This document shows positions 1 to 64,000 of a stretch of 64,000 bases of DNA, one piece after another; the stretch's first letter is position 1; each line of letters begins with the position of its first letter. The stretch comes from Candidatus Latescibacterota bacterium (lineage in GTDB: Bacteria > Krumholzibacteriota > Krumholzibacteriia > LZORAL124-64-63). A program made the position numbers and the translations under genes. The DNA lies in assembly GCA_030658975.1 (NCBI GenBank), contig JAUSBL010000002.1, positions 1-64,000 of the forward strand, read 5' to 3'. The notes under the pieces were generated by a model, which worked only from the letters and a program-made list of their open reading frames with translations, did no database searches and was not told the origin of the DNA.

Positions 1-117
1 AACCCCGCCCCGCCCCTCCGGCAACGCCTACGGGCGCGGACAAATCCCGCTCCGGGACCTATATTGACGGCATTCAGCAGTTGCAGCGCGGTCACCTCAG
101 GTCAGGATGGTGTTCCC

Positions 118-576
118 ATGCCGACGATCCGCCATCTGCTCTTCGCGGGTTTGCTCGCGGTCCTGTTCGTCCCCGCTGTCGTGGCAGCCGACGAAGCTGC
201 GGTCGACGTCGCGACGCTGGAGGCCGAACTGCGCGCGGCCGAGACGGCCTTCGCCAAGTCGATGGCCGACCGCGACCTCGCGGCGTTCACCTCGTTCCTG
301 GCCGAGGACGCGGTCTTCTTCGGGGGGCGCGGGATCCTGCGCGGGCGCGAAGCCGTGGCCGCCGGCTGGGCGCGCTTCTTCGAGGGGGACACAGCACCCT
401 TCGCCTGGGCGCCCCAGGATGTGGCGGTGCTCGCGTCCGGACAACTGGGCCTCTCGAGCGGCCCCGTCACCGCACCTGACGGCTCGCCGTCCGGCTTCTT
501 CACCTCGACCTGGCGACGCACGGCCGACGGCCGCTGGGAGATCATCCTGGACCGCGGCTGCCCGCCCTGCGAGTAG
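118..576 (+). CDS. Secreted SnoaL/DUF4440-like (NTF2-fold) protein
   Basis: ORF MPTIRHLLFAGLLAVLFVPAVVAADE... with signal peptide; DRDLAAFTSFLAEDAVFFGGRGILRGREAVAAGW...FTSTWRRTADGRWEIILDRG is typical of DUF4440 proteins. Confidence 0.75.
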   Translation: MPTIRHLLFAGLLAVLFVPAVVAADEAAVDVATLEAELRAAETAFAKSMADRDLAAFTSFLAEDAVFFGGRGILRGREAVAAGWARFFEGDTAPFAWAPQDVAVLASGQLGLSSGPVTAPDGSPSGFFTSTWRRTADGRWEIILDRGCPPCE

Positions 577-595
577 CCGCCCAGCCGAATCGGTG

Positions 596-620
596 GCGGC
601 CGGGAGATCTTCCCGGCCGC
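596..620. terminator. Hairpin between convergent genes
   Basis: gcggccggga-gatct-tcccggccgc, 10-bp perfect stem between the 576(+) and 624(-) stops; no clear T tract. Confidence 0.5.
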
Positions 621-623
621 GGA

Positions 624-1862
624 TCACTTCTTCTTCTCGGTCCCCTTGCCCGTCGCCGCGTCGTGCAGCTTGACCTCGACGCGGTCCCCGGCGTCCAGGC
701 CGGCGTAGTATTCCTTCAGGATCGCCAGCACCTCGGGGCGCGAGAACTCGGGCGGGATCTCGCCGCCCTCGCTGAGGCCCTTGCGCAGGGCGGTGCCGGA
801 GAGGAACAGGCGGTCTTCCTTGCCGTGAGGGCAGGTGCGCATGGAGATCATGCCGCCGCACTTGTAGCACCAGAAGGTCCAGTCGATGGGCAGCATCTCG
901 ATCTCGAGCGAGCCAGCGGGGATCTCCGACCAGATGTTCTGGGCGTCGAAGGGGCCGTAGTAGTTGCCGACGCCGGCGTGGTCGCGGCCGATGATCATGT
1001 GGGTGCAGCCGAAGTTCTGGCGGAACAGGCCGTGCAGCAGGCCCTCGCGCGGCCCGGCGTAGCGCATGTCCAGCGGGTAGCCGCCCTGCAGGACGCTCTC
1101 CTTCAGGAAGTACCCGTCGACCAGCGCGTCGATGCACTTCGCGCGCACGTCGGCGGGGATGTCGCCCGGCTTCAGGTTGCCCACCAGCTGGTGGATGAAG
1201 ACGCCGTCGTTGATCTCCAGCGCGATCTTGGCCAAATACTCGTGGCTGCGGTGCATGGGGTTGCGCAGCTGCAGCGCGGCGATCGTCTTCCAGCCGCGCT
1301 CGGCGAAGATGCGGCGGCTCTCCTCGGGGCGCATGTAGAGGCCGGGGAACTCGGCCGGGAACGTGCTCTCGCTCAGCACCTTCACCGGGCCGCCGAGGTT
1401 CACGTCCTTCTGCTCCATGACCATCTTGACGCCCGGGTGCTCGGCATCGACGGTGCGGAAGACGCGCTCGCACTCGAAGGCGCGGTCGATCTCGTACTTC
1501 TCGCGCACCTCCATGGTGGCGAGGATCTCGCCCGTCTCCGGCTCGACCAGCGCGATGCCGTCGCCGCTCTTCAGCGAGCCGGCCGTGGCGCGGTCCACGC
1601 TCAGGGTGATCGGGATCGGCCAGAAGACGCCGCTCTGCAGCTTCATGTCGCGGCAGACGCCCTCCCAGTCGGCCTTGCCCATGAACCCGGTCAGCGGCGT
1701 GAAGCCGCCGATGCCCAGCATGATCAGGTCGCCGGCCTCGCGGCTGCTGATGACGACCTGCGGCAGGCCGGCGGCCCGCTTCAGTTCGGCGTCGCGGGCG
1801 GCGCCTTCCAGGAGCAGAGGCATCAGGCGGTCGCTGCCGTGCGGGCGGATCTGGCTGGACAT
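624..1862 (-). CDS. sat: Sulfate adenylyltransferase (ATP sulfurylase)
   Basis: [19 protein letters not shown] (QxRNP..RxHE), [19 protein letters not shown] (GRDHAG), [29 protein letters not shown] zinc-type motif. Confidence 0.95.
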
Positions 1863-2340
1863 GGTCGGGTTCCCTTCGCGTGGGTGTGCTCGGTGCCGGC
1901 GAAATGTAGCGCGGCGCGGCGGGTTTGTCAGGTCGCAGACGGACGCGGGCGGGCGCGGCGTTCCGGCGGGGCGGCGGCGACGACGAACGGGCCGGCAACC
2001 CCTTGGACCACAAGAGTCTGTCCGCGAGGCCGCCGGCCCCGTTGACGGCGCTCCCCGCCCGGCGCTAGTGTCGTCCCCTCGAGGGCTGCGGAGCCAGACC
2101 AGCCCCGCCCTCGCACCGGCCGCGCGCCCTCGCTCCTCGCTCCCGAGCCTCCGTCTCCGAGACTCTGACTCCTCCCCGCCTGCGACGCGGACACGCGGCG
2201 CTTCCGCGCGTTCCGCACCGGCCGTTGCACACGGGTGGAGTTCGACGCCGGCGGCGCGTCCGAGGGAGGGACGCCCGGCGGCTCTTGCCGGCCGGCGAAG
2301 GTCGCCGGTCGGCCGCGGTCAAGCTGCAAGGGGGTCGAAC

Positions 2341-3144
2341 ATGTACCACAAGCTATGTGCCGTTCTCTGCCTGGTCGCGGCCGCGGTCCTGCTGCCGCCC
2401 GCGACCGCCGCGGCGCAGGGCGGCCTCGAGGTCGCCCTCGTCGAGTGGGAGACGCAGGGCGCCATGGTCGCCTTCCACATCCGGTTCCACAACGCGGGCA
2501 CCCAGACCACCGGAACGGCGACGGGCGAACTCTTCTCGCAGGAGTACGGCGCCTTCCTGCCCGACTTCGGCGTCATCGGCACCTTCGATGTGCCGCCCAT
2601 CCTGCCGGACAGCTTCTTCGACGTGTTCCTGGATGCCCCGCGGGAGGAACTGCCCCCCTCGGCCGCCGAGAACCTGCCCTGGCTCATGCCGACCGGGAAC
2701 AAGGACTACTGCGGGCCCGACGATCACTGGGACGGCAACGTGGACATCATCTGGTTCTTCAACGGCCTCCCCGGCGGCCAGGTCAACGCCCACTTCGGCA
2801 ATCTGCTGGTCTGCCCGGGCTTCGGCCACTCCTACATCCATGTGGTCACGATGTGCCCGGGGTGGGCCGGCTGGTGGTTCGCCGGCGTGTGCGCCGGCTG
2901 GAACGTGGCGCTGGTGAACGAGGACCTGTCGCCGGCGCCCAACCCGGTGCCGCCGGGCTGGAGCGGGCACATCGCCGTGTCGGCCGACGCGACCGTGGCC
3001 TTCGGCGCGGTCTGCTGCTTCGCGCTCAACTTCAACTGCGGCGGCGTCGTGACGCCGGTGAACCTCTGCGCGACGACCTGCGACTGCGGCGCGGTCGCCG
3101 ACGAGCCGACGAGCTGGGGCGCCATCAAGAGCATGTACCGGTGA
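2341..3144 (+). CDS. Secreted protein of unknown function with C-terminal TSWGAIKSMYR tail
   Basis: Signal peptide MYHKLCAVLCLVAAAVLLPPATAAAQG; Cys/Trp-rich body; last residues match tails of six other secreted proteins in the window. Confidence 0.8.
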   Translation: MYHKLCAVLCLVAAAVLLPPATAAAQGGLEVALVEWETQGAMVAFHIRFHNAGTQTTGTATGELFSQEYGAFLPDFGVIGTFDVPPILPDSFFDVFLDAPREELPPSAAENLPWLMPTGNKDYCGPDDHWDGNVDIIWFFNGLPGGQVNAHFGNLLVCPGFGHSYIHVVTMCPGWAGWWFAGVCAGWNVALVNEDLSPAPNPVPPGWSGHIAVSADATVAFGAVCCFALNFNCGGVVTPVNLCATTCDCGAVADEPTSWGAIKSMYR

Positions 3145-3160
3145 GGATCCGGTGACGGAT

Positions 3161-3186
3161 GGGGCGCGGCCGCCGGTCCGCGCCCC
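3161..3186. terminator. Hairpin between convergent genes
   Basis: ggggcgcgg...ccgcgcccc, 9-bp stem between the 3144(+) and 3190(-) stops. Confidence 0.45.
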
Positions 3187-3189
3187 GCT

Positions 3190-4482
3190 TCAGGCGGGCT
3201 TGCCCAGCAGCCGGAACATCTCGCGCTTGTAGGCCTCGACACCGGGCTGGTCGAAGGGGTTCACCCCCAGCAGGCGCCCGCTGACCGCCACGGCCTTCTC
3301 GAAGAAGAAGAGCAGCCCGCCGACGCTCCACTCGTCCAGCGTCGCCAGTTCCATGCCGATGGTCGGCAGCCCCCCCTCGCGGTGGGCGGCGCGCGTGCCG
3401 GCGAAAGCCCGGGCGTTGATGTCGTCCAGGGAGCGGCCCTCGAGGTAACCGAGGCCGTCGCCGCGATCCGCCGAGGCCGGCACGACCAGCGTGGAGTCGG
3501 TCTCGCGTACGGTCAGGAAGGTCTCGAACAGCTCGCGGCGGCCGTCCTGCAGGTACTGGCCGAGGCTGTGCAGGTCGGTCGTGAAGCGGCACGACGCCGG
3601 GAAGATGCCGCGGCCCTGCTTGCCCTCGCTCTCGCCGAAGAGCTGCTTCCACCACTCCTGCAGCGGCCCGAGGTCGCTGTGGAAGGTGCTGAGCACCTCG
3701 GTCGTGAAACCGGCCTCGTAGAGCCGGTGGCGCGCCACGGCGTAGAGGTGGGCGGGGTTGTCGGCGAGCACGGGGTTCTCGCAGGTCGCCGCCATGGCGG
3801 CGGCCCCGTCCAGCAGGCGGCGGACGTCCAGCCCGGCGACCGCCAGCGGCCACAGGCCCACCGGGGTCAGCACCGAGAAGCGACCGCCCACGTCGTCGGG
3901 GATCACATAGGTGTCCCAGCCCTCGGCGTCGGCCAGGGCGCGCAGGGCGCCGCGCGAGGCGTCGGTGATCGCGGTGATGCGGCGGCGCTCGCCCTCGCGG
4001 CCGTAGCGCTCCTGCAGCGCGGCGCGGAACAGGCGGAACGAAACGGCCGGCTCCAGTGTTGTACCGGACTTGGAGATCACGCACAGCCGCACGTCGCGTC
4101 CCTCGATGCGCCGCAGCAGGCGGCGCAGGCCGGCGGCGCACAGGTGCGTGCCGGCGAACAGGATCTCGGGTCCGGACGTGCGGTCGGTCAGGGCATGCAG
4201 GACGGCTTCGGCCCCCAGATAGGAACCGCCGATGCCGATCACCACCACGACGTCGCCGTCGCCCCTGGCCGCCTCGGCGGCGTCCCGCAGACGGTCCAGG
4301 TCGGGGCCGGCCGCGGTGCGCGGCAGGTCGAGCCAACCCAGGAAATCGGCGCCGGGACCCTCGCGGCGGGCCAGTTCCGCGCCGATCGTCCGCACGCGGT
4401 CGCCGCAGGCGTCGATCGCGCCGCGGTCGAGGAAGGGCTCCAGGCCCGTCAGATCGAGGGAAAGGGCGCGGACGTCCGGCAT
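3190..4482 (-). CDS. pgi: Glucose-6-phosphate isomerase
   Basis: VVVIGIGGSYLGAEAVLHAL, VISKSGTTLEPAVSFRLFR, DVGGRFSVLTPVGLWPLA, NPFDQPGVEAYKREMFRLLG; start chosen after GGAGG-like RBS. Confidence 0.95.
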   Translation of the reverse strand: MPDVRALSLDLTGLEPFLDRGAIDACGDRVRTIGAELARREGPGADFLGWLDLPRTAAGPDLDRLRDAAEAARGDGDVVVVIGIGGSYLGAEAVLHALTDRTSGPEILFAGTHLCAAGLRRLLRRIEGRDVRLCVISKSGTTLEPAVSFRLFRAALQERYGREGERRRITAITDASRGALRALADAEGWDTYVIPDDVGGRFSVLTPVGLWPLAVAGLDVRRLLDGAAAMAATCENPVLADNPAHLYAVARHRLYEAGFTTEVLSTFHSDLGPLQEWWKQLFGESEGKQGRGIFPASCRFTTDLHSLGQYLQDGRRELFETFLTVRETDSTLVVPASADRGDGLGYLEGRSLDDINARAFAGTRAAHREGGLPTIGMELATLDEWSVGGLLFFFEKAVAVSGRLLGVNPFDQPGVEAYKREMFRLLGKPA

Positions 4483-4651
4483 CGGTTCCTCCCGGCGGCA
4501 CCCGGCCGGAAACCTGGTCGCGGATTCCCGCAGGTGCGAAAGCTGCATGAGTGTATTAGCATTGCCCCTTGGCGCGTCGGGCGCGGCATCCTGCATTGTG
4601 AGCCAGACAACTCGAGGAGACAACTGGGTTCTTTGCGACCGCAACTCTGAA

Positions 4652-6817
4652 ATGCACACATCGCCCAAGACATACACCGGCCTGATCGCCACCTTGCTGT
4701 GCGTCGCGCTCCTGTCGCCCGTCGCGGGCTTCGCCGCGCCCGCCGCCGAAAAGGCCCTGGACGATCACATCCTGACTGACCAGAGTCCCGACTCCTGGGC
4801 GTACGAAGGCAAGGCGCGGGCCCTGGCCGCCGCCGCCGCCGCCGGCCGGATGACCGAGATGACGCCCGAGCAGGCCGCGATCGACGTCCTGCACTACGTG
4901 CTGTACCTCGGCGTGGACATCGCGCAGGAAACCCTGAACGGTGCCTGCCTCATCACCTTCACGCCGGTCGAGCCCGGCGTCGGCGAACTGGTCCTGGACT
5001 ACGTCGCCGGAATGGGCGTCGGCACCGTCGGCGCGATCGACGGGACGTTCACCCCGCTGGCCTGGGAGCGCGACGGCGACCTGCTGCGCACGCAACTGGC
5101 GACGCCCGTCTCGCCCGGCGACACGCTGACCGTCCTGGTGACGTTCGACGGCGCGCCGCAACCCGACGGGCTCTTCGGCTTCCAGTTCAAGACGCGGCCC
5201 GGCGGCGGGCCGATCGCCGCCAGCCTCAGCGAACCCTGGAGCGCCCGCTCCTGGTGGCCGTGCAAGGACTACCCCCTGGACAAGGCCACCTGCGACATCA
5301 TGCTGACGGTGCCCGCGGGCCTGATCGGCGTCTCCAACGGCGCGCCGCTGGCCGAGCCGCCGCCGCATCCCTACCTGAACGGCGCCGCCGCCGCATCCCC
5401 GCCCGGCTCGCCCCTGCCGGATCGCAACGACGCGACGACCGACCTTTTCTGCTGGCGCGAGGCGCAGCCCATCAGCACCTACCACCTGTCGGTCGCCGTC
5501 AGCGACTACGTCGTGCTGCAGGAGACCTACCGCGGCCTGGACGGCAACCTCCAGCTGACCCATTTCGTCTATCCCGACCTCGTCGAGGAAGCCCTCGTCG
5601 ATTTCGACAACCTCGGCGACATGATGGCCTTCTGCGAGGAGAAGTTCGGAGCCTACCCCTACCCGCACGAGAAGTACGGCATGGCCCTGTTCGAGTGGCA
5701 AGGCGCCATGGAGCACCCCACGGCCACCTCGTACGGCTCGCACTTCGTGCGCGGCGACCACTTCTTCGACACCATCGTCATGCACGAGCTGTCCCACCAG
5801 TGGTTCGGCAACAAGGTCACCTGCGCCGACTGGACCCACATCTGGCTGAACGAGGGTTTCGCGACCTACGTCGAGGGCCTGTGGCGCGAGCACAACTCCG
5901 GCCCGAACGCCCTGAAGTGGTTCATGAAGGCCCGCAGCATCTTCACGTGGTGGGACACCCCCCTGCTGCGGGAAGCCGGCGTCGCGGATCCCTGGTACTA
6001 CTTCGATAATCTGGTCTACCACAAGGGCGCCTGGGTGCTGCACATGTTGCGGCGGGTGCTCGGCGACCAGATGTTCTTCGACTGCCTGCGCGATTACATC
6101 ACGAACCGCGACCACACCCACACGACGGTGTCCACCGCGGACTTCGTCAGCTCGTGCGAGCGCACCAGCCGCCGGCAGCTCGACTGGTTCTTCGACCAGT
6201 GGCTCCTGCGCACCACCCACCCCGAGCTGTCCCTGTCCTGGCTCTACGAGACGGAGCCCGGGCACAACGTGCTGCACATCGACCTGCACCAGACCCAGCC
6301 ACCGGATCCCCTGACCGGCGACGCCCCCTTCATCTTCCCGCTGGACCTGACGCTCGCCACGGCCGCCGGGGACACCCTGGTGACCCTGTGGGTGGACCGG
6401 CGGGTCATGGACTTCCGGCTGCCCGTCAGCGCCGCGGTGACCGCAGTGACGGTCGATCCCAACGGATGGCTGCTGCACTCCGCCGACGTCATCGTCGCGG
6501 TGGGCGACAGCGGCGCGAGTCCGGGCCTGACCCTGCAGCCCCCCTTGCCCAACCCCTTCCACGGCCGCGGCGTCCTGCGCTGGCGGACCGCCACCGAGAG
6601 CAGCGACCGCCTCGAGATCCACGACCTCCGCGGCCGCCTCGTCCACGAGCACAGCCTGCCCCCCGCTCCCGCCGGCGAACGCTCCGCGATCTGGGACGGT
6701 CACGACCGGGACGGGCGCGCCTGCCCGGCCGGCGTCTACTTCGCCACCCTCGTCAGCAGCCCCCGGGACGGGACCGGGGCGGACCGCCGCACCGTCAAGA
6801 TCACCCTCGCCCGTTGA
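4652..6817 (+). CDS. Secreted M1-family aminopeptidase with FlgD-like C-terminal domain
   Basis: GAMEHPTATSYG (GAMEN-like), HELSHQWFGNKVTCADWTHIWLNEGFATY (HExxH-18-E); C-terminus PPLPNPFHGRGVLRW...DLRGRLVHEHSLP...WDGHDRDGRACPAGVYFATL. Confidence 0.95.
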   Translation: MHTSPKTYTGLIATLLCVALLSPVAGFAAPAAEKALDDHILTDQSPDSWAYEGKARALAAAAAAGRMTEMTPEQAAIDVLHYVLYLGVDIAQETLNGACLITFTPVEPGVGELVLDYVAGMGVGTVGAIDGTFTPLAWERDGDLLRTQLATPVSPGDTLTVLVTFDGAPQPDGLFGFQFKTRPGGGPIAASLSEPWSARSWWPCKDYPLDKATCDIMLTVPAGLIGVSNGAPLAEPPPHPYLNGAAAASPPGSPLPDRNDATTDLFCWREAQPISTYHLSVAVSDYVVLQETYRGLDGNLQLTHFVYPDLVEEALVDFDNLGDMMAFCEEKFGAYPYPHEKYGMALFEWQGAMEHPTATSYGSHFVRGDHFFDTIVMHELSHQWFGNKVTCADWTHIWLNEGFATYVEGLWREHNSGPNALKWFMKARSIFTWWDTPLLREAGVADPWYYFDNLVYHKGAWVLHMLRRVLGDQMFFDCLRDYITNRDHTHTTVSTADFVSSCERTSRRQLDWFFDQWLLRTTHPELSLSWLYETEPGHNVLHIDLHQTQPPDPLTGDAPFIFPLDLTLATAAGDTLVTLWVDRRVMDFRLPVSAAVTAVTVDPNGWLLHSADVIVAVGDSGASPGLTLQPPLPNPFHGRGVLRWRTATESSDRLEIHDLRGRLVHEHSLPPAPAGERSAIWDGHDRDGRACPAGVYFATLVSSPRDGTGADRRTVKITLAR

Positions 6818-6891
6818 CATCGCCCGCGCGGGGCGCATCCTTGGGGCTGACCCGCGGCCCCCGGCTCCCATCCCTCGTCGACGGAGACCCC

Positions 6892-8133
6892 GTGCACGAC
6901 AGCCTCCCGACCGACGGCGACCGTACGGTCATCAGCGCCCACTACGCGGAGATCGCCCTGAAGGGCAAGAACCGCCACCTGTTCCTGCTGCGCCTGCGCA
7001 ACAACATGATGGCGCAATTGCGCGGCGAGCCCGTGGTCGCCATCAACCACATCGAGAGCCGCCTGCTGCTGCGCCTGGGCGACCCGGCCGCCGCGCTGCG
7101 CGCCGCCGCGAAGCTGCAGCGGGTGCCCGGCATCCAGAACCTGTCGCTGGCCGCGTCGGTGGCGCGCACCGGCGACGACGAGGCCGACCTGGACCACGCC
7201 GGCGCGATCGCCGCCGCGATGACCCGCCGCGAGGCGGGCGGCGCCCGCACCTTCAAGGTGGACACGCGCCGCTCCGACCGGGCGTTCCCGGTGCCCTCGC
7301 CGCAGATCAGCGCGCGCCTGGGCGCCGCGATCGTCATGGCGACCGCCCTGCCCGTGGACCTCCACGCTCCCGAGTTCACGGTCCACGTGCTGGTGATGAA
7401 GCGGGAGATCCTGATCTTCGCGCAGAAGCTGCCCGGCTGCGGCGGCCTGCCCGTCGGCTCCAGCGGCCGCGTCACGGTCCTGATGTCGGGGGGGATCGAC
7501 TCGCCGGTGGCGGCCTGGATGATGATGCGGCGGGGCTGCCGCCCCGAGTTCGTGCACTTCTACCCGGGGCGCGGCGTCGCCGAGGCCGACTCCGCCAAGA
7601 TCGAGCGCCTGGTCGCCGTCCTGGCCGGCTACGCCCCCCAGCCGCTGGTGCTGCACCTGGTGCCGTCCTACCCGTACGAGGCGCGCGCCGTGGGCGCGGT
7701 CGAGGACGCCTACGACATGGTGCTGTTCCGGCGCTACATGTTCAAGACGGCGGTGCGCTTCGCGCGGCGGGAGAACTGCCAGGCGGTGATCGCCGGCGAC
7801 AGCGTCGGCCAGGTCGCCAGCCAGACCCTGCCCAACCTCGCGGCGATCACCCCGGACATCCGGCTGCCGATCCTGCGGCCGCTGATCGGCATGGACAAGC
7901 TCGAGATCACCGCGCTGAGCCGCCGCATCGGCGTCTACGACATCTCCATCGAGCCGCACCGCGACTGCTGCTCGATCCGCTCGCCGCGGCCGGTGCTCAA
8001 CGCCCGCGCCGTGCACCTGCTGGAGCTGTCGGAACGGATCGGCCTGGACGAGGCGGTGAACGAGGCCCTGCACACCTCGACCAAGCTGCGGATCGGCCCG
8101 CAGGGCCGCGTCGCCGCGGAGCCGGAAGCCTGA
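6892..8133 (+). CDS. thiI: tRNA 4-thiouridine synthase (THUMP + PP-loop, no rhodanese domain)
   Basis: GTG start; YAEIALKGKNRHLF, VTVLMSGGIDSPVAAWMMMRRGCRPEFVHFYPGR, AVIAGDSVGQVASQTLPNLAAI. Confidence 0.93.
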   Translation: MHDSLPTDGDRTVISAHYAEIALKGKNRHLFLLRLRNNMMAQLRGEPVVAINHIESRLLLRLGDPAAALRAAAKLQRVPGIQNLSLAASVARTGDDEADLDHAGAIAAAMTRREAGGARTFKVDTRRSDRAFPVPSPQISARLGAAIVMATALPVDLHAPEFTVHVLVMKREILIFAQKLPGCGGLPVGSSGRVTVLMSGGIDSPVAAWMMMRRGCRPEFVHFYPGRGVAEADSAKIERLVAVLAGYAPQPLVLHLVPSYPYEARAVGAVEDAYDMVLFRRYMFKTAVRFARRENCQAVIAGDSVGQVASQTLPNLAAITPDIRLPILRPLIGMDKLEITALSRRIGVYDISIEPHRDCCSIRSPRPVLNARAVHLLELSERIGLDEAVNEALHTSTKLRIGPQGRVAAEPEA

Positions 8134-8140
8134 TCCCCGC

Positions 8141-8800
8141 TCAGTCCGGCAGCACGCGCCGGATCGTCTCGAGGCTCTTGGTCCACCAGGGTTCGTCCAG
8201 GCTGTCGATCTGCACGCGCCCCCCCGTGGACGTCGAGTGGATGAAATCCCCGTGCCCGATGTAGATCCCCACGTGCGAGATCCGCCCCCGCCCGTTGTTG
8301 AAGCAGAGCAGGTCGCCCACGCGCAGCTCGTCCTTCGCCACGTGATGGGCGTAGCGCGCCTGCTCGACCGACGACCGCGGCAGCTCGACCCCGACCTTCT
8401 TGTAGATGAACCGCGCGAACCCGCTGCAGTCGAACCCCTTGGCCGTCGAGCCCCCGTAACGGTAGGGCGTGCCCAGGTGCTCCATGGCCAGCCGGCAGAC
8501 CTCCAGACCGTCCGCAGTCACGGCCCCGGCCTCCGGCGCCGCCGCCGCCCCGGCCAGGGTGTCGGCCGGCGTCCCCTGCGGCATGCCCGCGGGCGGCCGC
8601 CGCGACCCGCCCTGCGCCCGCTCGCGGCCGGGGCGCGACCGGTCGGGCCGATCGCTCTCGGGCCGGGCCACGGGCTGGTCGCTGAGCGGCGGCAACTGGC
8701 CGCGGCGATGGGGGGCGCAGCCGGGAGCCAGCAGGAGCAGACCTGCCAGCAGGAGCAGGAGGGTGATGGGGGAAGGGCGGTGGGGGGGGCTCTGCAACAT
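8141..8800 (-). CDS. NlpC/P60-family lipoprotein (cell-wall hydrolase)
   Basis: Lipobox LLLLAPGC; GTPYRYGGSTAKGFDCSGFARFIYKKVGVELPRSS...VGDLLCFNNGRGRISHVGIYIGHGDFIHSTS. Confidence 0.92.
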   Translation of the reverse strand: MLQSPPHRPSPITLLLLLAGLLLLAPGCAPHRRGQLPPLSDQPVARPESDRPDRSRPGRERAQGGSRRPPAGMPQGTPADTLAGAAAAPEAGAVTADGLEVCRLAMEHLGTPYRYGGSTAKGFDCSGFARFIYKKVGVELPRSSVEQARYAHHVAKDELRVGDLLCFNNGRGRISHVGIYIGHGDFIHSTSTGGRVQIDSLDEPWWTKSLETIRRVLPD

Positions 8801-8867
8801 GTCGGGCAGTCTACCCTCCCACTCCGCCTCTGTCATCCGGTTGTGCCGTCGAAAATGTGTCTCAGCT

Positions 8868-8914
8868 ATTATGGTTCAAATATATATATATATTTATCTA
8901 TATTTCACCATAAT
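8868..8914. repeat. Inverted repeat in AT-rich island of a divergent intergenic region
   Basis: attatggt ... accataat, perfect 8-bp arms flanking an (AT)n tract, between divergent genes 8141(-) and 9030(+). Confidence 0.6.
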
Positions 8915-9029
8915 ACGGGAGTAATCGCGGCTCTCAAACCCAGAACACAATCTCCGCGGCACAACCCTTGGATGTGGGGGGGGCGGGTGCTAGTTTGGGG
9001 GGCCTTCTCACCATTTCCAAGGATCCCAA

Positions 9030-10424
9030 ATGAACGACCAGCACACCCCGCCCCCCCCCGGCGTCCCCACGCCCGCCGCCCTGAACGTGGGCGACGTTTT
9101 CGAAACCGCCATCGCGAAGCTGGTCACCGGCGGGGCCGGCCTGGGTCGCAGCTCCGACGGGCAGGCCGCTTTCGTGTCCGGCACCGCGGCGGGCGACCGG
9201 GTGCGCGCCCGGGTGACGCGCCGGCGCAAGGGCTTCGTCGAGGCCGAGCTGGTCGAGGTGCTCGTCCCGTCGACCGACCGCGTCGAGCCGCCGCTGGGCG
9301 AACTCGGGTCGCTGTCGGGCTGTGATCTGCAGCACCTGTCGGTGGAGGCCCAGTTGCGGGCCAAGACGGAGATCGTGCGCGACTGCCTGGCCCGGATCGC
9401 CGGGCTCGATCTCGGCGACCGCCTCGAGGGGCCGCTGCCCGCCGGTCCCGCGCTGGGGTACCGCAACAAGGTCCGCCTGTGGCGGACCCCGGCCGGGCCG
9501 TACGGCATGCTCCGCCACGACAGCCACGAGGTCCTGCCGATCGAGCGGCACGGCCTGATGCCGGACGCCTTCAACGACGACATCCTGCCCTTCGTGGTCA
9601 CGTTGCCGCCAGCGGACCAGATCGTGGTGCGCCTGGACCACCAGGACCGCTTCCTGGTGTCGCTGTTCGGCGAGCCGGGCCGCGCGCGGATGCTCAAGGC
9701 GGTGCTCAAGAAGCTGCCCGACGGCGAGGCGCCGCACCCGAAGTGCCTGGGCATCCTCTACAACAACCGGCCCCTGTGGGGCCGCGACCACCTGGTGATC
9801 CAGCTCGCCGACCGCACCTACCGCGTGCACGCCACGAGCTTCTTCCAGACGAACTACCGGGAGACCGAGGCTGCCGTCGCGCTCGTCCGCGGCTGGCTGG
9901 ACGAGGCAGGCGTCACCGCCGCGGCGCCGGGCGCCGCGCTGCTGGACCTCTACGCCGGCGTCGGGCTGTTCAGCCTGGCGCTGGACGACCGTTTCGCGCG
10001 CATCCTGGCCGTCGAGAGCGACGCGGGCGCGGTCCGCGACGCCCGCAACAACGTCAAGCGGGACCGCGCCGCCGCCACCCGCACCGCCGTGATCGACACC
10101 CCGGTCGAGCGGGCCGTCCTGTCCTGGAAGACCGGCGATCCCGCCGACCAGCCCGGCAACCCGGGCGATCCCGCCGGAGCGCTCGACTGGGCCACCACGA
10201 CGGTCGTCGTCGACCCGCCGCGCACCGGTCTGGGCGAGCAGGTGGCGAAGGACCTCGCCGCATTCGGCCCCGCGCGCGTGCTGTACATGAGCTGCGATCC
10301 GGCGACCTTCGCCCGGGACGTCAAGACGCTGGGCGAGGGAGGCTATGCGCTGAAGAGGGCGCGGGTGATCGACATGTTCCCGATGACGGGGCACGTCGAG
10401 GTGCTCGGCGAACTGGCGCGCTGA
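9030..10424 (+). CDS. RlmD/TrmA-family RNA (uracil-C5)-methyltransferase
   Basis: TRAM-like N-terminus, SFFQTNYRETEAAVALV, LLDLYAGVGLFSLAL, VVVDPPRTGLGEQV, LYMSCDPATFARDVK. Confidence 0.93.
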   Translation: MNDQHTPPPPGVPTPAALNVGDVFETAIAKLVTGGAGLGRSSDGQAAFVSGTAAGDRVRARVTRRRKGFVEAELVEVLVPSTDRVEPPLGELGSLSGCDLQHLSVEAQLRAKTEIVRDCLARIAGLDLGDRLEGPLPAGPALGYRNKVRLWRTPAGPYGMLRHDSHEVLPIERHGLMPDAFNDDILPFVVTLPPADQIVVRLDHQDRFLVSLFGEPGRARMLKAVLKKLPDGEAPHPKCLGILYNNRPLWGRDHLVIQLADRTYRVHATSFFQTNYRETEAAVALVRGWLDEAGVTAAAPGAALLDLYAGVGLFSLALDDRFARILAVESDAGAVRDARNNVKRDRAAATRTAVIDTPVERAVLSWKTGDPADQPGNPGDPAGALDWATTTVVVDPPRTGLGEQVAKDLAAFGPARVLYMSCDPATFARDVKTLGEGGYALKRARVIDMFPMTGHVEVLGELAR

Positions 10425-10430
10425 AACGAA

Positions 10431-10465
10431 GCGCGGGAGGGGCCGGCCGCCGTCCCCTCCCGCGC
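10431..10465. terminator. Hairpin between convergent genes
   Basis: gcgcgggagggg...cccctcccgcgc, 12-bp perfect stem between the 10424(+) and 10489(-) stops. Confidence 0.6.
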
Positions 10466-10488
10466 GTGTGCCTGCCGGGTTCAAACAC

Positions 10489-11559
10489 TCACCGATACAG
10501 GCTCTTGACCGCCCCCCAGCTCCGATCCTCGTTCGCCGCGGCCGTCGGTTGGAGGCCCGTCACCAACAGGTCGATCTCGTACTCGTAGGGCGTGGCGCCG
10601 GTGGGCGACATCGCACTGGCCGGCAGGATGTACAGCCGGACGACCGTGCCGGGATCCACAGCCACGTCGAAGCTGCCGGGTTCGCCGCGGCCGCCGTGCG
10701 CCGTGGCCAGGATATCCGGGTCGGAGCAGTCGTCGGACATCAGCGCCAGGACGGAGGTCGTCCAGTCGGCGTCGAACTCGCAGTGCAGCGATCCTTCCGG
10801 TCCCACCGTCACTTCCAGCCAGTCGGTGTCGAAGTCGAGCCCGTCGGTCCCGATGCGCCAGCCGGACTTCACGCACATGTGGACGGCTCCGTCGAGACCG
10901 CCGGCCAGCTCCTGGAAGAGCAACGACGAGGTGTTGCAGCCGCTGTTGTAGAGGTCCTGCGTGCCGTTCGCCAGGGGGGGCTCCCCCTCGGCCCGGATGC
11001 CGGGCGGGCAGTCCATGTCGTAGAACGAAGCCGCGTCGACGTCGAGCACGTAGTCGCCGGCGTCGTCGTCGTAGCCGTCGATCACGATGTAGTAGGTCGT
11101 CAGGCCCGAGAGTTCGAGAAATTCGATCTTCGACGCGAACGGCAGGCAGGCCGGATCGCCCGGCATGTAGAAATCGTCGCTGCACGCGACGACCTCGCCG
11201 GTGTCGTCGTAGACGAAGACCTTGGTGTCGTAGTCCGAGTGGCAGAGGTCGATCGAGATCGGGCCGCTCGAAGTCGGCGTGTAGGTGTAGACCACGTCGG
11301 GCGACTGGCTGCCTTCGAAGGGGCAGGCCTCGTCGTAGTCGTCGACGGCGCCGAGCGTCGTGCCGCTGTCCGAGTACGGCAGCGAGAGGATCTCCACGGC
11401 GGTCGCCATCGTGTCGCCGCCGACCCGCGACGAGGCGGGCGCGGGGGCGGTCGGTCCGCCGCCGTGGCGGGGCTTGGCGGAGAACGGGTCGGCGGCGGCC
11501 GGGGCGGCCATGGCCGCGCCGATCAGCAGCAGGGCGGGCAGCAGCAGCTTCGCATGCAT
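10489..11559 (-). CDS. Secreted PPC-like protein with C-terminal RSWGAVKSLYR tail
   Basis: Signal peptide MHAKLLLPALLLIGAAMAAPAAA; VGGDTMATAVEILSLPYSDSGTTLGAVDDYDEACPFEGSQSPDVVYTYTP; paralog of 11657..12709. Confidence 0.8.
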   Translation of the reverse strand: MHAKLLLPALLLIGAAMAAPAAADPFSAKPRHGGGPTAPAPASSRVGGDTMATAVEILSLPYSDSGTTLGAVDDYDEACPFEGSQSPDVVYTYTPTSSGPISIDLCHSDYDTKVFVYDDTGEVVACSDDFYMPGDPACLPFASKIEFLELSGLTTYYIVIDGYDDDAGDYVLDVDAASFYDMDCPPGIRAEGEPPLANGTQDLYNSGCNTSSLLFQELAGGLDGAVHMCVKSGWRIGTDGLDFDTDWLEVTVGPEGSLHCEFDADWTTSVLALMSDDCSDPDILATAHGGRGEPGSFDVAVDPGTVVRLYILPASAMSPTGATPYEYEIDLLVTGLQPTAAANEDRSWGAVKSLYR

Positions 11560-11656
11560 CGTTCTCTCCTGTTCGAGATGGTCCCTGGCGAACGAACAGC
11601 CCGATCCCGGCCGTCGGTGTAACGGGGTCCAGCGATACCGAGTGGCCCGGCCGGAC

Positions 11657-12709
11657 CTACCGGTACGCGGCCTTGATCTCACCCCAGCTCGACGCCTCGT
11701 TCGCCGTGGTCGTCGCCTGGCCCGTCACGGTCAGGTGGAGGTCGTACTCCAGGGGCAGGATGAAGCCGGGATCGACTTCGGGCGACGGGGACAGCACGAT
11801 CCACACCGGCGTGCCCGGGGCGAGCGGGATGTCCAGCACGGCGACCTCGCCTGGTACCGCCGCGACGAAGCCGTAGTACTCGGCGAACTCGCAGCTGGTC
11901 GCCAGCACGACGAGCTCCGATGGCCACTCCGTCACCAGTTCGCAGTGGAGCTGCCCGTCTGGACCGACGGCGGTCGCGATCCAATCGAATTCGCGCGCGC
12001 TGCCGCCGGGGATGCCGTTCCAGCCGGAGCGGAAGCAGGCGAAGGTCGTGCCGGCGGGGTCGATGCCGAGCTTCTGGAAGCGGGCCGGCGGGTTCGCGCA
12101 GAAGCAGCCGCAGTTGTACGCGTCGTCGATCCCGTACACCATCGGCGGCTCGCCTTCGACCTGGGCGCCGTCGGGGCAGTCCAGCTCGGGGCTGTCGGTG
12201 ACGGACACCGACAGGGCGTAGTCGCCGCTGTTGCCGCCGTAGCCGTCGATGATGATGTAGTAGGGGATGCCAGCCTCGAGCAGCAGGACGTCGATCCGCG
12301 AGTCCAGCCCGCTGCACGGCGTTTCCGCGTAGGGGTTGTCGTCGTTGCAGGCCACCAGGTTCCGCAGGTAGTCGTAGACGAAAACGCGGGTGTCGTAGCC
12401 CGAGCCGCAGAGGTCGATTGCGACGTACGTGTCGAACGACTGCTTGATGGCGTAGACCACGTCCGGCGAATCGCTGCCGTCCCAGGGGCAGATCTCGTCG
12501 TAGTCGTTGTTCGCACCGGCGGTGGAGCCCGTGTCGGCGTAGGGCAGCGTGAAGATGCCCACGGCGGTCTCGATGGTGTCGCCGCCGATGCGCGGGACGG
12601 CGGTCGGCGTCCCCGGCGCCGCGAGCCGCGTCTTGGCGGGTGCTGCGGGGCCGGCCGCGGCCGCGGCCGCGAGGAACAGGACCGTGCAGGCGAGGGCTGT
12701 CGTTTTCAT
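11657..12709 (-). CDS. Secreted PPC-like protein with C-terminal SSWGEIKAAYR tail
   Basis: Signal peptide; IGGDTIETAVGIFTLPYADTGSTAGANNDYDEICPWDGSDSPDVVYAIK; tandem paralog of 10489..11559. Confidence 0.8.
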   Translation of the reverse strand: MKTTALACTVLFLAAAAAAGPAAPAKTRLAAPGTPTAVPRIGGDTIETAVGIFTLPYADTGSTAGANNDYDEICPWDGSDSPDVVYAIKQSFDTYVAIDLCGSGYDTRVFVYDYLRNLVACNDDNPYAETPCSGLDSRIDVLLLEAGIPYYIIIDGYGGNSGDYALSVSVTDSPELDCPDGAQVEGEPPMVYGIDDAYNCGCFCANPPARFQKLGIDPAGTTFACFRSGWNGIPGGSAREFDWIATAVGPDGQLHCELVTEWPSELVVLATSCEFAEYYGFVAAVPGEVAVLDIPLAPGTPVWIVLSPSPEVDPGFILPLEYDLHLTVTGQATTTANEASSWGEIKAAYR

Positions 12710-12909
12710 CGCCGTGGCTCCTTCGTGGGCGACCGCGAGGATCGTACCACGGCGGCGGCGGGTGTCCAGAGCCCCATCGGAACGATCCGATTTTGTATTC
12801 TGGTTCTCAATGTGTTATCATTAATCAACTTTGGGGCGGATTCGCCCGCCGCCCCAATAGTCAGACCCGGCATCCGCCTGCCCGGATCCTCACCCGAAGG
12901 ACGTACCCG

Positions 12910-14919
12910 ATGACCCGCTTTCGCCCACTGCTCGCGCTCGCCGCCCTGTTGCTGTTCGCCGCACCCTGCCTGGCCCAGAGCCTGGATGTCGGCGGCTGGA
13001 AGCTCGAACAGGCGAACTCCGCCCAGACCTACACGATCCCGGCCGGCACCGTGGTGCCGGCGGGCGGTTACCTCATCGTGGCGCGCGACGCGACCGCGGC
13101 CGCGTTCGCGACCTACTACGGGGTCACCCTCGGCAGCAACGTGGTGTTCCTGAACTCGGCGGCCACGTTCCCCTTCATCAACGGGGACGAGACGTACACC
13201 CTGAGGAACGCGGCGAACGGCGTCGAGGACGGGCCTACCCCCGCGCTCACCAACGAGGTGCGCGCCTACCACCGGCTGGATCCCGAGGCATCGCCCTGGA
13301 CCGTCATCAACACCGCCCCGACCCCGGGCTCCGGTGTGGAGGCTCCCGACGCCGTGATGTCGGGCCTGGTGATCAGCGAAGCGAACAACCCCGCCAGCTA
13401 CGCCTACGAGTACATCGAGCTGTACTACGACGGCTCGACCGGCACCTCGAACCAGCACCCCGTCATCTCGTCGATCCAGCACGCACCCGTCGCCCCGTCC
13501 GACGGCGACGACGTCACGATCACCGCGACGGTCACCGACGCCGACGGCGCCGTCGACGTGGTCTGGTGCTGGTCGCGCACGGGCGCCGGCTCGTTCCTGC
13601 CCACGGTCATGACCGCCCAGGGCGGCGGCCAGTACGCCGCGACCTTCGCGAACCAGGTCGGCAACACGGTCCTGCAGTACTACGTCTGGGCGCGGGACGA
13701 CGAGGGCGCCGAGTCCCTGAACCCGGCCAACGCCCCGGCGGGCTACTTCTCCGTCGCGATCGAGGGCGTCGTGGTCGGCGGCAAGGTCGTCCTCTTCGAC
13801 CACATGCACGCCCAGGACGCCGGCTCCAACGGCAACTGGCGCGTGGACGACAACCATCCCAACCCGCTGCCGGCCACCCCGACGAGCGAAACCTCCTGGA
13901 GCGGCCAGCTGTCGAGCTGGGGCTACGAGCTCTGGCTCGCCGGCAACACCATCCGCAGCAACACCTCGGCGATCACGGCGGCCCAGCTGGCCGACGTCGA
14001 CCTGCTGGTGATCCCGGAGCCGCAGGCCCCGTTCACGGCGGCCGAGATCGAGGCCGTGCGCCAGTTCGTCTTCGCCGGCGGCTCGCTCTTCGTGGTGGCC
14101 GACCACAACGGCAGCGACCGCGACGGCGACGGCTGGGACAGCCCCAGCATCTTCGGCGGCTACTCCGTGCCGCACATCACGGTGCCCCCGACCAACGACA
14201 CCGAGACCTTCTGCGGCGCCCTCTTCGGTCTGCACTTCCACGTGAAGGACGAGGGCAACAACGCGATCACCGGCACCTTCGCCAACGTGAACGACGACCC
14301 GGCCAACCCGGTGATCCACGGCCCCTACGGCGAGGTGGCGGCCGTCATCTACCACGTCGGCAACGTGATGAGCCTGTGGCCGACCGCCAACCCCCACCTC
14401 TCGGACGTGGGCGCCCTGATCAGCAAGAACGAGGGCTCGCCCCACGTCGCCGCCTGGTCGCGCTACGGTCAGGGCAAGATCGTGGGCTACGGCGACTCCT
14501 CGAGCACCGCCGACGGCACCGACAGCGAATCCCACGAGAACAACTGGACCGAGGCCGGCTCGGACAACCGCGAGTTCTTCCTGAACGCCAGCGCCTGGCT
14601 GCTGGCCTCCGACGCCACCGCGGTCGGCGAGCTGCCGCTCAACCCGGGCCTCGACCTGCGGGTGCGGCCCAACCCGTTCAACCCGCAGACGAGCATCGCC
14701 TTCACGCTGCCGGCCGAGGGGCCCGCCCGCGTGGCCGTCTACGACCTGCAGGGACGCCTGGTGCGCACGCTGCACGAGGGCGACCTGGCCGCCGGTCCCC
14801 ACGCCCTGGCCTGGGACGGCCGCAACGACGGGGGGCGCGCCGCCGCCAGCGGCGTCTACCTCGTGCGGGCGGCGGGGGGCGGGTTCGTGAACATCACCAA
14901 GGCGGTCCTGGCGCGGTAG
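12910..14919 (+). CDS. Secreted lamin-tail-like / GATase-like protein with FlgD-like C-terminal domain
   Basis: Signal peptide; GWKLEQANSAQTYTIPAGTVVPAGGYLIVARDA (LTD-like); RPNPFNPQTSIAFTLPAEGPARVAVYDLQGRLVRTL...WDGRNDGGRAAASGVYLVRA. Confidence 0.85.
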   Translation: MTRFRPLLALAALLLFAAPCLAQSLDVGGWKLEQANSAQTYTIPAGTVVPAGGYLIVARDATAAAFATYYGVTLGSNVVFLNSAATFPFINGDETYTLRNAANGVEDGPTPALTNEVRAYHRLDPEASPWTVINTAPTPGSGVEAPDAVMSGLVISEANNPASYAYEYIELYYDGSTGTSNQHPVISSIQHAPVAPSDGDDVTITATVTDADGAVDVVWCWSRTGAGSFLPTVMTAQGGGQYAATFANQVGNTVLQYYVWARDDEGAESLNPANAPAGYFSVAIEGVVVGGKVVLFDHMHAQDAGSNGNWRVDDNHPNPLPATPTSETSWSGQLSSWGYELWLAGNTIRSNTSAITAAQLADVDLLVIPEPQAPFTAAEIEAVRQFVFAGGSLFVVADHNGSDRDGDGWDSPSIFGGYSVPHITVPPTNDTETFCGALFGLHFHVKDEGNNAITGTFANVNDDPANPVIHGPYGEVAAVIYHVGNVMSLWPTANPHLSDVGALISKNEGSPHVAAWSRYGQGKIVGYGDSSSTADGTDSESHENNWTEAGSDNREFFLNASAWLLASDATAVGELPLNPGLDLRVRPNPFNPQTSIAFTLPAEGPARVAVYDLQGRLVRTLHEGDLAAGPHALAWDGRNDGGRAAASGVYLVRAAGGGFVNITKAVLAR

Positions 14920-14937
14920 GCGCCGATCGGAGCGGCC

Positions 14938-15081
14938 ATGAGCGACGACGGGCACGGCGAGTCGCGCCCCCTGCGGTTCCGCCGCAAGCACGCGCGGCGC
15001 CGCAACAGCTGGCTGCTGTGGGCCGCCATCATCGCGCTGCTGCTGCTGCTGGCGGCGCGGTACGCGCTGACGGCACGCTGA
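14938..15081 (+). CDS. Small single-TM basic protein (47 aa)
   Basis: MSDDGHGESRPLRFRRKHARRRNSWLLWAAIIALLLLLAARYALTAR; read directly from sequence, below the ORF-track length cut-off. Confidence 0.45.
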   Translation: MSDDGHGESRPLRFRRKHARRRNSWLLWAAIIALLLLLAARYALTAR

Positions 15082-15197
15082 CGCGGCCGCGCGTTTTCGC
15101 CTTTTCACTCCTACCGGTGAAGAAACGCCCCCCCCGAACGTCATCCTGTCGTGACGACGGTGCCCGGCACGGGTAACCTCGGGAACGGGAGGGTGGC

Positions 15198-15713
15198 GTG
15201 GCGCAGGTACGGGACGACGGGTTCGCGCGGCTGGTCGAGCGGGATCTCGACCGGGTGCACCGTTTCCTGCACGGCCTGTTGCGGGACGAGGACCTCGCCC
15301 GCGACCTGACGCACGACACCTTCCTGCGGCTGCGGCGGTCTGCTCCCGCGGGGGACGACGGCCTGCCGACGGCGGCCTACGTCTTCGCCTGCGCGCGCCA
15401 CGCGGCGGTCGACCACTGGCGGCGGCTGCGCACGCGGCGAGACGCGGCGCCGCACCTGGCCGCCGATCCCGCCCCGCCGACCCCGACCGACGCCCCCCTG
15501 CACACCACCGAGCTGCGCGAAGCCCTGGACCGGGCCCTCGGCCTGCTGGACGAGGAGCACCGTGCGGTTTTCCTGCTGTCGGAAGTGGAAGGGCTGCGTT
15601 ACGCGGAGATCGCCGAAGCCCTGGGCATCCCGCCGGGCACCGTCGCCTCGCGCAAGCACCACGCGGTGCAGGACCTGCGCCGCGAACTCGAGAGGATGGG
15701 TCATGCGTTGTGA
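15198..15713 (+). CDS. ECF-family RNA polymerase sigma factor
   Basis: GTG start; DLTHDTFLRLRR (region 2), LLDEEHRAVFLLSEVEGLRYAEIAEALGIPPGTVASRKHHAVQDLR (region 4). Confidence 0.93.
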   Translation: MAQVRDDGFARLVERDLDRVHRFLHGLLRDEDLARDLTHDTFLRLRRSAPAGDDGLPTAAYVFACARHAAVDHWRRLRTRRDAAPHLAADPAPPTPTDAPLHTTELREALDRALGLLDEEHRAVFLLSEVEGLRYAEIAEALGIPPGTVASRKHHAVQDLRRELERMGHAL

Positions 15714-16134
15714 GGACGCGCGGGAACTGCTGACCGCTCGCGTCGACGGCGAGCTCGATGGCGTGCAGGCCGACGCCCTGGCCACGCACCTGGACGGGTG
15801 CGCCGCCTGTCGGGCGGAGTCGGCGCGGCGGACGCGGGAGCGGTCAGCGTGGCGGGAAGCCCTGGCGGGCGACCACACGCCGGACGACCTGCGGCGGCGG
15901 GTCCTGGCCGCGCCCGTGCCGGTGGCGTTGCCGCTCCTGCTGCGGCCGCTCGCCTGGGCGGCGGCCGCCGTGCTGGCGGTGCTGCTGATCGCGCCACCGC
16001 TCCTGCAGCGTCTCGGCGACGGCGATGCGACGCTGCGTCCCGCCGCCGTCACGCTGGTGCTCGACGGCGGCGACGTGGGACCGGCGACCGCGCTCGCGAC
16101 GGAGACCCTGAATCTCGGCGACAGCCCGTTCTAG
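15703..16134 (+). CDS. Zinc-finger anti-sigma factor
   Basis: Overlaps the sigma gene; CEDARELLTARVDGELDGVQADALATHLDGCAACRAE plus one TM segment. Confidence 0.9.
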   Translation: MRCEDARELLTARVDGELDGVQADALATHLDGCAACRAESARRTRERSAWREALAGDHTPDDLRRRVLAAPVPVALPLLLRPLAWAAAAVLAVLLIAPPLLQRLGDGDATLRPAAVTLVLDGGDVGPATALATETLNLGDSPF

Positions 16135-16145
16135 GAGGCGAGACG

Positions 16146-16916
16146 ATGACCACGATGCTCGAGACACGACGAGTCGCCGCGATGGCGGCCCTGCTCCTGA
16201 TCCTGGCGACCTCGTGCTGCGGCGCCGCCGAGGTGCGGCTGGCCGACGGCCGCACGCTCACCGGCACGCTGAGGCCGATCGACGACGCCACGTACCTGCT
16301 GCAGACCGACGACGCGCTCTTCGAGCTGGAGGGCAGCCAGATCCGCGAAGTCGACGGCCACCGCGAGCTGCCGCGGCCCGGGGAGACGCGCCTGGTGCGC
16401 TCCTCCTGCTACGAGGTCCTGCGCGCCGACGGCATCGCCGAGACCTGGAACACCATCCACGTCGAGAACGGCGGCCGCGCGCTTCAGACCCGCGTCGAGT
16501 GGGGCGTCGCCCCCCACGAGATGGAGACGTTCCGCACGCTGAAGGTCGTGGACCCCTGGGGCAACGCGCTGGCCCACCGTTTCGAGCCCCGGCCGGGCAG
16601 CGACGTCCAGAGCGTGATCGTCGAGCTCGCGGTGCCCGTCCTGCCAGGCGAGAGCGTCGAGCTGGCGACCAGCACGATCCGCCCGCGCAGCTCCGTCAGC
16701 GACGGCGACCTGTGGACCTGCACCTACCCCGGCGACTTCTCCGAAGACCGCCTCTACAGCCGCCTGCTGCGCCTGCCGCCGGGGGCCGAGGTCGTCTCGG
16801 TCGAACCCGAGGTCCGTGTCCACGAGCACGACGGCGCCTCGTTCGTGAACTGGCGGCGCTACTACCCGAAGGGGTCGACGTACCCGCTGACGGTGAAGTA
16901 CCGGCTGCCGGGCTGA
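16146..16916 (+). CDS. Secreted protein of unknown function, third gene of ECF operon
   Basis: Signal peptide MAALLLILATSCCGAAEV; LADGRTLTGTLRPIDDATYLLQTDDALFELEGSQIREVDG. Confidence 0.75.
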   Translation: MTTMLETRRVAAMAALLLILATSCCGAAEVRLADGRTLTGTLRPIDDATYLLQTDDALFELEGSQIREVDGHRELPRPGETRLVRSSCYEVLRADGIAETWNTIHVENGGRALQTRVEWGVAPHEMETFRTLKVVDPWGNALAHRFEPRPGSDVQSVIVELAVPVLPGESVELATSTIRPRSSVSDGDLWTCTYPGDFSEDRLYSRLLRLPPGAEVVSVEPEVRVHEHDGASFVNWRRYYPKGSTYPLTVKYRLPG

Positions 16917-16942
16917 CCGGGCCGATGCCGGGAGGGTCGGAT

Positions 16943-16978
16943 CGCGATGCCGGCGCCGGTCGCCGGCATCGCGTTTTT
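16943..16978 (+). terminator. Rho-independent terminator
   Basis: cgcgatgccggcg-ccggt-cgccggcatcgcg followed by tttttct. Confidence 0.85.
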
Positions 16979-17098
16979 CTTCCCATGACGAGGCGATCAT
17001 GTATCATCGGCGCCATGCACGAACCCGCCCCCGCCATCGGGGAGGATCCACCGACCATCACCCGATCCCATGGTCTTCCACGGAGGGAAGGTACCGCC

Positions 17099-20000
17099 AT
17101 GCCGCGCCTCACGATGTTCGCCGTCGCGCTCGCCGTCCTGCTCCCGGCGGCAGGCGACGTCCTGGCCATCGACTGGGATTGTCCCGACGACACCCGGCAC
17201 CTGAGGTGGACGGCGTCGCTGCCGCTGGGGTACGGCGCCCGCGACCTCGCGATCGTCGGTGCGACGGCCTGGGTCGCGGGCGGCGACGGCAGCCTCTACG
17301 CGGTCGACGTCGCCGACCCGCTGGCGCCGGCGGTCGTCGGCAGCCTCTTCACCGGCGGCGCCGCGATCGCGGTCGTCGCGCGCGACGGCTTCGCCTACGT
17401 CGCCGGCGGCGACGAGGGCCTGCAGATCGTCGACGTGGGCGACCCCCTCGCGCCGGCGCTCGCCGGTTCGCTCGACCTGCCCGGCTACTGCGAGAACCTG
17501 GTCCTGGACGGCGGCTGCGCGCTGGTGGCCGCGGGCGACCAGGGCCTGCTGATCGTCGATGTCTCCGATCCGGCGGCTCCCGCGCTGCTGGGCTCCGTCG
17601 CCACGTCCGGCTGGGCGCTGAACGTAGCCGCGGCGGGGACCTGGGCCTACATCGCCGATGCGTCAGGAAGACTGCAGGCGGTGGACCTCGCCGACCCGTC
17701 CGCGCCCGTGCTCGCCGGCTGGGCGGAGACCCCCGAGTCGCCGCAGGACGTCGCGATCGCCGGCGGCCGCGCCTTCGTGGCCTGCGGCGCCGCGGGCGTG
17801 GCGGTCTACGATCTCGCCGATCCCGCCGCGCCGGTGCTGATCGAGGTGACCGGCGTGCCGGGCCAGGCCCGCGCGTTGCTCATGGAAATCGACCTGTGCT
17901 GGGTCGCCGCGGGAACCGGGGGCGCCTGCGCCGTCTCGACGGCCGATCCTGCTGCGCTGCAGGTCCTGCTCGGCCTGGACACGCCGGGGGACACGCGGGC
18001 CGTGGCGCTGGGGGACGCCCACGTCTTGCTGATCGACGAGACCGGCGGGCTGCAGGTGCTGGCGCGGTGGCGGACGGCGGATCCGCAGATCGTCGGGCAG
18101 CTCCTGTTCCCTTCGTTGGGCATCTTCGGGGTCACGGCGTTCGGCGAGAACTACGCGCTCGCCGGCGGCGGTTATGCGGGGCTTCTCGTCATCGACACCA
18201 CCGTCGCCTCATCGCCTACCGTGGTGGCGACGGCCGACACGCCGGGCATGGCGGAGTACGTCTTCGTGGCAGGCGATCTGGCCTACATCGCCGACAGAGG
18301 CGCGGGCCTAGCCATCGTTGACCTCTCCGATCCGCTGTCGCCGACGCTGTTATCATCGATCGACACACCCTACTCAGCCACGCGAGTCGTGGTCGAAGGC
18401 GATCTGGCTTATGTCTCGGACATGAACGGCCTGCAGATCATCGACGTGAGCGATCCAGTCAACCCATTCAACGTCGGTTCCCTCACCGGTCGTTGTGATG
18501 CCCTGGAGACTGTTATCCATGGCAATTATGCCTACGTCGAAAGTTCGCCCGAGAGCCTGCAGGTGATCGACGTGAGCGACCCCGCCCTCCCGCGCATCGT
18601 CGAGTCGATCCGGATCCGGTACTTGTCCGCAATCGCGAACGACGGGCCGTGGCTGTATCTCGGTACGGGCAACAGCCAAGGTCCGAACTTCTTCATCATG
18701 GACACCACAGACCCCACGCATCCAGTCCAGGTGTCGAGTCTCGATGCGGGTCGGTGCGTGACCGACATCGACCTGACCGGCGGCATCGCCTGGCTGGCCG
18801 GAGGCATGGACCTGGTGGCCGTGAACGTCAGCGACCCGGCGGCGCCGATGATCATGGACCGGGCGCCGACTTCCAATTACCTCCTTTACCTCGACGTGGC
18901 AGGCGACCGCGCCTACGCGACCCACAGCTACGGGACCGGGGAATTCCGCCTCGTCGTCGCCGACCTCAACCTCGGCACCACCCTGCCGACGACCCTCGCC
19001 ACCCTCGACATCCCCGGCGACGCCCGCGCCGTCGAGCTCGCCGGCGACTACGCCTTCGTCGCCGACGGCTACGACGGGCTGCAGGTGCTGGACGTCGGCG
19101 ACCCGTCGGCGCCCGTCCTGGTCGCCTCGGCCGACACGCCGGACTTCGCCCACGGTCTGGACGTCGCCGACGGCCACGCCTACTTGGCCGACTTCGGTTC
19201 CGGCCTGCAGGTCTTCGACGTCGGCGACCCGTCGGCGCCGGCCCTCGTCGGCGCGGTCGACCTGCCCGGCGAGACCCTGGGCGTGGCGGTCGCCGGCGGC
19301 TACGCCTACGCGGGGTGCGGACCCGCCGGCCTGTTCGTCGTCGACGTGAGCGATCCCGCGCTGCCACAGGTCGTCGGCGCCGTGGACACGCCCGACTGGG
19401 CGACGGGCGTGGGCTGCTTCGGCGATTACGTCTACGTGGCCGACGGGCACAGCGGCCTGTTCGTCATCGACGTCGCCGATCCCGCGTCGCCCGCGATCGT
19501 CGGCAGCCTGGACCTGCCCGAGGCCGCCGTCGACCTGGAGGTGCGGTGGCCGCTGGTCTACGTCGCCGGCCACTGGGCCGGCCTGTTGATCGTGGACGTG
19601 AGCGACCCGGCCGCGCCGCACGTCGTGGGCTCGTACGACACCCCGGACATCGCGCGCGACGTCGTGGTGGCCGGCGGCTACGCCTACGTGGCCGAGGAGA
19701 CCGGCAGCGTGCAGGTGATCGACATCACCCAGCCGACGGCGCCGACGTTCGTGGCCGGGCTGACGGCGCCGCCGATCTCCTACGGCATCGCCACCGCCGG
19801 CGACCTGGTGATGGTCGCCTGCGGCGAGGCCGGCGTGGTCACGGCCCGGCGTCAGTGCCTGGCGGACGTCACCGCGACTCCCGAAGCGAGTCCGCCTCGG
19901 CCGGTGCGCTTCGCCAGCCCGTACCCGAACCCGTTCAACCCGCGCACGACCCTGTCGTTCGCGCTCGAGGCCCCCGGGATGGTCGAACTGACGGTCCACG

Positions 20001-20176
20001 ACCTCGCCGGCCGCGAAGTGGCGCGCCTGGTCGACGGGCTGCGCCCCGCCGGGATCGGTTCGGCCGTCTGGTCGGGTCGCGACGCGCAGGGCCGCTCGGT
20101 TCCCTCGGGCGTCTACGTGGCGAGGCTCGAGGCGGCGGGCGTCGTCGCGACGCACAAGCTCGTCCTGCTGAAGTAG
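17099..20176 (+). CDS. Secreted LVIVD-repeat beta-propeller protein with FlgD-like C-terminal domain
   Basis: Repeated blocks such as YVAGGDEGLQIVDVGDPLAPALAGSLDLPG / LLIVDVSDPAAPALLGS; C-terminus SPYPNPFNPRTTLSFALEAPGMVELTVHDLAGREVARLVDG...GRDAQGRSVPSGVYVARL. Confidence 0.93.
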   Translation: MPRLTMFAVALAVLLPAAGDVLAIDWDCPDDTRHLRWTASLPLGYGARDLAIVGATAWVAGGDGSLYAVDVADPLAPAVVGSLFTGGAAIAVVARDGFAYVAGGDEGLQIVDVGDPLAPALAGSLDLPGYCENLVLDGGCALVAAGDQGLLIVDVSDPAAPALLGSVATSGWALNVAAAGTWAYIADASGRLQAVDLADPSAPVLAGWAETPESPQDVAIAGGRAFVACGAAGVAVYDLADPAAPVLIEVTGVPGQARALLMEIDLCWVAAGTGGACAVSTADPAALQVLLGLDTPGDTRAVALGDAHVLLIDETGGLQVLARWRTADPQIVGQLLFPSLGIFGVTAFGENYALAGGGYAGLLVIDTTVASSPTVVATADTPGMAEYVFVAGDLAYIADRGAGLAIVDLSDPLSPTLLSSIDTPYSATRVVVEGDLAYVSDMNGLQIIDVSDPVNPFNVGSLTGRCDALETVIHGNYAYVESSPESLQVIDVSDPALPRIVESIRIRYLSAIANDGPWLYLGTGNSQGPNFFIMDTTDPTHPVQVSSLDAGRCVTDIDLTGGIAWLAGGMDLVAVNVSDPAAPMIMDRAPTSNYLLYLDVAGDRAYATHSYGTGEFRLVVADLNLGTTLPTTLATLDIPGDARAVELAGDYAFVADGYDGLQVLDVGDPSAPVLVASADTPDFAHGLDVADGHAYLADFGSGLQVFDVGDPSAPALVGAVDLPGETLGVAVAGGYAYAGCGPAGLFVVDVSDPALPQVVGAVDTPDWATGVGCFGDYVYVADGHSGLFVIDVADPASPAIVGSLDLPEAAVDLEVRWPLVYVAGHWAGLLIVDVSDPAAPHVVGSYDTPDIARDVVVAGGYAYVAEETGSVQVIDITQPTAPTFVAGLTAPPISYGIATAGDLVMVACGEAGVVTARRQCLADVTATPEASPPRPVRFASPYPNPFNPRTTLSFALEAPGMVELTVHDLAGREVARLVDGLRPAGIGSAVWSGRDAQGRSVPSGVYVARLEAAGVVATHKLVLLK

Positions 20177-20259
20177 CCGCTCCCGCGCGTGACAAGCGGC
20201 CCGCGGCGGACGATATTGGGGGGACGGACGACCAGCCATCCCCCCAGAGGACGAAACCC

Positions 20260-21090
20260 GTGGCCCGCTTCCCCCACGATCCCGTCGACCCCGCGGCCCA
20301 GGCGGTGCTGGACAACGTCCGCATCGTGCTGAGCCGCACCACCGAGCCGCGCAACGTCGGCGCCACGGCCCGCGCCATGAAGACGATGGGCCTGTCGCGC
20401 CTGGTGCTGATCTCGCCGCACGACCCCTACGGCGAGCGGGCCCGCGCGCTGGCGCACGGCGCCGAGGACGTGCTCGAGGGCGCGCAGGTCGTGCTGGACC
20501 ACCGGGCCGCGGTGCGCGACTGCCTGGTGGTGGCCGGCACCACCGCGCGGCCCCGCGAGCTGCGCAAGGGCGCCCTGATGGCGCCGCACGAGCTGGCGTC
20601 GCTGCTGATCGAGCACGCCGCCGAGGGGCCGGTGGCCCTGATGTTCGGCACCGAGCGCACCGGGCTGACCAACGAGGAAGCCTACGCCTGCCGCTACCTC
20701 GGTTCGATCGACACCGCGCCCGAGCAGCCGTCCCTGAACCTCTCGCAGGCCGTGATGGTCATGAGCTACGAGCTGCGCCGCGCCTGGCGCGCGGCCTGCG
20801 CGGCGCCCCGCCGCGAGCCCAGTCGACGGCCCGAGATGCGCGTCAACCACCCGCACCGCTCCACGAAGCTGCCGACGCAGGACGAGCTGGACGTGATGTA
20901 CGAGCACCTCGGCGCCGCCATGGCGGCGGTCGGCCTCGAGCCGCCCGAGCGGGAGAAGTTCCTGACCTACATGCGCCACCTGCACATGCGCGCGGGGATC
21001 GTGAACTGGGAGCTGCAGATCTACCACCTGTTCGCGAGCAAGGTCCTGCACGCGACGGGCGCCGGGCCCTACCGGAAAGGCGAACGATGA
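20260..21090 (+). CDS. TrmH/SpoU (TrmJ-like) RNA methyltransferase
   Basis: VRIVLSRTTEPRNVGATARAMKTMGLSRLVLISP, VALMFGTERTGLTNEEAYACR, SLNLSQAVMVMSYELRRA. Confidence 0.92.
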   Translation: MARFPHDPVDPAAQAVLDNVRIVLSRTTEPRNVGATARAMKTMGLSRLVLISPHDPYGERARALAHGAEDVLEGAQVVLDHRAAVRDCLVVAGTTARPRELRKGALMAPHELASLLIEHAAEGPVALMFGTERTGLTNEEAYACRYLGSIDTAPEQPSLNLSQAVMVMSYELRRAWRAACAAPRREPSRRPEMRVNHPHRSTKLPTQDELDVMYEHLGAAMAAVGLEPPEREKFLTYMRHLHMRAGIVNWELQIYHLFASKVLHATGAGPYRKGER

Positions 21091-21899
21091 GCCTGCGCCG
21101 CATCGCGCTGGTGACGGCCCTGGCGGGCGTCGTCGCGCTGACCCTCTTCGCGCTGCTGCGCGGCCGCGAACAGGCGGCGCGCGGGACCGGGCAACCCGCG
21201 CCGGCCGCCGCCGACTCCGTCGCGCGATCGGCCCTGGTCGCCGGCGCGCACATCCTGATCGCCCACCGCGACGGTCGCCCGGCGCTGCCCGGCGTCACGC
21301 GCACGCCGGACGAGGCGCGCACCCTGGCCGTGCGGCTGGCGGCCGAGATCCTCGACAACCGCGCCTCGTTCGCGGAGCTGGCCCGCCGCTACTCCGACGA
21401 CGCCCGCACGGCGCGCCACGGCGGCGACCTGGGGATCGTGCAGCCCGGCCGCCTGCCCCTGTCACTGGAGATGACGCTCACGCAGCTGGAGGTCGGCGGG
21501 ATCGCCCCCTGCATCGAGTCGGAAGCCGGCTTCCACGTGCTGATGCGGGTGCCGGTGCGGCGCGCCGTGGCCCGCCACGTCCTGATCGGCTGGCAGGGGT
21601 CGGGGGCCGACAGCGGCACGATCGCCCGTTCCCGGACCCAGGCAGAGACCCTGGCCGGCGAGATCGCCGCCCAGGCGCAGGCGCCCGGCGCCGATTTCTG
21701 CGAGCTGGCCGCCCGCTACTCCGACGACGAGCAGAGCCGCTTCGAGTGCGGGCTGATCGGGCTCGTGGAGCCGGGGAATCTGGAGGCCGCCTTCGAGGAG
21801 GCCCTGTTCGCCCTGCCGCCCGGCGGGATCTCCGGCGTGGTGGAGACGACGTACGGGTTCCACGTCGTGAAACGCGATCCCGAGCCCCCGCGGGAGTGA
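21087..21899 (+). CDS. Parvulin-type peptidyl-prolyl isomerase (two PPIC modules)
   Basis: ATGA overlap with upstream gene; AEILDNRASFAELARRYSDDARTARHGGDLGIVQPGRLP and ADFCELAARYSDDEQSRFECGLIGLVEPGNLEAAFEEALFALPPGGISGVVETTYGFHVVKR. Confidence 0.92.
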   Translation: MSLRRIALVTALAGVVALTLFALLRGREQAARGTGQPAPAAADSVARSALVAGAHILIAHRDGRPALPGVTRTPDEARTLAVRLAAEILDNRASFAELARRYSDDARTARHGGDLGIVQPGRLPLSLEMTLTQLEVGGIAPCIESEAGFHVLMRVPVRRAVARHVLIGWQGSGADSGTIARSRTQAETLAGEIAAQAQAPGADFCELAARYSDDEQSRFECGLIGLVEPGNLEAAFEEALFALPPGGISGVVETTYGFHVVKRDPEPPRE

Positions 21900-21919
21900 G
21901 GCTGGCCGCGACGGACGCA

Positions 21920-21949
21920 GAAGCGGGAGAGGTCGCCCTCTCCCGCTTC
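21920..21949. terminator. Hairpin between convergent genes
   Basis: gaagcgggagagg-tcgc-cctctcccgcttc, 13-bp perfect stem. Confidence 0.6.
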
Positions 21950-22014
21950 CGGTTTGCGGAGGTCCGTCGCGTCCTGGGGGGGATTCCGACACGCCCTCCG
22001 CGGGAACGCTGCGG

Positions 22015-22968
22015 CTAGTACAGGCTCTTGACCTGGCCCCAGCTCATTTCCTCGGTCTCGACCGGGATGGTCAGGTACGAGGTCAGGCCGTTGGCGGTCC
22101 AGGCCACGGCGCTGTTGTCGGCCACCTTGGGCGCGTCGTAGTTGGGATGGTTGACGATCTGCAGCTCGGCGTTGACCATCAGGTTGTTGAAGGTCGTCAT
22201 CTGCAAGGTGTACAGCAGGCCCGGGTCGGTGCCGAACACGGGCAGGTAGCTGTACAGGCCGATTTCCACGCCGGTCGTCAGGCTGCCGAAGATCAGGCCA
22301 TCGACCGGGGTCGCGCTCAGGATCATGATGCGCGGGTCCAGGACCAGCTTGAAGGCGGCGCCGCCGACCATCATCTCGGCGTTGCGGATCATGATCCAGG
22401 CGTTGTGGATCTCGGTGAAGCCACCGTTCTGGGTCGACACGGTCTCGATGCCGTCCTCGTCCCAGAACACGCCGATCTCGGGCGTCGGGCGCAGCGTGAT
22501 GCTCGAGGTCAGGCCGTCGGCCGGGAACAGGATGGCCGACGAGTTCGCCAGCATGGGCGTGTCGTAGTCCGGGTCGGCGACGATGGTCTGGTGCGAGTTC
22601 ACGATCATCGTCGGCGAGAACACCTGGATGTGGCAGATCGAGATGGGATCGTCGCCGAACTGCGCGATCGGGTTGTAGAGGCCGATCTCGGCGCCGGTCA
22701 GCAGCGTGCCGAACACCAGGCCGTCGGCCCAGGTCTCGCTGACGATCATGAAGCCGCCCTCGGACTCCATCTTGAAGGCCGCTCCGCCGATCAGCAGGTC
22801 GGAGTTGTTGATCAGGACGTAGCCGTCATAGACCGATCCGGGTTCGCCGACGAGCTGGGCGGTGTTGCCCTCGGTGTCGAAGAACAGGCCGATCGTCGCG
22901 GTCGCCATCGCGGACGAGGCCAGGCCGAGCATCAGGACGCCGGCCAGCAGGCTGTAACGAGTCTTCAT
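22015..22968 (-). CDS. Secreted protein with internal duplication and C-terminal MSWGQVKSLY tail
   Basis: Signal peptide MKTRYSLLAGVLMLGLASSAMA; repeated units ...LLIGGAAFKMESEGGFMIVSETWADGLVFGTLLTGAEIGLYN... / ...MMVGGAAFKLVLDPRIMILSATPVDGLIFGSLTTGVEIGLYS... Confidence 0.8.
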   Translation of the reverse strand: MKTRYSLLAGVLMLGLASSAMATATIGLFFDTEGNTAQLVGEPGSVYDGYVLINNSDLLIGGAAFKMESEGGFMIVSETWADGLVFGTLLTGAEIGLYNPIAQFGDDPISICHIQVFSPTMIVNSHQTIVADPDYDTPMLANSSAILFPADGLTSSITLRPTPEIGVFWDEDGIETVSTQNGGFTEIHNAWIMIRNAEMMVGGAAFKLVLDPRIMILSATPVDGLIFGSLTTGVEIGLYSYLPVFGTDPGLLYTLQMTTFNNLMVNAELQIVNHPNYDAPKVADNSAVAWTANGLTSYLTIPVETEEMSWGQVKSLY

Positions 22969-23352
22969 TCCAGATCCCTTTCACTTGCCCTCGCGGGGGG
23001 GCGCTCATGTCGGGTCCGCACGTCCGGACCGGGGTGAATTCACGGGAGTCCATCGGCAAGGCGCATACCCGCTTGAGGATTTCCTTGCAAGAAGCTGAGA
23101 TCGGCCTGCGGGGGGCGTGGGCCCCGGTCGCACCCCCGCAGTGACATTCGCGTATCATATTGATATTGTTATAGATACATCATCAGAGCCCCGTGCGGGC
23201 GGAGCATCTCAGGGGGCGCGCCGCCCTGGGATCTCCGTGAACCGGACGTGTTCCGTCGTGTCGCGGGAGGGCGCAGAATGCCTTCCTGCGGTGCGGGAGG
23301 TGAGCAATACGGAAGCAACGGAGGTCGGAATCTGGACGGGGGCGGCGCCCCC

Positions 23353-24261
23353 TCACACGAGGTAGATGTCGCAGGCGACGAAGAGCAGCAGGAGCATCCC
23401 GATCCAGGAATTGATGGTGAAGAACGCCCGGTCGATGCGGCGCAGGTCCCCGCCCCTGACCAGTCGGTGCTCCCAGATCAGCAGCAGCGTCATCGCGACC
23501 AGGCCCAGACGCGCGCACAGGCCCAGGTCCGCCGTCACGCCGAAGGCCGGCGCCGTGCGAAAGGCGATCGCGAGGCACAGCACGGCCAGCACGTGCAGCC
23601 CCTTGGCGATGCCCAGCGCGCCGGGCACCCCGAAGCGGACCGCCAGGGAGCGCAGCCCCTCGCGCCGGTCGATCTCGACGTCCTGGCAGCCGTAGATCGC
23701 GTCGAATCCGCCGACCCAGAGCATCACGCCCGCCGACAGCCACAGCGGGAACGCGGCGAAGTGGCCCGTGGCCGCCAGCCACGCGCCCGTCGGCGCGATG
23801 CCCAGGCCCAGTCCCAGCACCAGGTGCGACCAGGGCGTGAAGCGCTTGGCGTAGGAGTAGCCGAGGACCACCGTCAGCGCGACCGGCGCGAGCGCGAAGC
23901 ACAGCGGGTTGAGAGTGCGGGCGGCCAGCACGAAGATGAGCGCGCTCGCCGCCGTGAACGTGACCGCGCCGGCCACGCCGATCCGGCCCGCGGGCAGATG
24001 GCGGTCGGCCGTGCGCGGGTTGCGCGCGTCGTAGTCGCGGTCGGCGAGACGGTTGAAGGCCATCGCCGCGCTGCGCGCGGCGATCATCGCCACCAGCACG
24101 CCCAACAGGACGCGCCGCGAGGGGCGACCGCCGGTGGCGACCAGCAGCGCGATCAGGGCGAACGGCAGGGCGAACACGGTGTGTTCGAACTTCACCAGCC
24201 CGAAGTAGTCGCCCGCGGTGCTCCAGCCGCGTCGGCGCGGCGCGGCGGCTCCCGCCCTCAC
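23353..24261 (-). CDS. ubiA: UbiA-family prenyltransferase
   Basis: VKFEHTVFALPFALIALL, MAFNRLADRDYDARNPRTADRHLPAG (NRxxDxxxD), FDAIYGCQDVEIDRREGLRSLAVRFG; GTGA overlap with the preceding gene. Confidence 0.93.
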   Translation of the reverse strand: MRAGAAAPRRRGWSTAGDYFGLVKFEHTVFALPFALIALLVATGGRPSRRVLLGVLVAMIAARSAAMAFNRLADRDYDARNPRTADRHLPAGRIGVAGAVTFTAASALIFVLAARTLNPLCFALAPVALTVVLGYSYAKRFTPWSHLVLGLGLGIAPTGAWLAATGHFAAFPLWLSAGVMLWVGGFDAIYGCQDVEIDRREGLRSLAVRFGVPGALGIAKGLHVLAVLCLAIAFRTAPAFGVTADLGLCARLGLVAMTLLLIWEHRLVRGGDLRRIDRAFFTINSWIGMLLLLFVACDIYLV

Positions 24262-24890
24262 GCCGTCTCCCCCGGCCCGCCCGCATCGCCCCACGGCCGC
24301 GCGAGGCGGACCGCGACGCCCAGCTGGTCGCAGACGCGCTGCACGACGAAGTCGACGAGGTCCCGCACCGTCGCCGGCCGGTGGTAGAAGCCGGGCATCG
24401 CCGGCAGGATGACGGCGCCGGCGGCGGCGAGCCGGGCCATGTGCTCGAGGTGGTGGACCGCCAGGGGGGTCTCGCGCGGCACGAGCACGAGGCGGCGCCG
24501 CTCCTTCAGCTGCACGTCGGCGGCGCGGTGCAGCAGGTCGTCGCCGGTGCCGGTGGCGATGCGGGCCAGCGTGCTCATCGAGCAGGGGCACACCGCCATG
24601 CCGCCCGAAGGCGCCGAGCCGCTGGCGACCGGCGCGGAGAACTCGTGCTTGCCGTACTCGTGCAGCGCTGCGCCGCGGGCGACGGCCGTCGACCGCAGCT
24701 CCTCGATGAGCGCGCGCGGCGTGCGGCCCAGTTCGGCGGCCGCCGTCTGCTCGACGGCGTCGCTGCGCAGCAGCGCCACGTCGCGGCCCGCCTCCAGCAG
24801 CACCTCCACCAGGCGCACGCCGTAGACCAGGCCGCTGGCGCCGGTCCAGGCGACCGTGACCGGGGGCTGCGGGATCCGTTCGCGGTCCAT
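24258..24890 (-). CDS. ubiX: UbiX-family flavin prenyltransferase
   Basis: VAWTGASGLVYGVRLVEVLLEAG, GGMAVCPCSMSTLARIATGTGDDLLHRAADVQLKERRRLVLVPRETPL. Confidence 0.93.
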   Translation of the reverse strand: MDRERIPQPPVTVAWTGASGLVYGVRLVEVLLEAGRDVALLRSDAVEQTAAAELGRTPRALIEELRSTAVARGAALHEYGKHEFSAPVASGSAPSGGMAVCPCSMSTLARIATGTGDDLLHRAADVQLKERRRLVLVPRETPLAVHHLEHMARLAAAGAVILPAMPGFYHRPATVRDLVDFVVQRVCDQLGVAVRLARPWGDAGGPGETA

Positions 24891-24900
24891 GGCTCTCCCC

Positions 24901-25689
24901 TCAATCGGTGGTCCCGAGACGCCCGCCGATCAGGTGGGCGATCCCGAGGGTCTGGCGGCGTACCAGGATGTCCCGGAAGCCGAACTCGCCGAGCAGCGCC
25001 GCGAACTCCGCCGGGGTCACGAAGCGGTCGCGGCTGGCGGCGAGGTAGGCGTAGGCGGCGTGGTCGCGGCCGAGCAGCCGGCCCGCCAGCGGCAGCGCCA
25101 GGTCCAGCCCGCGGCGCAGCGGCCGGGCGGCGCCGCGGTCCGCGCCCGCGGCGGTCGGGTCGTCGCGGAAGAAGTCGAGCACCAGCAGGCGACCGCCGGG
25201 CCGCAGGATCCGGCGCATCTCGGCCAGCCCGCGGCGCAGGTCGGCCAGGTTGCGCACGCCGAAACCGACGGCGACCGCGTCGGCGCAGCCGTCGCGCAGC
25301 GGGAGCGCCTGCGCGTCGGCGGCCACGGCGGGGATCTGCGCGCCGAGCCCCTTGCCGCGGCCGGCCGCCAGCATCGCGGGCGTGAAGTCGGCCGCCACGA
25401 CCCGGCGGCAGCGGCCGCCGCGCAGGGCTGCGAGCCCCAGATCGCCCGTGCCCGCGCAGAGGTCCACCAGCAGGTCGGTGCCGGGATCCAGCGCGCGCAC
25501 GAGGTCGCGCCGCCACGCGCGGTCGCGGTTGAAGCTCAGGGCGTGGTTCATGAAGTCGTAGATGCGCGCGATCCGCGCGAACATCGACCGCACGACGCGG
25601 TCGTGGGCGGCGGGGTCCTGCACGACACCGTCGCGGCCGCGCTCGTGGACGCCTTCGGGGACGCGTCGGGAGTGCCGGGCCTCACTCAC
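24901..25689 (-). CDS. ubiE: Demethylmenaquinone methyltransferase (UbiE/MenG)
   Basis: VRSMFARIARIYDFMNHALSFNRDRAWRRDLV, LVDLCAGTGDLGLAAL, VVAADFTPAMLAAGRGK, FGVRNLADLRRGLAEMRRILRPGGRLLVLDF. Confidence 0.95.
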   Translation of the reverse strand: MSEARHSRRVPEGVHERGRDGVVQDPAAHDRVVRSMFARIARIYDFMNHALSFNRDRAWRRDLVRALDPGTDLLVDLCAGTGDLGLAALRGGRCRRVVAADFTPAMLAAGRGKGLGAQIPAVAADAQALPLRDGCADAVAVGFGVRNLADLRRGLAEMRRILRPGGRLLVLDFFRDDPTAAGADRGAARPLRRGLDLALPLAGRLLGRDHAAYAYLAASRDRFVTPAEFAALLGEFGFRDILVRRQTLGIAHLIGGRLGTTD

Positions 25690-27233
25690 TTCGCGCGCCC
25701 CGCCAGCGCCAGCAGGTCGCGCCAGCGCTCCGCGACATCGCGCTTCACTTCCTCATCCATGCGCACGAGCGGCGGCCACTCGCGGCGGAAGCCGTCCTCA
25801 CCCTCCCACTTCGCGGTGGCGTCGATCCCCATCTTGCCGCCCAGGAACTGCACGTTCACGGCATGGTCGAGGTGGTCGACGGGACCGTCGACGAAGAACG
25901 TGTCGCGCCGGGGGTCGATGGAGTTGGTCACGCGCCACACGACTTCGCGCGGGTCGTGGACGTCGACGTCCGCGTCGACCACCACGATGGTCTTGCAGAA
26001 CATCATCTGGCCCATGCCCCACAGCGCGTGGCAGACCTTGCGCGCGTGCCCCGGGTACTGCTTGCGGATCGCCACGATGGCCAGGTTGTGGAAGCAGGCC
26101 TCCGGCGGCAGGTGGTAGTCGACGACCTCGGGCAGCGGCTTCTGCATCAGCGGCAGGAACAGGCGCTCGGTGGCCCAGCCCAGCCACTTGTCCTCCATCG
26201 GCGGGATGCCCACGATGGTCGACGGGTAGACGGGGTCGCGGCGCGAGGTGATGGCGGTCACGTGGAAGACCGGGAACTCCTCGGGCAGCGTGTAGAAACC
26301 GGTGTGATCGCCGAACGGCCCTTCACTGCGGCGCTCGCCGGGGTCGACGTAGCCCTCGATGACGAAGTCGGCCTCGGCCGGCACCTCCAGGTCGCAGGTC
26401 AGGGCCCTGGTCCAGGCGATCGGGGCGCCCTGCAGGAAGCCGGCGAACATCGACTCGTCGATCTCCGGCGGCAGCGGCGCCGTCGCGGCGTAGGTCAGCG
26501 ACGGCGGCCCGCCGAGCGCGACGCAGACAGGCATGCGCTCGCCGCGCCGCTCGCTGGCGCGGTAGTGGTCGGCGCCGGTCTTGTGCAGCTGCCAGTGCAT
26601 GCCGGTGGTGCGGCCGTCGTAGACCTGCATCCGGTACATGCCGATGTTGCGCCGGCCGGTCTCGGGGTTGCGCGTGATGACCAGCGGCAGGGTGATGAAC
26701 GGGCCGCCGTCCTGCGGCCAGGTCGTCAGCACGGGCATGAGGTCCAGGAGGCCGCGACGGTCCAGTTCCTCGCCGCGGACCACGACCTCCTGGCAGGGAC
26801 CGCCGGCGACCGTGCGGGGCATGCCGGCGCTCCAGTCCCGGGCCTTGCCCAGCAGCTTCAGCTTCCCCCAGAGCCCCTCGGGGGGGGCGAGCTCCAGGGG
26901 CTCGCGCACCCGGGCGACGGCCTCCTCCAGGGACTCGCAGCCCAGGGCCCAGGCCATCCGGCGGCGCGAGGCGAACAGGTTCATGGCCAGGGGGACCGGC
27001 CGGCCGTCGGCCGTCGTGGCGCGGGTTGTGCGGCCGGCCCGCTCGCTCCAGCGACCGGGGCGCGGGTCCTCGAAGAGCAGGGCGGGACCCTCGCCGGCCT
27101 TGACGAAGCGGTCGGCGATCTCACCGGCCTCCAGGACCGGGTCGACGGGCTCCCGGACGCGCACCAGGTCGCCGGCCTGCTCGAGCAGGGCGATGAACGC
27201 CTTGAGGTTCCTGGCGGGAAGCTCGGCCATCAT
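25686..27233 (-). CDS. ubiD: UbiD-family decarboxylase (prenylquinone biosynthesis)
   Basis: GEGPALLFEDPRPGR, RNIGMYRMQVYDGRTTGMHWQLHKTGADHYR, EGPFGDHTGFYTLPEEFPVFHVTAITSRRDPVYPSTIVGIPPMED; ATGA overlap with ubiE. Confidence 0.94.
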   Translation of the reverse strand: MMAELPARNLKAFIALLEQAGDLVRVREPVDPVLEAGEIADRFVKAGEGPALLFEDPRPGRWSERAGRTTRATTADGRPVPLAMNLFASRRRMAWALGCESLEEAVARVREPLELAPPEGLWGKLKLLGKARDWSAGMPRTVAGGPCQEVVVRGEELDRRGLLDLMPVLTTWPQDGGPFITLPLVITRNPETGRRNIGMYRMQVYDGRTTGMHWQLHKTGADHYRASERRGERMPVCVALGGPPSLTYAATAPLPPEIDESMFAGFLQGAPIAWTRALTCDLEVPAEADFVIEGYVDPGERRSEGPFGDHTGFYTLPEEFPVFHVTAITSRRDPVYPSTIVGIPPMEDKWLGWATERLFLPLMQKPLPEVVDYHLPPEACFHNLAIVAIRKQYPGHARKVCHALWGMGQMMFCKTIVVVDADVDVHDPREVVWRVTNSIDPRRDTFFVDGPVDHLDHAVNVQFLGGKMGIDATAKWEGEDGFRREWPPLVRMDEEVKRDVAERWRDLLALAGRAK

Positions 27234-27383
27234 GAGACCTTTCGGGGAACGAGGCGCCACGACGGCGCCCGATGTGGTATATTCAGCAGAACGTAGCAGA
27301 GTCGTCCCCGGGCGGCAAGCAGGCCGGCAGGCCCGAGTCCGGGGTGTGTTTCCAGGCAACCGATCCGGGACATCGTCATTGTC

Positions 27384-28028
27384 ATGAAGCGAGAGGGACA
27401 GCCTGGACTGCGACCGGTACCTGCGGACGACTTCGATCCGATGACGGCCGAGGTCGACGATCCGCGCCGGCTCGACTACGAGCGGGTCTGCATCCAGGAT
27501 GCGAAGGCCGATCCGGAAGCGTTCAACTATCTCTACGATTATTACTACGAACGGATCTTTCGCTTCCTCTACAACCGGCTCCTGAACCGGGTGGACGCCC
27601 AGGACCTGACCTCCGACGTGTTCCACCTCGCCCTGGACCGGATCTGGCAGTTCCGGTGGCGGAACAAACCGTTCGTGACGTGGCTCTACCGGATCGCGAT
27701 CAACAGGCTGAACCGCCACTACAAGCTGGCGAGACGACAGCAGGTCTGGTTCACGCCCCTGAACGTCCTGGGCGAGGAAGTGCTCGTGGACACCGAGTCG
27801 AGCCCCGCCCTGAAGCTGGAGAAGACCCGGCTGCGCCTGCGGATCGACAGGCACCTCGGCGAGCTGGCGCACGAGGAACGCAACTGGCTCGCCCTGCGCT
27901 ACTACGAAGATCTGCCCGTGAAGGAGATCGCCGCGATCTACGGCGTCCCCGAGGGCACGATGAAGGCCCGGCTGCACCGCACGCTCGGCAAGCTGCACCG
28001 CGCCATGACGGACGGCCGCCTGGAATGA
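27384..28028 (+). CDS. ECF-family RNA polymerase sigma factor
   Basis: AFNYLYDYYYERIFRFLYNRLLNRVDAQDLTSDVFHLALDRIWQFR; LAHEERNWLALRYYEDLPVKEIAAIYGVPEGTMKARLHRTLGKLHR. Confidence 0.93.
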   Translation: MKREGQPGLRPVPADDFDPMTAEVDDPRRLDYERVCIQDAKADPEAFNYLYDYYYERIFRFLYNRLLNRVDAQDLTSDVFHLALDRIWQFRWRNKPFVTWLYRIAINRLNRHYKLARRQQVWFTPLNVLGEEVLVDTESSPALKLEKTRLRLRIDRHLGELAHEERNWLALRYYEDLPVKEIAAIYGVPEGTMKARLHRTLGKLHRAMTDGRLE

Positions 28029-28032
28029 CGGG

Positions 28033-28740
28033 ATGGTTACGACGGGCATGACCGATCACGACGATCTGGAACTCCAGCTGAGCGAAACACGCATCGCGCC
28101 CCGGTCCGACCCCGCGCACCGGGAAGCGCTGCGCGCGGAGCTGCGGGCGCGGATACGCAGCCGGCGGTCCGTGCGGCCCCTCGTCCTGGCCGCGATCGCG
28201 GTGGTGACGCTGGGTGCGACCTTCACCAACCAGCCGGCGCTGGAATCGACGGGCGTGAGGCTTGAAGTCGCCGGTATCGTCGACGACGGCTCCGCGACGT
28301 TCTCGACCCGCGAGGGTGCCCCTCCCAGCTTCATCTTCGGCCGCACCAACTCTTCGGTCAAACCGGAGGAACTCGCAAGCTTGAAACTGCGGTTGGAAGA
28401 GAAGCGCATGGCGTACATGGAGGGGCGTCTGGACCTGACCAGCGCCGCCGGTCTGACCTTCGAGGGGATGACTGCCTACTTTCTCGGCTATGGGGAAGAC
28501 AGCGACGGATTCTACTTCCCGATCGATATCGGCAAGATCGAAGCCGGCGACCGGTACCACAGGTTCGTCACGAGCCCGCGCTATGCCGAGATCTGCAATC
28601 TGGCCTATCAGGGGAACCTAGCCGGCGCATCGACGGATACGATCATGCTCGACGGACACGCGGTCGTGATGACGTCCTGGCGTTTGACGGAGCCGGAATT
28701 CGGCACCATCGTCTACCATCTGGGCACCCCGCTCAACTGA
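28033..28740 (+). CDS. Single-TM protein downstream of ECF sigma factor; possible non-ZAS anti-sigma factor
   Basis: Cytoplasmic N-terminus with basic stretch RARIRSRRSVRPLVLAAIAVVTLGATF (TM), extracytoplasmic C-terminus; alternative start 28048; no zinc-finger Cys motif. Confidence 0.6.
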   Translation: MVTTGMTDHDDLELQLSETRIAPRSDPAHREALRAELRARIRSRRSVRPLVLAAIAVVTLGATFTNQPALESTGVRLEVAGIVDDGSATFSTREGAPPSFIFGRTNSSVKPEELASLKLRLEEKRMAYMEGRLDLTSAAGLTFEGMTAYFLGYGEDSDGFYFPIDIGKIEAGDRYHRFVTSPRYAEICNLAYQGNLAGASTDTIMLDGHAVVMTSWRLTEPEFGTIVYHLGTPLN

Positions 28741-30196
28741 CGCTGCTATCCTTCAGGTGGTCCAGGGCGTGCGGGCCGCGCGCCAGCAGTTCCACCCACA
28801 GGCGCAACATCTCCTCGAATCCCTCGCGGACGGACTCGCAGGCCACCTGCGGCACGGCGCCGACGCGCCCGGTCTTCCTGTCGATCATCGCCGAAAAGCA
28901 GAGCCCGCAATGGCGCAGGGCCCAGCAGTCCGCGCAACGCCCGCCGAGGGCGTCGAACCAGTCCCGTTCGAGGCGGTCGATGGCGTCGAAATCGAAGCCG
29001 CGACGCACGTCGCCGAGGCCGAACGCCGTACCGACGCGCTCGCAGGGCTGCAACGTGCCATCGCTGCCCACGTGCAGGCGGCGCAGTCCGGGCGCGCAGG
29101 CCCCGCCCGGCCGGAAGAATTCGCCCAGCGGTCGGGTGTCGCGGTGGTAGAACCGGATCAGGGGACCGTCGAACCAGGAACGCACCAACGGCCCGAGGTC
29201 GGCGTGACGACCGGTCGCGCAGGCTTCGACGTAGGCGGCGCGGGCCCGCGCCCAACCGTCCTCCGCCGGTGGGGTCCCCAGCGGTGTCGACGGCAGGACG
29301 GCGTCATCCGCCCCTTCCAGATCGGCGTAGGATGCGCCTACAGGGAGGTCGGGAATTCCGAGTTCGCGTCCCAGTTCCCCGAAGAAGGAGTCAGCCTCCA
29401 TCATGTCCGACCCCGGCGCGAGCGTCGCCTGGAAGCGCAGGCGTCCCGCGACGGCCGGGTCCCGGTCGAGCAGACGCCGCATTCCGGCGAGCACCGCGGC
29501 GTGCGTGGGCCGTCCGCCGGCCGTGGGCCGCCAGCGGTCGTGGATCGCCTCCGGGCCGTCCAGGCTCACCTGCAGGTGCAGGCCCAGTTCGGCAACGAGT
29601 TCCACCATGGTGTCGTCCAGCAGGGTCCCGTTGGTGTCCAAGACGATCCGGACCCGGGGGCGTCGCGAATCGCGGACCATCTGCGCGACCAGACGGATGA
29701 GACCGGGCGCCAGCAGCGGCTCGCCCCCGTAGAGCGAGATCGACGGCATCTCGCCGCCGGCGCGATCCAGGAATAGCCCGACGGCTGCACGCACCGTGTC
29801 CGACGACATCTGCCGGTCGCCGTGGGGCCGGGTCCAGGATGCGGCTAGCGTGTGCGGGCAGTAGGCGCAACGCAGGTTGCAGCGCTCGTCCAGGGTCAGG
29901 GTCAGCTGGGAAAGACGGTCCAGGTACTCGTCGCGACGTTCACGACCCTGCCGTTTCGGCGCCAGGCGGGGTCGCTGCGTCCTGAACAGGCCCAGCGCAT
30001 CCCTCGCTTCCCTGATCTCCTGCTCCGCGGCCGAGTCGCCGGCCAAGCCACCAGGATCGGATACCTGAGCATCCAGCCGGGCGGCGACCGCCGGTGATAC
30101 GGACGCGACCTGATCGGTCCCGGCATCGTAGACGTAGTCCTGGCCGCTCTGCCGCCAGACCCGGCAGATTGCGCGGCCTGGGTCAGGCGCGACCAC
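28733..30196 (-). CDS. Radical SAM/SPASM peptide-maturase-like protein
   Basis: GTG start; LTLTLDERCNLRCAYCPHTL (CxxxCxxC), ISLYGGEPLL, C-terminal SPASM-type Cys array GGACAPGLRRLHVGSDGTLQPCERVG...GRCADCWALRHCGLCF...CESVREGFEEMLRLW; overlaps the upstream Cys-rich ORF by 14 nt. Confidence 0.9.
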   Translation of the reverse strand: MVAPDPGRAICRVWRQSGQDYVYDAGTDQVASVSPAVAARLDAQVSDPGGLAGDSAAEQEIREARDALGLFRTQRPRLAPKRQGRERRDEYLDRLSQLTLTLDERCNLRCAYCPHTLAASWTRPHGDRQMSSDTVRAAVGLFLDRAGGEMPSISLYGGEPLLAPGLIRLVAQMVRDSRRPRVRIVLDTNGTLLDDTMVELVAELGLHLQVSLDGPEAIHDRWRPTAGGRPTHAAVLAGMRRLLDRDPAVAGRLRFQATLAPGSDMMEADSFFGELGRELGIPDLPVGASYADLEGADDAVLPSTPLGTPPAEDGWARARAAYVEACATGRHADLGPLVRSWFDGPLIRFYHRDTRPLGEFFRPGGACAPGLRRLHVGSDGTLQPCERVGTAFGLGDVRRGFDFDAIDRLERDWFDALGGRCADCWALRHCGLCFSAMIDRKTGRVGAVPQVACESVREGFEEMLRLWVELLARGPHALDHLKDSSVS

Positions 30197-30368
30197 GCTT
30201 GCCGAGGATGGTCGGTAACGCTTTGGGGTCGTTGCTGGGCGATCTCGTCGGTTTGTTGACGACGGAATCGCCAGCCGCGCAACCGCAGATGCAATCGCAG
30301 TTGCACGCCCCGTCGGTGATGGATGTCCGGGTTTCGGGGCGGTGGTCCGGCTCGACGATTTTGATCAT
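30183..30368 (-). CDS. Candidate Cys-rich RiPP precursor peptide (61 aa)
   Basis: MIKIVEPDHRPETRTSITDGACNCDCICGCAAGDSVVNKPTRSPSNDPKALPTILGKRGRA; GGGAGA about 9 nt upstream; alternative start at 30377; translationally coupled to the radical SAM gene. Confidence 0.7.
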   Translation of the reverse strand: MIKIVEPDHRPETRTSITDGACNCDCICGCAAGDSVVNKPTRSPSNDPKALPTILGKRGRA

Positions 30369-30606
30369 GCGGCTCATTCTCCCGGTGGCCGGGCGAGGGC
30401 CTTCAACAGCATACACTTACCGCGGCTGCCAAATGTGAAAATAATGCGGATTGACTGTGAAACCATGCAACGTTTCATCGTCTCGGTACTTGTATGTGTT
30501 GTCGGAGAAGAGTTCGGGGGGACAAACCATTCCAAGTGACATCGGGATTCCGAAACACTGTGCGAAGCTCTAGTGAGTCGCGAACCTACCTTCCCCCCGT
30601 ACTCTT

Positions 30607-30667
30607 GGCCGGAACTTCCTTTTCGAGAATGACCTACGGGCGAGGGCCATTCGGGGGAGTTCCGGCC
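30607..30667. other. Stem-loop in intergenic region (possible terminator)
   Basis: ggccggaact(tcc) ... (gg)agttccggcc, 10-bp perfect arms, downstream of 30722(-) and upstream of the Cys-rich ORF. Confidence 0.4.
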
Positions 30668-30721
30668 TTCCTCTTCCTTCCAGCAGTGCAGGCGGGGGTC
30701 GAGAGGGCGAGGCGCCGCTGA

Positions 30722-31360
30722 TCAGCGGCGCCTCGCTACCAGTTCGATCAGGCCCGCGCGGGGGCCGTCCGTCGCGTTCTCCCCGATCAGCGGCATGTAT
30801 TCCCGGTGGTGCAGCGTGTTCCAGCCGCGGAACAGGTTGCGCACGACGCCGCGCGCCAGGTAGGTGCGGTACTCCCCGCCCGGACCGCGGAAGCTGTGCA
30901 GGCCCGCGCGCTCCCAGGTCGCGCTCACGTCGTCGTAGGACGCGTCGTCCACGTGCCGCGCCGTCAGGAACAGCAGCGATCCGTGCGCCGTCCAGCTGAA
31001 GATGCGGTGCAGCAGGCTCGCGTTGTCCGTGCGCGACAGGCGCGGCAGCAGATCGTAGCAGAGCAGCGCGTCGTAAGGCTGCGCTCCCGGGTCATGATCC
31101 AGGATCGATTCCCGGTAGGCGACGAGGTCCAGGCCGGCGGCGGCCGCGGCCCCGGTCAGCTGCGCCTCGACGTCGTCGGTCGCGGCGAGCGCGGTGACGC
31201 GGTAACCGGCGCCGGCCAGGTACCGAGCGCGGCGGCCATCGCCGGCATCGAGGTCGAGGATCCGCCCGCTGGGGCGGATCTGGTCCAGGAAATCATCGAG
31301 CAGGGCGTCCGGTGCCTCGCCGGCGACTTCGACGACTTCGGCGACATTCGTTTCTAGCAT
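30722..31360 (-). CDS. Class I SAM-dependent methyltransferase
   Basis: SGRILDLDAGDGRRARYLAGAGYRVTALAATDD (motif I), YDALLCYDLLPRLSRTDNASLLHRIFSWTAHGSLLFLTARHVDD. Confidence 0.85.
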   Translation of the reverse strand: MLETNVAEVVEVAGEAPDALLDDFLDQIRPSGRILDLDAGDGRRARYLAGAGYRVTALAATDDVEAQLTGAAAAAGLDLVAYRESILDHDPGAQPYDALLCYDLLPRLSRTDNASLLHRIFSWTAHGSLLFLTARHVDDASYDDVSATWERAGLHSFRGPGGEYRTYLARGVVRNLFRGWNTLHHREYMPLIGENATDGPRAGLIELVARRR

Positions 31361-31507
31361 GGCACGCTCGTGGTTGAGGACATGCCGAACTGGGCGATCG
31401 GAGAAGAAGATCGGCAGGCGATCCTCACGGTTGAGCAGAAAATGCGGTGATCGGCAGAGGGGTGCCCGGGGCCCTGGGCGGTCCCCTTCGGCCTTCAGGT
31501 CGCGGGA

Positions 31508-32098
31508 TTACTGCGAATACAGGTTTTTGACCTCGCCCCAGGTCCCCTGCTCGTCGGCGTCGCCGTTGTTCAGGGTGAACACGGGCCGGTCGAAGTCGCC
31601 GCTGCAGACGGTCGCGGGCGTATTGACCCCGAGCGTGTGGAGGTAGCCGGGCGTCCCGTCGGGGAAGCTGGCCGAACCGGGCGCCGGCCCCACCTTGAAG
31701 AACAACGGGCCCTCTCCCAGCAGCTTCACGGTCATGTAGAGCAGCGGCACCATGCCGGCGCTGTTCGGCATCAAGCCGTCCACGCCCAGTCCCACCAGAA
31801 AATCGTCAGTATCGTTGTCGAAATCCATACCGGCGGTCAGTGTCCAGTTGCCCACATAGGTGGCCGACCCTTCGACGGTCACGCGGGCTTCCCAGCCCAG
31901 AACCGGCGATCCCGAAGGCTGGGCGAGCACCAGATAGACGGTGCAGGACCCCGGCACGGCCACCTCGACATTCCCGCCGCCGGGCCCGGACGTAACGTCG
32001 GTGCAGATGCAGAACACGTCGGACTCGGCCGAAGCGGCGGCGGCCGCGCCGAGCGTCAGCACGAAGACGAGTACGAGGGCGGGGCGTGGGTAACGCAT
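31508..32098 (-). CDS. Secreted protein (FCIC...domain) with C-terminal GTWGEVKNLYSQ tail
   Basis: Signal peptide MRYPRPALVLVFVLTLGAAAAASA; FCICTDVTSGPGGGNVEVAVPGSCTVYLVLAQPSGSPVLGWEARVT; paralogous to 35304..35951 and to the N-terminus of 32205..34526. Confidence 0.8.
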   Translation of the reverse strand: MRYPRPALVLVFVLTLGAAAAASAESDVFCICTDVTSGPGGGNVEVAVPGSCTVYLVLAQPSGSPVLGWEARVTVEGSATYVGNWTLTAGMDFDNDTDDFLVGLGVDGLMPNSAGMVPLLYMTVKLLGEGPLFFKVGPAPGSASFPDGTPGYLHTLGVNTPATVCSGDFDRPVFTLNNGDADEQGTWGEVKNLYSQ

Positions 32099-32204
32099 CG
32101 GCATCCCTCCGGCGTCGGGCGGTGGCGGTCCGCGATTACCTTACAGAAAAGAGGGCGGCGGGACAAGCCGCAGCTGCCCCGCCGCCCCGCGACCGCCCGG
32201 CGGC

Positions 32205-34526
32205 TCAGCGCACCAGGCTCAACCTCACCACCGCGCCCGACGCGGCCCCGTCCACGTACAGCGCCGCGAAGTACGCGCCGCTGGCGACGTCGCGGCCCCG
32301 CTCGTCGGTGCCCAGCCACGTGACGCGGTTCTCCCCTGCCACGCCGTCGATCGCCCCGAGCCGCTTCACCACGCGGCCCTGCACGTCGTGGATCCGCACC
32401 TCGGCCCTGCCGGCCCGCGGCAGCGTCAGCACGATCTCGGTGCGCGGGTTGAACGGGTTCGGCACCGCGCGCAGCGCGCAGCGCCCCGACGGGATCTCCG
32501 GCGCGCCGGTCGACAGGTCCGGCGTGCGCAGGCGCACGATCACCGGTACGGCGCCGACGTCGAGGGTCAGGCTCGACTGTGCACGCATCGACATCACCGC
32601 GACGCGGTTCTGGTGGGGCAGGTAGACCTGCAGGTCCTCGTGGCCGCCCCACTCCGCGGCGTCCCAGCGCAGCGTGACCGGACCGGGCGCAGGCGCGGTG
32701 ACCACGAGGTCCCAGGCCACGTCCGCTTCGGTCGCCGCGCGGTAGTCGGCCGTGAGCTGGTCTCCGGTGCTGAGGTCCAGGGCCGAGCCGTCGAGCCACA
32801 GTTCGGGCCGGGACACGGCGGCCGGCGCGCGCGGCGGGCGGGGCTGGTCCCAGGCGGGGTCGAAGCCGTCGTTGGCCTTTTCGAGGCGCCCGACGGTCAG
32901 GGTCTCGGGGCTGCCGTCGAGGCCGAGGCTCAGGCGCCAGTTGAGGTCGTTGGGCTCGAAGGCGGGAGGGGCGGACTTGTCGGCGCCGATGTTGGTGTAG
33001 TGGAACCACAGGCTGACGCCGTTCATGTAGGCGGGCACCCAGTAACCGTGCCAGGGATGGAGAGTGGTCCGGGCCACGTAGGAGCCCGTCGAGTTCTGAT
33101 AGAAATAGACGTAGCTCCCGACGAGTCCCATCTGGACCGCCGTCGCGTAATCGTAGCGCGCGCCCTGGTACTCGACCGCGACATCGTTGAGGCTCATGAC
33201 CGTCCACAGCGGCGCGCCGAGCAGGTTCCAGCCGTTGGCCAGGGGCAACAAGGCGCCGTTGAGGTCACGCATCCCCTCCATCGTCCAGGTGATGGGGCTG
33301 GTCGCGCCCACCCAGTAGCCCCGGCCCTGCTGCATGGGGTCGGTCGACAGCATCTGCTGGTAGCCCGTATTTCCGTTGTGGCCGTAGACGAACGCGGTGC
33401 TGGCGATGTCGTCCAGCAGCACGGAGCCGATGGTGCCCGGCGCGTCCGGCAGCAGGGGCATGCCCACCAGGGACCAGCCGGTCGGCAGCAGGAGTGACGT
33501 CGGACTGAGAGGTGGGATCTGGTTCGGCCCCACCAGCAATTCGAAATGACGGACCTGCCCGGGCACGGAATTGAACGAATAGCTGAGGGCCGTTTCCCAG
33601 AGAAGCGCAACCTCGCCCGTGTCGAGGTCGATCAGTGTCATCACCCAGTTCGACGCCTGATTGAAGCTGGGCTGGAACGTAAGCGTCGCGACACCGCTCT
33701 GGTCGGTCAGGAAGCGCAACGGCCAGGTCTTGACCGTGGCCGACGGCACATAGGAGGCCCGGATGTCCGTCCGGAAGAACTCGCCCAGCGGCGAAGCCCA
33801 CTCCGCATGCGGGAAGCACAGCGAAACGTAGCCCGCAGGCGGGGCCGGCGGTTCGGGGATGTCCAGGTTCGGATCCAGCCCGTCCGTCGCGGTCTCCCCC
33901 ATGCCGGCGACATTGTTCAGATCACGGTACGCGCCGAGCGCCGCCGCGACCGTCAATGTGAATTCGTCCTCGAAGGGCGGAGGATTGTTCCCGTTGATGC
34001 TGAAGACCGGCGAATTGAAATCGCCGCCGCACACGGTCGCCGGCGTGTTGTAACCGAGCGTGTGCACGTAGCCGGGGGTGCCCTGGGGAAAGGAGACCGA
34101 TCCCGGGATCGGCCCGATGAAGAATTCGATGCTGGCGCTGCCGTTCACGATGATGGCCTGCATCGAACCCAGCACGATGACGTCCTGCGCGTTGGGGACC
34201 AGCGGCGAAGCCCCGTTGCCGATGACGAAATCCTGGGGGTCGCTGTCGACGTCCAGTCCGGACATCATCCACGTGCCGATCATGCTCGTGGCATTCGTCT
34301 GGGTGATCCTGGCCTCCCAGGCCAGAACGCGGCCGCCGCTCGGATTGAGAAGGCACAGGTAGATGTTCGTCGGCACGAAGATCGGGATGTCGGCGTTGCC
34401 GCCGCAGCTGGCGGGGGCCGTCGGGTCGATGCAGATGCAGAAGGCGTCCTGCTGCGCGAGGGCGCCGCCGGCCGTGGTCAGCAGGACCATGGCGATCGTC
34501 AGCAGGAAGCGGATCGAAGTTCGCAT
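32205..34526 (-). CDS. Secreted multidomain protein with FlgD-like C-terminal domain
   Basis: N-terminal FCICIDPTAPASCGGNADIPIFVPTNIYLCLLNPSGGRVLAWEARIT; middle region homologous to 34600..35178; C-terminus RAVPNPFNPRTEIVLTLPRAGRAEVRIHDVQGRVVKRL...GTDERGRDVASGAYFAAL. Confidence 0.88.
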   Translation of the reverse strand: MRTSIRFLLTIAMVLLTTAGGALAQQDAFCICIDPTAPASCGGNADIPIFVPTNIYLCLLNPSGGRVLAWEARITQTNATSMIGTWMMSGLDVDSDPQDFVIGNGASPLVPNAQDVIVLGSMQAIIVNGSASIEFFIGPIPGSVSFPQGTPGYVHTLGYNTPATVCGGDFNSPVFSINGNNPPPFEDEFTLTVAAALGAYRDLNNVAGMGETATDGLDPNLDIPEPPAPPAGYVSLCFPHAEWASPLGEFFRTDIRASYVPSATVKTWPLRFLTDQSGVATLTFQPSFNQASNWVMTLIDLDTGEVALLWETALSYSFNSVPGQVRHFELLVGPNQIPPLSPTSLLLPTGWSLVGMPLLPDAPGTIGSVLLDDIASTAFVYGHNGNTGYQQMLSTDPMQQGRGYWVGATSPITWTMEGMRDLNGALLPLANGWNLLGAPLWTVMSLNDVAVEYQGARYDYATAVQMGLVGSYVYFYQNSTGSYVARTTLHPWHGYWVPAYMNGVSLWFHYTNIGADKSAPPAFEPNDLNWRLSLGLDGSPETLTVGRLEKANDGFDPAWDQPRPPRAPAAVSRPELWLDGSALDLSTGDQLTADYRAATEADVAWDLVVTAPAPGPVTLRWDAAEWGGHEDLQVYLPHQNRVAVMSMRAQSSLTLDVGAVPVIVRLRTPDLSTGAPEIPSGRCALRAVPNPFNPRTEIVLTLPRAGRAEVRIHDVQGRVVKRLGAIDGVAGENRVTWLGTDERGRDVASGAYFAALYVDGAASGAVVRLSLVR

Positions 34527-34599
34527 GGATGACCTCCGTTACGGGGATGGGTCCGCCGCATGACGCGGCTGGCCGGTTCGGATACCGATTCGATGGCGA

Positions 34600-35178
34600 T
34601 CAGCGATCGTAGAGCTTCTTGATCTCGCCCCAGGCGGCTGTGTCCGCCGCGACCGGGTCGTCGGACGTCAACTCCAGCAGCAGCGTCGTGACGGGCGCCA
34701 GCGCCACGAAGGGCAGCTGCGCCGGCAGTTCGACGCGGTACGCCCGCTCCGGGGGCGCCAGGATCGTCACGGCCAGCGGGTACTGCGCGCCGATCTCTGC
34801 GGCGAAGTCCAGCAGCAAGGGCCGGTTGACCTGGTCGGTCTCCAGGACCAGTTCCCAGGTCTCGGTCTGATCCATGAAGATCTCCGAGGGGCGCAGCTCG
34901 TGGCGCCAGCGGTTCGGCAGGACTTCCGGAGCGTCCGGCATCACGAAGGACAGGCCCAGATAACCGCCGGGGGGCGGCGGCGGCTCCGGCAGATCGTAGC
35001 CGTCCGGGCCCATCAGGGCGTCGTCGTGCACGCCGAAGCGGTGGATGTCGGAGACGACCGCGTCGCCGTGCGCCTGCAGCGTGATGACGATCGACTGGGA
35101 AAGCGCCGTTGCGGGGGCGAGAACGGCGAACCAGGCCAGGAGCGCGAGGGGCGGGATGACCAGACGCCGATGATGCAC
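34600..35178 (-). CDS. Secreted protein with C-terminal AAWGEIKKLYDR tail
   Basis: GTG start after GGAG; signal peptide; FGVHDDALMGPDGYDLPEPPPPPGGYLGLSFVMPDAPEVLPNRWRHELRP resembles the mid-domain of 32205..34526. Confidence 0.75.
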   Translation of the reverse strand: MHHRRLVIPPLALLAWFAVLAPATALSQSIVITLQAHGDAVVSDIHRFGVHDDALMGPDGYDLPEPPPPPGGYLGLSFVMPDAPEVLPNRWRHELRPSEIFMDQTETWELVLETDQVNRPLLLDFAAEIGAQYPLAVTILAPPERAYRVELPAQLPFVALAPVTTLLLELTSDDPVAADTAAWGEIKKLYDR

Positions 35179-35303
35179 GACCGACTCCTATCCGCGTGGG
35201 TGCGGAGGCGTCCGCGGCGGTTCGGGTGTCATATCGGGCGATTTGACCCGCCGATGTTACCAAATCGAAAGCCAGATTACAATACTACGCTGTGAGGGGC
35301 TGT

Positions 35304-35951
35304 TCACCTGCCCGCAGACGGGCCCGCCGAATACGCACTCTTGATCGCACCCCAGGTATCGACGTCCGCCGCGACGACGCCATTGATGCTGAACACCGGC
35401 TCGTCGAAGTCGCCGCTGCAGACGGTGGCTGGTGTGTTGAATCCCAGCGTGTGGACGTAGCCCGGAACGCCCTGGGGGAAACTGATGGAGCCGGGGATCG
35501 GGCCGACGAAAAAACTGACCGGGACGCCGTCATCCAGGACCCTGACCATCATGGAGGCGAACGTGATGACGCCCGCTGCGTTCGGCTGCCAGGGCGCGGG
35601 GCAGGAGCCGACCACGAAATTCCCAGGCACGGAGTCGACATCCAAACCGCCGTTGAGGCACCACTCGCCAGAGATGGTATCGGCTCCTCTGTCGTCGGTC
35701 ACTCGGGCTTCCCAGGCCAACACCTGATCCCCGCTGGGTTCGAGCAGGCACAGCCAGATGGGCGTCGGCACGCCGACGGGGATCACGGCATTGCCGCCGC
35801 AGGTGTTCGGGTCCGTGGGATCGAGGCAGATGCAGAAGGCGTCCTGCTGCGCCGAGGCGCCGCCGGCCGCCGCCAGCACCGCGATGACGAGAAGAGGGAT
35901 GAACGGGATGCGGCTGTGCGTGAGAGCATTCCAAGGACGCCGATGATCCAC
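35304..35951 (-). CDS. Secreted protein (FCIC...domain) with near-C-terminal DTWGAIKSAY motif
   Basis: GTG start after GGGAG (no in-frame ATG before the signal peptide); QQDAFCICLDPTDPNTCGGNAVIPVGVPTPIWLCLLEPSGDQVLAWEARVT...DVDTWGAIKSAYSAGPSAGR. Confidence 0.78.
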   Translation of the reverse strand: MDHRRPWNALTHSRIPFIPLLVIAVLAAAGGASAQQDAFCICLDPTDPNTCGGNAVIPVGVPTPIWLCLLEPSGDQVLAWEARVTDDRGADTISGEWCLNGGLDVDSVPGNFVVGSCPAPWQPNAAGVITFASMMVRVLDDGVPVSFFVGPIPGSISFPQGVPGYVHTLGFNTPATVCSGDFDEPVFSINGVVAADVDTWGAIKSAYSAGPSAGR

Positions 35952-36059
35952 GATCGACTCCCATCCACGCGGACGCGCGGGCGCCCGGCGCTGTCCCGGG
36001 TGTGTGTCGGATCGGGCGAATCGACTTCTTGAGGTTACCAATTCACCTGGGACAAAGCA

Positions 36060-36088
36060 AGCGCCCCGCCCATCGGGGGCGGGGCGCT
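36060..36088 (-). terminator. Terminator-like hairpin downstream of 36119(-)
   Basis: agcgccccgccc-atcgg-gggcggggcgct, 12-bp perfect stem. Confidence 0.6.
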
Positions 36089-36118
36089 CACGCGGATCCG
36101 CGCGACTGGAACCGTCGT

Positions 36119-39100
36119 CTATTTGACGAGGGTCAGTTTGAGCAGATCCTCCCCTCCCCCCGCCGATCGCAGGCGCACCATGTAGATGCCGCTGGGGACG
36201 CGTTTCCCCGCGTCGTCCAGGCCGTTCCAATCCGCGACGTGGCGGCCCGCCGCCGCCTCGCCGTCGAAGAGCGTCCGGATCTGCCGCCCGCGCACGTCGT
36301 GCACGGTCAGCTCGCAACGCCCGGCCCGGGCCACCTCGTACGCGACCTCGGTCGACGGGTTGAACGGGTTCGGGGTCGCGGCCACCAGACGCGAGGCGAC
36401 CACGGCGCCCGGTACGGGCTCGCCGTCTTCGATTCCGGTGACGTCCTGCCCGACCGTCACCTGCCAATCGCCGTCCAAGGCTGCGGAAGTCCCGTCGGTG
36501 CGCCAAACCACGAGCGCGAATTCGCTCGGCGCCCCGGTGGCGGGGACCGTCACCGCGAAGGTCGCTTCTTGGGTGCCTGTCTCGGGCGTCTGCCAGGCGA
36601 TGCCGTCCAGCCAGGGCTCCGTCTTGCCCGTGGCGCCGAAGCTGAAATCGTGCAGGGAGAAGCCCAGTTCGACGTCGGTGCTCCGGAGCGAGAAGACGTA
36701 GGTCCCCTCCGGCAGGTCCAGCCGGATGGCGTCGAGGTAGCTGCCGGCTTCCACGGTGCCCGAAAGCCGCCGGCCGACCGGGCTCGCCCAGGAGTCGGTG
36801 GTCGTCTTGGTGGCCAGGGTGTAGGTCCCGGTCGACGAGTTGCCGGCGCGGACGACGCCGAGGTTGAAGGTGGCCGTCCCGTGCGGCAAGACGCCGCGCA
36901 GCACGAAATCGCAGCCCGGTCCGCTCCACTGCGACAGGGCGTAATCCGACGTGTACCCGTCCTGCACGTTGGCGTTCGCGTAGATCCCCAGATCCACGTC
37001 GAGCACGTCGTCCCACGCGTAGGCGGCGACGATCGTGGACACGGTCGGCATCACCGGCGTGCTCGGCCGGTAGCCGTCGCAGTTCAGGGCCACGGTGCCC
37101 GCGGTCACCAGGGCGAGGCCGCCGAACGGGTTCGCGGGCGCAGGCAGCTGGTAGGTCGTGTTCGCCGTCAGGGTCTGGGCGGACCAGACCCACTGCCGGC
37201 CGTGCCGGTTGTTGGTCCAGTCGTCCTCGTCGATGCGACCGTTGCCGTTGACGCTGTGGGTGAGCGCGTGGCGGCCGCCCCGGACGTTCAGCAGGGTGCT
37301 GCGCACGGCCTTGACGACGTGGGACGGCGAGATCTCCTCGATGAAGGTCCCGTTCAGGAAGTTCGTGCCGTCCAGGTAGAGGACGTGGTTCAGCCCCATC
37401 GGGATCGGAGCCTCGGCGCTCTCGTTGCTCAGCGACCAGTAGATGCCGGTCGCCGCGCTGTTGCCGGTGAGCGACGTCGGGGCCGGGATGTCATCCACGT
37501 CGGCGTCGTACGGCGTGCCGATCTGGGGCACGACGTTGGCGAACCAGCCCTCGGGCACGATGGTCGCCGGGTCGGACTTCGCGCGGTAGGCGAAGACCGT
37601 GTACGGCGACGAGCCGGCGGGACGGGGATCGCGGGTGACCACCGTCAGCGCCATCTCGCCCGGCGGCAGCAGCACGCTGTGGTGCACCGTGTCGCCGGCC
37701 GCGGCCGTGACGAGGGCGTCGGCGTTCGCCAGGGACCCCACGCCGAACCCCGGCTCGAAGAAGCGCAGCTGCAGGTCGCGCGTGCTCCCGTTGGCCAGCT
37801 TGATCGTGAACCACGCCTCCTCGTCGAGCTCGTTATAAGTCAGGTAGAAGTCCAGGCAGTCGGCGGCCGACAGCGACCCGGACAAGGTGTCCGGCATGGC
37901 GAAGAACTCCCCGATCTCGCGGTGGATGCGGTAATCGGCGCCGCTGCCCTCGTCGTCCAGGACGCCGACGCAGTAGTTGGTCATGATCGTCTCGGAGGGG
38001 TTCTGGATGACGACCGCCGGCAGGTCGGCGCGGCTGGTCGACGTCGCCAGCGGCGTGGTGAACCCGGTCTGGTTGAAGTCGTGCGGGTGCAGGCGCAGCA
38101 CGATCCGGTTGCTCGCGTCGTCGGGCACGGCCCAGACCAGTTCGGGAAAGAGACAGAGTTCGATCTCGAAACCGTCGCCGTTGGGATAGAACGTGGTGCC
38201 GGCGGGCAGCATCCCGTGGCCGGCGGTCGCGTCGGGCAGGCCGCCCGCGCGCGCGATCGTCTCGCCCAGATCCAGGTCCTGCGGCGCGAAGACGAACTGC
38301 TTGGCGTAGATGTTGTTGTCCTCGTTGGACTCGGCCGCGTTGTCGAGGCCGTCCTCGCGCACCCACACGGTGTGGCGGCCGATCGCGCCCAGGTTCACGG
38401 GCCCGTTGTTGCGCGGGGCGTTCGTGACGCCGGCGTTGAGCAGGCGGATGGTCGAGGTGTAGACCGGGTTGCCGTCGAGGTACATCACGTCCACGAAGTT
38501 CCCCGAGGTGCCGGTGCCGACGTTGCGCTCGCCCCAGTTGAAGTAGACGCTGCTGCCGTTGACCAGGCTGGTCTGCAGCACCGGGTTCGGAGCCGCCACC
38601 GTGACGTTGCGCAGCACCAGCGGCGCCGTCCAGCCGGTCGGGGTCATGGGCTCGAGATCGGAGGGGCCCGGCGCGATGATCACGATCGGCCCGTAGTAGC
38701 TGGCGATGTTGCTCCAGCGCCCGGCGCGGTCCACGGCGAGGACCGAGAAGTAATAGGTGCCGGGCGCGAGCTGCTCTTCGGGCTCCCACCACAGGTTGGT
38801 CGTGTCGATCACGCGGTCGGGCGTCAGCGTGTGCCCCTCGGTCAGCTGGACGCTGTAGGCGCAGACGCCCGACATGTCGTCCCAGGGCCGCTGCCAGTGG
38901 AAGGCGCCGTTGGCGATCTGCGTGGGCGTGCTGATGGGGAACGACGCGGTCAGGCCCGGCACCGGCCCGGGCGACTGTTCGTCGATCTGCAGGTCGAAGT
39001 TCCAGGCCGTCTCCCAGAGCATGGCGCGCGTGGCCTGCGGCGAGCCGAGCCCGTCGAGGTACTCGGCCGCGCAGCGGAAGAAGCCGGGGGCGCGGTAGGG

Positions 39101-40588
39101 CTCGTGGCCCTCGATGTCGCAGTTCTGGGCCATGATGTTCAGGATGTCGACGGTCTCGAGATCGAGTTGGTCGTAGACGTCGGCGCCCAGGGCGTCGGTG
39201 CGGAAGTGATCCGTCTCGGTGCCGTAGTCGTCGTCGGCCATGTCCCAGGCGGCGCCGGCGAACGCGTTCTCGATGCTCCAGGCATCCCAGGCGCAGCCGG
39301 GGCTGTCGTTGACCGAACCGACGTCGTTGTGCACCACGGCGAAGTCGACCAGTCCGGCGAGGTGGTCGGTGCAGAGCCGGCTGATGATCTGCGCGCAGCC
39401 CTCGATCCAGGCCACGGCGAGATCCTCGGGGCACCACGCGCAGTGGCCGCAGTCGTCGCCGTCGTCGCAGATGCCGTTGCAGTAGTCGATGCTGACGGTG
39501 TGGGCGTGCGCGGCGTGCCAGTAGTGGCCCCATTCATGGCAGATCGTTGCGTCGGACCAGGCATCTGCGCGCTCGAGGTGCAGTTCGTCGTAGTAAGGGG
39601 TGTAGAAGCTGCCGTCGTCGTCCGGCCACTGCACGTCGACGCGGTTCACGTCCCAGCCCAGGTCCCGGAAATAATTGTGGGCGTAGGTGATGTCCGTGCA
39701 GATGTGCAGGGCGCCGTGGTGCGAGGTGGGGAAGACGATGGCGGCGTTGTAGCTGGTGAAGTTCGCGGGCAGCGTGTAATTCGTCGTCGTCCAGGTGTAG
39801 TTGTCCTCCCAGATGCCGTCCTCCTGCACCACCACGGCGTTGCTGGTGGCCGCCATGCAGATGCGGAAGGTGCACCCGGCGGGGACGTCGATCTCGAAGC
39901 GGCCGAACTCGTTCACGCGCTGCGACCCGACCGAGTAGGGCCAGCCGGACTCGGGAAGCACCTGGATCCAGACGGTGGCGCCGAAGGCCGGCAAAAGCCT
40001 GCTCTGGGTATCGTGCAGGTACCAGAGGTTGCCGTAGACGTTGCAGGTCGTGCGATCCTTGTCGACAGGCGCGGCAGGCGGCGGCTCGTCGGCGGCCAAG
40101 GCCGTCAGCTCGGCCATCGTCAGCTGCGGCGTCCCCTTGAACTGATCGCCCCCGGCCGCCCGGATGCGGCGCGGCGGCACCAGGTCGCTGTCGGTGGGCA
40201 ACAGGCCGTCGTAGGCCTCGCGCGAGGGATCGAAGCTCCTGCGCCACGGCTTGCCGTTCACCAGGGCCGACAGCACGAGCGGCCCGAAACCGGCGTCCGG
40301 CGTGGCCGTCAGCGCCCAGCGCACCGAGCCGCCGGCGGCGAGCGTCAGGTCGCGCGAACCCTCCCAGCGGGAGACCGTCCAGCCCTCGCCTTTGATCTCG
40401 ACCTCGCTCAGGGTCGCGTCGGCCGCGGCTTCGATCGTCACGGCAGTGGCGAACTCCCGGCCCGCTTCGGCGAAGCGCTGCGGGCGTTCGCAGTGGGCCT
40501 TGATCGGAATCTGGACGATGTCCGCCAGGGACGGCCCCGCGATCGTCAGCAGGACCGCACAGATCGGCAGCAGTTTCACTCTGCGCAC
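36119..40588 (-). CDS. Large secreted putative zinc metalloprotease with FlgD-like C-terminal domain
   Basis: Signal peptide MRRVKLLPICAVLLTIAGPSLA; ATICHEWGHYWHAAHAH (HExxH); multiple Ig/CARDB-like segments; C-terminus VAATPNPFNPSTEVAYEVARAGRCELTVHDVRGRQIRTLFDG...WNGLDDAGKRVPSGIYMVRL. Confidence 0.88.
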   Translation of the reverse strand: MRRVKLLPICAVLLTIAGPSLADIVQIPIKAHCERPQRFAEAGREFATAVTIEAAADATLSEVEIKGEGWTVSRWEGSRDLTLAAGGSVRWALTATPDAGFGPLVLSALVNGKPWRRSFDPSREAYDGLLPTDSDLVPPRRIRAAGGDQFKGTPQLTMAELTALAADEPPPAAPVDKDRTTCNVYGNLWYLHDTQSRLLPAFGATVWIQVLPESGWPYSVGSQRVNEFGRFEIDVPAGCTFRICMAATSNAVVVQEDGIWEDNYTWTTTNYTLPANFTSYNAAIVFPTSHHGALHICTDITYAHNYFRDLGWDVNRVDVQWPDDDGSFYTPYYDELHLERADAWSDATICHEWGHYWHAAHAHTVSIDYCNGICDDGDDCGHCAWCPEDLAVAWIEGCAQIISRLCTDHLAGLVDFAVVHNDVGSVNDSPGCAWDAWSIENAFAGAAWDMADDDYGTETDHFRTDALGADVYDQLDLETVDILNIMAQNCDIEGHEPYRAPGFFRCAAEYLDGLGSPQATRAMLWETAWNFDLQIDEQSPGPVPGLTASFPISTPTQIANGAFHWQRPWDDMSGVCAYSVQLTEGHTLTPDRVIDTTNLWWEPEEQLAPGTYYFSVLAVDRAGRWSNIASYYGPIVIIAPGPSDLEPMTPTGWTAPLVLRNVTVAAPNPVLQTSLVNGSSVYFNWGERNVGTGTSGNFVDVMYLDGNPVYTSTIRLLNAGVTNAPRNNGPVNLGAIGRHTVWVREDGLDNAAESNEDNNIYAKQFVFAPQDLDLGETIARAGGLPDATAGHGMLPAGTTFYPNGDGFEIELCLFPELVWAVPDDASNRIVLRLHPHDFNQTGFTTPLATSTSRADLPAVVIQNPSETIMTNYCVGVLDDEGSGADYRIHREIGEFFAMPDTLSGSLSAADCLDFYLTYNELDEEAWFTIKLANGSTRDLQLRFFEPGFGVGSLANADALVTAAAGDTVHHSVLLPPGEMALTVVTRDPRPAGSSPYTVFAYRAKSDPATIVPEGWFANVVPQIGTPYDADVDDIPAPTSLTGNSAATGIYWSLSNESAEAPIPMGLNHVLYLDGTNFLNGTFIEEISPSHVVKAVRSTLLNVRGGRHALTHSVNGNGRIDEDDWTNNRHGRQWVWSAQTLTANTTYQLPAPANPFGGLALVTAGTVALNCDGYRPSTPVMPTVSTIVAAYAWDDVLDVDLGIYANANVQDGYTSDYALSQWSGPGCDFVLRGVLPHGTATFNLGVVRAGNSSTGTYTLATKTTTDSWASPVGRRLSGTVEAGSYLDAIRLDLPEGTYVFSLRSTDVELGFSLHDFSFGATGKTEPWLDGIAWQTPETGTQEATFAVTVPATGAPSEFALVVWRTDGTSAALDGDWQVTVGQDVTGIEDGEPVPGAVVASRLVAATPNPFNPSTEVAYEVARAGRCELTVHDVRGRQIRTLFDGEAAAGRHVADWNGLDDAGKRVPSGIYMVRLRSAGGGEDLLKLTLVK

Positions 40589-40983
40589 GGCGGCACCTCC
40601 CGGACGGCGGTCGCCAGAGGCGCGAAGACGTAGTCGGCCGGCAGCCGCGTCTTCTGGACCTCGAGCCGGGCGCGCAGATCCCCGACCAGGACGGCGAGGT
40701 CCGCGCGCGTCGAGTCGTCGACCGCGCTTTCCAGCCGCGCCTGATGCAGCGCGAGGCGGCTGGCCGCCTTCACGTACACCGCGCAGCGCTGCAGCGCGAG
40801 CACCTCGACGGGGTCGGCGGCGGCGGCGATCGCCTCGCCCAGCCGGGCGAGTTCGGCGGCCTGGGCCGACTCGATGCCGGCGACCTTGGTTGCGAAGGCC
40901 GGCGCCGCAGCGCGGGCCGGCGCGACGAGCACGCAGGCGCCGGCCAGCAGCGCCGCGCAGAGGAACTTTTTGCAGAGGTTCAT
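40576..40983 (-). CDS. Small secreted protein of unknown function
   Basis: MNLCKKFLCAALLAGACVLVAPARAAAPA signal peptide; Ala-rich helical body; overlaps the start of 36119..40588. Confidence 0.65.
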   Translation of the reverse strand: MNLCKKFLCAALLAGACVLVAPARAAAPAFATKVAGIESAQAAELARLGEAIAAAADPVEVLALQRCAVYVKAASRLALHQARLESAVDDSTRADLAVLVGDLRARLEVQKTRLPADYVFAPLATAVREVPPCAE

Positions 40984-41127
40984 GGCGTCACTCCGGGATG
41001 CGGGTGGGTGCATACCCCTGGAAAACGAGACGGCAGAATCGTTTAGTTTCATGGAATTGATCGATGGGAAGGATCGGCGAGGCTCCCGGGGGGCGCCTGA
41101 TCCTATAGGTATAATATTATCAAAAGA

Positions 41128-43836
41128 TTACGATGATCTTCGGCGTCGCAGAACCGGCGCCGCGACCACACCCGCAACGGTGATGACCGCGATCCCGGCA
41201 ACGAGGCTCCGCGGAACGCGGCGCGGCTGCAGTCGGACCGGCGTGTCCCCTTCCCCGAGCAGGACGAAGCCCGCCCAGTAGAACGGGTGCGACGTCGCGG
41301 GATCGTCGCGCAGCGCGGTGCGGGCCGCGCCGAGCGCCGCCGCCGGGGGCCGGCCGGCGGCCAGCTCGTCGTAGAAGACGCCGATCAACCGGGAGGTCGC
41401 CGCGTCGTCGACCGGCCAGAGCGTGGCGACCACCGCCGGCACGCCCGCGCTCAGGAATCCGGAGGCCAAACCGGGCACGCCCTCGCCGGCCACCAACTGG
41501 CCGTCCGCGCTGCCGCAGCTGGAGAGCACCGCCAGCTGCGCCTTCAGGTCGAGGCGCGCGATGTCGCCGGCGCGCACGCGCAGGGGACGCTCCGCGTCGC
41601 CGAAGACGAGGGCCGAATTCCAGGGCCGTTGCGCGTCGACTTCACCGTGGCTCGCGAAGTGCAGGACGTCGAAGCTCTCCACCACGGCGCCGCCGAACGC
41701 GGCGGTGTCGGTGCGGGCCGCCGACGGCACGGTCACGCGCCGGAACCGCCGCCGCAGGCGCGCGACCTCGGCCTCGGCGCCGGACAGCCGTCCACGGGCG
41801 GAATTCTCATGACCCGCGACCGCCAGCACGCACGCCGCCGGCGGCGGCGGCGCGGCGCGCGCGCGCAGGTGCGCGAGCACGGTCGCCGAGGGCAGCCGGC
41901 GCGGTTCGGCCGGCGCCAGCAGCAGGGCGAAGGGGGCGCGGTGCAGCACGCCGTCCGGACAGACGAAGACCGTCGCGGCGCCGGCGACCGTCGCCGCCGC
42001 CGGCGAGCCCGGCGCGCCCAGCAGCGTGTCGCGCGCGGCCGCCGCGCCGCGCGCGTCGAAATCGTCGAAGGGGTGGGCGAGCTGCGCGAACAGCGGCGCG
42101 AGGACGGCCTCCCAGCCGTCCCCGCCGGGCAGCGGCCGCGCGAGGAGGTCGTCACGCGTGACGACGAACAGCCAGCCGCGGTCCCGGCCCGCGAACACGT
42201 CCAGCAGGACCTCGCCCGGCTTCAGGACCGCGGCCTGCAGGTCGTGCAGCGTGATGGGCGGCGCCTCTCCCGCGACCGGCAGTTCCTCGCCGGGGCCCAG
42301 GATGCGCTCGAGCATCGTGCGCGCCTTGTAACGCTGGGCGGCGTCGAAGGCCGCCACCGGGTCGGGCCGCTCCATCGCCAGACCGAGCCGCAGCTCGAAA
42401 AGACGCTGGGCCTCGGCGCCGCGCCGTTCCCGCCACTGGGGATCCGCCGGCAGGGCGCGTTCCCGCTCCCAGAGCCGCTGCGCCGCGTCGAGCCAGACGC
42501 CGGCCGAGTCGGCAGCGGCCAACGCCCGCCAGGATTCGGCGCCCGCGACCAGCAGGGGCAGCCGGTGACGCGCGACGTCGGCGGCCGTCGCGGCCGCCAG
42601 CGCGGGCGCCACGACGGCCAGCGCTTCGGCATGGCGGCCGAGCGCGCGCAGCACGCGGCTGCGGCCGGCGGCCAACTGCATCTCCAGGATGAAATCGTCG
42701 CGACCTTCGAGCGAGGCCGCGGCGGCCGCGCACTCCGCCAAGGCCTCGTCGCCGCGGTCCAGGCCGAGCAGCGCATCGGCGGCGGCCAGGCGCGCGTTGC
42801 TGAGCACATCCGGCGCGAGTTCCGCGTCCGAAGCCAGCGCCTCCCGGCAGCGGGCGTACGCCGCGGCGTACCGGCCGGCGGCCAGGTCGACCTCGGCGAG
42901 GCGGACGAGCGTGAGGGCCTCCTCGTCGCGGAAGCCGCGTTCGCGGCAGAAGACCAGCGCGGCCTCCAGCTCGGCGCCGGCCTCGTCCGGCGATCCCAGC
43001 TCCAGCAACGCAGACGCCAGATTGCGCCAGGGCGCGCCGGCCTGCTGCCAGAGTTCGAGCTCGCGCTGGATGTCGCGGGCGCGGCGGTAACCGGCGACCG
43101 CCGCCCCCGGATCGCCGAGGATCATCTCGATGCCGGCGAGGTTGTTCGCGGCCATGGCCTCCAGCGAGCGCGAACCGCCGCCCCGCGCCATGACCGCCGC
43201 GCGCGCGTAGTGCGCAGCGGCGTCGCGGTAGGCTCCGCGGCCGGCGCGGCAGTTGCCCAGCCCGTTGAAGAGGGCGGCGAGATCGGCCGAATCGGCGGCG
43301 GCCTCCAGGAAGGGGCGGGCGGCCGAGTAGAGGGAGTCGGCGCCGGCGAGGTCGCGCGCCCGGTAGAGCAGGCGCCCACGGCCGTACAGGGCCTTGCCGG
43401 TGTGGAAACCGTCGCCCGCCGCGCGAGCCCTGCTCTCCAGCTCGGCGAACGTCGCCGCCGATTCGTCGCGCCGCCCGAGGTGCTGGCAGGCTTCCGCCAG
43501 GTAGCGCAGCGCCTTCAGGGCTGCCGGAGTGTCGCCGCTGGCTTCGGCCAGCGCGAGGGCCTCGCGCAGGTCGGCCTCGCCGTCGGCCGCGCGGCCGTAG
43601 GCGACGCGGGTCATGCCGCGCTCGAGGGCCAGCATCGCGACCAGCATCCGGTCGCCGGCCTCGCGGGCCGGCGGCAGCATCGAAGCGACGAGCGTTTCCA
43701 CGGAATCCGGCAGGGAGCGCGCGCGCCAGTCGGCCAGCCGGGCGGCGAGGTCGGCGGGAGCGGTCGCCGCGAAGGCCGCGGCCGGCATGAAAGGCACGAC
43801 GAGGACGAACAGCAGCAGCGTGAGGACGTGGCGCAT
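41128..43836 (-). CDS. Exported TPR-CHAT protein with C-terminal TM anchor
   Basis: Signal peptide MRHVLTLLLFVLVVPFMPAAAFA; TPR repeats; CHAT domain FDVLHFASHGEVDAQRPWNSALVFGD...LAVLSSCGSADGQLVAGEGVPGLASGFLSAGVPAVVATLWPVDDAATSRLIGVFYDELAAG; C-terminus LVAGIAVITVAGVVAAPVLRRRRSS. Confidence 0.92.
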   Translation of the reverse strand: MRHVLTLLLFVLVVPFMPAAAFAATAPADLAARLADWRARSLPDSVETLVASMLPPAREAGDRMLVAMLALERGMTRVAYGRAADGEADLREALALAEASGDTPAALKALRYLAEACQHLGRRDESAATFAELESRARAAGDGFHTGKALYGRGRLLYRARDLAGADSLYSAARPFLEAAADSADLAALFNGLGNCRAGRGAYRDAAAHYARAAVMARGGGSRSLEAMAANNLAGIEMILGDPGAAVAGYRRARDIQRELELWQQAGAPWRNLASALLELGSPDEAGAELEAALVFCRERGFRDEEALTLVRLAEVDLAAGRYAAAYARCREALASDAELAPDVLSNARLAAADALLGLDRGDEALAECAAAAASLEGRDDFILEMQLAAGRSRVLRALGRHAEALAVVAPALAAATAADVARHRLPLLVAGAESWRALAAADSAGVWLDAAQRLWERERALPADPQWRERRGAEAQRLFELRLGLAMERPDPVAAFDAAQRYKARTMLERILGPGEELPVAGEAPPITLHDLQAAVLKPGEVLLDVFAGRDRGWLFVVTRDDLLARPLPGGDGWEAVLAPLFAQLAHPFDDFDARGAAAARDTLLGAPGSPAAATVAGAATVFVCPDGVLHRAPFALLLAPAEPRRLPSATVLAHLRARAAPPPPAACVLAVAGHENSARGRLSGAEAEVARLRRRFRRVTVPSAARTDTAAFGGAVVESFDVLHFASHGEVDAQRPWNSALVFGDAERPLRVRAGDIARLDLKAQLAVLSSCGSADGQLVAGEGVPGLASGFLSAGVPAVVATLWPVDDAATSRLIGVFYDELAAGRPPAAALGAARTALRDDPATSHPFYWAGFVLLGEGDTPVRLQPRRVPRSLVAGIAVITVAGVVAAPVLRRRRSS

Positions 43837-43962
43837 TTCTGGTGGCTCCCGGCGGGGATGGTCGGCTCCTCGACGCGGATCGAGGCTACCATGCCCGAAC
43901 GGGCTTGCCCACGCACCGGTGCGCTGCGGCGGAGAAAATCTCGCGGTGAAGAGGCGAGCGGA

Positions 43963-44745
43963 TCAGTCCACGCTCGGGTCGTCGCAACGGGACACCTTGC
44001 CGACCGCCTCGGAGAGGTGCGCAGTGACCGCGCGGATCGCTTCCTGGCGCGTGCCGGCGGCGACCGGCAGCAGCGCCTGCAGGCGTTCGGGATCGGGAGG
44101 TCCGCGCGTGGCGACGGCCAGCAGGTAGGTCTCGGGACCGGCCGCCAGATCCGCGCGCCACGCGGAGGCCTCGCCCGGCGGCAGCAGGACGAGCCGGTCC
44201 TTCGCCAGCAGCGCCGGCGGCGTACCGGCGGCCGGGTGGATCAGGCGCGCCGCGCCGTCGCCGTCGATGTGGACCAGGACCGGGTAGCCGGGTTTTTTCA
44301 GACGGAAGCTCACGCCGTGCGTCCCGCCGGCCGGCGCCTCCGCGTCCCCGCGCAGGACCAGGGGCGACCCGACGCGCAGGTCGCGCACCGGTGATCCCCG
44401 CTGCAGGACGGGCAGGATGAGAGCGAAGGCCACGATCGCGGCCAGCGCCAGCGGCGGGGTCCGCCGCCAACGCCGGGGCGGGCGCTTCTCCAGCGTGGCC
44501 AGCAGCGCCGCGAGACTGTCGCGCGCCTGGACCCGCTCGACCTCGCTCGACGCCGCCAGGGGGTCCGGCGTCTCGGGCAGGGCGGCGACCGACCGCACCG
44601 CGTCCTCGACGGCGAGCACACGTTCGCGCAGCGCGCGGCAGGCGGGGCACGCCTGCAGATGCCGCCGCGCCTCGGCCAACTCCTGCGCCCCGAGCTCCTC
44701 CTCGATGAGGACCAACCGCCGCAGCCGTGTGCATTCGGATGTCAC
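43963..44745 (-). CDS. Zinc-finger anti-sigma factor with C-terminal DUF4384-like domain
   Basis: GTG start; EEELGAQELAEARRHLQACPACRALRERV; TM PPLALAAIVAFALILPVL; VSFRLKKPGYPVLVHIDGDGAARLIHP. Confidence 0.82.
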   Translation of the reverse strand: MTSECTRLRRLVLIEEELGAQELAEARRHLQACPACRALRERVLAVEDAVRSVAALPETPDPLAASSEVERVQARDSLAALLATLEKRPPRRWRRTPPLALAAIVAFALILPVLQRGSPVRDLRVGSPLVLRGDAEAPAGGTHGVSFRLKKPGYPVLVHIDGDGAARLIHPAAGTPPALLAKDRLVLLPPGEASAWRADLAAGPETYLLAVATRGPPDPERLQALLPVAAGTRQEAIRAVTAHLSEAVGKVSRCDDPSVD

Positions 44746-44803
44746 GATGCCACCTCCGCCGGGAACACGGCGCCGGGCCGTCCGAAAGTTGCACCGCGGC
44801 CGC

Positions 44804-45403
44804 TCATCGCTCCAGCTCCAGCCGACGCGCCAGGCAGCTGCGCAGGGCCAGCCGGCCGCGCCGGATGTCCGTGCGGACGGTGTTGAGGGGACGGCCGACC
44901 GACGCGGCGATCTCCTCGTACGGCATCTCCTCGAACAGCAGCATGGCCAGGATCCGGCGTTGATCGGGGTTCGTCAGACCCTCCAGGCAGGCGTTCACGG
45001 CGTGCAGGATTTCCAGGCGTTCGAAGTCGAGCCGGGGATCGTCGCCCGACGGCGGGTCCGAGGCGTCGTCGGCGTCCGTCTGCGCCATGATCTCGCGGGA
45101 TTCCAGCCGCCGGCGCGCGCGCAGGCTGTCGAGCACCAGGAAGGGGGCGCGGGTGCGGAACCAGGCCCAGAACGAGCCCGGCCGCCGGTAGACGAAACGC
45201 CCTTCGGCGACCTCCGCCGCCAGGCGCAGCAGGCAGTCGTGCGTCCAGTCGCGGCGCAGGTCGGCGTCGCGGGTCAGGCGGCAGGCGTAGACGTAGACCG
45301 CGTCGTGGGCGGCGACGAAGAACTCGCGCCGCGCCCAGGGGGCCGCGGACCGCAGTCCGGCCGCCAGGGCCTGCTCGTCGTGTCTCTCGCCTTCACCGGT
45401 CAC
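44804..45403 (-). CDS. ECF-family RNA polymerase sigma factor
   Basis: GTG start after GGAGG; RDWTHDCLLRLAAEVAEG; LTNPDQRRILAMLLFEEMPYEEIAASVGRPLNTVRTDIRRGRLALRS. Confidence 0.9.
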   Translation of the reverse strand: MTGEGERHDEQALAAGLRSAAPWARREFFVAAHDAVYVYACRLTRDADLRRDWTHDCLLRLAAEVAEGRFVYRRPGSFWAWFRTRAPFLVLDSLRARRRLESREIMAQTDADDASDPPSGDDPRLDFERLEILHAVNACLEGLTNPDQRRILAMLLFEEMPYEEIAASVGRPLNTVRTDIRRGRLALRSCLARRLELER

Positions 45404-45450
45404 ATCCGCCTCCTGGCACCTCCACCTTCCGGGCACCGTGGAGGATACCT

Positions 45451-48400
45451 TCACCCGGCCTCGGGATCAACGATTCGTGGCGGGACCGCCGCCGGGCCCC
45501 GCCGCCCGCCCGGGCGCCCCAGGCCCAGTTCCCTCGTCTTCCACAGCTTGTAGACGGCGGGGTACACGAGCAGCTCCAGCAGGAAGGACGTCGCCAGCCC
45601 GCCGATCATCGGCGCCGCGATCCGCTTCATCACGTCCGCGCCCGCACCGGTCGACCACATGATGGGCAACAGGCCGATGAAGCTGGCGGCGACGGTCATC
45701 AGCTTCGGCCGGGCGCGCTTGACGGCGCCGTGCAGGATGGCCGCGTCGAGTTCGGCGAGGTTGCGCAGGCGCCCCTCGCTCCTGGCGCGTTCGTACGACA
45801 GGTCGAGGAACAGCATCATGAACACCGCGGTCTCGGCGTCGAGGCCCAACAGCGCGATCAGGCCCACCCACACGGCGATCGAGACGTTGTAGTCGAGGAG
45901 GTGCAGCAGCCAGATCGCCCCCACCGCGGAGAAGGGCACCGACAGCAGGATCACGCCGGTCTTGAAGGCCGACCGCGTGTTCGCCAGCAGCAGCAGGAAG
46001 ATGAGCACCAGGGTGGCCGGGACCACGAGGCGCAGGCGCTTCTCGACGCGCAGCATGTTCTCGTACTGGCCGCTCCACTGCAGGACGTAGCCGACCGGCA
46101 GGTCGACCTGCTCGCTCACGACACGCTTGGCCTCCTCCACGTAGCCGCCGATGTCGCGGCCGGCGACGTCCACGTAGACGTAGCTGGCGAGGAACCCGTT
46201 CTCGTCGCGCAGCATCGCCGGACCGGAGACCACCTTCAGGTCGGCCACCTGGGCGAGGGGGACGGCGGCGCCGCCCGGCGCGTCGACCAGGATGCGCCCG
46301 AGCTTCTCGAGATCGTCGCGCAGCTCGCGGGGGTAACGGACGTTGATGGAGTAGCGGGCCCGGCCGTCGATGACGGTGCCGAGGTTCTCGCCGCCGACGG
46401 CGAACATGATCACGTCCTGCAGGTCGGCGACGGTCAGGCCGAGGCGGGCCAGTTCGTCCCGGCGGGGTTCGATGTCCACGAAGTACCCGCCCGCGGCCCG
46501 CTCGGCGAAGACGCTGCGGGTGCCCGCGACCGCGGGCAGCACCGACTCGATCCGCGTGCCGAGGCGCTCGAGCTCGGCGAGGTCGGGCCCGAAGATCTTG
46601 ATGCCCACCGGCGTGCGCACGCCCGTGGTGAGCATGTCGATGCGCGCCTTGATGGGCATGGTCCAGGCGTTGGTCACGCCCGGGATGCGCAGGGCGCGGT
46701 CCATCTCGGCCACCAGCTCGTCCCAGGAGATGCGGTCGGGCCAGAGCGGCCGCACCAGCGGCAGCACGAACCCGGGCAGCCGTCCGGTGTACCAGCGCTC
46801 CCTGGCGCGCCACTCGTCCCGGGGCTTGAGCACGACCGTCGTCTCCATCATCGACAGCGGCGCCGGGTCGGTGGACGTGTCGGCGCGGCCGGCCTTGCCG
46901 TAGACGCTCAGGACCTCGGGGAACGACTTCAGCACACGGTCCTGCGTCTGCAGCAGCTCGGCGGCCTGGGTGACCGAGATGCCGGGCAGCGTCGTCGGCA
47001 TGTAGAGGAGGGAGCCCTCGTTCAGGGGCGGCATGAACTCGGTGCCCAGGCGGAAGTACACCGGCAAGGTCGCCGCCACGATCAGCAGCGCCGCCAGGAT
47101 CACCCGTCTCGGGTGGCGCAGCACGAAGCGGCAGGCGGGCTCGTAGACGCGGGCGATGGCGCGGCTGATCGGGTGCCTTTCCTCGGCGTGGTAGGTGCCG
47201 ACCAGCACGGCGCTGGCCAGGCGCGCCAGCGCGCGCGGCCGGAACGTGAAGGGATCGCTGCGCGCGAACATCATGCGCATCGCCGGGTCCAGCGTGATGG
47301 CCAGCAGGGCGGCCAGGGCCATCGCGAGGTTCTTCGAGAAGGCGAGCGGCCGGAACAGGCGGCCCTCCTGGTCGACCAGCGTGAACACCGGGATGAAAGC
47401 CACCGCGATCACCAGCAGCGAGAAGAAGACCGAGGGGCCGACCTCCAGCAGGGCCTGCAGCCGCACGTCGTGGAAGCTGCCCTTGCGGCCGCCCGCCTGC
47501 CAGAGGTGGATGCGGTTGTAGGCGTTCTCCACCTCGACGATGGCGCCGTCCACCAGCACGCCGATGGAGATGGCGATGCCGGCGAGCGACATGATGTTGA
47601 CCGTGACGCCCATGGCGCGCAGCGGGATGAAGGCCAGCAGCACCGAGACCGGGATCGTGATGATGGGCACGATGGCCGACGGCACGTGCCACAAAAAGAC
47701 CAGGATGACCAGCGAAACGATGATCATCTGCAGCAGCAGCTCGTGCTTCAGGGTGTCGATGGCGCGGTGGATGAGGTCGCTGCGGTCGTAGGTGGTGACG
47801 AATTCCACCCCCTGGGGCAGGCCCGGCTCCAGCTCGCGCAGCCTCTCCTTCACGCGCCCGATCACGTTCAGTGCGTTCTCGCCGTGGCGCATGACGACGA
47901 TGCCGCCCACCGTGTCGCCCGTGCCGTCGAGGTCGGCGACGCCGCGGCGCAGTTCGGGTCCGATCTCCACGCGGGCGACGTCGCGCAGCAGCACCGGCAC
48001 CCCGCCGGGGGCGGTCTTCACGACGATCCGCTCGAAGTCGGCGAGCGTGCGCGCGTAGCCGCGGCCGCGCACCATGTACTCGGCGCCGCTCCACTCCAGC
48101 AGGCGGCCGCCCACCTCGTCGTTCGAGGCCCGGACGGCGTCCATCACCGCGTGCAGGGGCACCCCGTAGGCGGCGAGGCGGACGGGGTCGACCGTGATCT
48201 GGTACTGCCGCTGGAAGCCGCCGACGGAGGCCACCTCGGCCACGCCGGGCACGGCCTGGATCGCGAAGCGCAGCGTCCAGTCCTGGTAGGAGCGCAGCTC
48301 GTCGAGCCCGTGGCGGTTCCCGCGGTCCACGAGCGCGTACTGGAAGACCCAGCCCACGCCCGTCGCGTCGGGCCCCAGCGAGACATCCACGCCCGCGGGC

Positions 48401-48759
48401 AGCCGCGGCTGGATCTCGTCGAGGTACTCGAGCACGCGCGAGCGCGCCCAGTAGATGTCAGTGCCGTCCTCGAAGACCACGTAGACGAAGGAGTAGCCGA
48501 AATCCGAGAAGCCGCGGACGGCCTTGGTGCGCGGCGCGCCCAGCAGGCCGCTCACGATCGGGTAGGTGACCTGGTCCTCGACGATGTCCGGCGAGCGGTC
48601 CCACTTCGTGACGATGATGACCTGCGTGTCCGAGAGGTCGGGAAGGGCGTCGAGGCGGATGGTCTGCAGCGTGTGGACGGCGTAGGCGCAGGCCAGCGCC
48701 GTCAGCGCGAGCACCAGCAGACGGTTGCGCGCGCTGAATTCGATGATGCGCGCGATCAA
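45451..48759 (-). CDS. cusA: Heavy-metal RND efflux pump (CusA/CzcA family)
   Basis: TTG start in TTGA overlap; LPDLSDTQVIIVTKWDRSPDIVEDQVTYPIVSGLLGAPRTKAVRGFSDFGYSFVYVVFEDGTDIYWARSRV; GVALINIMS-type TM segments; GVRTPVGIKIFGPDLAELERLG. Confidence 0.95.
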   Translation of the reverse strand: MIARIIEFSARNRLLVLALTALACAYAVHTLQTIRLDALPDLSDTQVIIVTKWDRSPDIVEDQVTYPIVSGLLGAPRTKAVRGFSDFGYSFVYVVFEDGTDIYWARSRVLEYLDEIQPRLPAGVDVSLGPDATGVGWVFQYALVDRGNRHGLDELRSYQDWTLRFAIQAVPGVAEVASVGGFQRQYQITVDPVRLAAYGVPLHAVMDAVRASNDEVGGRLLEWSGAEYMVRGRGYARTLADFERIVVKTAPGGVPVLLRDVARVEIGPELRRGVADLDGTGDTVGGIVVMRHGENALNVIGRVKERLRELEPGLPQGVEFVTTYDRSDLIHRAIDTLKHELLLQMIIVSLVILVFLWHVPSAIVPIITIPVSVLLAFIPLRAMGVTVNIMSLAGIAISIGVLVDGAIVEVENAYNRIHLWQAGGRKGSFHDVRLQALLEVGPSVFFSLLVIAVAFIPVFTLVDQEGRLFRPLAFSKNLAMALAALLAITLDPAMRMMFARSDPFTFRPRALARLASAVLVGTYHAEERHPISRAIARVYEPACRFVLRHPRRVILAALLIVAATLPVYFRLGTEFMPPLNEGSLLYMPTTLPGISVTQAAELLQTQDRVLKSFPEVLSVYGKAGRADTSTDPAPLSMMETTVVLKPRDEWRARERWYTGRLPGFVLPLVRPLWPDRISWDELVAEMDRALRIPGVTNAWTMPIKARIDMLTTGVRTPVGIKIFGPDLAELERLGTRIESVLPAVAGTRSVFAERAAGGYFVDIEPRRDELARLGLTVADLQDVIMFAVGGENLGTVIDGRARYSINVRYPRELRDDLEKLGRILVDAPGGAAVPLAQVADLKVVSGPAMLRDENGFLASYVYVDVAGRDIGGYVEEAKRVVSEQVDLPVGYVLQWSGQYENMLRVEKRLRLVVPATLVLIFLLLLANTRSAFKTGVILLSVPFSAVGAIWLLHLLDYNVSIAVWVGLIALLGLDAETAVFMMLFLDLSYERARSEGRLRNLAELDAAILHGAVKRARPKLMTVAASFIGLLPIMWSTGAGADVMKRIAAPMIGGLATSFLLELLVYPAVYKLWKTRELGLGRPGGRRGPAAVPPRIVDPEAG

Positions 48760-50069
48760 CGGCCGTCCTCCGCGTGTCCGCCCGTCGGGACCACGGCGGC
48801 GTCGCCGAGCAGCGCGGCGCGGATGCGGGATTCGCTGTCGAGCAGGAAGTTGGCGTGCACGACGACCTGCTCCCCGACCGCGAGACCGCCCAGGATCTGC
48901 GCCCGGCCGCCCGAGCGCACGCCCACCTCGACCTCGCGCGGGGCGAAGCGGCCCTCGCCCAGGGACACGAAGACGAGGCGCCGCTCGCCCGTGTCGAGGA
49001 TGGCGTCGTCGGGGACGACCAGGGCCTCGCCGCGGTCGACCAGCAGCGTCACGTTCGCGTACATGCCCGGCCGCAGCAGGCCGAACTCGTTGGCCAGGAC
49101 GATGCGCGCCGACAGGGTCCGCGACGCTTCGTCCAGCGTCGGGTAGACGTAGTCGATCTCGCCCGTCAGCACGACGCCCGGGTCGTGCGGCAGCCGCACC
49201 TCGACCGGCGCGCCCGCGGCGACCAGACCGGCCTCGTTCTCGTAGAAGCGGGCCTCGACCCAGACCTCGGAGAGGTCCGTCACCTGGAAGAGCGGCATGC
49301 CCGGCTCCACGCGCAGGCCCTCGTAGGCCATGCGCTCGGTGATCACGCCGGTCGCCGTCGAGAGCAGGGGCACGGCGCGCGACGGCGCGCCGGTCTCCTC
49401 GAGCTTCGCGATGAAGCCGTCGGGCACCTCGAACAGCTGCAGCCGGCGCCGCGCCGACGCCACGAGGCTCTCGGCGTTCGCCAGCGTCTGCGGGTCGCCG
49501 CCGGCCGCGGCCGCGCGCGCGGCGACGGCGCGCAGCAGCTCCTCCTGGCTGGCGACGAGCTCGGGGGAATAGATCGTCAGCAGCGGCGCTCCCCTGGTCA
49601 CGCGCGTCCCGACCGCGCTGGCCGCCAGCGTCTCGATCCAGCCGGCCACCCGCGTCTGCACGCTGCGCACGCGCGTCTCGTCGACGGCCACCAGGCCGAC
49701 GGCCCGGATCTCGGTGCCCAGCGCCTCGACCGTCGCTGGCTGCGTACGCACGCCCGCCAGGCGGACGGCCTCGTCGCTCAGCTCGATGGCGGCCATGCCC
49801 GGCACGTCCGATGCGCCGCCGCCCTGCTGGGCCGCGAACTCGGCCGCCGGCACCAGGTCCATGCCGCAGATGGGGCAGCCGCCCTTGCGGGCGGCGACGT
49901 AGGTGGGGTGCATGGGGCACAGCCACTTCGCGGCGACGGCGTCGGCACGGGTGGCGGCGGGTTCGCCGTGCGCGTGTCCGCCATCATCGCCGCCGCCGCC
50001 GCCGCACCCTGCGATGGCGAACGCCAGAGCGAAGGAGAGGGCGAGGGCGGGGATCGTCGCTCTTCTCAT
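48756..50069 (-). CDS. cusB: CusB-type RND periplasmic adaptor with heavy-metal-binding domain
   Basis: Lipobox AFAIAGCG; WLCPMHPTYVAARKGGCPICGMDLVPA; membrane-fusion-protein core IYSPELVASQEELLRA. Confidence 0.93.
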   Translation of the reverse strand: MRRATIPALALSFALAFAIAGCGGGGGDDGGHAHGEPAATRADAVAAKWLCPMHPTYVAARKGGCPICGMDLVPAAEFAAQQGGGASDVPGMAAIELSDEAVRLAGVRTQPATVEALGTEIRAVGLVAVDETRVRSVQTRVAGWIETLAASAVGTRVTRGAPLLTIYSPELVASQEELLRAVAARAAAAGGDPQTLANAESLVASARRRLQLFEVPDGFIAKLEETGAPSRAVPLLSTATGVITERMAYEGLRVEPGMPLFQVTDLSEVWVEARFYENEAGLVAAGAPVEVRLPHDPGVVLTGEIDYVYPTLDEASRTLSARIVLANEFGLLRPGMYANVTLLVDRGEALVVPDDAILDTGERRLVFVSLGEGRFAPREVEVGVRSGGRAQILGGLAVGEQVVVHANFLLDSESRIRAALLGDAAVVPTGGHAEDGR

Positions 50070-51264
50070 GGGCGGTTCTCCTGGAGGACGGGATCGCGTC
50101 CCGCGAGTGCGCGCAGCGCGGCCCACGCGGTGTAACGGTCGGCTTCGCGCTCGGCCAGCATCGCGCGGGTCTCGGCCAGGCGCCGCAGGGCCCCGACCAG
50201 TTCGGCGACGCCGGCGTCGCCCGTCGCGTAGCCGGCGCGCGCCGACTCGGCGGCGAGGGCCGCCTGGGGCAGGCTGCCGGTGTTCAGACGGACGATCTGC
50301 CGCTGCGCGGCGTCGAGACGCGCCTGCAGCCCGGCGACCTCGGCCCCGGCCATCGCCAGCGCCTCGCGCCGCTCGGCTTCGGCCAGCGCGTGCTCGTGGC
50401 CGGCGGCGCGGGCCAGGGCGTCCTGCTTGCGCGACTGCCACAGCGGCAGTTCCACGCCCACGCGGGCGGTGACCATCGGCGGCAGGGCGTCGCGCCAGCC
50501 GTACTCGGCGCCCAGGACGATGTCGGGCGATCCCTCGCCCTGCGCCGCCTCGGCGCGGCGACGGGCGCCGGCGACGCGGGCCTCGGCGACCGCGGCGGCG
50601 GCGAGGTCGGCGGGAGCGATGTCGGCCACGACGGTGTCGTCGATCGCAGGCAGACCGGCGTCGAGCGGCGGGAGGTCGGCCACGGCCACGTCGAGCATGG
50701 CGGCCAGCTCCGCCAGGTGCCCGGCGCCGCGGGCTTCGAGATCATCCAGCTCCGCGGCGAGCCGCAGGCGCTCGAGCTGCAGTTCGATGAGGTCCCGCTG
50801 ACCGGATTGGCCGGTCTCGTAGCGCACCGCGAGGGAGGGAGCCAGCAGGTCGAGCAGGTCGATCGAGGCGCGCAGGGCACGCCGCGACGCGTCGATCGCC
50901 GTCTGCTCGGCGTAGGCGGCCCGCACTTCGGACGCGAGGCGACGTCGCATAGCGACCAACTCGGCCTCGGCGATGCCGATCCGCGCCTCGGCGGCGGACT
51001 GCCGGCGCCCGCGTTTGCCGGGCCAGGGCAGGGTCTGGCTGACCTCGATCGCCGCCATGGCCATGGGGTCCTCGCCGATGTCGGCGCCCGGATAATCCTC
51101 GCCGCGCGCGCTGAAGCCGAGCATGGGGTCGGGCAGGGCGCCCTCGGCGGGCGCGGCCTCGCGTGCGGCGGCGATCCCCTCGGCGAGGGCGGCGAGGCGC
51201 GGCGAGCGGGCCAGGGCCAGGACGACCAGCGCGTCGGACGCCGCGCCGGCCGCCACTTCGGACA
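50066..51264 (-). CDS. cusC: TolC/CusC-family outer-membrane efflux protein; N-terminus uncertain
   Basis: DALVVLALARSPRLAALAEGIAAAREA...EVSQTLPWPGKRGRRQSAAEARIG; ATGA overlap with cusB; no signal peptide found in frame; start given is a candidate GTG region and should be treated as approximate. Confidence 0.8.
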
Positions 51265-51339
51265 CCGCCAGGTCGCCCGGTTCGGGCGCCGCGGCGAGCG
51301 ATGAAGGGGCTTCCAGCGCTGGACCGACGTCTTCGCGAT

Positions 51340-51894
51340 CTACTTGCCGCCCGCCCGCGCCGGTCCGGCCTTCTCTTCGGGCTGGGAGAAGGCCGGCGCG
51401 AAACTCGCTTCCTTCTCGCCGCCGCGCAGGCCGGTCACGCGGATCAGCGCCGAGACCGCGGCGGGGTCGACCCCGGCGAGGTCGGCGGCGCCGAACAGGT
51501 GATCCTGCACGAAGAGGGTCATCCCGCCGCAGGGCTCGCACTTGCCGGGCGCATCCCGCACCACCTCGGCGTGCATCGGGCAGAAGTACGAGGTGGGCTC
51601 GCCCGCGGCCGGCTGGCGCGTCTTCAGGGGCACCTCGAGCGTGCGGCCTCCCGGCAACGCCAGCGTGGCGGTGCCGGCCGCCTTCTCGACCATGGCCGGC
51701 GCCAACTCGTCGGTGAAGAGGAATACACGCACGCCCTGGGCCGTGATCAGGGTCTCGAAAGCGTGGCTCTTGGTCGTGCTGACCACGCCGCCGTGCAGAG
51801 GCGCGGTCACGGGCGCAGCGGCGCCCACCAGCGCAGCCGGCAACGCCACCACGACGACCGCCACAGCGGCGAGGAACGGTGTTCGTCTGGCCAT
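51340..51894 (-). CDS. Secreted heavy-metal-binding-domain protein of efflux operon
   Basis: Signal peptide MARRTPFLAAVAVVVVALPAALVGA; SYFCPMHAEVVRDAPGKCEPCGGMTLF. Confidence 0.82.
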   Translation of the reverse strand: MARRTPFLAAVAVVVVALPAALVGAAAPVTAPLHGGVVSTTKSHAFETLITAQGVRVFLFTDELAPAMVEKAAGTATLALPGGRTLEVPLKTRQPAAGEPTSYFCPMHAEVVRDAPGKCEPCGGMTLFVQDHLFGAADLAGVDPAAVSALIRVTGLRGGEKEASFAPAFSQPEEKAGPARAGGK

Positions 51895-52004
51895 GGGAAC
51901 TCCTTGGCGGGTCTCGTCCAACTGACAGATACGAACTGATACCTTACCAGAAAACCCTAGTTCCTGCCTATGATATCGATCCCGATTGTCGCCTCTGGAC
52001 GCTC

Positions 52005-52141
52005 AGGTCTGCACATCCCGCGGCGACAGGGGTGTCCTGCAGGCCCCGTAGCCAGGATGGCGAAGGGGCCGAAAGGCCAAGCGCTCCGGGCACACGAAGT
52101 GCCCGGAGCGCGCCCCCTGTCACCGCGGGATGTGCAGACCT
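52005..52141. repeat. 137-bp palindromic element (28-bp terminal inverted repeats, internal hairpins)
   Basis: Left aggtctgcacatcccgcggcgacagggg; right cccctgtcaccgcgggatgtgcagacct, 27/28 complementary; internal 13-bp hairpin gcgctccgggcac-acgaa-gtgcccggagcgc at 52081-52111. Confidence 0.9.
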
Positions 52142-52911
52142 TATTTACCGCCGCTGAGAAGGTCCCCGAGCAGCCCCTTCCCCCCGACCAGCCCTCCGAC
52201 GCCGCGGTGTTCGCCGCGGTTGCCGCCGGCGGCCGACAGGATGCGGTCGCTGAGCCGGCTCAGGGGCAGCGTCTGCAGGTAGACGCGGCCGGGGCCGGTC
52301 AGGCTGGCGAAGAAGAGGCCTTCGCCGCCGAACAGGGCGTTCTTGAAGCCGCCGACGAACTTGATGTCGTAGTCGACCGACTCCTGGAAGGCGACCAGGC
52401 AGCCGGTGTCCACGCGCAGGTGCTCGCCGTGGGCCAGGTCCTTCACGATGATCGCGCCGCCGGCGTGGGCGAAGGCCAGGCCGTCGCCGGAGAGGCGCTG
52501 CAGGATGAAGCCCTCGCCGCCGAACATGCCGGCGCCGAGGCGCTTGGTGAAGGCGATGGTGATGTCGATGCCGTAGGCGCAACACAGGAAGGCGTCCTTC
52601 TGGCAGAGCAGCGAACCGCCCAGTTCCCTCATGTTCAGCGGGATGATGCGGCCCGGGTAGGGCGCCGCGAAGGCCACGTGGCTCTTGCCCGCGCCGCCGT
52701 GCTTGAAGGTGGTGATGAAGAAGCTTTCGCCGGTGACTGCCCGCTTGAGGCCCTTGAAGATGCCGCCGTCGGTGCCGGTGTTCATCTCGATGCCGTTCTC
52801 CATGTAGAGCATCGCGCCGGCTTCGGCCTGCACGGCCTCGCCGGGATCCAGCTCCACCACCACGGCCTGCAGGTCGTCGCCCAGGATCTGGTAATCGATC
52901 TCGTGCGCCAT
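52141..52911 (-). CDS. AIM24/TIGR00266-family protein
   Basis: EIDYQILGDDLQAVVVELDPGEAVQAEAGAMLYME...FLCCAYGIDITIAFTKRLGAGMFGGEGFILQRLSGDGLAFAHAGG. Confidence 0.93.
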   Translation of the reverse strand: MAHEIDYQILGDDLQAVVVELDPGEAVQAEAGAMLYMENGIEMNTGTDGGIFKGLKRAVTGESFFITTFKHGGAGKSHVAFAAPYPGRIIPLNMRELGGSLLCQKDAFLCCAYGIDITIAFTKRLGAGMFGGEGFILQRLSGDGLAFAHAGGAIIVKDLAHGEHLRVDTGCLVAFQESVDYDIKFVGGFKNALFGGEGLFFASLTGPGRVYLQTLPLSRLSDRILSAAGGNRGEHRGVGGLVGGKGLLGDLLSGGK

Positions 52912-52932
52912 GTGCGTCATCTCCTTCTTGGG

Positions 52933-54567
52933 TCAGCGGCGCGTGATGCGCCCGTCGGTGGCTGCGTCGATGACGCCGGCTTCGCGCACGGCGTCGGCGA
53001 TCGCTTCGGTGATCGTCCGGCCGGCGTAGGTCGAGGCCGGCGGGTCCATGTCCATGTAGATGCGGGCCTTCTGGACCACGAAGTCGGGGCACGCGACCGT
53101 ATAGACGCGCGCCGGGTCCAGGGGTTCCCCGCCCACGGTCAGTTCGAGCACTTCCGGCGTGGAATCGGCCCAGGCGTAGGCGTAGCGCAGTCCCGACACC
53201 TGCAGGATGCCCTCGCCGCCGTTCTCGGCCGTGCGCGCGTTCGCCAGCACGATCCCGCGCAGTCCCGCGCCGTCGATGCGGAACGTCTCGAGCGTGTTGT
53301 TGAACGGCACCAGGGAGTGGATGTCCAGCAGGGTCACCGGCCCGGCCAGGAAGTCGCGGCGCAGGGTGCCGGAGTTCAGCAGCGCGACGTCGGCGCCGGC
53401 CGCCTCGCGCAGCCGGTCGCAGATCCAGCTGCCGACGTTGCTCTCCCCGCGGCCGTTGCGGCGCCAGTCGCGGGTCAGCCGGCCGATGACCTGGCCGAAC
53501 ACGGCGTCCACGCGGGCGGCGTAGGACTCGGCCAGCGACTCGAGCGCGGGATCGGCGCGGCGCCCCTCGGCCAGCACCTCGACCAGGCGGCCGTCGTAGG
53601 CGACGACGCGGTCGTCGGCCACGCGCAGGTCCAGCCGGCCCAGGTTCTTGGCGTGGCTGCCCGCCTGCACGACGAGGATGCCGCCGACCAGGCGCGGCTC
53701 GCGGGTCCGGCTGTGCGAGTGGCCGCCGACGATCACGTCCAGCCCCGACCCGGCCAGGTCGCGGGCCAGCTCCTGGTCGACGTCCAGCCCGTCGTGGGTG
53801 AGCAGCACCAGCAGGTCGGTCTTCGGGTCCAGCTCGGCGATCCAGCGCCGGATCACCGCGCGCTGGTCCTCCAGCCGCAGGCCCGCCACGCGCACGTCGG
53901 CCGTCACGTCGAACAGCTCGGAGCAGGTCACGCCGATCACGCCGACGCGCAGGCCGCCGCGCTCGAGGATCACCGGCGCGTCCGCGAACTCGAGCTCGCC
54001 GCGCTCGTCCCGCAGGTCCAGGGCCATGATCGGCCAGGCGGCGCGCGCGGCCAGGCGGCGCGCGTTTTCGCGGCCCAGGTCGAAATCGTGGTTGCCGATC
54101 ACCCCGGCGTCGATGCCCAGCAGGTTGAGCATGTCGATCCAACCGCCGCCCAGGACGCCGTCGACCTCGATCTCGCCGACGGGGTTGCCGGTCATGAAGT
54201 CGCCCGCGTCCAGCAGCAGCGACGCCGCGGCGCTGCGCCGCTGCTCTTCGAGATGGGAGGCCAGCGCCACGATCCCCCCGGCGGGCGCGTGGTCGTCCCG
54301 CCAGGTGGCAGGCTCGGGCGTGAAGGCGGTGTGCGTGTCGTTGATGTGGAAGATGGTCAGGTTCCAGGGGCCTTCCCCGCGCAACGGCGCCGGCGACGGT
54401 ACGACGGACGGCATCGCGGCGACCGGCATCGCGGCGGCGGCCGCGGGCGCCGCGGTCTCGACCGCGCACTGCGGCCCGCAGGCGCAACCGCCCAGCGACA
54501 CGGCGAGGAAGAGTCCGGCGAGGGTGGTGAGCGCGCGGGCGGCGGGGCGGTCGGGCTGGAAGCGCAT
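52933..54567 (-). CDS. 5'-nucleotidase/metallophosphoesterase family lipoprotein
   Basis: Lipobox SLGGCACG; LTIFHINDTHTAF, LLLDAGDFMTGNPVGE, GVIGNHDFDLG, VIVGGHSHSRT, ALLNSGTLRRDFLAGPVTLLDIHSLVPFNNTLE. Confidence 0.95.
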   Translation of the reverse strand: MRFQPDRPAARALTTLAGLFLAVSLGGCACGPQCAVETAAPAAAAAMPVAAMPSVVPSPAPLRGEGPWNLTIFHINDTHTAFTPEPATWRDDHAPAGGIVALASHLEEQRRSAAASLLLDAGDFMTGNPVGEIEVDGVLGGGWIDMLNLLGIDAGVIGNHDFDLGRENARRLAARAAWPIMALDLRDERGELEFADAPVILERGGLRVGVIGVTCSELFDVTADVRVAGLRLEDQRAVIRRWIAELDPKTDLLVLLTHDGLDVDQELARDLAGSGLDVIVGGHSHSRTREPRLVGGILVVQAGSHAKNLGRLDLRVADDRVVAYDGRLVEVLAEGRRADPALESLAESYAARVDAVFGQVIGRLTRDWRRNGRGESNVGSWICDRLREAAGADVALLNSGTLRRDFLAGPVTLLDIHSLVPFNNTLETFRIDGAGLRGIVLANARTAENGGEGILQVSGLRYAYAWADSTPEVLELTVGGEPLDPARVYTVACPDFVVQKARIYMDMDPPASTYAGRTITEAIADAVREAGVIDAATDGRITRR

Positions 54568-54648
54568 GGTCACTCCGGGGTCAGGGTTCGCGGAACCGGT
54601 CGCGGCAGGGTAGGCCGAACCCGCGGCGGTGGCAACCGCGCGATCGGT

Positions 54649-55218
54649 TCAGCTCGGGTCGGCGGGGGCCCGGGCCGCCAGGTGGACCAGGAACTCCCGG
54701 TTGCCGCCCTTGCCGCCCGCCAGGGGCGACGCCACGGGGCCGGCCACGACCCGGGCCAGCGTGCGCAGGGTCGCCAGCACCGATTCCAACACGCGTTCGG
54801 CCTCGTCCGGGGGCAACCGCCCCCCCACCAGGGACGACGGGGGGGCCTCGTAGTGCGGCTTGATCAGGCTGACGACACCGCCGCCGGGGGCGAGCAGGTC
54901 CAGGGCGCGGGGGATGATGCGCTCCTGCCGCGTCCAGCCGGCGTCGACGACCACCAGGGCGACGGGCTCGGGCAGTTCGACGCGCAGGGCGTTGGTCCGC
55001 TCGTGGACCGCCACGCGCGGGTCGCTGCGCAGGCGCCAATCCAGCACCCCGTAGGCCGTGTCCACGGCGTGGACGCGCAGGGCGCCCCGCTGCAGCAGCA
55101 CGTCGGTGAAACCGCCGGTGCTGCAGCCCAGGTCGGCGCAGACCAGGCCGGCCGGGTCGATCCCGAAGGCGTCCAGGGCGGAAGCCAGTTTGTCCCCGCC
55201 GCGAGAGACGTAAGGCAC
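54649..55218 (-). CDS. TlyA/FtsJ-like methyltransferase lacking the S4 domain
   Basis: VPYVSRGGDKLASALDAFGIDPAGLVCADLGCSTGGFTDVLLQRGALRVHAVDTAYGVLDWRLRSDPRVAVHERTNAL...GGVVSLIKPHYEAP. Confidence 0.88.
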   Translation of the reverse strand: MPYVSRGGDKLASALDAFGIDPAGLVCADLGCSTGGFTDVLLQRGALRVHAVDTAYGVLDWRLRSDPRVAVHERTNALRVELPEPVALVVVDAGWTRQERIIPRALDLLAPGGGVVSLIKPHYEAPPSSLVGGRLPPDEAERVLESVLATLRTLARVVAGPVASPLAGGKGGNREFLVHLAARAPADPS

Positions 55219-55308
55219 GCGCGCTTCCTGCCGATGGAGTGGGGGCCGGACGGCGACCCGCCCATCCGTCCCGGCTCGAGGTTGCCCGATGGCACATGAT
55301 AGGGCATC

Positions 55309-56664
55309 ATGGCTGGTGACGGAACCATGAGCGTACGCGGAATGCGGACGGGATCTTCCATGCGCCGACCCTGGAATCACATCTCGGTGCTGCTGCTGCT
55401 GCAGGCGGTCGTGTTCGTCACGTTCCGCCATGTCCTGGACACGCCCCTGTGGAACCCCGTCGACTTCGAGATCCTCCACGACGCCCACGTCCTGCGGGGC
55501 AACCTGGGCGACTACTTCAGCCACCTCGGCACGTTCTTCAGCCAGCCCCTGCTGCAGGTCGTGTTCCTGCTGGAATCCGACGCCTTCGGGCACGCGCCCG
55601 CGGGTTACCTGGCCGTCAACCTCGCCGTGCACGCCCTGAACGCCTTCGTGGTCTACATGCTGGTCAACATGCTGTTCCCTCACGAGCGGATGGCCTTGAC
55701 GGCTTCGCTGCTGTTCGCCCTCGCGGTCGGCCATTACGGCAAGGGCCTGCTGAGCCTGGCCGGCATGGAATCCCTGCTGATCACGCTGTTCTACCTGGTC
55801 GTCCTCTACTGCATGATCCGCAACGACTTCCGGCACGGCGGCCGGCTGCGGAGCCCCTGGTTCCTCGGCGGCCTGGCGGTGTTCGGCCTGGCGGGCCTGA
55901 CGCGCCCGGCCTCGTTCTCGCTCCTGGGCTGCCTGCTGGTCTACAAACTCCTGTTCTTCCGGGAGCGCGGCGGGAGGTCGGTCTTCTCGCCCTCCGTGCT
56001 GATCCTGCTCGCGGCGGGCGTATCCTTCTACGTGGCGAAGGTGCTGTGGGGCTACGACCAGCCGCCGGTGCGCTTCGGCGGCCAACCGGGCGCATCGGAA
56101 TTCACCTGGGACGCCTTCAAGACGATCTTCCGCTACCTGAACCTGCTGGTGTTCCCGCTGCAGGTCAGCGACCTCGTGACATCCTCGCACCCGGTCGTGC
56201 GCTTCATCTACGACTGGAGGGTTCCCGTGCGGACCCTGGTCTCGCTGGGACTGTTGAGCTTCAGCTTCTTCGGTTTCCTGTTCGGCAGCCGGGCGCTGCG
56301 CTTCTTCATCGCCTGGACCTACATCACGGTGATCCCGCCCGCGCTGATCGCCGGCAGCGGCGAGTGGCTGAACGTGCGCTCCCTCTATCTGGCCTCGGTG
56401 GGCTTCTGCGTCATCCTGGCCGCCGGCACCCTGGGCTGCGTCCGCCTGCTCGGCGCCCACCGCCGTCGCAGGTGGCTGCCGTTCTTCATTCCGCTCTGCT
56501 TCGTGGTCATCGCCCTGAGCGTGAACATGCGCCTGACCGCGCGCAACATCGCCCGGGCGGAGGAGCCCGACATCCGGGAACTGCACCGCATCCTGGACGC
56601 CGAGATCGCCGGCGGCGGGAGCGGGGCCACCGTCCCTGACGGGCGTTCCCCGGACCTCCCCTGA
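55309..56664 (+). CDS. Polytopic membrane protein (PMT/ArnT-like)
   Basis: Multiple hydrophobic segments; HLGTFFSQPLLQVVFLLESDAFGHAPAGYLAVNLAVHALNAFVVYMLV; start position uncertain. Confidence 0.7.
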   Translation: MAGDGTMSVRGMRTGSSMRRPWNHISVLLLLQAVVFVTFRHVLDTPLWNPVDFEILHDAHVLRGNLGDYFSHLGTFFSQPLLQVVFLLESDAFGHAPAGYLAVNLAVHALNAFVVYMLVNMLFPHERMALTASLLFALAVGHYGKGLLSLAGMESLLITLFYLVVLYCMIRNDFRHGGRLRSPWFLGGLAVFGLAGLTRPASFSLLGCLLVYKLLFFRERGGRSVFSPSVLILLAAGVSFYVAKVLWGYDQPPVRFGGQPGASEFTWDAFKTIFRYLNLLVFPLQVSDLVTSSHPVVRFIYDWRVPVRTLVSLGLLSFSFFGFLFGSRALRFFIAWTYITVIPPALIAGSGEWLNVRSLYLASVGFCVILAAGTLGCVRLLGAHRRRRWLPFFIPLCFVVIALSVNMRLTARNIARAEEPDIRELHRILDAEIAGGGSGATVPDGRSPDLP

Positions 56665-56790
56665 CGCCAGGACCTCGTCCCCCTGCCGATTCCGGCTTTC
56701 GCGCCCGCCCGGCCCGTGTATCTTTGACCGGCACCCTTGGGACGAGCGACCCGGATCGGTTTTGCGACTAATTGCCAGGAGGATCGTGCG

Positions 56791-57918
56791 ATGGCCAAGT
56801 ACCGCATCGGCTGGATGCCCGGCGACGGCGTGGGCGTGGACGTCATGGACGCGACCAGGACCGTGCTGGACGCGATGGGATTCGACGCCGAGTACATCCA
56901 CGGCGACATCGGCTGGGAGATCTGGCGGACCGAGGCCAACCCGCTGCCCGACCGCACCCTCGCCATGCTGCGCGGCGTGGACGCCGCCCTGTTCGGCGCC
57001 ATCACCAGCAAGCCGAAGGAGGAGGCTGAGCAGGAACTGGTCCCCGCGCTGCGGGGCAAGGGGCACGTCTACCGCAGCCCGATCGTCGGCCTGCGCCAGA
57101 AGTTCAACCTGCGGACCAACCTGCGGCCCTGCAAGGCCTACGCGGGCAACCCCCTGAACTTCCGCGACGACCTCGACCTGGTGGTCTTCCGCCAGAACAC
57201 CGAGGACCTGTACATGGGCGTCGAGTGGCACCCCCTGCCGCAGGAAGTCCGCGACACCATGAAGAAGACCCATCCCGCCCAGATGGGCCGCATGGACGCG
57301 ACCGCCAACGAGGACATCGCGGTCAGCTGCCGCATCCTGACCCGCCTGGGCTGCCAGCAGATCGTGCGCGACGCCTTCGAGTACGCGAAGAAGTTCGGTT
57401 ACAAGTCCGTCACGGTTGTCGAGAAGCCGAACGTGGTGCGCGAGACCTCGGGCCTGATGGTCCGCGAGGCCCGCCTGATCGCCAAGGAGTACCCCGGCAT
57501 CGCGCTGTGGGAGACCAACATCGACGCGATGTGCATGTGGCTGATCAAGAACCCCCAGGACTACGGCGTCCTGGTCTCCAGCAACATGTTCGGCGACATC
57601 ATCAGCGACCTCTGCGCCCAGCTGGTGGGCGGCCTGGGCTTCGCCTGCTCGGCCAACATCGGCGACGAGGTCGCGATCTTCGAGCCCAGCCACGGCTCGG
57701 CGCCGAAGTACGTCGGGATGAACAAGGTCAACCCGATCGCCATGATCCTGTCGGCCAAGATGATGCTCGACCACCTGGGCGAGAAGAACATGGCGGCGCG
57801 GCTGGAGCGGGCCGTCGCCGAGGTCATCGCCGAGGGCCAGGTCCGCACCTACGACATGGGCGGCGACGCGACCACGACCGACATGGCCGCGGCGATCGCC
57901 GCCAGGGCGGCCCGTTAG
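56791..57918 (+). CDS. Isocitrate/isopropylmalate dehydrogenase family protein
   Basis: GGAGG RBS; YRIGWMPGDGVGVDVM, FRQNTEDLYMGVEW, ALWETNIDAMCMWLIKNPQDYGVLVSSNMFGDIISDLCAQLVGGLGFACSANIGDEVAIFEPSHGSAPKYVG. Confidence 0.95.
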   Translation: MAKYRIGWMPGDGVGVDVMDATRTVLDAMGFDAEYIHGDIGWEIWRTEANPLPDRTLAMLRGVDAALFGAITSKPKEEAEQELVPALRGKGHVYRSPIVGLRQKFNLRTNLRPCKAYAGNPLNFRDDLDLVVFRQNTEDLYMGVEWHPLPQEVRDTMKKTHPAQMGRMDATANEDIAVSCRILTRLGCQQIVRDAFEYAKKFGYKSVTVVEKPNVVRETSGLMVREARLIAKEYPGIALWETNIDAMCMWLIKNPQDYGVLVSSNMFGDIISDLCAQLVGGLGFACSANIGDEVAIFEPSHGSAPKYVGMNKVNPIAMILSAKMMLDHLGEKNMAARLERAVAEVIAEGQVRTYDMGGDATTTDMAAAIAARAAR

Positions 57919-57951
57919 GCGGTCCGGTCACGATCAGCCAGCTCGAGTACC

Positions 57952-57981
57952 GGCCGCGGCTCCCGGAAAGGGGCCGCGGCC
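57952..57981. terminator. Terminator-like hairpin between convergent genes
   Basis: ggccgcggctcc ... ggggccgcggcc followed by tggtttta. Confidence 0.6.
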
Positions 57982-57986
57982 TGGTT

Positions 57987-58766
57987 TTATCGGGAGGGTG
58001 CGGCGTCGCCGCCCGCCGCGAGCGAGGCGCGCAGCAGGTGCCGCTTGGCGGTGCGGGCGTTGCGGCCCAGCGAGTGCAGGTAGCCGCGGGCGCGTTCTCG
58101 CTCGGAGCCGAGCCCCAGGGCCGCGCGGTCGCAGAGGCAGGGCACGAAGGAGAAGCCGAGCGTGGCCGCGGCGCGGGCGATCTCGGACTTCTCGGCCAGC
58201 AGCAGCGGGCGGATCAGCGCCACGCGCCCGTCGAAAAAGTCGCGGCGCGGCGGCAGGCCCTCCAGGCCTCCCTTGAACAGCAGGTTCATCAGGACCGTCT
58301 CGGCGGCGTCGTCCAGGTGGTGGGCCAGGGCCAGCTTGCCGTAGCCGTGCTGCGCGGCGTGGCTGAAAAGCAGCCGGCGGCGTTCGTGCGCACAGCGGAA
58401 GCAGGGATGGGCCGCCCGCGCGCCCGCGGGCGGACCCGGGTCCGGCTCGGCGGCCGCAAACGCCAGCGGCACGGCCAGATCGCCGCAGAGATCCTCCAAC
58501 CGGCGGCGGCGATCTTCGCGCCCCTGCGCCGCGGGAAACTCGACGTGCAGCGCCGCCAGCCCGAAGTCGAACGGCGTGACCCGGCGCCAGCGCACGAGCA
58601 GGTGCAGCAGGGTCACGCTGTCCATGCCACCGGACAGGCCGAGCAGCACGCGGTCCCCATCGGCGAACAGCGGCCATCGCTTCTGGGCGGCGGCGAGGCG
58701 GCGGGCCAGGAAATGCAGGCGGCGCTCGCGATCGGCGGCCGGATCGGCAGTCGGTTCGACATTCAT
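57987..58766 (-). CDS. TtcA/TilS-like PP-loop ATPase (tRNA thiolation family)
   Basis: RVLLGLSGGMDSVTLLHLLVRW (PP-loop), HPCFRCAHERRRLLFSHAAQHGYGKLALAHHLDDAAETVLMNLLFKGGLEGLPP. Confidence 0.88.
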   Translation of the reverse strand: MNVEPTADPAADRERRLHFLARRLAAAQKRWPLFADGDRVLLGLSGGMDSVTLLHLLVRWRRVTPFDFGLAALHVEFPAAQGREDRRRRLEDLCGDLAVPLAFAAAEPDPGPPAGARAAHPCFRCAHERRRLLFSHAAQHGYGKLALAHHLDDAAETVLMNLLFKGGLEGLPPRRDFFDGRVALIRPLLLAEKSEIARAAATLGFSFVPCLCDRAALGLGSERERARGYLHSLGRNARTAKRHLLRASLAAGGDAAPSR

Positions 58767-59025
58767 CCCAGATCCTCCCGCTCCCCATCCTGGACCCCTG
58801 CGACCTCCGGCGCAAGATTGCGCGCACGGCGCGTCCCGGATCTGCTATGGTTCCCGCGACACGTGTCATCGCCGGCCGCGGTTCCCAAGGACGGGGACCG
58901 CGGCCGGTTCGCTTGTGGCCGTGCCCGGCCGCGCGCCCTCCTCTGGACGCATCCTCTGGACATGAGGCGGCGCGTCGCCCATCGTTGCGCCCGAGGGAGC
59001 CCACCACCCCGCCGGGAGGGCGACA

Positions 59026-60018
59026 ATGAAGAACCGCGAAGAACGGGTCCGCGCCGCGCGCAGCGCGCTGACCAACGTGCTGGACTTGAAGCGCCACGAC
59101 CGCGTCCTGGTCGTCACCGACACGATCACCCGCGGCGTGGCCGACGTGTTCGCCGAAACGGCCGAGGCCGAGGGCTGCGACACCGACACCTACCTCATCC
59201 CCGAACAGGGCCGACCCCTCGCCGCGCTGCCGGCGGGAATGGTCGACCGTCTCGCCGGCCGCACGGTGGTGATCAACGCGTTCTCGGCGTCGAACGCCGA
59301 GGTGCCCTTCCGCATCGCCTGGATCCGCGCCATCGAAGAGACGCGACGGATCCGCCTGGGGCACGCGCCCGGCATCACCGAAGCCATGCTCGACGACGGC
59401 CCCCTGGCCGTGGACTACGCCGCCATGCGCGCACGCGCCGAGCGGCTGATCGAGAACCTGCGTGAAGCCGTCTCGGTGCACATCACGGCGCCCGGGGGCA
59501 CCGATCTGGTGCTGGGCCTGCGCGGCCGGCCGTTCCAGTCCGACGTCCGTGCGACCGTCGAGACCGGCGTCAATCTGCCGTGCGGCGAGGTCTACTGCGC
59601 CCCGATCGAAACCGAGGGCGAGGGCGTGCTGGTGGCCGACGGCCCCATCGGCGCCATCGGCAAGCCCGCGGCGCCCGTCACCCTGGAACTGTCACGGGGA
59701 CGCGTCGTGCGGGTGGCCTGCGCCGACGCCGCGCTGCGGGCCGAGATCGAGCAGCTCTGCGCGGCCGACGCGACCGCGAACATCGTCTGCGAGCTGGGCA
59801 TCGGCCTGAACCCCGGCGCGCGCCTGGTCGGCTGCATGCTGGAGGACGAGAAGGCCCTGCGCACGGCACACATCGCCTTCGGCAGCAACGAGGACATGCT
59901 CGGCGGCTGCAACATCTCGAGCGTCCACATCGACTACCTGTTCCACACGCCGTCGATGGACGTCGCCTACGAGGACGGCTCGCACCGCCAACTGATGCGC
60001 GACGGCCAGTTCACCTAG
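59026..60018 (+). CDS. M29-like aminopeptidase family protein
   Basis: NVLDLKRHDRVLVVTDTITRGVADVFAETAEAEG; VNLPCGEVYCAPIETEGEGVLVADGPI; ELGIGLNPGARLVGCMLEDEKALRTAHIAFGSNEDMLGGCNISSVHIDYLFHTPSM. Confidence 0.85.
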   Translation: MKNREERVRAARSALTNVLDLKRHDRVLVVTDTITRGVADVFAETAEAEGCDTDTYLIPEQGRPLAALPAGMVDRLAGRTVVINAFSASNAEVPFRIAWIRAIEETRRIRLGHAPGITEAMLDDGPLAVDYAAMRARAERLIENLREAVSVHITAPGGTDLVLGLRGRPFQSDVRATVETGVNLPCGEVYCAPIETEGEGVLVADGPIGAIGKPAAPVTLELSRGRVVRVACADAALRAEIEQLCAADATANIVCELGIGLNPGARLVGCMLEDEKALRTAHIAFGSNEDMLGGCNISSVHIDYLFHTPSMDVAYEDGSHRQLMRDGQFT

Positions 60019-60036
60019 GAAAGCGGGGCCGCGGCC

Positions 60037-62514
60037 ATGCAACCCATCGAACGGCTGGGCGCCTTCTACCTCGGCAAGGAGTACGACCCGGCCACCGGCG
60101 TGAAGGCCGACGCGCATCTGCAGTACGACGCCCGCGACCTGACGACCCACGCCGTCTGCGTGGGCATGACCGGATCGGGCAAGACCGGGCTGTGCATCGC
60201 CCTGCTCGAGGAAGCGGCGCTCGACGGCGTGCCGGCGATCATCATCGATCCCAAGGGCGACCTCGCCAACCTCCTGCTCACGTTCCCCGAGCTGAGGCCC
60301 GAGGACTTCCTGCCCTGGGTCAACCCCGACGATGCGCGCCGCAAGGGCCAGACCCCGCAGCAGTACGCCGCCGCCACGGCGACCGCCTGGCGCGAGGGGC
60401 TCGCCGCCTGGGACCAGGATCCCGACCGCATCCGCCGCCTGAAGGCGAGCGCGGAGTTCCGCATCTACACCCCGGGCTCGGACGCGGGCACGCCGGTGTC
60501 CATCCTCGCCTCGCTGCGCGCGCCGGCCGGCGGCTGGGAGGGGAACGAGGAAGCCCGCCGCGAGCAGATCGCGGGCACCGTCGGCGCCCTGCTCGGCCTG
60601 GCCGGCGTCGAGGCGGATCCCCTGCGCGGCCGCGAGCACATCCTGCTCTCGACGATCTTCGAGCAGGCCTGGCGCGAGAGCCGCGACCTGGACCTGGTGC
60701 AGCTGATCACGGCGGTGCAGAAGCCGCCCGTGGACAAGCTCGGCGTCTTCGACGTGGACGTCTTCTTCCCGCCGCAGGACCGCTTCGGGCTGGCCATGGC
60801 CCTGAACGCCGTGGTCGCGGCGCCCTCGTTCGCGTCCTGGCTGCAGGGCGAGCCGCTGGACGTCGACGCACTCTTGCAGGCGCCGGACGGCCGGCCGCGC
60901 CACGCCATCTTCTCGATCGCGCACCTGCAGGACGCCGAGCGCATGTTCTTCACGACGCTCCTGCTGGAGCAGATCGTCGCCTGGATGCGCCGCCAGCCGG
61001 GCACCACCAGCCTGCGGGCCCTGCTCTACATGGACGAAGTCTTCGGCTACCTGCCGCCGACGGCCGAGCCGCCCAGCAAGAAGCCCCTGCTGACCCTGCT
61101 GAAGCAGGCCCGCGCCTGCGGTCTCGGCGTGGTGCTGACCACCCAGAACCCCGTCGACCTGGACTACAAGGCCCTCGGGAACGCCGGCACCTGGCTGCTG
61201 GGCAAGCTGCAGACCGAGCGCGACAAGCTGCGCGTGCTCGACGGGCTCGAGTCCGCAGGCGGCGGCCTCGACCGCCGGGCGGCCGACGCTCTGCTGTCGA
61301 ACCTGGGCGAGCGCGTTTTCCTGCTCCACGACACGCACGCCGACGGCCCGGTCCTGATGCAGACGCGCTGGGCCATGAGCTACCTGCGCGGCCCCCTGAC
61401 GCGCGACCAGATCCGCTCGCTCACCAAGGGCGCGACGCCCGCCGCGGCGCCTTCTGCGGCGGCAACCGCCCCGAAGGCGCCCGGCGCTCCCGCATCCCCC
61501 CTCGCCGCGCCGCCCCCTCTGCCGCCCGCGGTGCCGCAGGCCTGGGCGCCCGCAACCCGCTCGCGCGAGTCGGCCCTGGCCGCGCTCGAAGCGGAGCGCG
61601 GGCGCCTGGACGTCGCCGCCGCGACGCTGGTCTACGAGCCGCGGCTCGGCGCCTTCGGGCGCGTCGCCTTTGTCGACCGCAAGCTGGGCGTGGACGCGGA
61701 ACAATCCGTCGCCCTGCTGGTGCGGCCGCAGGACGCGGGCGCGCTGGTCCGGTGGCGCGAGGCCGAACCCGCCACCCTCGCGCCCGACGCCCTGGGCGCC
61801 GCTCCCGATCCCGGCGCCCTGTGCGCCCCGCTGCCCGCCGGCTGGAGCGCCGCGGCGGTCTACAAATCGGCCGCGAAGGATTTCGCCGACCATCTCTACC
61901 AGGACCGTGAACTGAGCCTGCCGCACTGCCCCGCCCTGGACCTGCACGGCCTGCCCGGCGAGACGGCGGCGGCGTTCGCCGGCCGCGTCCAGCTGGCGGC
62001 CCGCGAGCGTCGCGACGCCGACGTCGACAGGCTGCGCGCCAAAACCGGCACGGCCCTCGCACGGCTGATGGCGAAGCTGGAGCGCGAACAGTCGGAGCTG
62101 ACGCAGGACAGGGCCGACCATGCCTCGCGACAGCGCGAGGAACTGCTGTCGGCGGGCGAGACGATCGCCGGCATGCTCGGCGTCTTCGGCGGACGGCGTC
62201 GCACCGGCCTGGCGGCGGCGGCGCGCAAGCGGCACCTGACCGACAGCGCCCGGATGGACATCGCGGAATCGGAGCGGCTGATCGCCGGTCTCGAGCGGGA
62301 GATCGCCGCCATGCGTGCGCAGGCCGAGCAGGAGGCGGCCGCGGTCGCCTCCCGCTGGGACGCCGCCGCACGGGAGATCGCCGCCGTGGCGGTCAAGCCC
62401 CGGCGCACCGACGTGCGGGTGGACCTCGTCGCACTGACCTGGATGCCGTTCTGGGAGTTCACGGTGCGGGAGGGGGACGGCGGGACCGCGCCGTTGCGCG
62501 CCCCCGCGAGCTAG
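60037..62514 (+). CDS. HerA/DUF87-like ATP-binding protein with C-terminal coiled coil
   Basis: YDARDLTTHAVCVGMTGSGKTGLCIALLEEAALDGVPAIIIDPKGDLANLLLTFP; RALLYMDEVFGYLPPTAEPPSKKPLLTLLKQARACGLGVVLTTQNPVDLDYKAL. Confidence 0.9.
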   Translation: MQPIERLGAFYLGKEYDPATGVKADAHLQYDARDLTTHAVCVGMTGSGKTGLCIALLEEAALDGVPAIIIDPKGDLANLLLTFPELRPEDFLPWVNPDDARRKGQTPQQYAAATATAWREGLAAWDQDPDRIRRLKASAEFRIYTPGSDAGTPVSILASLRAPAGGWEGNEEARREQIAGTVGALLGLAGVEADPLRGREHILLSTIFEQAWRESRDLDLVQLITAVQKPPVDKLGVFDVDVFFPPQDRFGLAMALNAVVAAPSFASWLQGEPLDVDALLQAPDGRPRHAIFSIAHLQDAERMFFTTLLLEQIVAWMRRQPGTTSLRALLYMDEVFGYLPPTAEPPSKKPLLTLLKQARACGLGVVLTTQNPVDLDYKALGNAGTWLLGKLQTERDKLRVLDGLESAGGGLDRRAADALLSNLGERVFLLHDTHADGPVLMQTRWAMSYLRGPLTRDQIRSLTKGATPAAAPSAAATAPKAPGAPASPLAAPPPLPPAVPQAWAPATRSRESALAALEAERGRLDVAAATLVYEPRLGAFGRVAFVDRKLGVDAEQSVALLVRPQDAGALVRWREAEPATLAPDALGAAPDPGALCAPLPAGWSAAAVYKSAAKDFADHLYQDRELSLPHCPALDLHGLPGETAAAFAGRVQLAARERRDADVDRLRAKTGTALARLMAKLEREQSELTQDRADHASRQREELLSAGETIAGMLGVFGGRRRTGLAAAARKRHLTDSARMDIAESERLIAGLEREIAAMRAQAEQEAAAVASRWDAAAREIAAVAVKPRRTDVRVDLVALTWMPFWEFTVREGDGGTAPLRAPAS

Positions 62515-62521
62515 GCCGGAA

Positions 62522-63397
62522 TCAGCGGACCACGGAGCCCGCGGCGCGGAACGACAGGTAGTCCTGGATCAGCCCGTCGTACTTGTCGCAGAGCGCGTCG
62601 TCGGCGAGCGCGTGACGCACGTCATCCGGGGTCGGGACGCGGCGCATCCCGGAACTGACGCCCCGCAGGGCCTGCAGCACGCGCAGGTGCTCGGAGCGGG
62701 CGTCCGGATTGTCCGACACCATGACGTGGTGCTCGCCGAAGCCGAAGACGCCGTCCGGCGTCGCCGCCATCCACTCGATGAACACCCGCATCGCGTCGTA
62801 CTGGCGGTTGCGCAGCGCCGCCCGCGGCTCGACCCAGTGCGGCTCGTGCACGAAGTTCACCGTGATCTCGGGCAGGTCGCCCACGAATCGGCAGACCAGC
62901 GTCTCCCCCGGCACGTCCAGCGCCACCATCTCCATCACCGTGCCCATCGACTTCTCCAGCTCGGCGGCGAAGCGGCGCATCCCCTCTTCCTTGTCGTCCG
63001 CGGTCTGGTAGGCCGCCTCCGCAGCCTCGAGCATCAGTTGCACCGTGCGCAGGCGGTCGCTCATCGGCATGGGGAGCCCGTCGGCCGGATCGGGCCGCCG
63101 CATGGGCTCGAACGGCATCCCGGCCAGGAAGAGGGTGTCCGTGCCGACACCCGTGAACGTCCACGGCGGCGGTATCTGCGCACCGTATCCCACCAGCAGG
63201 GGCTGATCACCGCCGGCGACGGTGACGGTGCCGTCCTCGTTGATCGGGTAAGGGAAGAACTCGGCGCGGAAAAAGCGCCAGTAGACCACCAGAGTGATGA
63301 TCAGCACGAGCTGAACGGCCGCCACCAGCAGAAAAACGCGCTTCCAGCTGAACTGCTGGGGATCGAACCTGGAAAAATCCTTCATGGGGGATGTCAT
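62522..63397 (-). CDS. Membrane-anchored protein of unknown function
   Basis: One N-terminal TM (VFLLVAAVQLVLIITLVVYWRFF); intact ORF MTSPMKDFSRFDPQQFSWKR... Confidence 0.7.
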   Translation of the reverse strand: MTSPMKDFSRFDPQQFSWKRVFLLVAAVQLVLIITLVVYWRFFRAEFFPYPINEDGTVTVAGGDQPLLVGYGAQIPPPWTFTGVGTDTLFLAGMPFEPMRRPDPADGLPMPMSDRLRTVQLMLEAAEAAYQTADDKEEGMRRFAAELEKSMGTVMEMVALDVPGETLVCRFVGDLPEITVNFVHEPHWVEPRAALRNRQYDAMRVFIEWMAATPDGVFGFGEHHVMVSDNPDARSEHLRVLQALRGVSSGMRRVPTPDDVRHALADDALCDKYDGLIQDYLSFRAAGSVVR

Positions 63398-63448
63398 CGG
63401 CCAGCATCACCGTGAGTTGAGGGGGATCGGCCAAGGGCCGGGGCGCCT

Positions 63449-64000
63449 TCAGCGCAGACGCACCAGTTTCAGGGGCGCGGATCCCCGACGGTCGCGCAGG
63501 ACGGCGTAGTACACTCCGGCGGCCACTTCCCGGCCGCCGGCGTCGCGACCGTCCCAGCGGCGGCTCAGGGCGGACCCGTCGGGCGTGAGCTCCAGCCGGC
63601 GCAGGAGGCGGCCGCGAGCGTCGCGGATCTCCACCAGCGCCTCGGCCGGGGAGATCTTGCCGCCCGCATCGGAACCGGCCAGCGCTACCGTCGTGCCGCC
63701 GGCGAAGGGATTCGGCCAGCCGCGCAGCGCCGAAGGGCGGAGCGGCACTGCCCCCACTTCCGTCAACGCAGGCAGGTTCAGCAGGTAGTCCAGGATCCGC
63801 TGCTCGCTGCCGACCAGGGAATCCGGGACATGCCCGCCCTGCGGGTACACGTAGTAGACGTACTGCGGCGCCACGGCCCCGCCGGCGGTCATGACCGAAT
63901 CGGCGCGCGCGCTCTGCAGGATCGGCACGGTGTTGTCCAGTTCGCCATGATGGATCTGCAGGGGGACCTCGGCGTGCAGGTGCGGCAGGACACACCAGGA
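63449..64000 (-). CDS. Secreted alpha/beta-hydrolase-like protein with FlgD-like C-terminal domain (truncated by window edge)
   Basis: Frame stays open to the window end: ...LPHLHAEVPLQIHHGELDNTVPILQSARADSVM...YYVYPQGGHVPDSL; C-terminus RGWPNPFAGGTTVALAG...ALVEIRDARGRLLRRLELTP...WDGRDAGGREVAAGVYYAVLRD. Confidence 0.8.
   Translation of the reverse strand, partial: SWCVLPHLHAEVPLQIHHGELDNTVPILQSARADSVMTAGGAVAPQYVYYVYPQGGHVPDSLVGSEQRILDYLLNLPALTEVGAVPLRPSALRGWPNPFAGGTTVALAGSDAGGKISPAEALVEIRDARGRLLRRLELTPDGSALSRRWDGRDAGGREVAAGVYYAVLRDRRGSAPLKLVRLR

Follow-up and report, generated by a model that had tools for sequence, protein, structure and literature searches.

In at least three little-known bacterial phyla, hundreds of secreted proteins with otherwise unrelated sequences share one short tag, which has the consensus E-x-x-[ST]-W-G-x-[IV]-K-x-[LM]-Y-R and lies at the extreme C-terminus. 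On homologous protein bodies, this tag and the type A C-terminal domain (CTD) of T9SS cargo are alternative ends. The tail is likely a sorting or targeting tag; on the reading that we favour it forms a new class of C-terminal sorting signal of minimal size, which probably serves the T9SS. It identifies some tens of extracellular or envelope proteins in a genome of Krumholzibacteriota, Eisenbacteria or Effluviviacota, all phyla that are scarcely or not at all represented in culture. We found no description of such a C-terminal signal in the literature. We also found no curated family model for it, so that current annotation misses the tag; its recognition allows many 'hypothetical proteins' to be assigned to a predicted secretome.

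The tag and the proteins that carry it

The window (the whole stretch of 64,000 nucleotides that was analysed) contains seven tagged genes. On the forward strand, 2341..3144 encodes a secreted protein of 267 aa with a signal peptide and no Pfam match, ending in SWGAIKSMYR (W to end, 3115..3141). The others lie on the reverse strand: 10489..11559 (356 aa; SWGAVKSLYR, W to end 10492..10518), 11657..12709 (350 aa; SWGEIKAAYR, 11660..11686), 22015..22968 (317 aa; SWGQVKSLY, 22018..22041), 31508..32104 (198 aa; TWGEVKNLYSQ, 31511..31540), 34600..35178 (192 aa, GTG start; AWGEIKKLYDR, 34603..34632) and 35304..35951 (215 aa; TWGAIKSAY followed by SAGPSAGR, 35307..35354). The tails and ORFs are exactly those quoted in an earlier, sequence-only reading of this DNA, except that the ORF at 31508 may start two codons further upstream (32104). 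That reading had placed the bodies in at least four apparently unrelated groups, and we found five: 10489..11559 with 11657..12709 (homologous bodies, 41% identity), 31508..32104 with 35304..35951 (48% identity), and the proteins at 2341, 22015 and 34600 singly. A tagged protein similar to that of 22015..22968 is present at another locus (L003).

A six-frame search of the window with W[GA]x[ILVMF][KR]xx[YF] returned only 7 matches, each 0-8 residues from a stop. Genome-wide, we used the DNA pattern TGGGSNNNNVTNARRNNNNNNTWY (W-G-x-[ILVM]-[KR]-x-x-[YF]), which contains no stop codon of its own. In the 3.23 Mb of the window's own genome it gave 52 matches and its reversal gave 1. Of the 52, 51 were located 0-12 residues from an in-frame stop. 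Across 29 genomes from several phyla, 26 of 31 matches to the stop-free pattern were likewise at a C-terminus. The third codon positions of the tag vary freely among copies, so what is conserved is the peptide and not a DNA element. Chance or a repeated DNA element is ruled out by the reversed-pattern control, the position next to stops and these free third positions. An artefact of frame choice might be feared where DNA is rich in GC and long ORFs overlap in many places, as in this genome, but the same observations, together with conservation over three phyla, leave it a vanishingly small probability.

A logo built from 216 non-redundant tags showed W and K at 100%, G at 94%, Y/F at +7 and R/K at +8, and conservation extended to positions outside the selection (E at -4, 57%; S/T at -1, 91%; A/S at +5, 69%). 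The last 23 residues in this logo contained no hydrophobic segment, in agreement with the earlier distinction from LPXTG, PEP-CTERM, GlyGly-CTERM and MYXO-CTERM signals. The last residue was K or R in 202 of 222 tags (a set in part selected for K/R), in 60 of 94 FlgD-CTD ORFs and in 142 of 734 others; tag and FlgD-like CTD are alike in having a basic final residue preceded by hydrophobic ones.

All seven proteins of the window carry a signal peptide, as had been claimed. Genome-wide, signal peptides were called in 48 of 50 tag ORFs versus 75 of 200 background ORFs drawn from 300 kb elsewhere in that genome (Fisher p = 2.8e-15; calls by two crude predictors, not SignalP), and the tag is thus not equally frequent in non-secreted proteins. 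In some tag proteins the signal peptide is lipoprotein-like (L170, L176, L095).

The bodies are unrelated to each other. Clustering of 221 tag-protein bodies yielded 100 clusters (31 clusters for the 45 bodies of the window's own genome), and the mean column identity over the whole alignment of tag proteins was 6%. We scanned 101 tag proteins against Pfam and NCBIfam, with the best 25 of 28 and the best 25 of 27 families by member number listed; no model among the listed matches covered the tail, and the possibility that the tag is part of a known domain common to all bodies was rejected. The bodies belong to families such as choice-of-anchor E/J/X, LTD, beta-helix, ScyF-like and ExeM-like, which elsewhere bear other sorting tags (as is partly evident from the model names). 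With many copies per genome, all at the very end of secreted proteins whose bodies are unrelated, the tag shows the pattern by which sorting tags are recognised.

The tag was present in 79 of 80 Krumholzibacteriota genomes, in 20 of 20 Effluviviacota genomes (27-82 copies each) and in most Eisenbacteria genomes, while control patterns were near zero. It is therefore not confined to the seven genes of the window, having tens of copies in many genomes of its phylum and of two further ones. Latescibacterota are tag-poor and have a nearly single-copy tag protein within a conserved cluster (galU, larA, LpoB/FlgT-like, tag protein, acyltransferase, TolB-like), adjoining the LpoB/FlgT-like envelope protein; the latter was not found in the loci of tag-rich phyla, in the part of those genomes covered. 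No tag from Bacteroidota was seen among the matches listed. Taken together, the signal-peptide, domain-model and relatives tests support the proposal of the sequence-only reading that the tail is a candidate new sorting or attachment signal.

The AlphaFold2 model of 11657..12709 consists of two beta-sandwich domains, a disordered linker (331-341) and a helix (342-349, low confidence); a Foldseek search with this model was informative on the body only. The tag is predicted to comprise about 20 residues, in which a flexible linker containing Pro, Val and Glu leads into a short helix of amphipathic character, [ST]-W-G-x-[IV]-K-[AS]-[LM]-Y-R. Such a helix could simply be the C-terminal helix of each folded body, or it could act as a signal for processing or degradation in the periplasm, where short C-terminal peptides can steer proteases. 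Both versions are very improbable: the tag occurs on 100 separate body clusters and a disordered linker precedes the helix in the model, and it is implausible that tens of adhesin-like proteins per genome would be marked for destruction.

Exchange of the tag with a FlgD-like C-terminal domain

The tagged body of 31508..32104 is 43-46% identical to the N-terminus of its untagged neighbour 32205..34526 (reverse strand, 773 aa), which ends in a FlgD-like, T9SS type A-like CTD (residues 686-773, about 32208..32471). This CTD scored 31.1 bits against PF13860 (cut-off 27) and 18.6 bits against TIGR04183 (cut-off 23), and it also matched NF052228 (PorZ C-terminal region). Further FlgD-like CTDs were read directly from the sequence at the ends of the context ORFs 12640..14919 and 16214..20176 (both forward strand) and of the large ORF 36119..40588 (reverse strand, 1489 aa). 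Within a small set of loci, homologues ending in a FlgD-like CTD were found for 34 tag proteins, which belong to 11 body clusters, and sister CTDs exceeded the cut-offs of TIGR04183 and PF18962 at one locus (L148) and of TIGR04183 at another (L107).

Both ends were never found on one protein (0/222 tag proteins). We therefore rejected the idea that the tag is the far end of a FlgD-like CTD, the single regex match being an NHL repeat. The sequence-only reading was correct in separating the tag from the FlgD-like domain and the T9SS CTD, but it missed that sister proteins carry this domain in the place where tagged ones carry the tag. This replacement is the strongest hint to the function of the tag: by taking the slot of a known export domain, it looks like an undescribed cell-surface address label.

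The exchange also bears on whether the tag is a docking peptide, whose helix would bind a common scaffold or other secreted proteins in a dockerin-like manner while export proceeded by a tag-independent route. Many small adhesion-type bodies end in a short amphipathic helix, which would suit this role. A mere docking site would not be expected to exclude the type A CTD and to occupy its slot, and no partner domain was seen, which makes the docking explanation improbable.

Candidate routes to the cell surface

Genes of the T9SS accompany the tag. SprA was found in 35 of 35 genomes tested, among them every tag-rich one, and the SprA of the window's genome (475 bits) matches PDB 6h3i. PorV-family genes, with paralogues, were present in 20 of 20 genomes, as were PorU-like genes (17 above the cut-off), which often adjoin a PorV gene. 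The co-presence expected of genomes with T9SS cargo was thus observed for SprA, the PorV family and PorU, the three components compared, and tag proteins have the Sec signal peptide typical of such cargo (the 48 of 50, by crude predictors). SprA and PorV also occur in the tag-poor Latescibacterota and so do not set tag-rich genomes apart; SprA, found in every genome tested, is uninformative in this respect.

Searches for a partner specific to the tag gave negative results. Tag genes showed no excess of adjacent PorV genes (4 in 1.1 Mb of loci), so that clustering with a PorV-family shuttle gene was not seen, and over 20 genomes PorV copy number did not track the number of tags. Over the roughly 1.1 Mb of these loci, the conserved neighbours of tag genes were mainly further tag genes and FlgD-CTD genes, with no recurrent enzyme, and no candidate receptor was tied to tag presence or number. 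Sampling recovered one PorV-family branch (L273, G000:C24:6649-7488) from tag-rich lineages but not from genomes G100 and G102; as a tag-specific branch it is a weak lead, since weak matches were unsampled and phylogeny confounds the comparison.

We lean, by slightly more than an even chance, towards the tag being a transferable targeting signal on Sec-exported proteins that is recognised instead of the type A CTD and leads through the T9SS to the surface or medium. The tagged protein would first be exported by Sec. Its exposed helix, with the terminal Arg, would then be recognised in the periplasm as an alternative to the type A CTD, and the T9SS (SprA translocon, PorV-family shuttle) would take the protein across the outer membrane and deliver it to the cell surface or the medium. 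We counted against this route that type A and B models gave no match, that the predicted fold differs and that some signal peptides are lipoprotein-like, as well as the missing PorV enrichment and copy-number link and the lack of a tag among the listed Bacteroidota matches.

A less probable explanation, though one to be taken seriously, is that the tag sorts or anchors proteins by way of a separate receptor, without the T9SS, and would hold Sec-exported proteins in the periplasm, at the outer membrane or on the surface; a lineage would then pick either T9SS export, with a FlgD-like CTD, or a second address for one body. That one body can have either end would be explained equally well by two destinations and by two routes, the tag is unlike CTDs in sequence and predicted fold, there are lipoprotein-like tag proteins and no link to PorV genes, and the Latescibacterota tag protein adjoins an envelope protein in its conserved cluster. 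On the other side, no candidate receptor is tied to tag number or presence, and no tag-rich genome tested lacked SprA. Slightly less probable again is the broader proposition that the tag belongs to a separate, unnoticed sorting machine in at least three phyla; in competition with the T9SS, this machine would draw on the same body families, and exchange of the C-terminus would give one family two addresses. If the tag does depend on the T9SS, it would be a very small export signal, and the recognition step of that system would become testable with a peptide; if not, these bacteria would possess a second sorting route in the outer envelope.

Comparison with known sorting signals

Like the type A CTD (TIGR04183, PF18962), the tag is a C-terminal end on Sec-exported proteins, is found on the same body families in the same genomes and often in adjoining genes, and closes with a basic residue after hydrophobic ones. 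It differs in having about ten conserved residues and a predicted helical form, and in giving no match to either model among the families listed for the 101 tag proteins, whereas the untagged sisters do match. Type A CTDs are beta-sandwiches, usually of 70-80 residues, with a short form of 40-51 (PMC11969387); the single AlphaFold2 model, of 11657..12709, has no C-terminal beta-sandwich of 40-80 residues. The last 22 residues of the Hbp35 CTD constitute its minimal region (cited in PMC11969387), a precedent for a C-terminal stretch of tag length sufficing for T9SS export, although that region corresponds to the last two CTD strands (motifs D and E) and not to W-G-x-I-K.

Type B (TIGR04131/PF13585) and type C (ChiA type) CTDs illustrate how alternative signal classes, possibly each with its own shuttle, can serve one secretion system. 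They are about 100 residues long with several motifs, and type B cargo genes adjoin their PorP/SprF shuttle gene (PMC10202324). The tag is far shorter, TIGR04131/PF13585 gave no match among the families listed for the 101 proteins, and tag genes do not cluster with PorV-family genes, the neighbours by which adjacency to a shuttle gene was judged.

With PEP-CTERM, GlyGly-CTERM, MYXO-CTERM and LPXTG signals the tag has in common a short C-terminal homology on many unrelated secreted proteins, the same logic of discovery, and body families (ScyF-like, ExeM-like, choice-of-anchor). Those signals combine a basic cluster with a hydrophobic transmembrane segment, and the tag has no such segment; among the listed matches none was to their tail models, only to whole-protein body models. 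Finally, the targeting peptides of encapsulins and microcompartments are likewise short amphipathic helices at the C-terminus that serve as address labels, but they act in the cytoplasm, whereas the tag proteins carry signal peptides.

The C-terminal tag and its anatomy

The seven open reading frames of the window that the sequence-only reading had grouped by their shared C-terminal tails (2341..3144, 10489..11559, 11657..12709, 22015..22968, 31508..32104, 34600..35178 and 35304..35951) were confirmed in their coordinates and ends, except that the frame at 31508 can begin two codons further upstream than first given, at 32104. A six-frame scan of the window with W[GA]x[ILVMF][KR]xx[YF] gave only seven matches, all at these frames, with the stop 0-8 residues on. 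Across the 3.23 Mb of the window's own genome, W-G-x-[ILVM]-[KR]-x-x-[YF], searched as a DNA pattern that includes no stop codon, gave 52 matches against one for the reversed control, and a stop followed 0-12 residues downstream in 51 of the 52. Signal peptides were found in 48 of the 50 tag ORFs of this genome versus 75 of 200 background ORFs from 300 kb of its other stretches (Fisher p = 2.8e-15), a conservative contrast, since the crude predictor also counts some membrane proteins. The enrichment among signal-peptide proteins, which the sequence-only reading had proposed to examine, was thus borne out. The two remaining ORFs (L007 and L008) are of small size, perhaps through truncation or a frameshift; genes and signal peptides were called with simple scripts, and most of the genomes were assembled from metagenomes.

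The logo of 216 non-redundant tags gave the consensus [VTS]-[PA]-[VTN]-E-[ED]-x-[ST]-W-G-x-[IV]-K-[AS]-[LM]-Y-R-stop. As W, G, K and Y, and in part R, were set by the search patterns, most weight lies on the unselected positions: E at -4 (57%), S/T at -1 (91%) and A/S at +5 (69%). A single residue follows the aromatic in 195 of the 216 tags. The hydrophobic W0, I3, L6 and Y7, with S/T just ahead of W, would fit an amphipathic helix with a cap. Both mean moments exceed their shuffled values (helical, 0.54 against 0.39; strand, 0.47 against 0.38), so this statistic alone cannot decide between helix and strand. In the AlphaFold2 model of 11657..12709 (mean pLDDT 75), two beta-sandwiches are followed by a linker (residues 331-341, with pLDDT under 50 for 335-341) and then by a low-confidence helix spanning 342-349.

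Unrelated bodies and exchange with the FlgD-like domain

Among 101 aligned tag proteins, W and K were invariant, while mean column identity was 6%. With the ends removed, 221 bodies gave 100 clusters, of which 67 have a single member, and the 45 bodies from the window's own genome formed 31. Pfam and NCBIfam assigned bodies to beta-helix, LTD, pre-peptidase C-terminal, laminin G, NHL, choice-of-anchor E/J/X, ScyF-like and ExeM-like families. Among the families listed for the 101 tag proteins, no Pfam or NCBIfam model matched the tail, and it is not part of a longer known domain common to the bodies. At three loci (L170, L176 and L095, from Eisenbacteria and another MAG), tandem tag proteins start with signal peptides of lipoprotein type (GGCS, LGCS); judging from these motifs, a lipid anchor may be present on some tagged proteins in addition to the tag.

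The tagged protein 31508..32104 is 43-46% identical across 149-182 residues to the adjoining 32205..34526, which ends in a FlgD-like domain, the type A-like C-terminal domain (CTD) of the type IX secretion system (T9SS) (it passes the PF13860 cut-off with 31 bits, while its TIGR04183 score of 18.6 bits falls short of the required 23). At locus L107, one LTD-body gene is tagged and its neighbour has a TIGR04183 end (26 bits); beta-helix bodies are tagged at L127, L161 and L173, and a sister at L148 carries TIGR04183 (42 bits) and PF18962 (29 bits). Within the small set of loci compared, 34 tag proteins in 11 body clusters have such a sister, and none of 222 tag proteins carried both ends. One end common to unrelated secreted bodies, its extreme C-terminal position and its swap with a known export domain favour a sorting tag, and we consider a sorting or targeting function of some kind very probable.

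Distribution across phyla

The tag extends well beyond the seven genes: with a pattern that includes the stop, it was found in 79 of 80 genomes of the window's phylum, at up to 48 copies each (reversed controls near zero), and in other phyla. GTDB genome contigs held at least 114 stretches with the pattern; among the matches listed, titles were mostly Eisenbacteria, Krumholzibacteriia/-ota and Effluviviaceae; Latescibacterota appeared a few times, Aegiribacteria and Poribacteria once each, and some labels seem wrong. Near-identical orthologues occur in contigs labelled Krumholzibacteriia (e.g. L005 and L180), and going by these labels the window would belong to Krumholzibacteriota. Effluviviacota, which include an Effluviviaceae genome, carry 27-82 tags per genome (20/20 genomes; no control matches). 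In a phylum judged to be Eisenbacteria from the titles of four members, 35 of 47 genomes have at least four tags (no control matches), and one group has just 0-3 per genome. Latescibacterota are tag-poor, with 0-2 in most of 64 genomes. A stop-free pattern gave 31 matches at 29 loci in 29 genomes of several groups, 26 of them within seven residues of a stop.

Three public MAGs, titled Latescibacterota CS4-C107 (L140), Fibrobacter sp. IMS_BF (L167) and Gemmatimonas sp. SW.020 (L192), look mislabelled, because the first (G096) has SprA coordinates identical to those of G031, of the window's class, and the other two hold close orthologues of window-genome proteins. Four IMG/VR contigs (L077, L083, L084 and L085) encode tagged secreted proteins within a viral collection; they may be contaminating bacterial DNA or the flanks of prophages.

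A secreted protein of ~155 aa, encoded almost always by one gene per genome, occurs in Latescibacterota; its body varies, but it always ends in STWGK[IV]K[DE]LF[RK] or a close variant (L333:1554-2009, L334:1345-1800, L338:1460-1930, L339:4139-4621, L340:1537-2031, L341:4144-4665 and L342:1352-1825). Its conserved cluster comprises galU, larA, an LpoB/FlgT-like envelope protein, the tag protein, often an acyltransferase, and a TolB-like lipoprotein. Here the tag may be in its ancestral form or in a dedicated one.

T9SS genes and a possible export route

SprA (TIGR04189) was found in 35 of 35 genomes, 33 above cut-off, and in none of 14 controls; that of the window's genome scored 475 bits, and its structure matches are SprA (6h3i/6h3j). 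PorV-family genes number 8-19 in each of 20 genomes, and all 20 also have PorU-like sortases (above cut-off in 17), often with a PorV gene adjoining; PorU of the window's genome scored 397 bits, under the cut-off of 420. One such pair lies in that genome at G000:C39:6494-10949 (L224). PorU-like and SprA genes also occur in the tested Eisenbacteria, Effluviviacota, Latescibacterota and Aegiribacteria genomes. Another PorV-family gene (G000:C24:6649-7488, within L223:6447-11895) is followed by a putative ExbB/TolQ gene and two putative ExbD/TolR genes; its branch was sampled from tag-rich lineages and not from genomes G100 or G102.

Being present in the genomes and handling the sister proteins, the T9SS is the obvious machine, and it would move the tagged proteins; we give this route about an even chance. 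It is weakened by T9SS genes being common to tag-rich and tag-poor genomes, and the lack of shuttle gene enrichment beside tag genes also counts against it. That a separate receptor reads the tag seems less likely to us. Por-type domains have seemingly been reported from some other phyla, in papers on Poribacteria and Kryptonia. A review describes the T9SS as Bacteroidota-restricted (PMC10202324). Precedents for the T9SS-dependent route are several CTD classes, each with its own shuttles (PMC10202324, PMC12618676), and short CTDs (PMC11969387); for Hbp35, a passage of the latter paper cites the last 22 residues alone as absolutely required.
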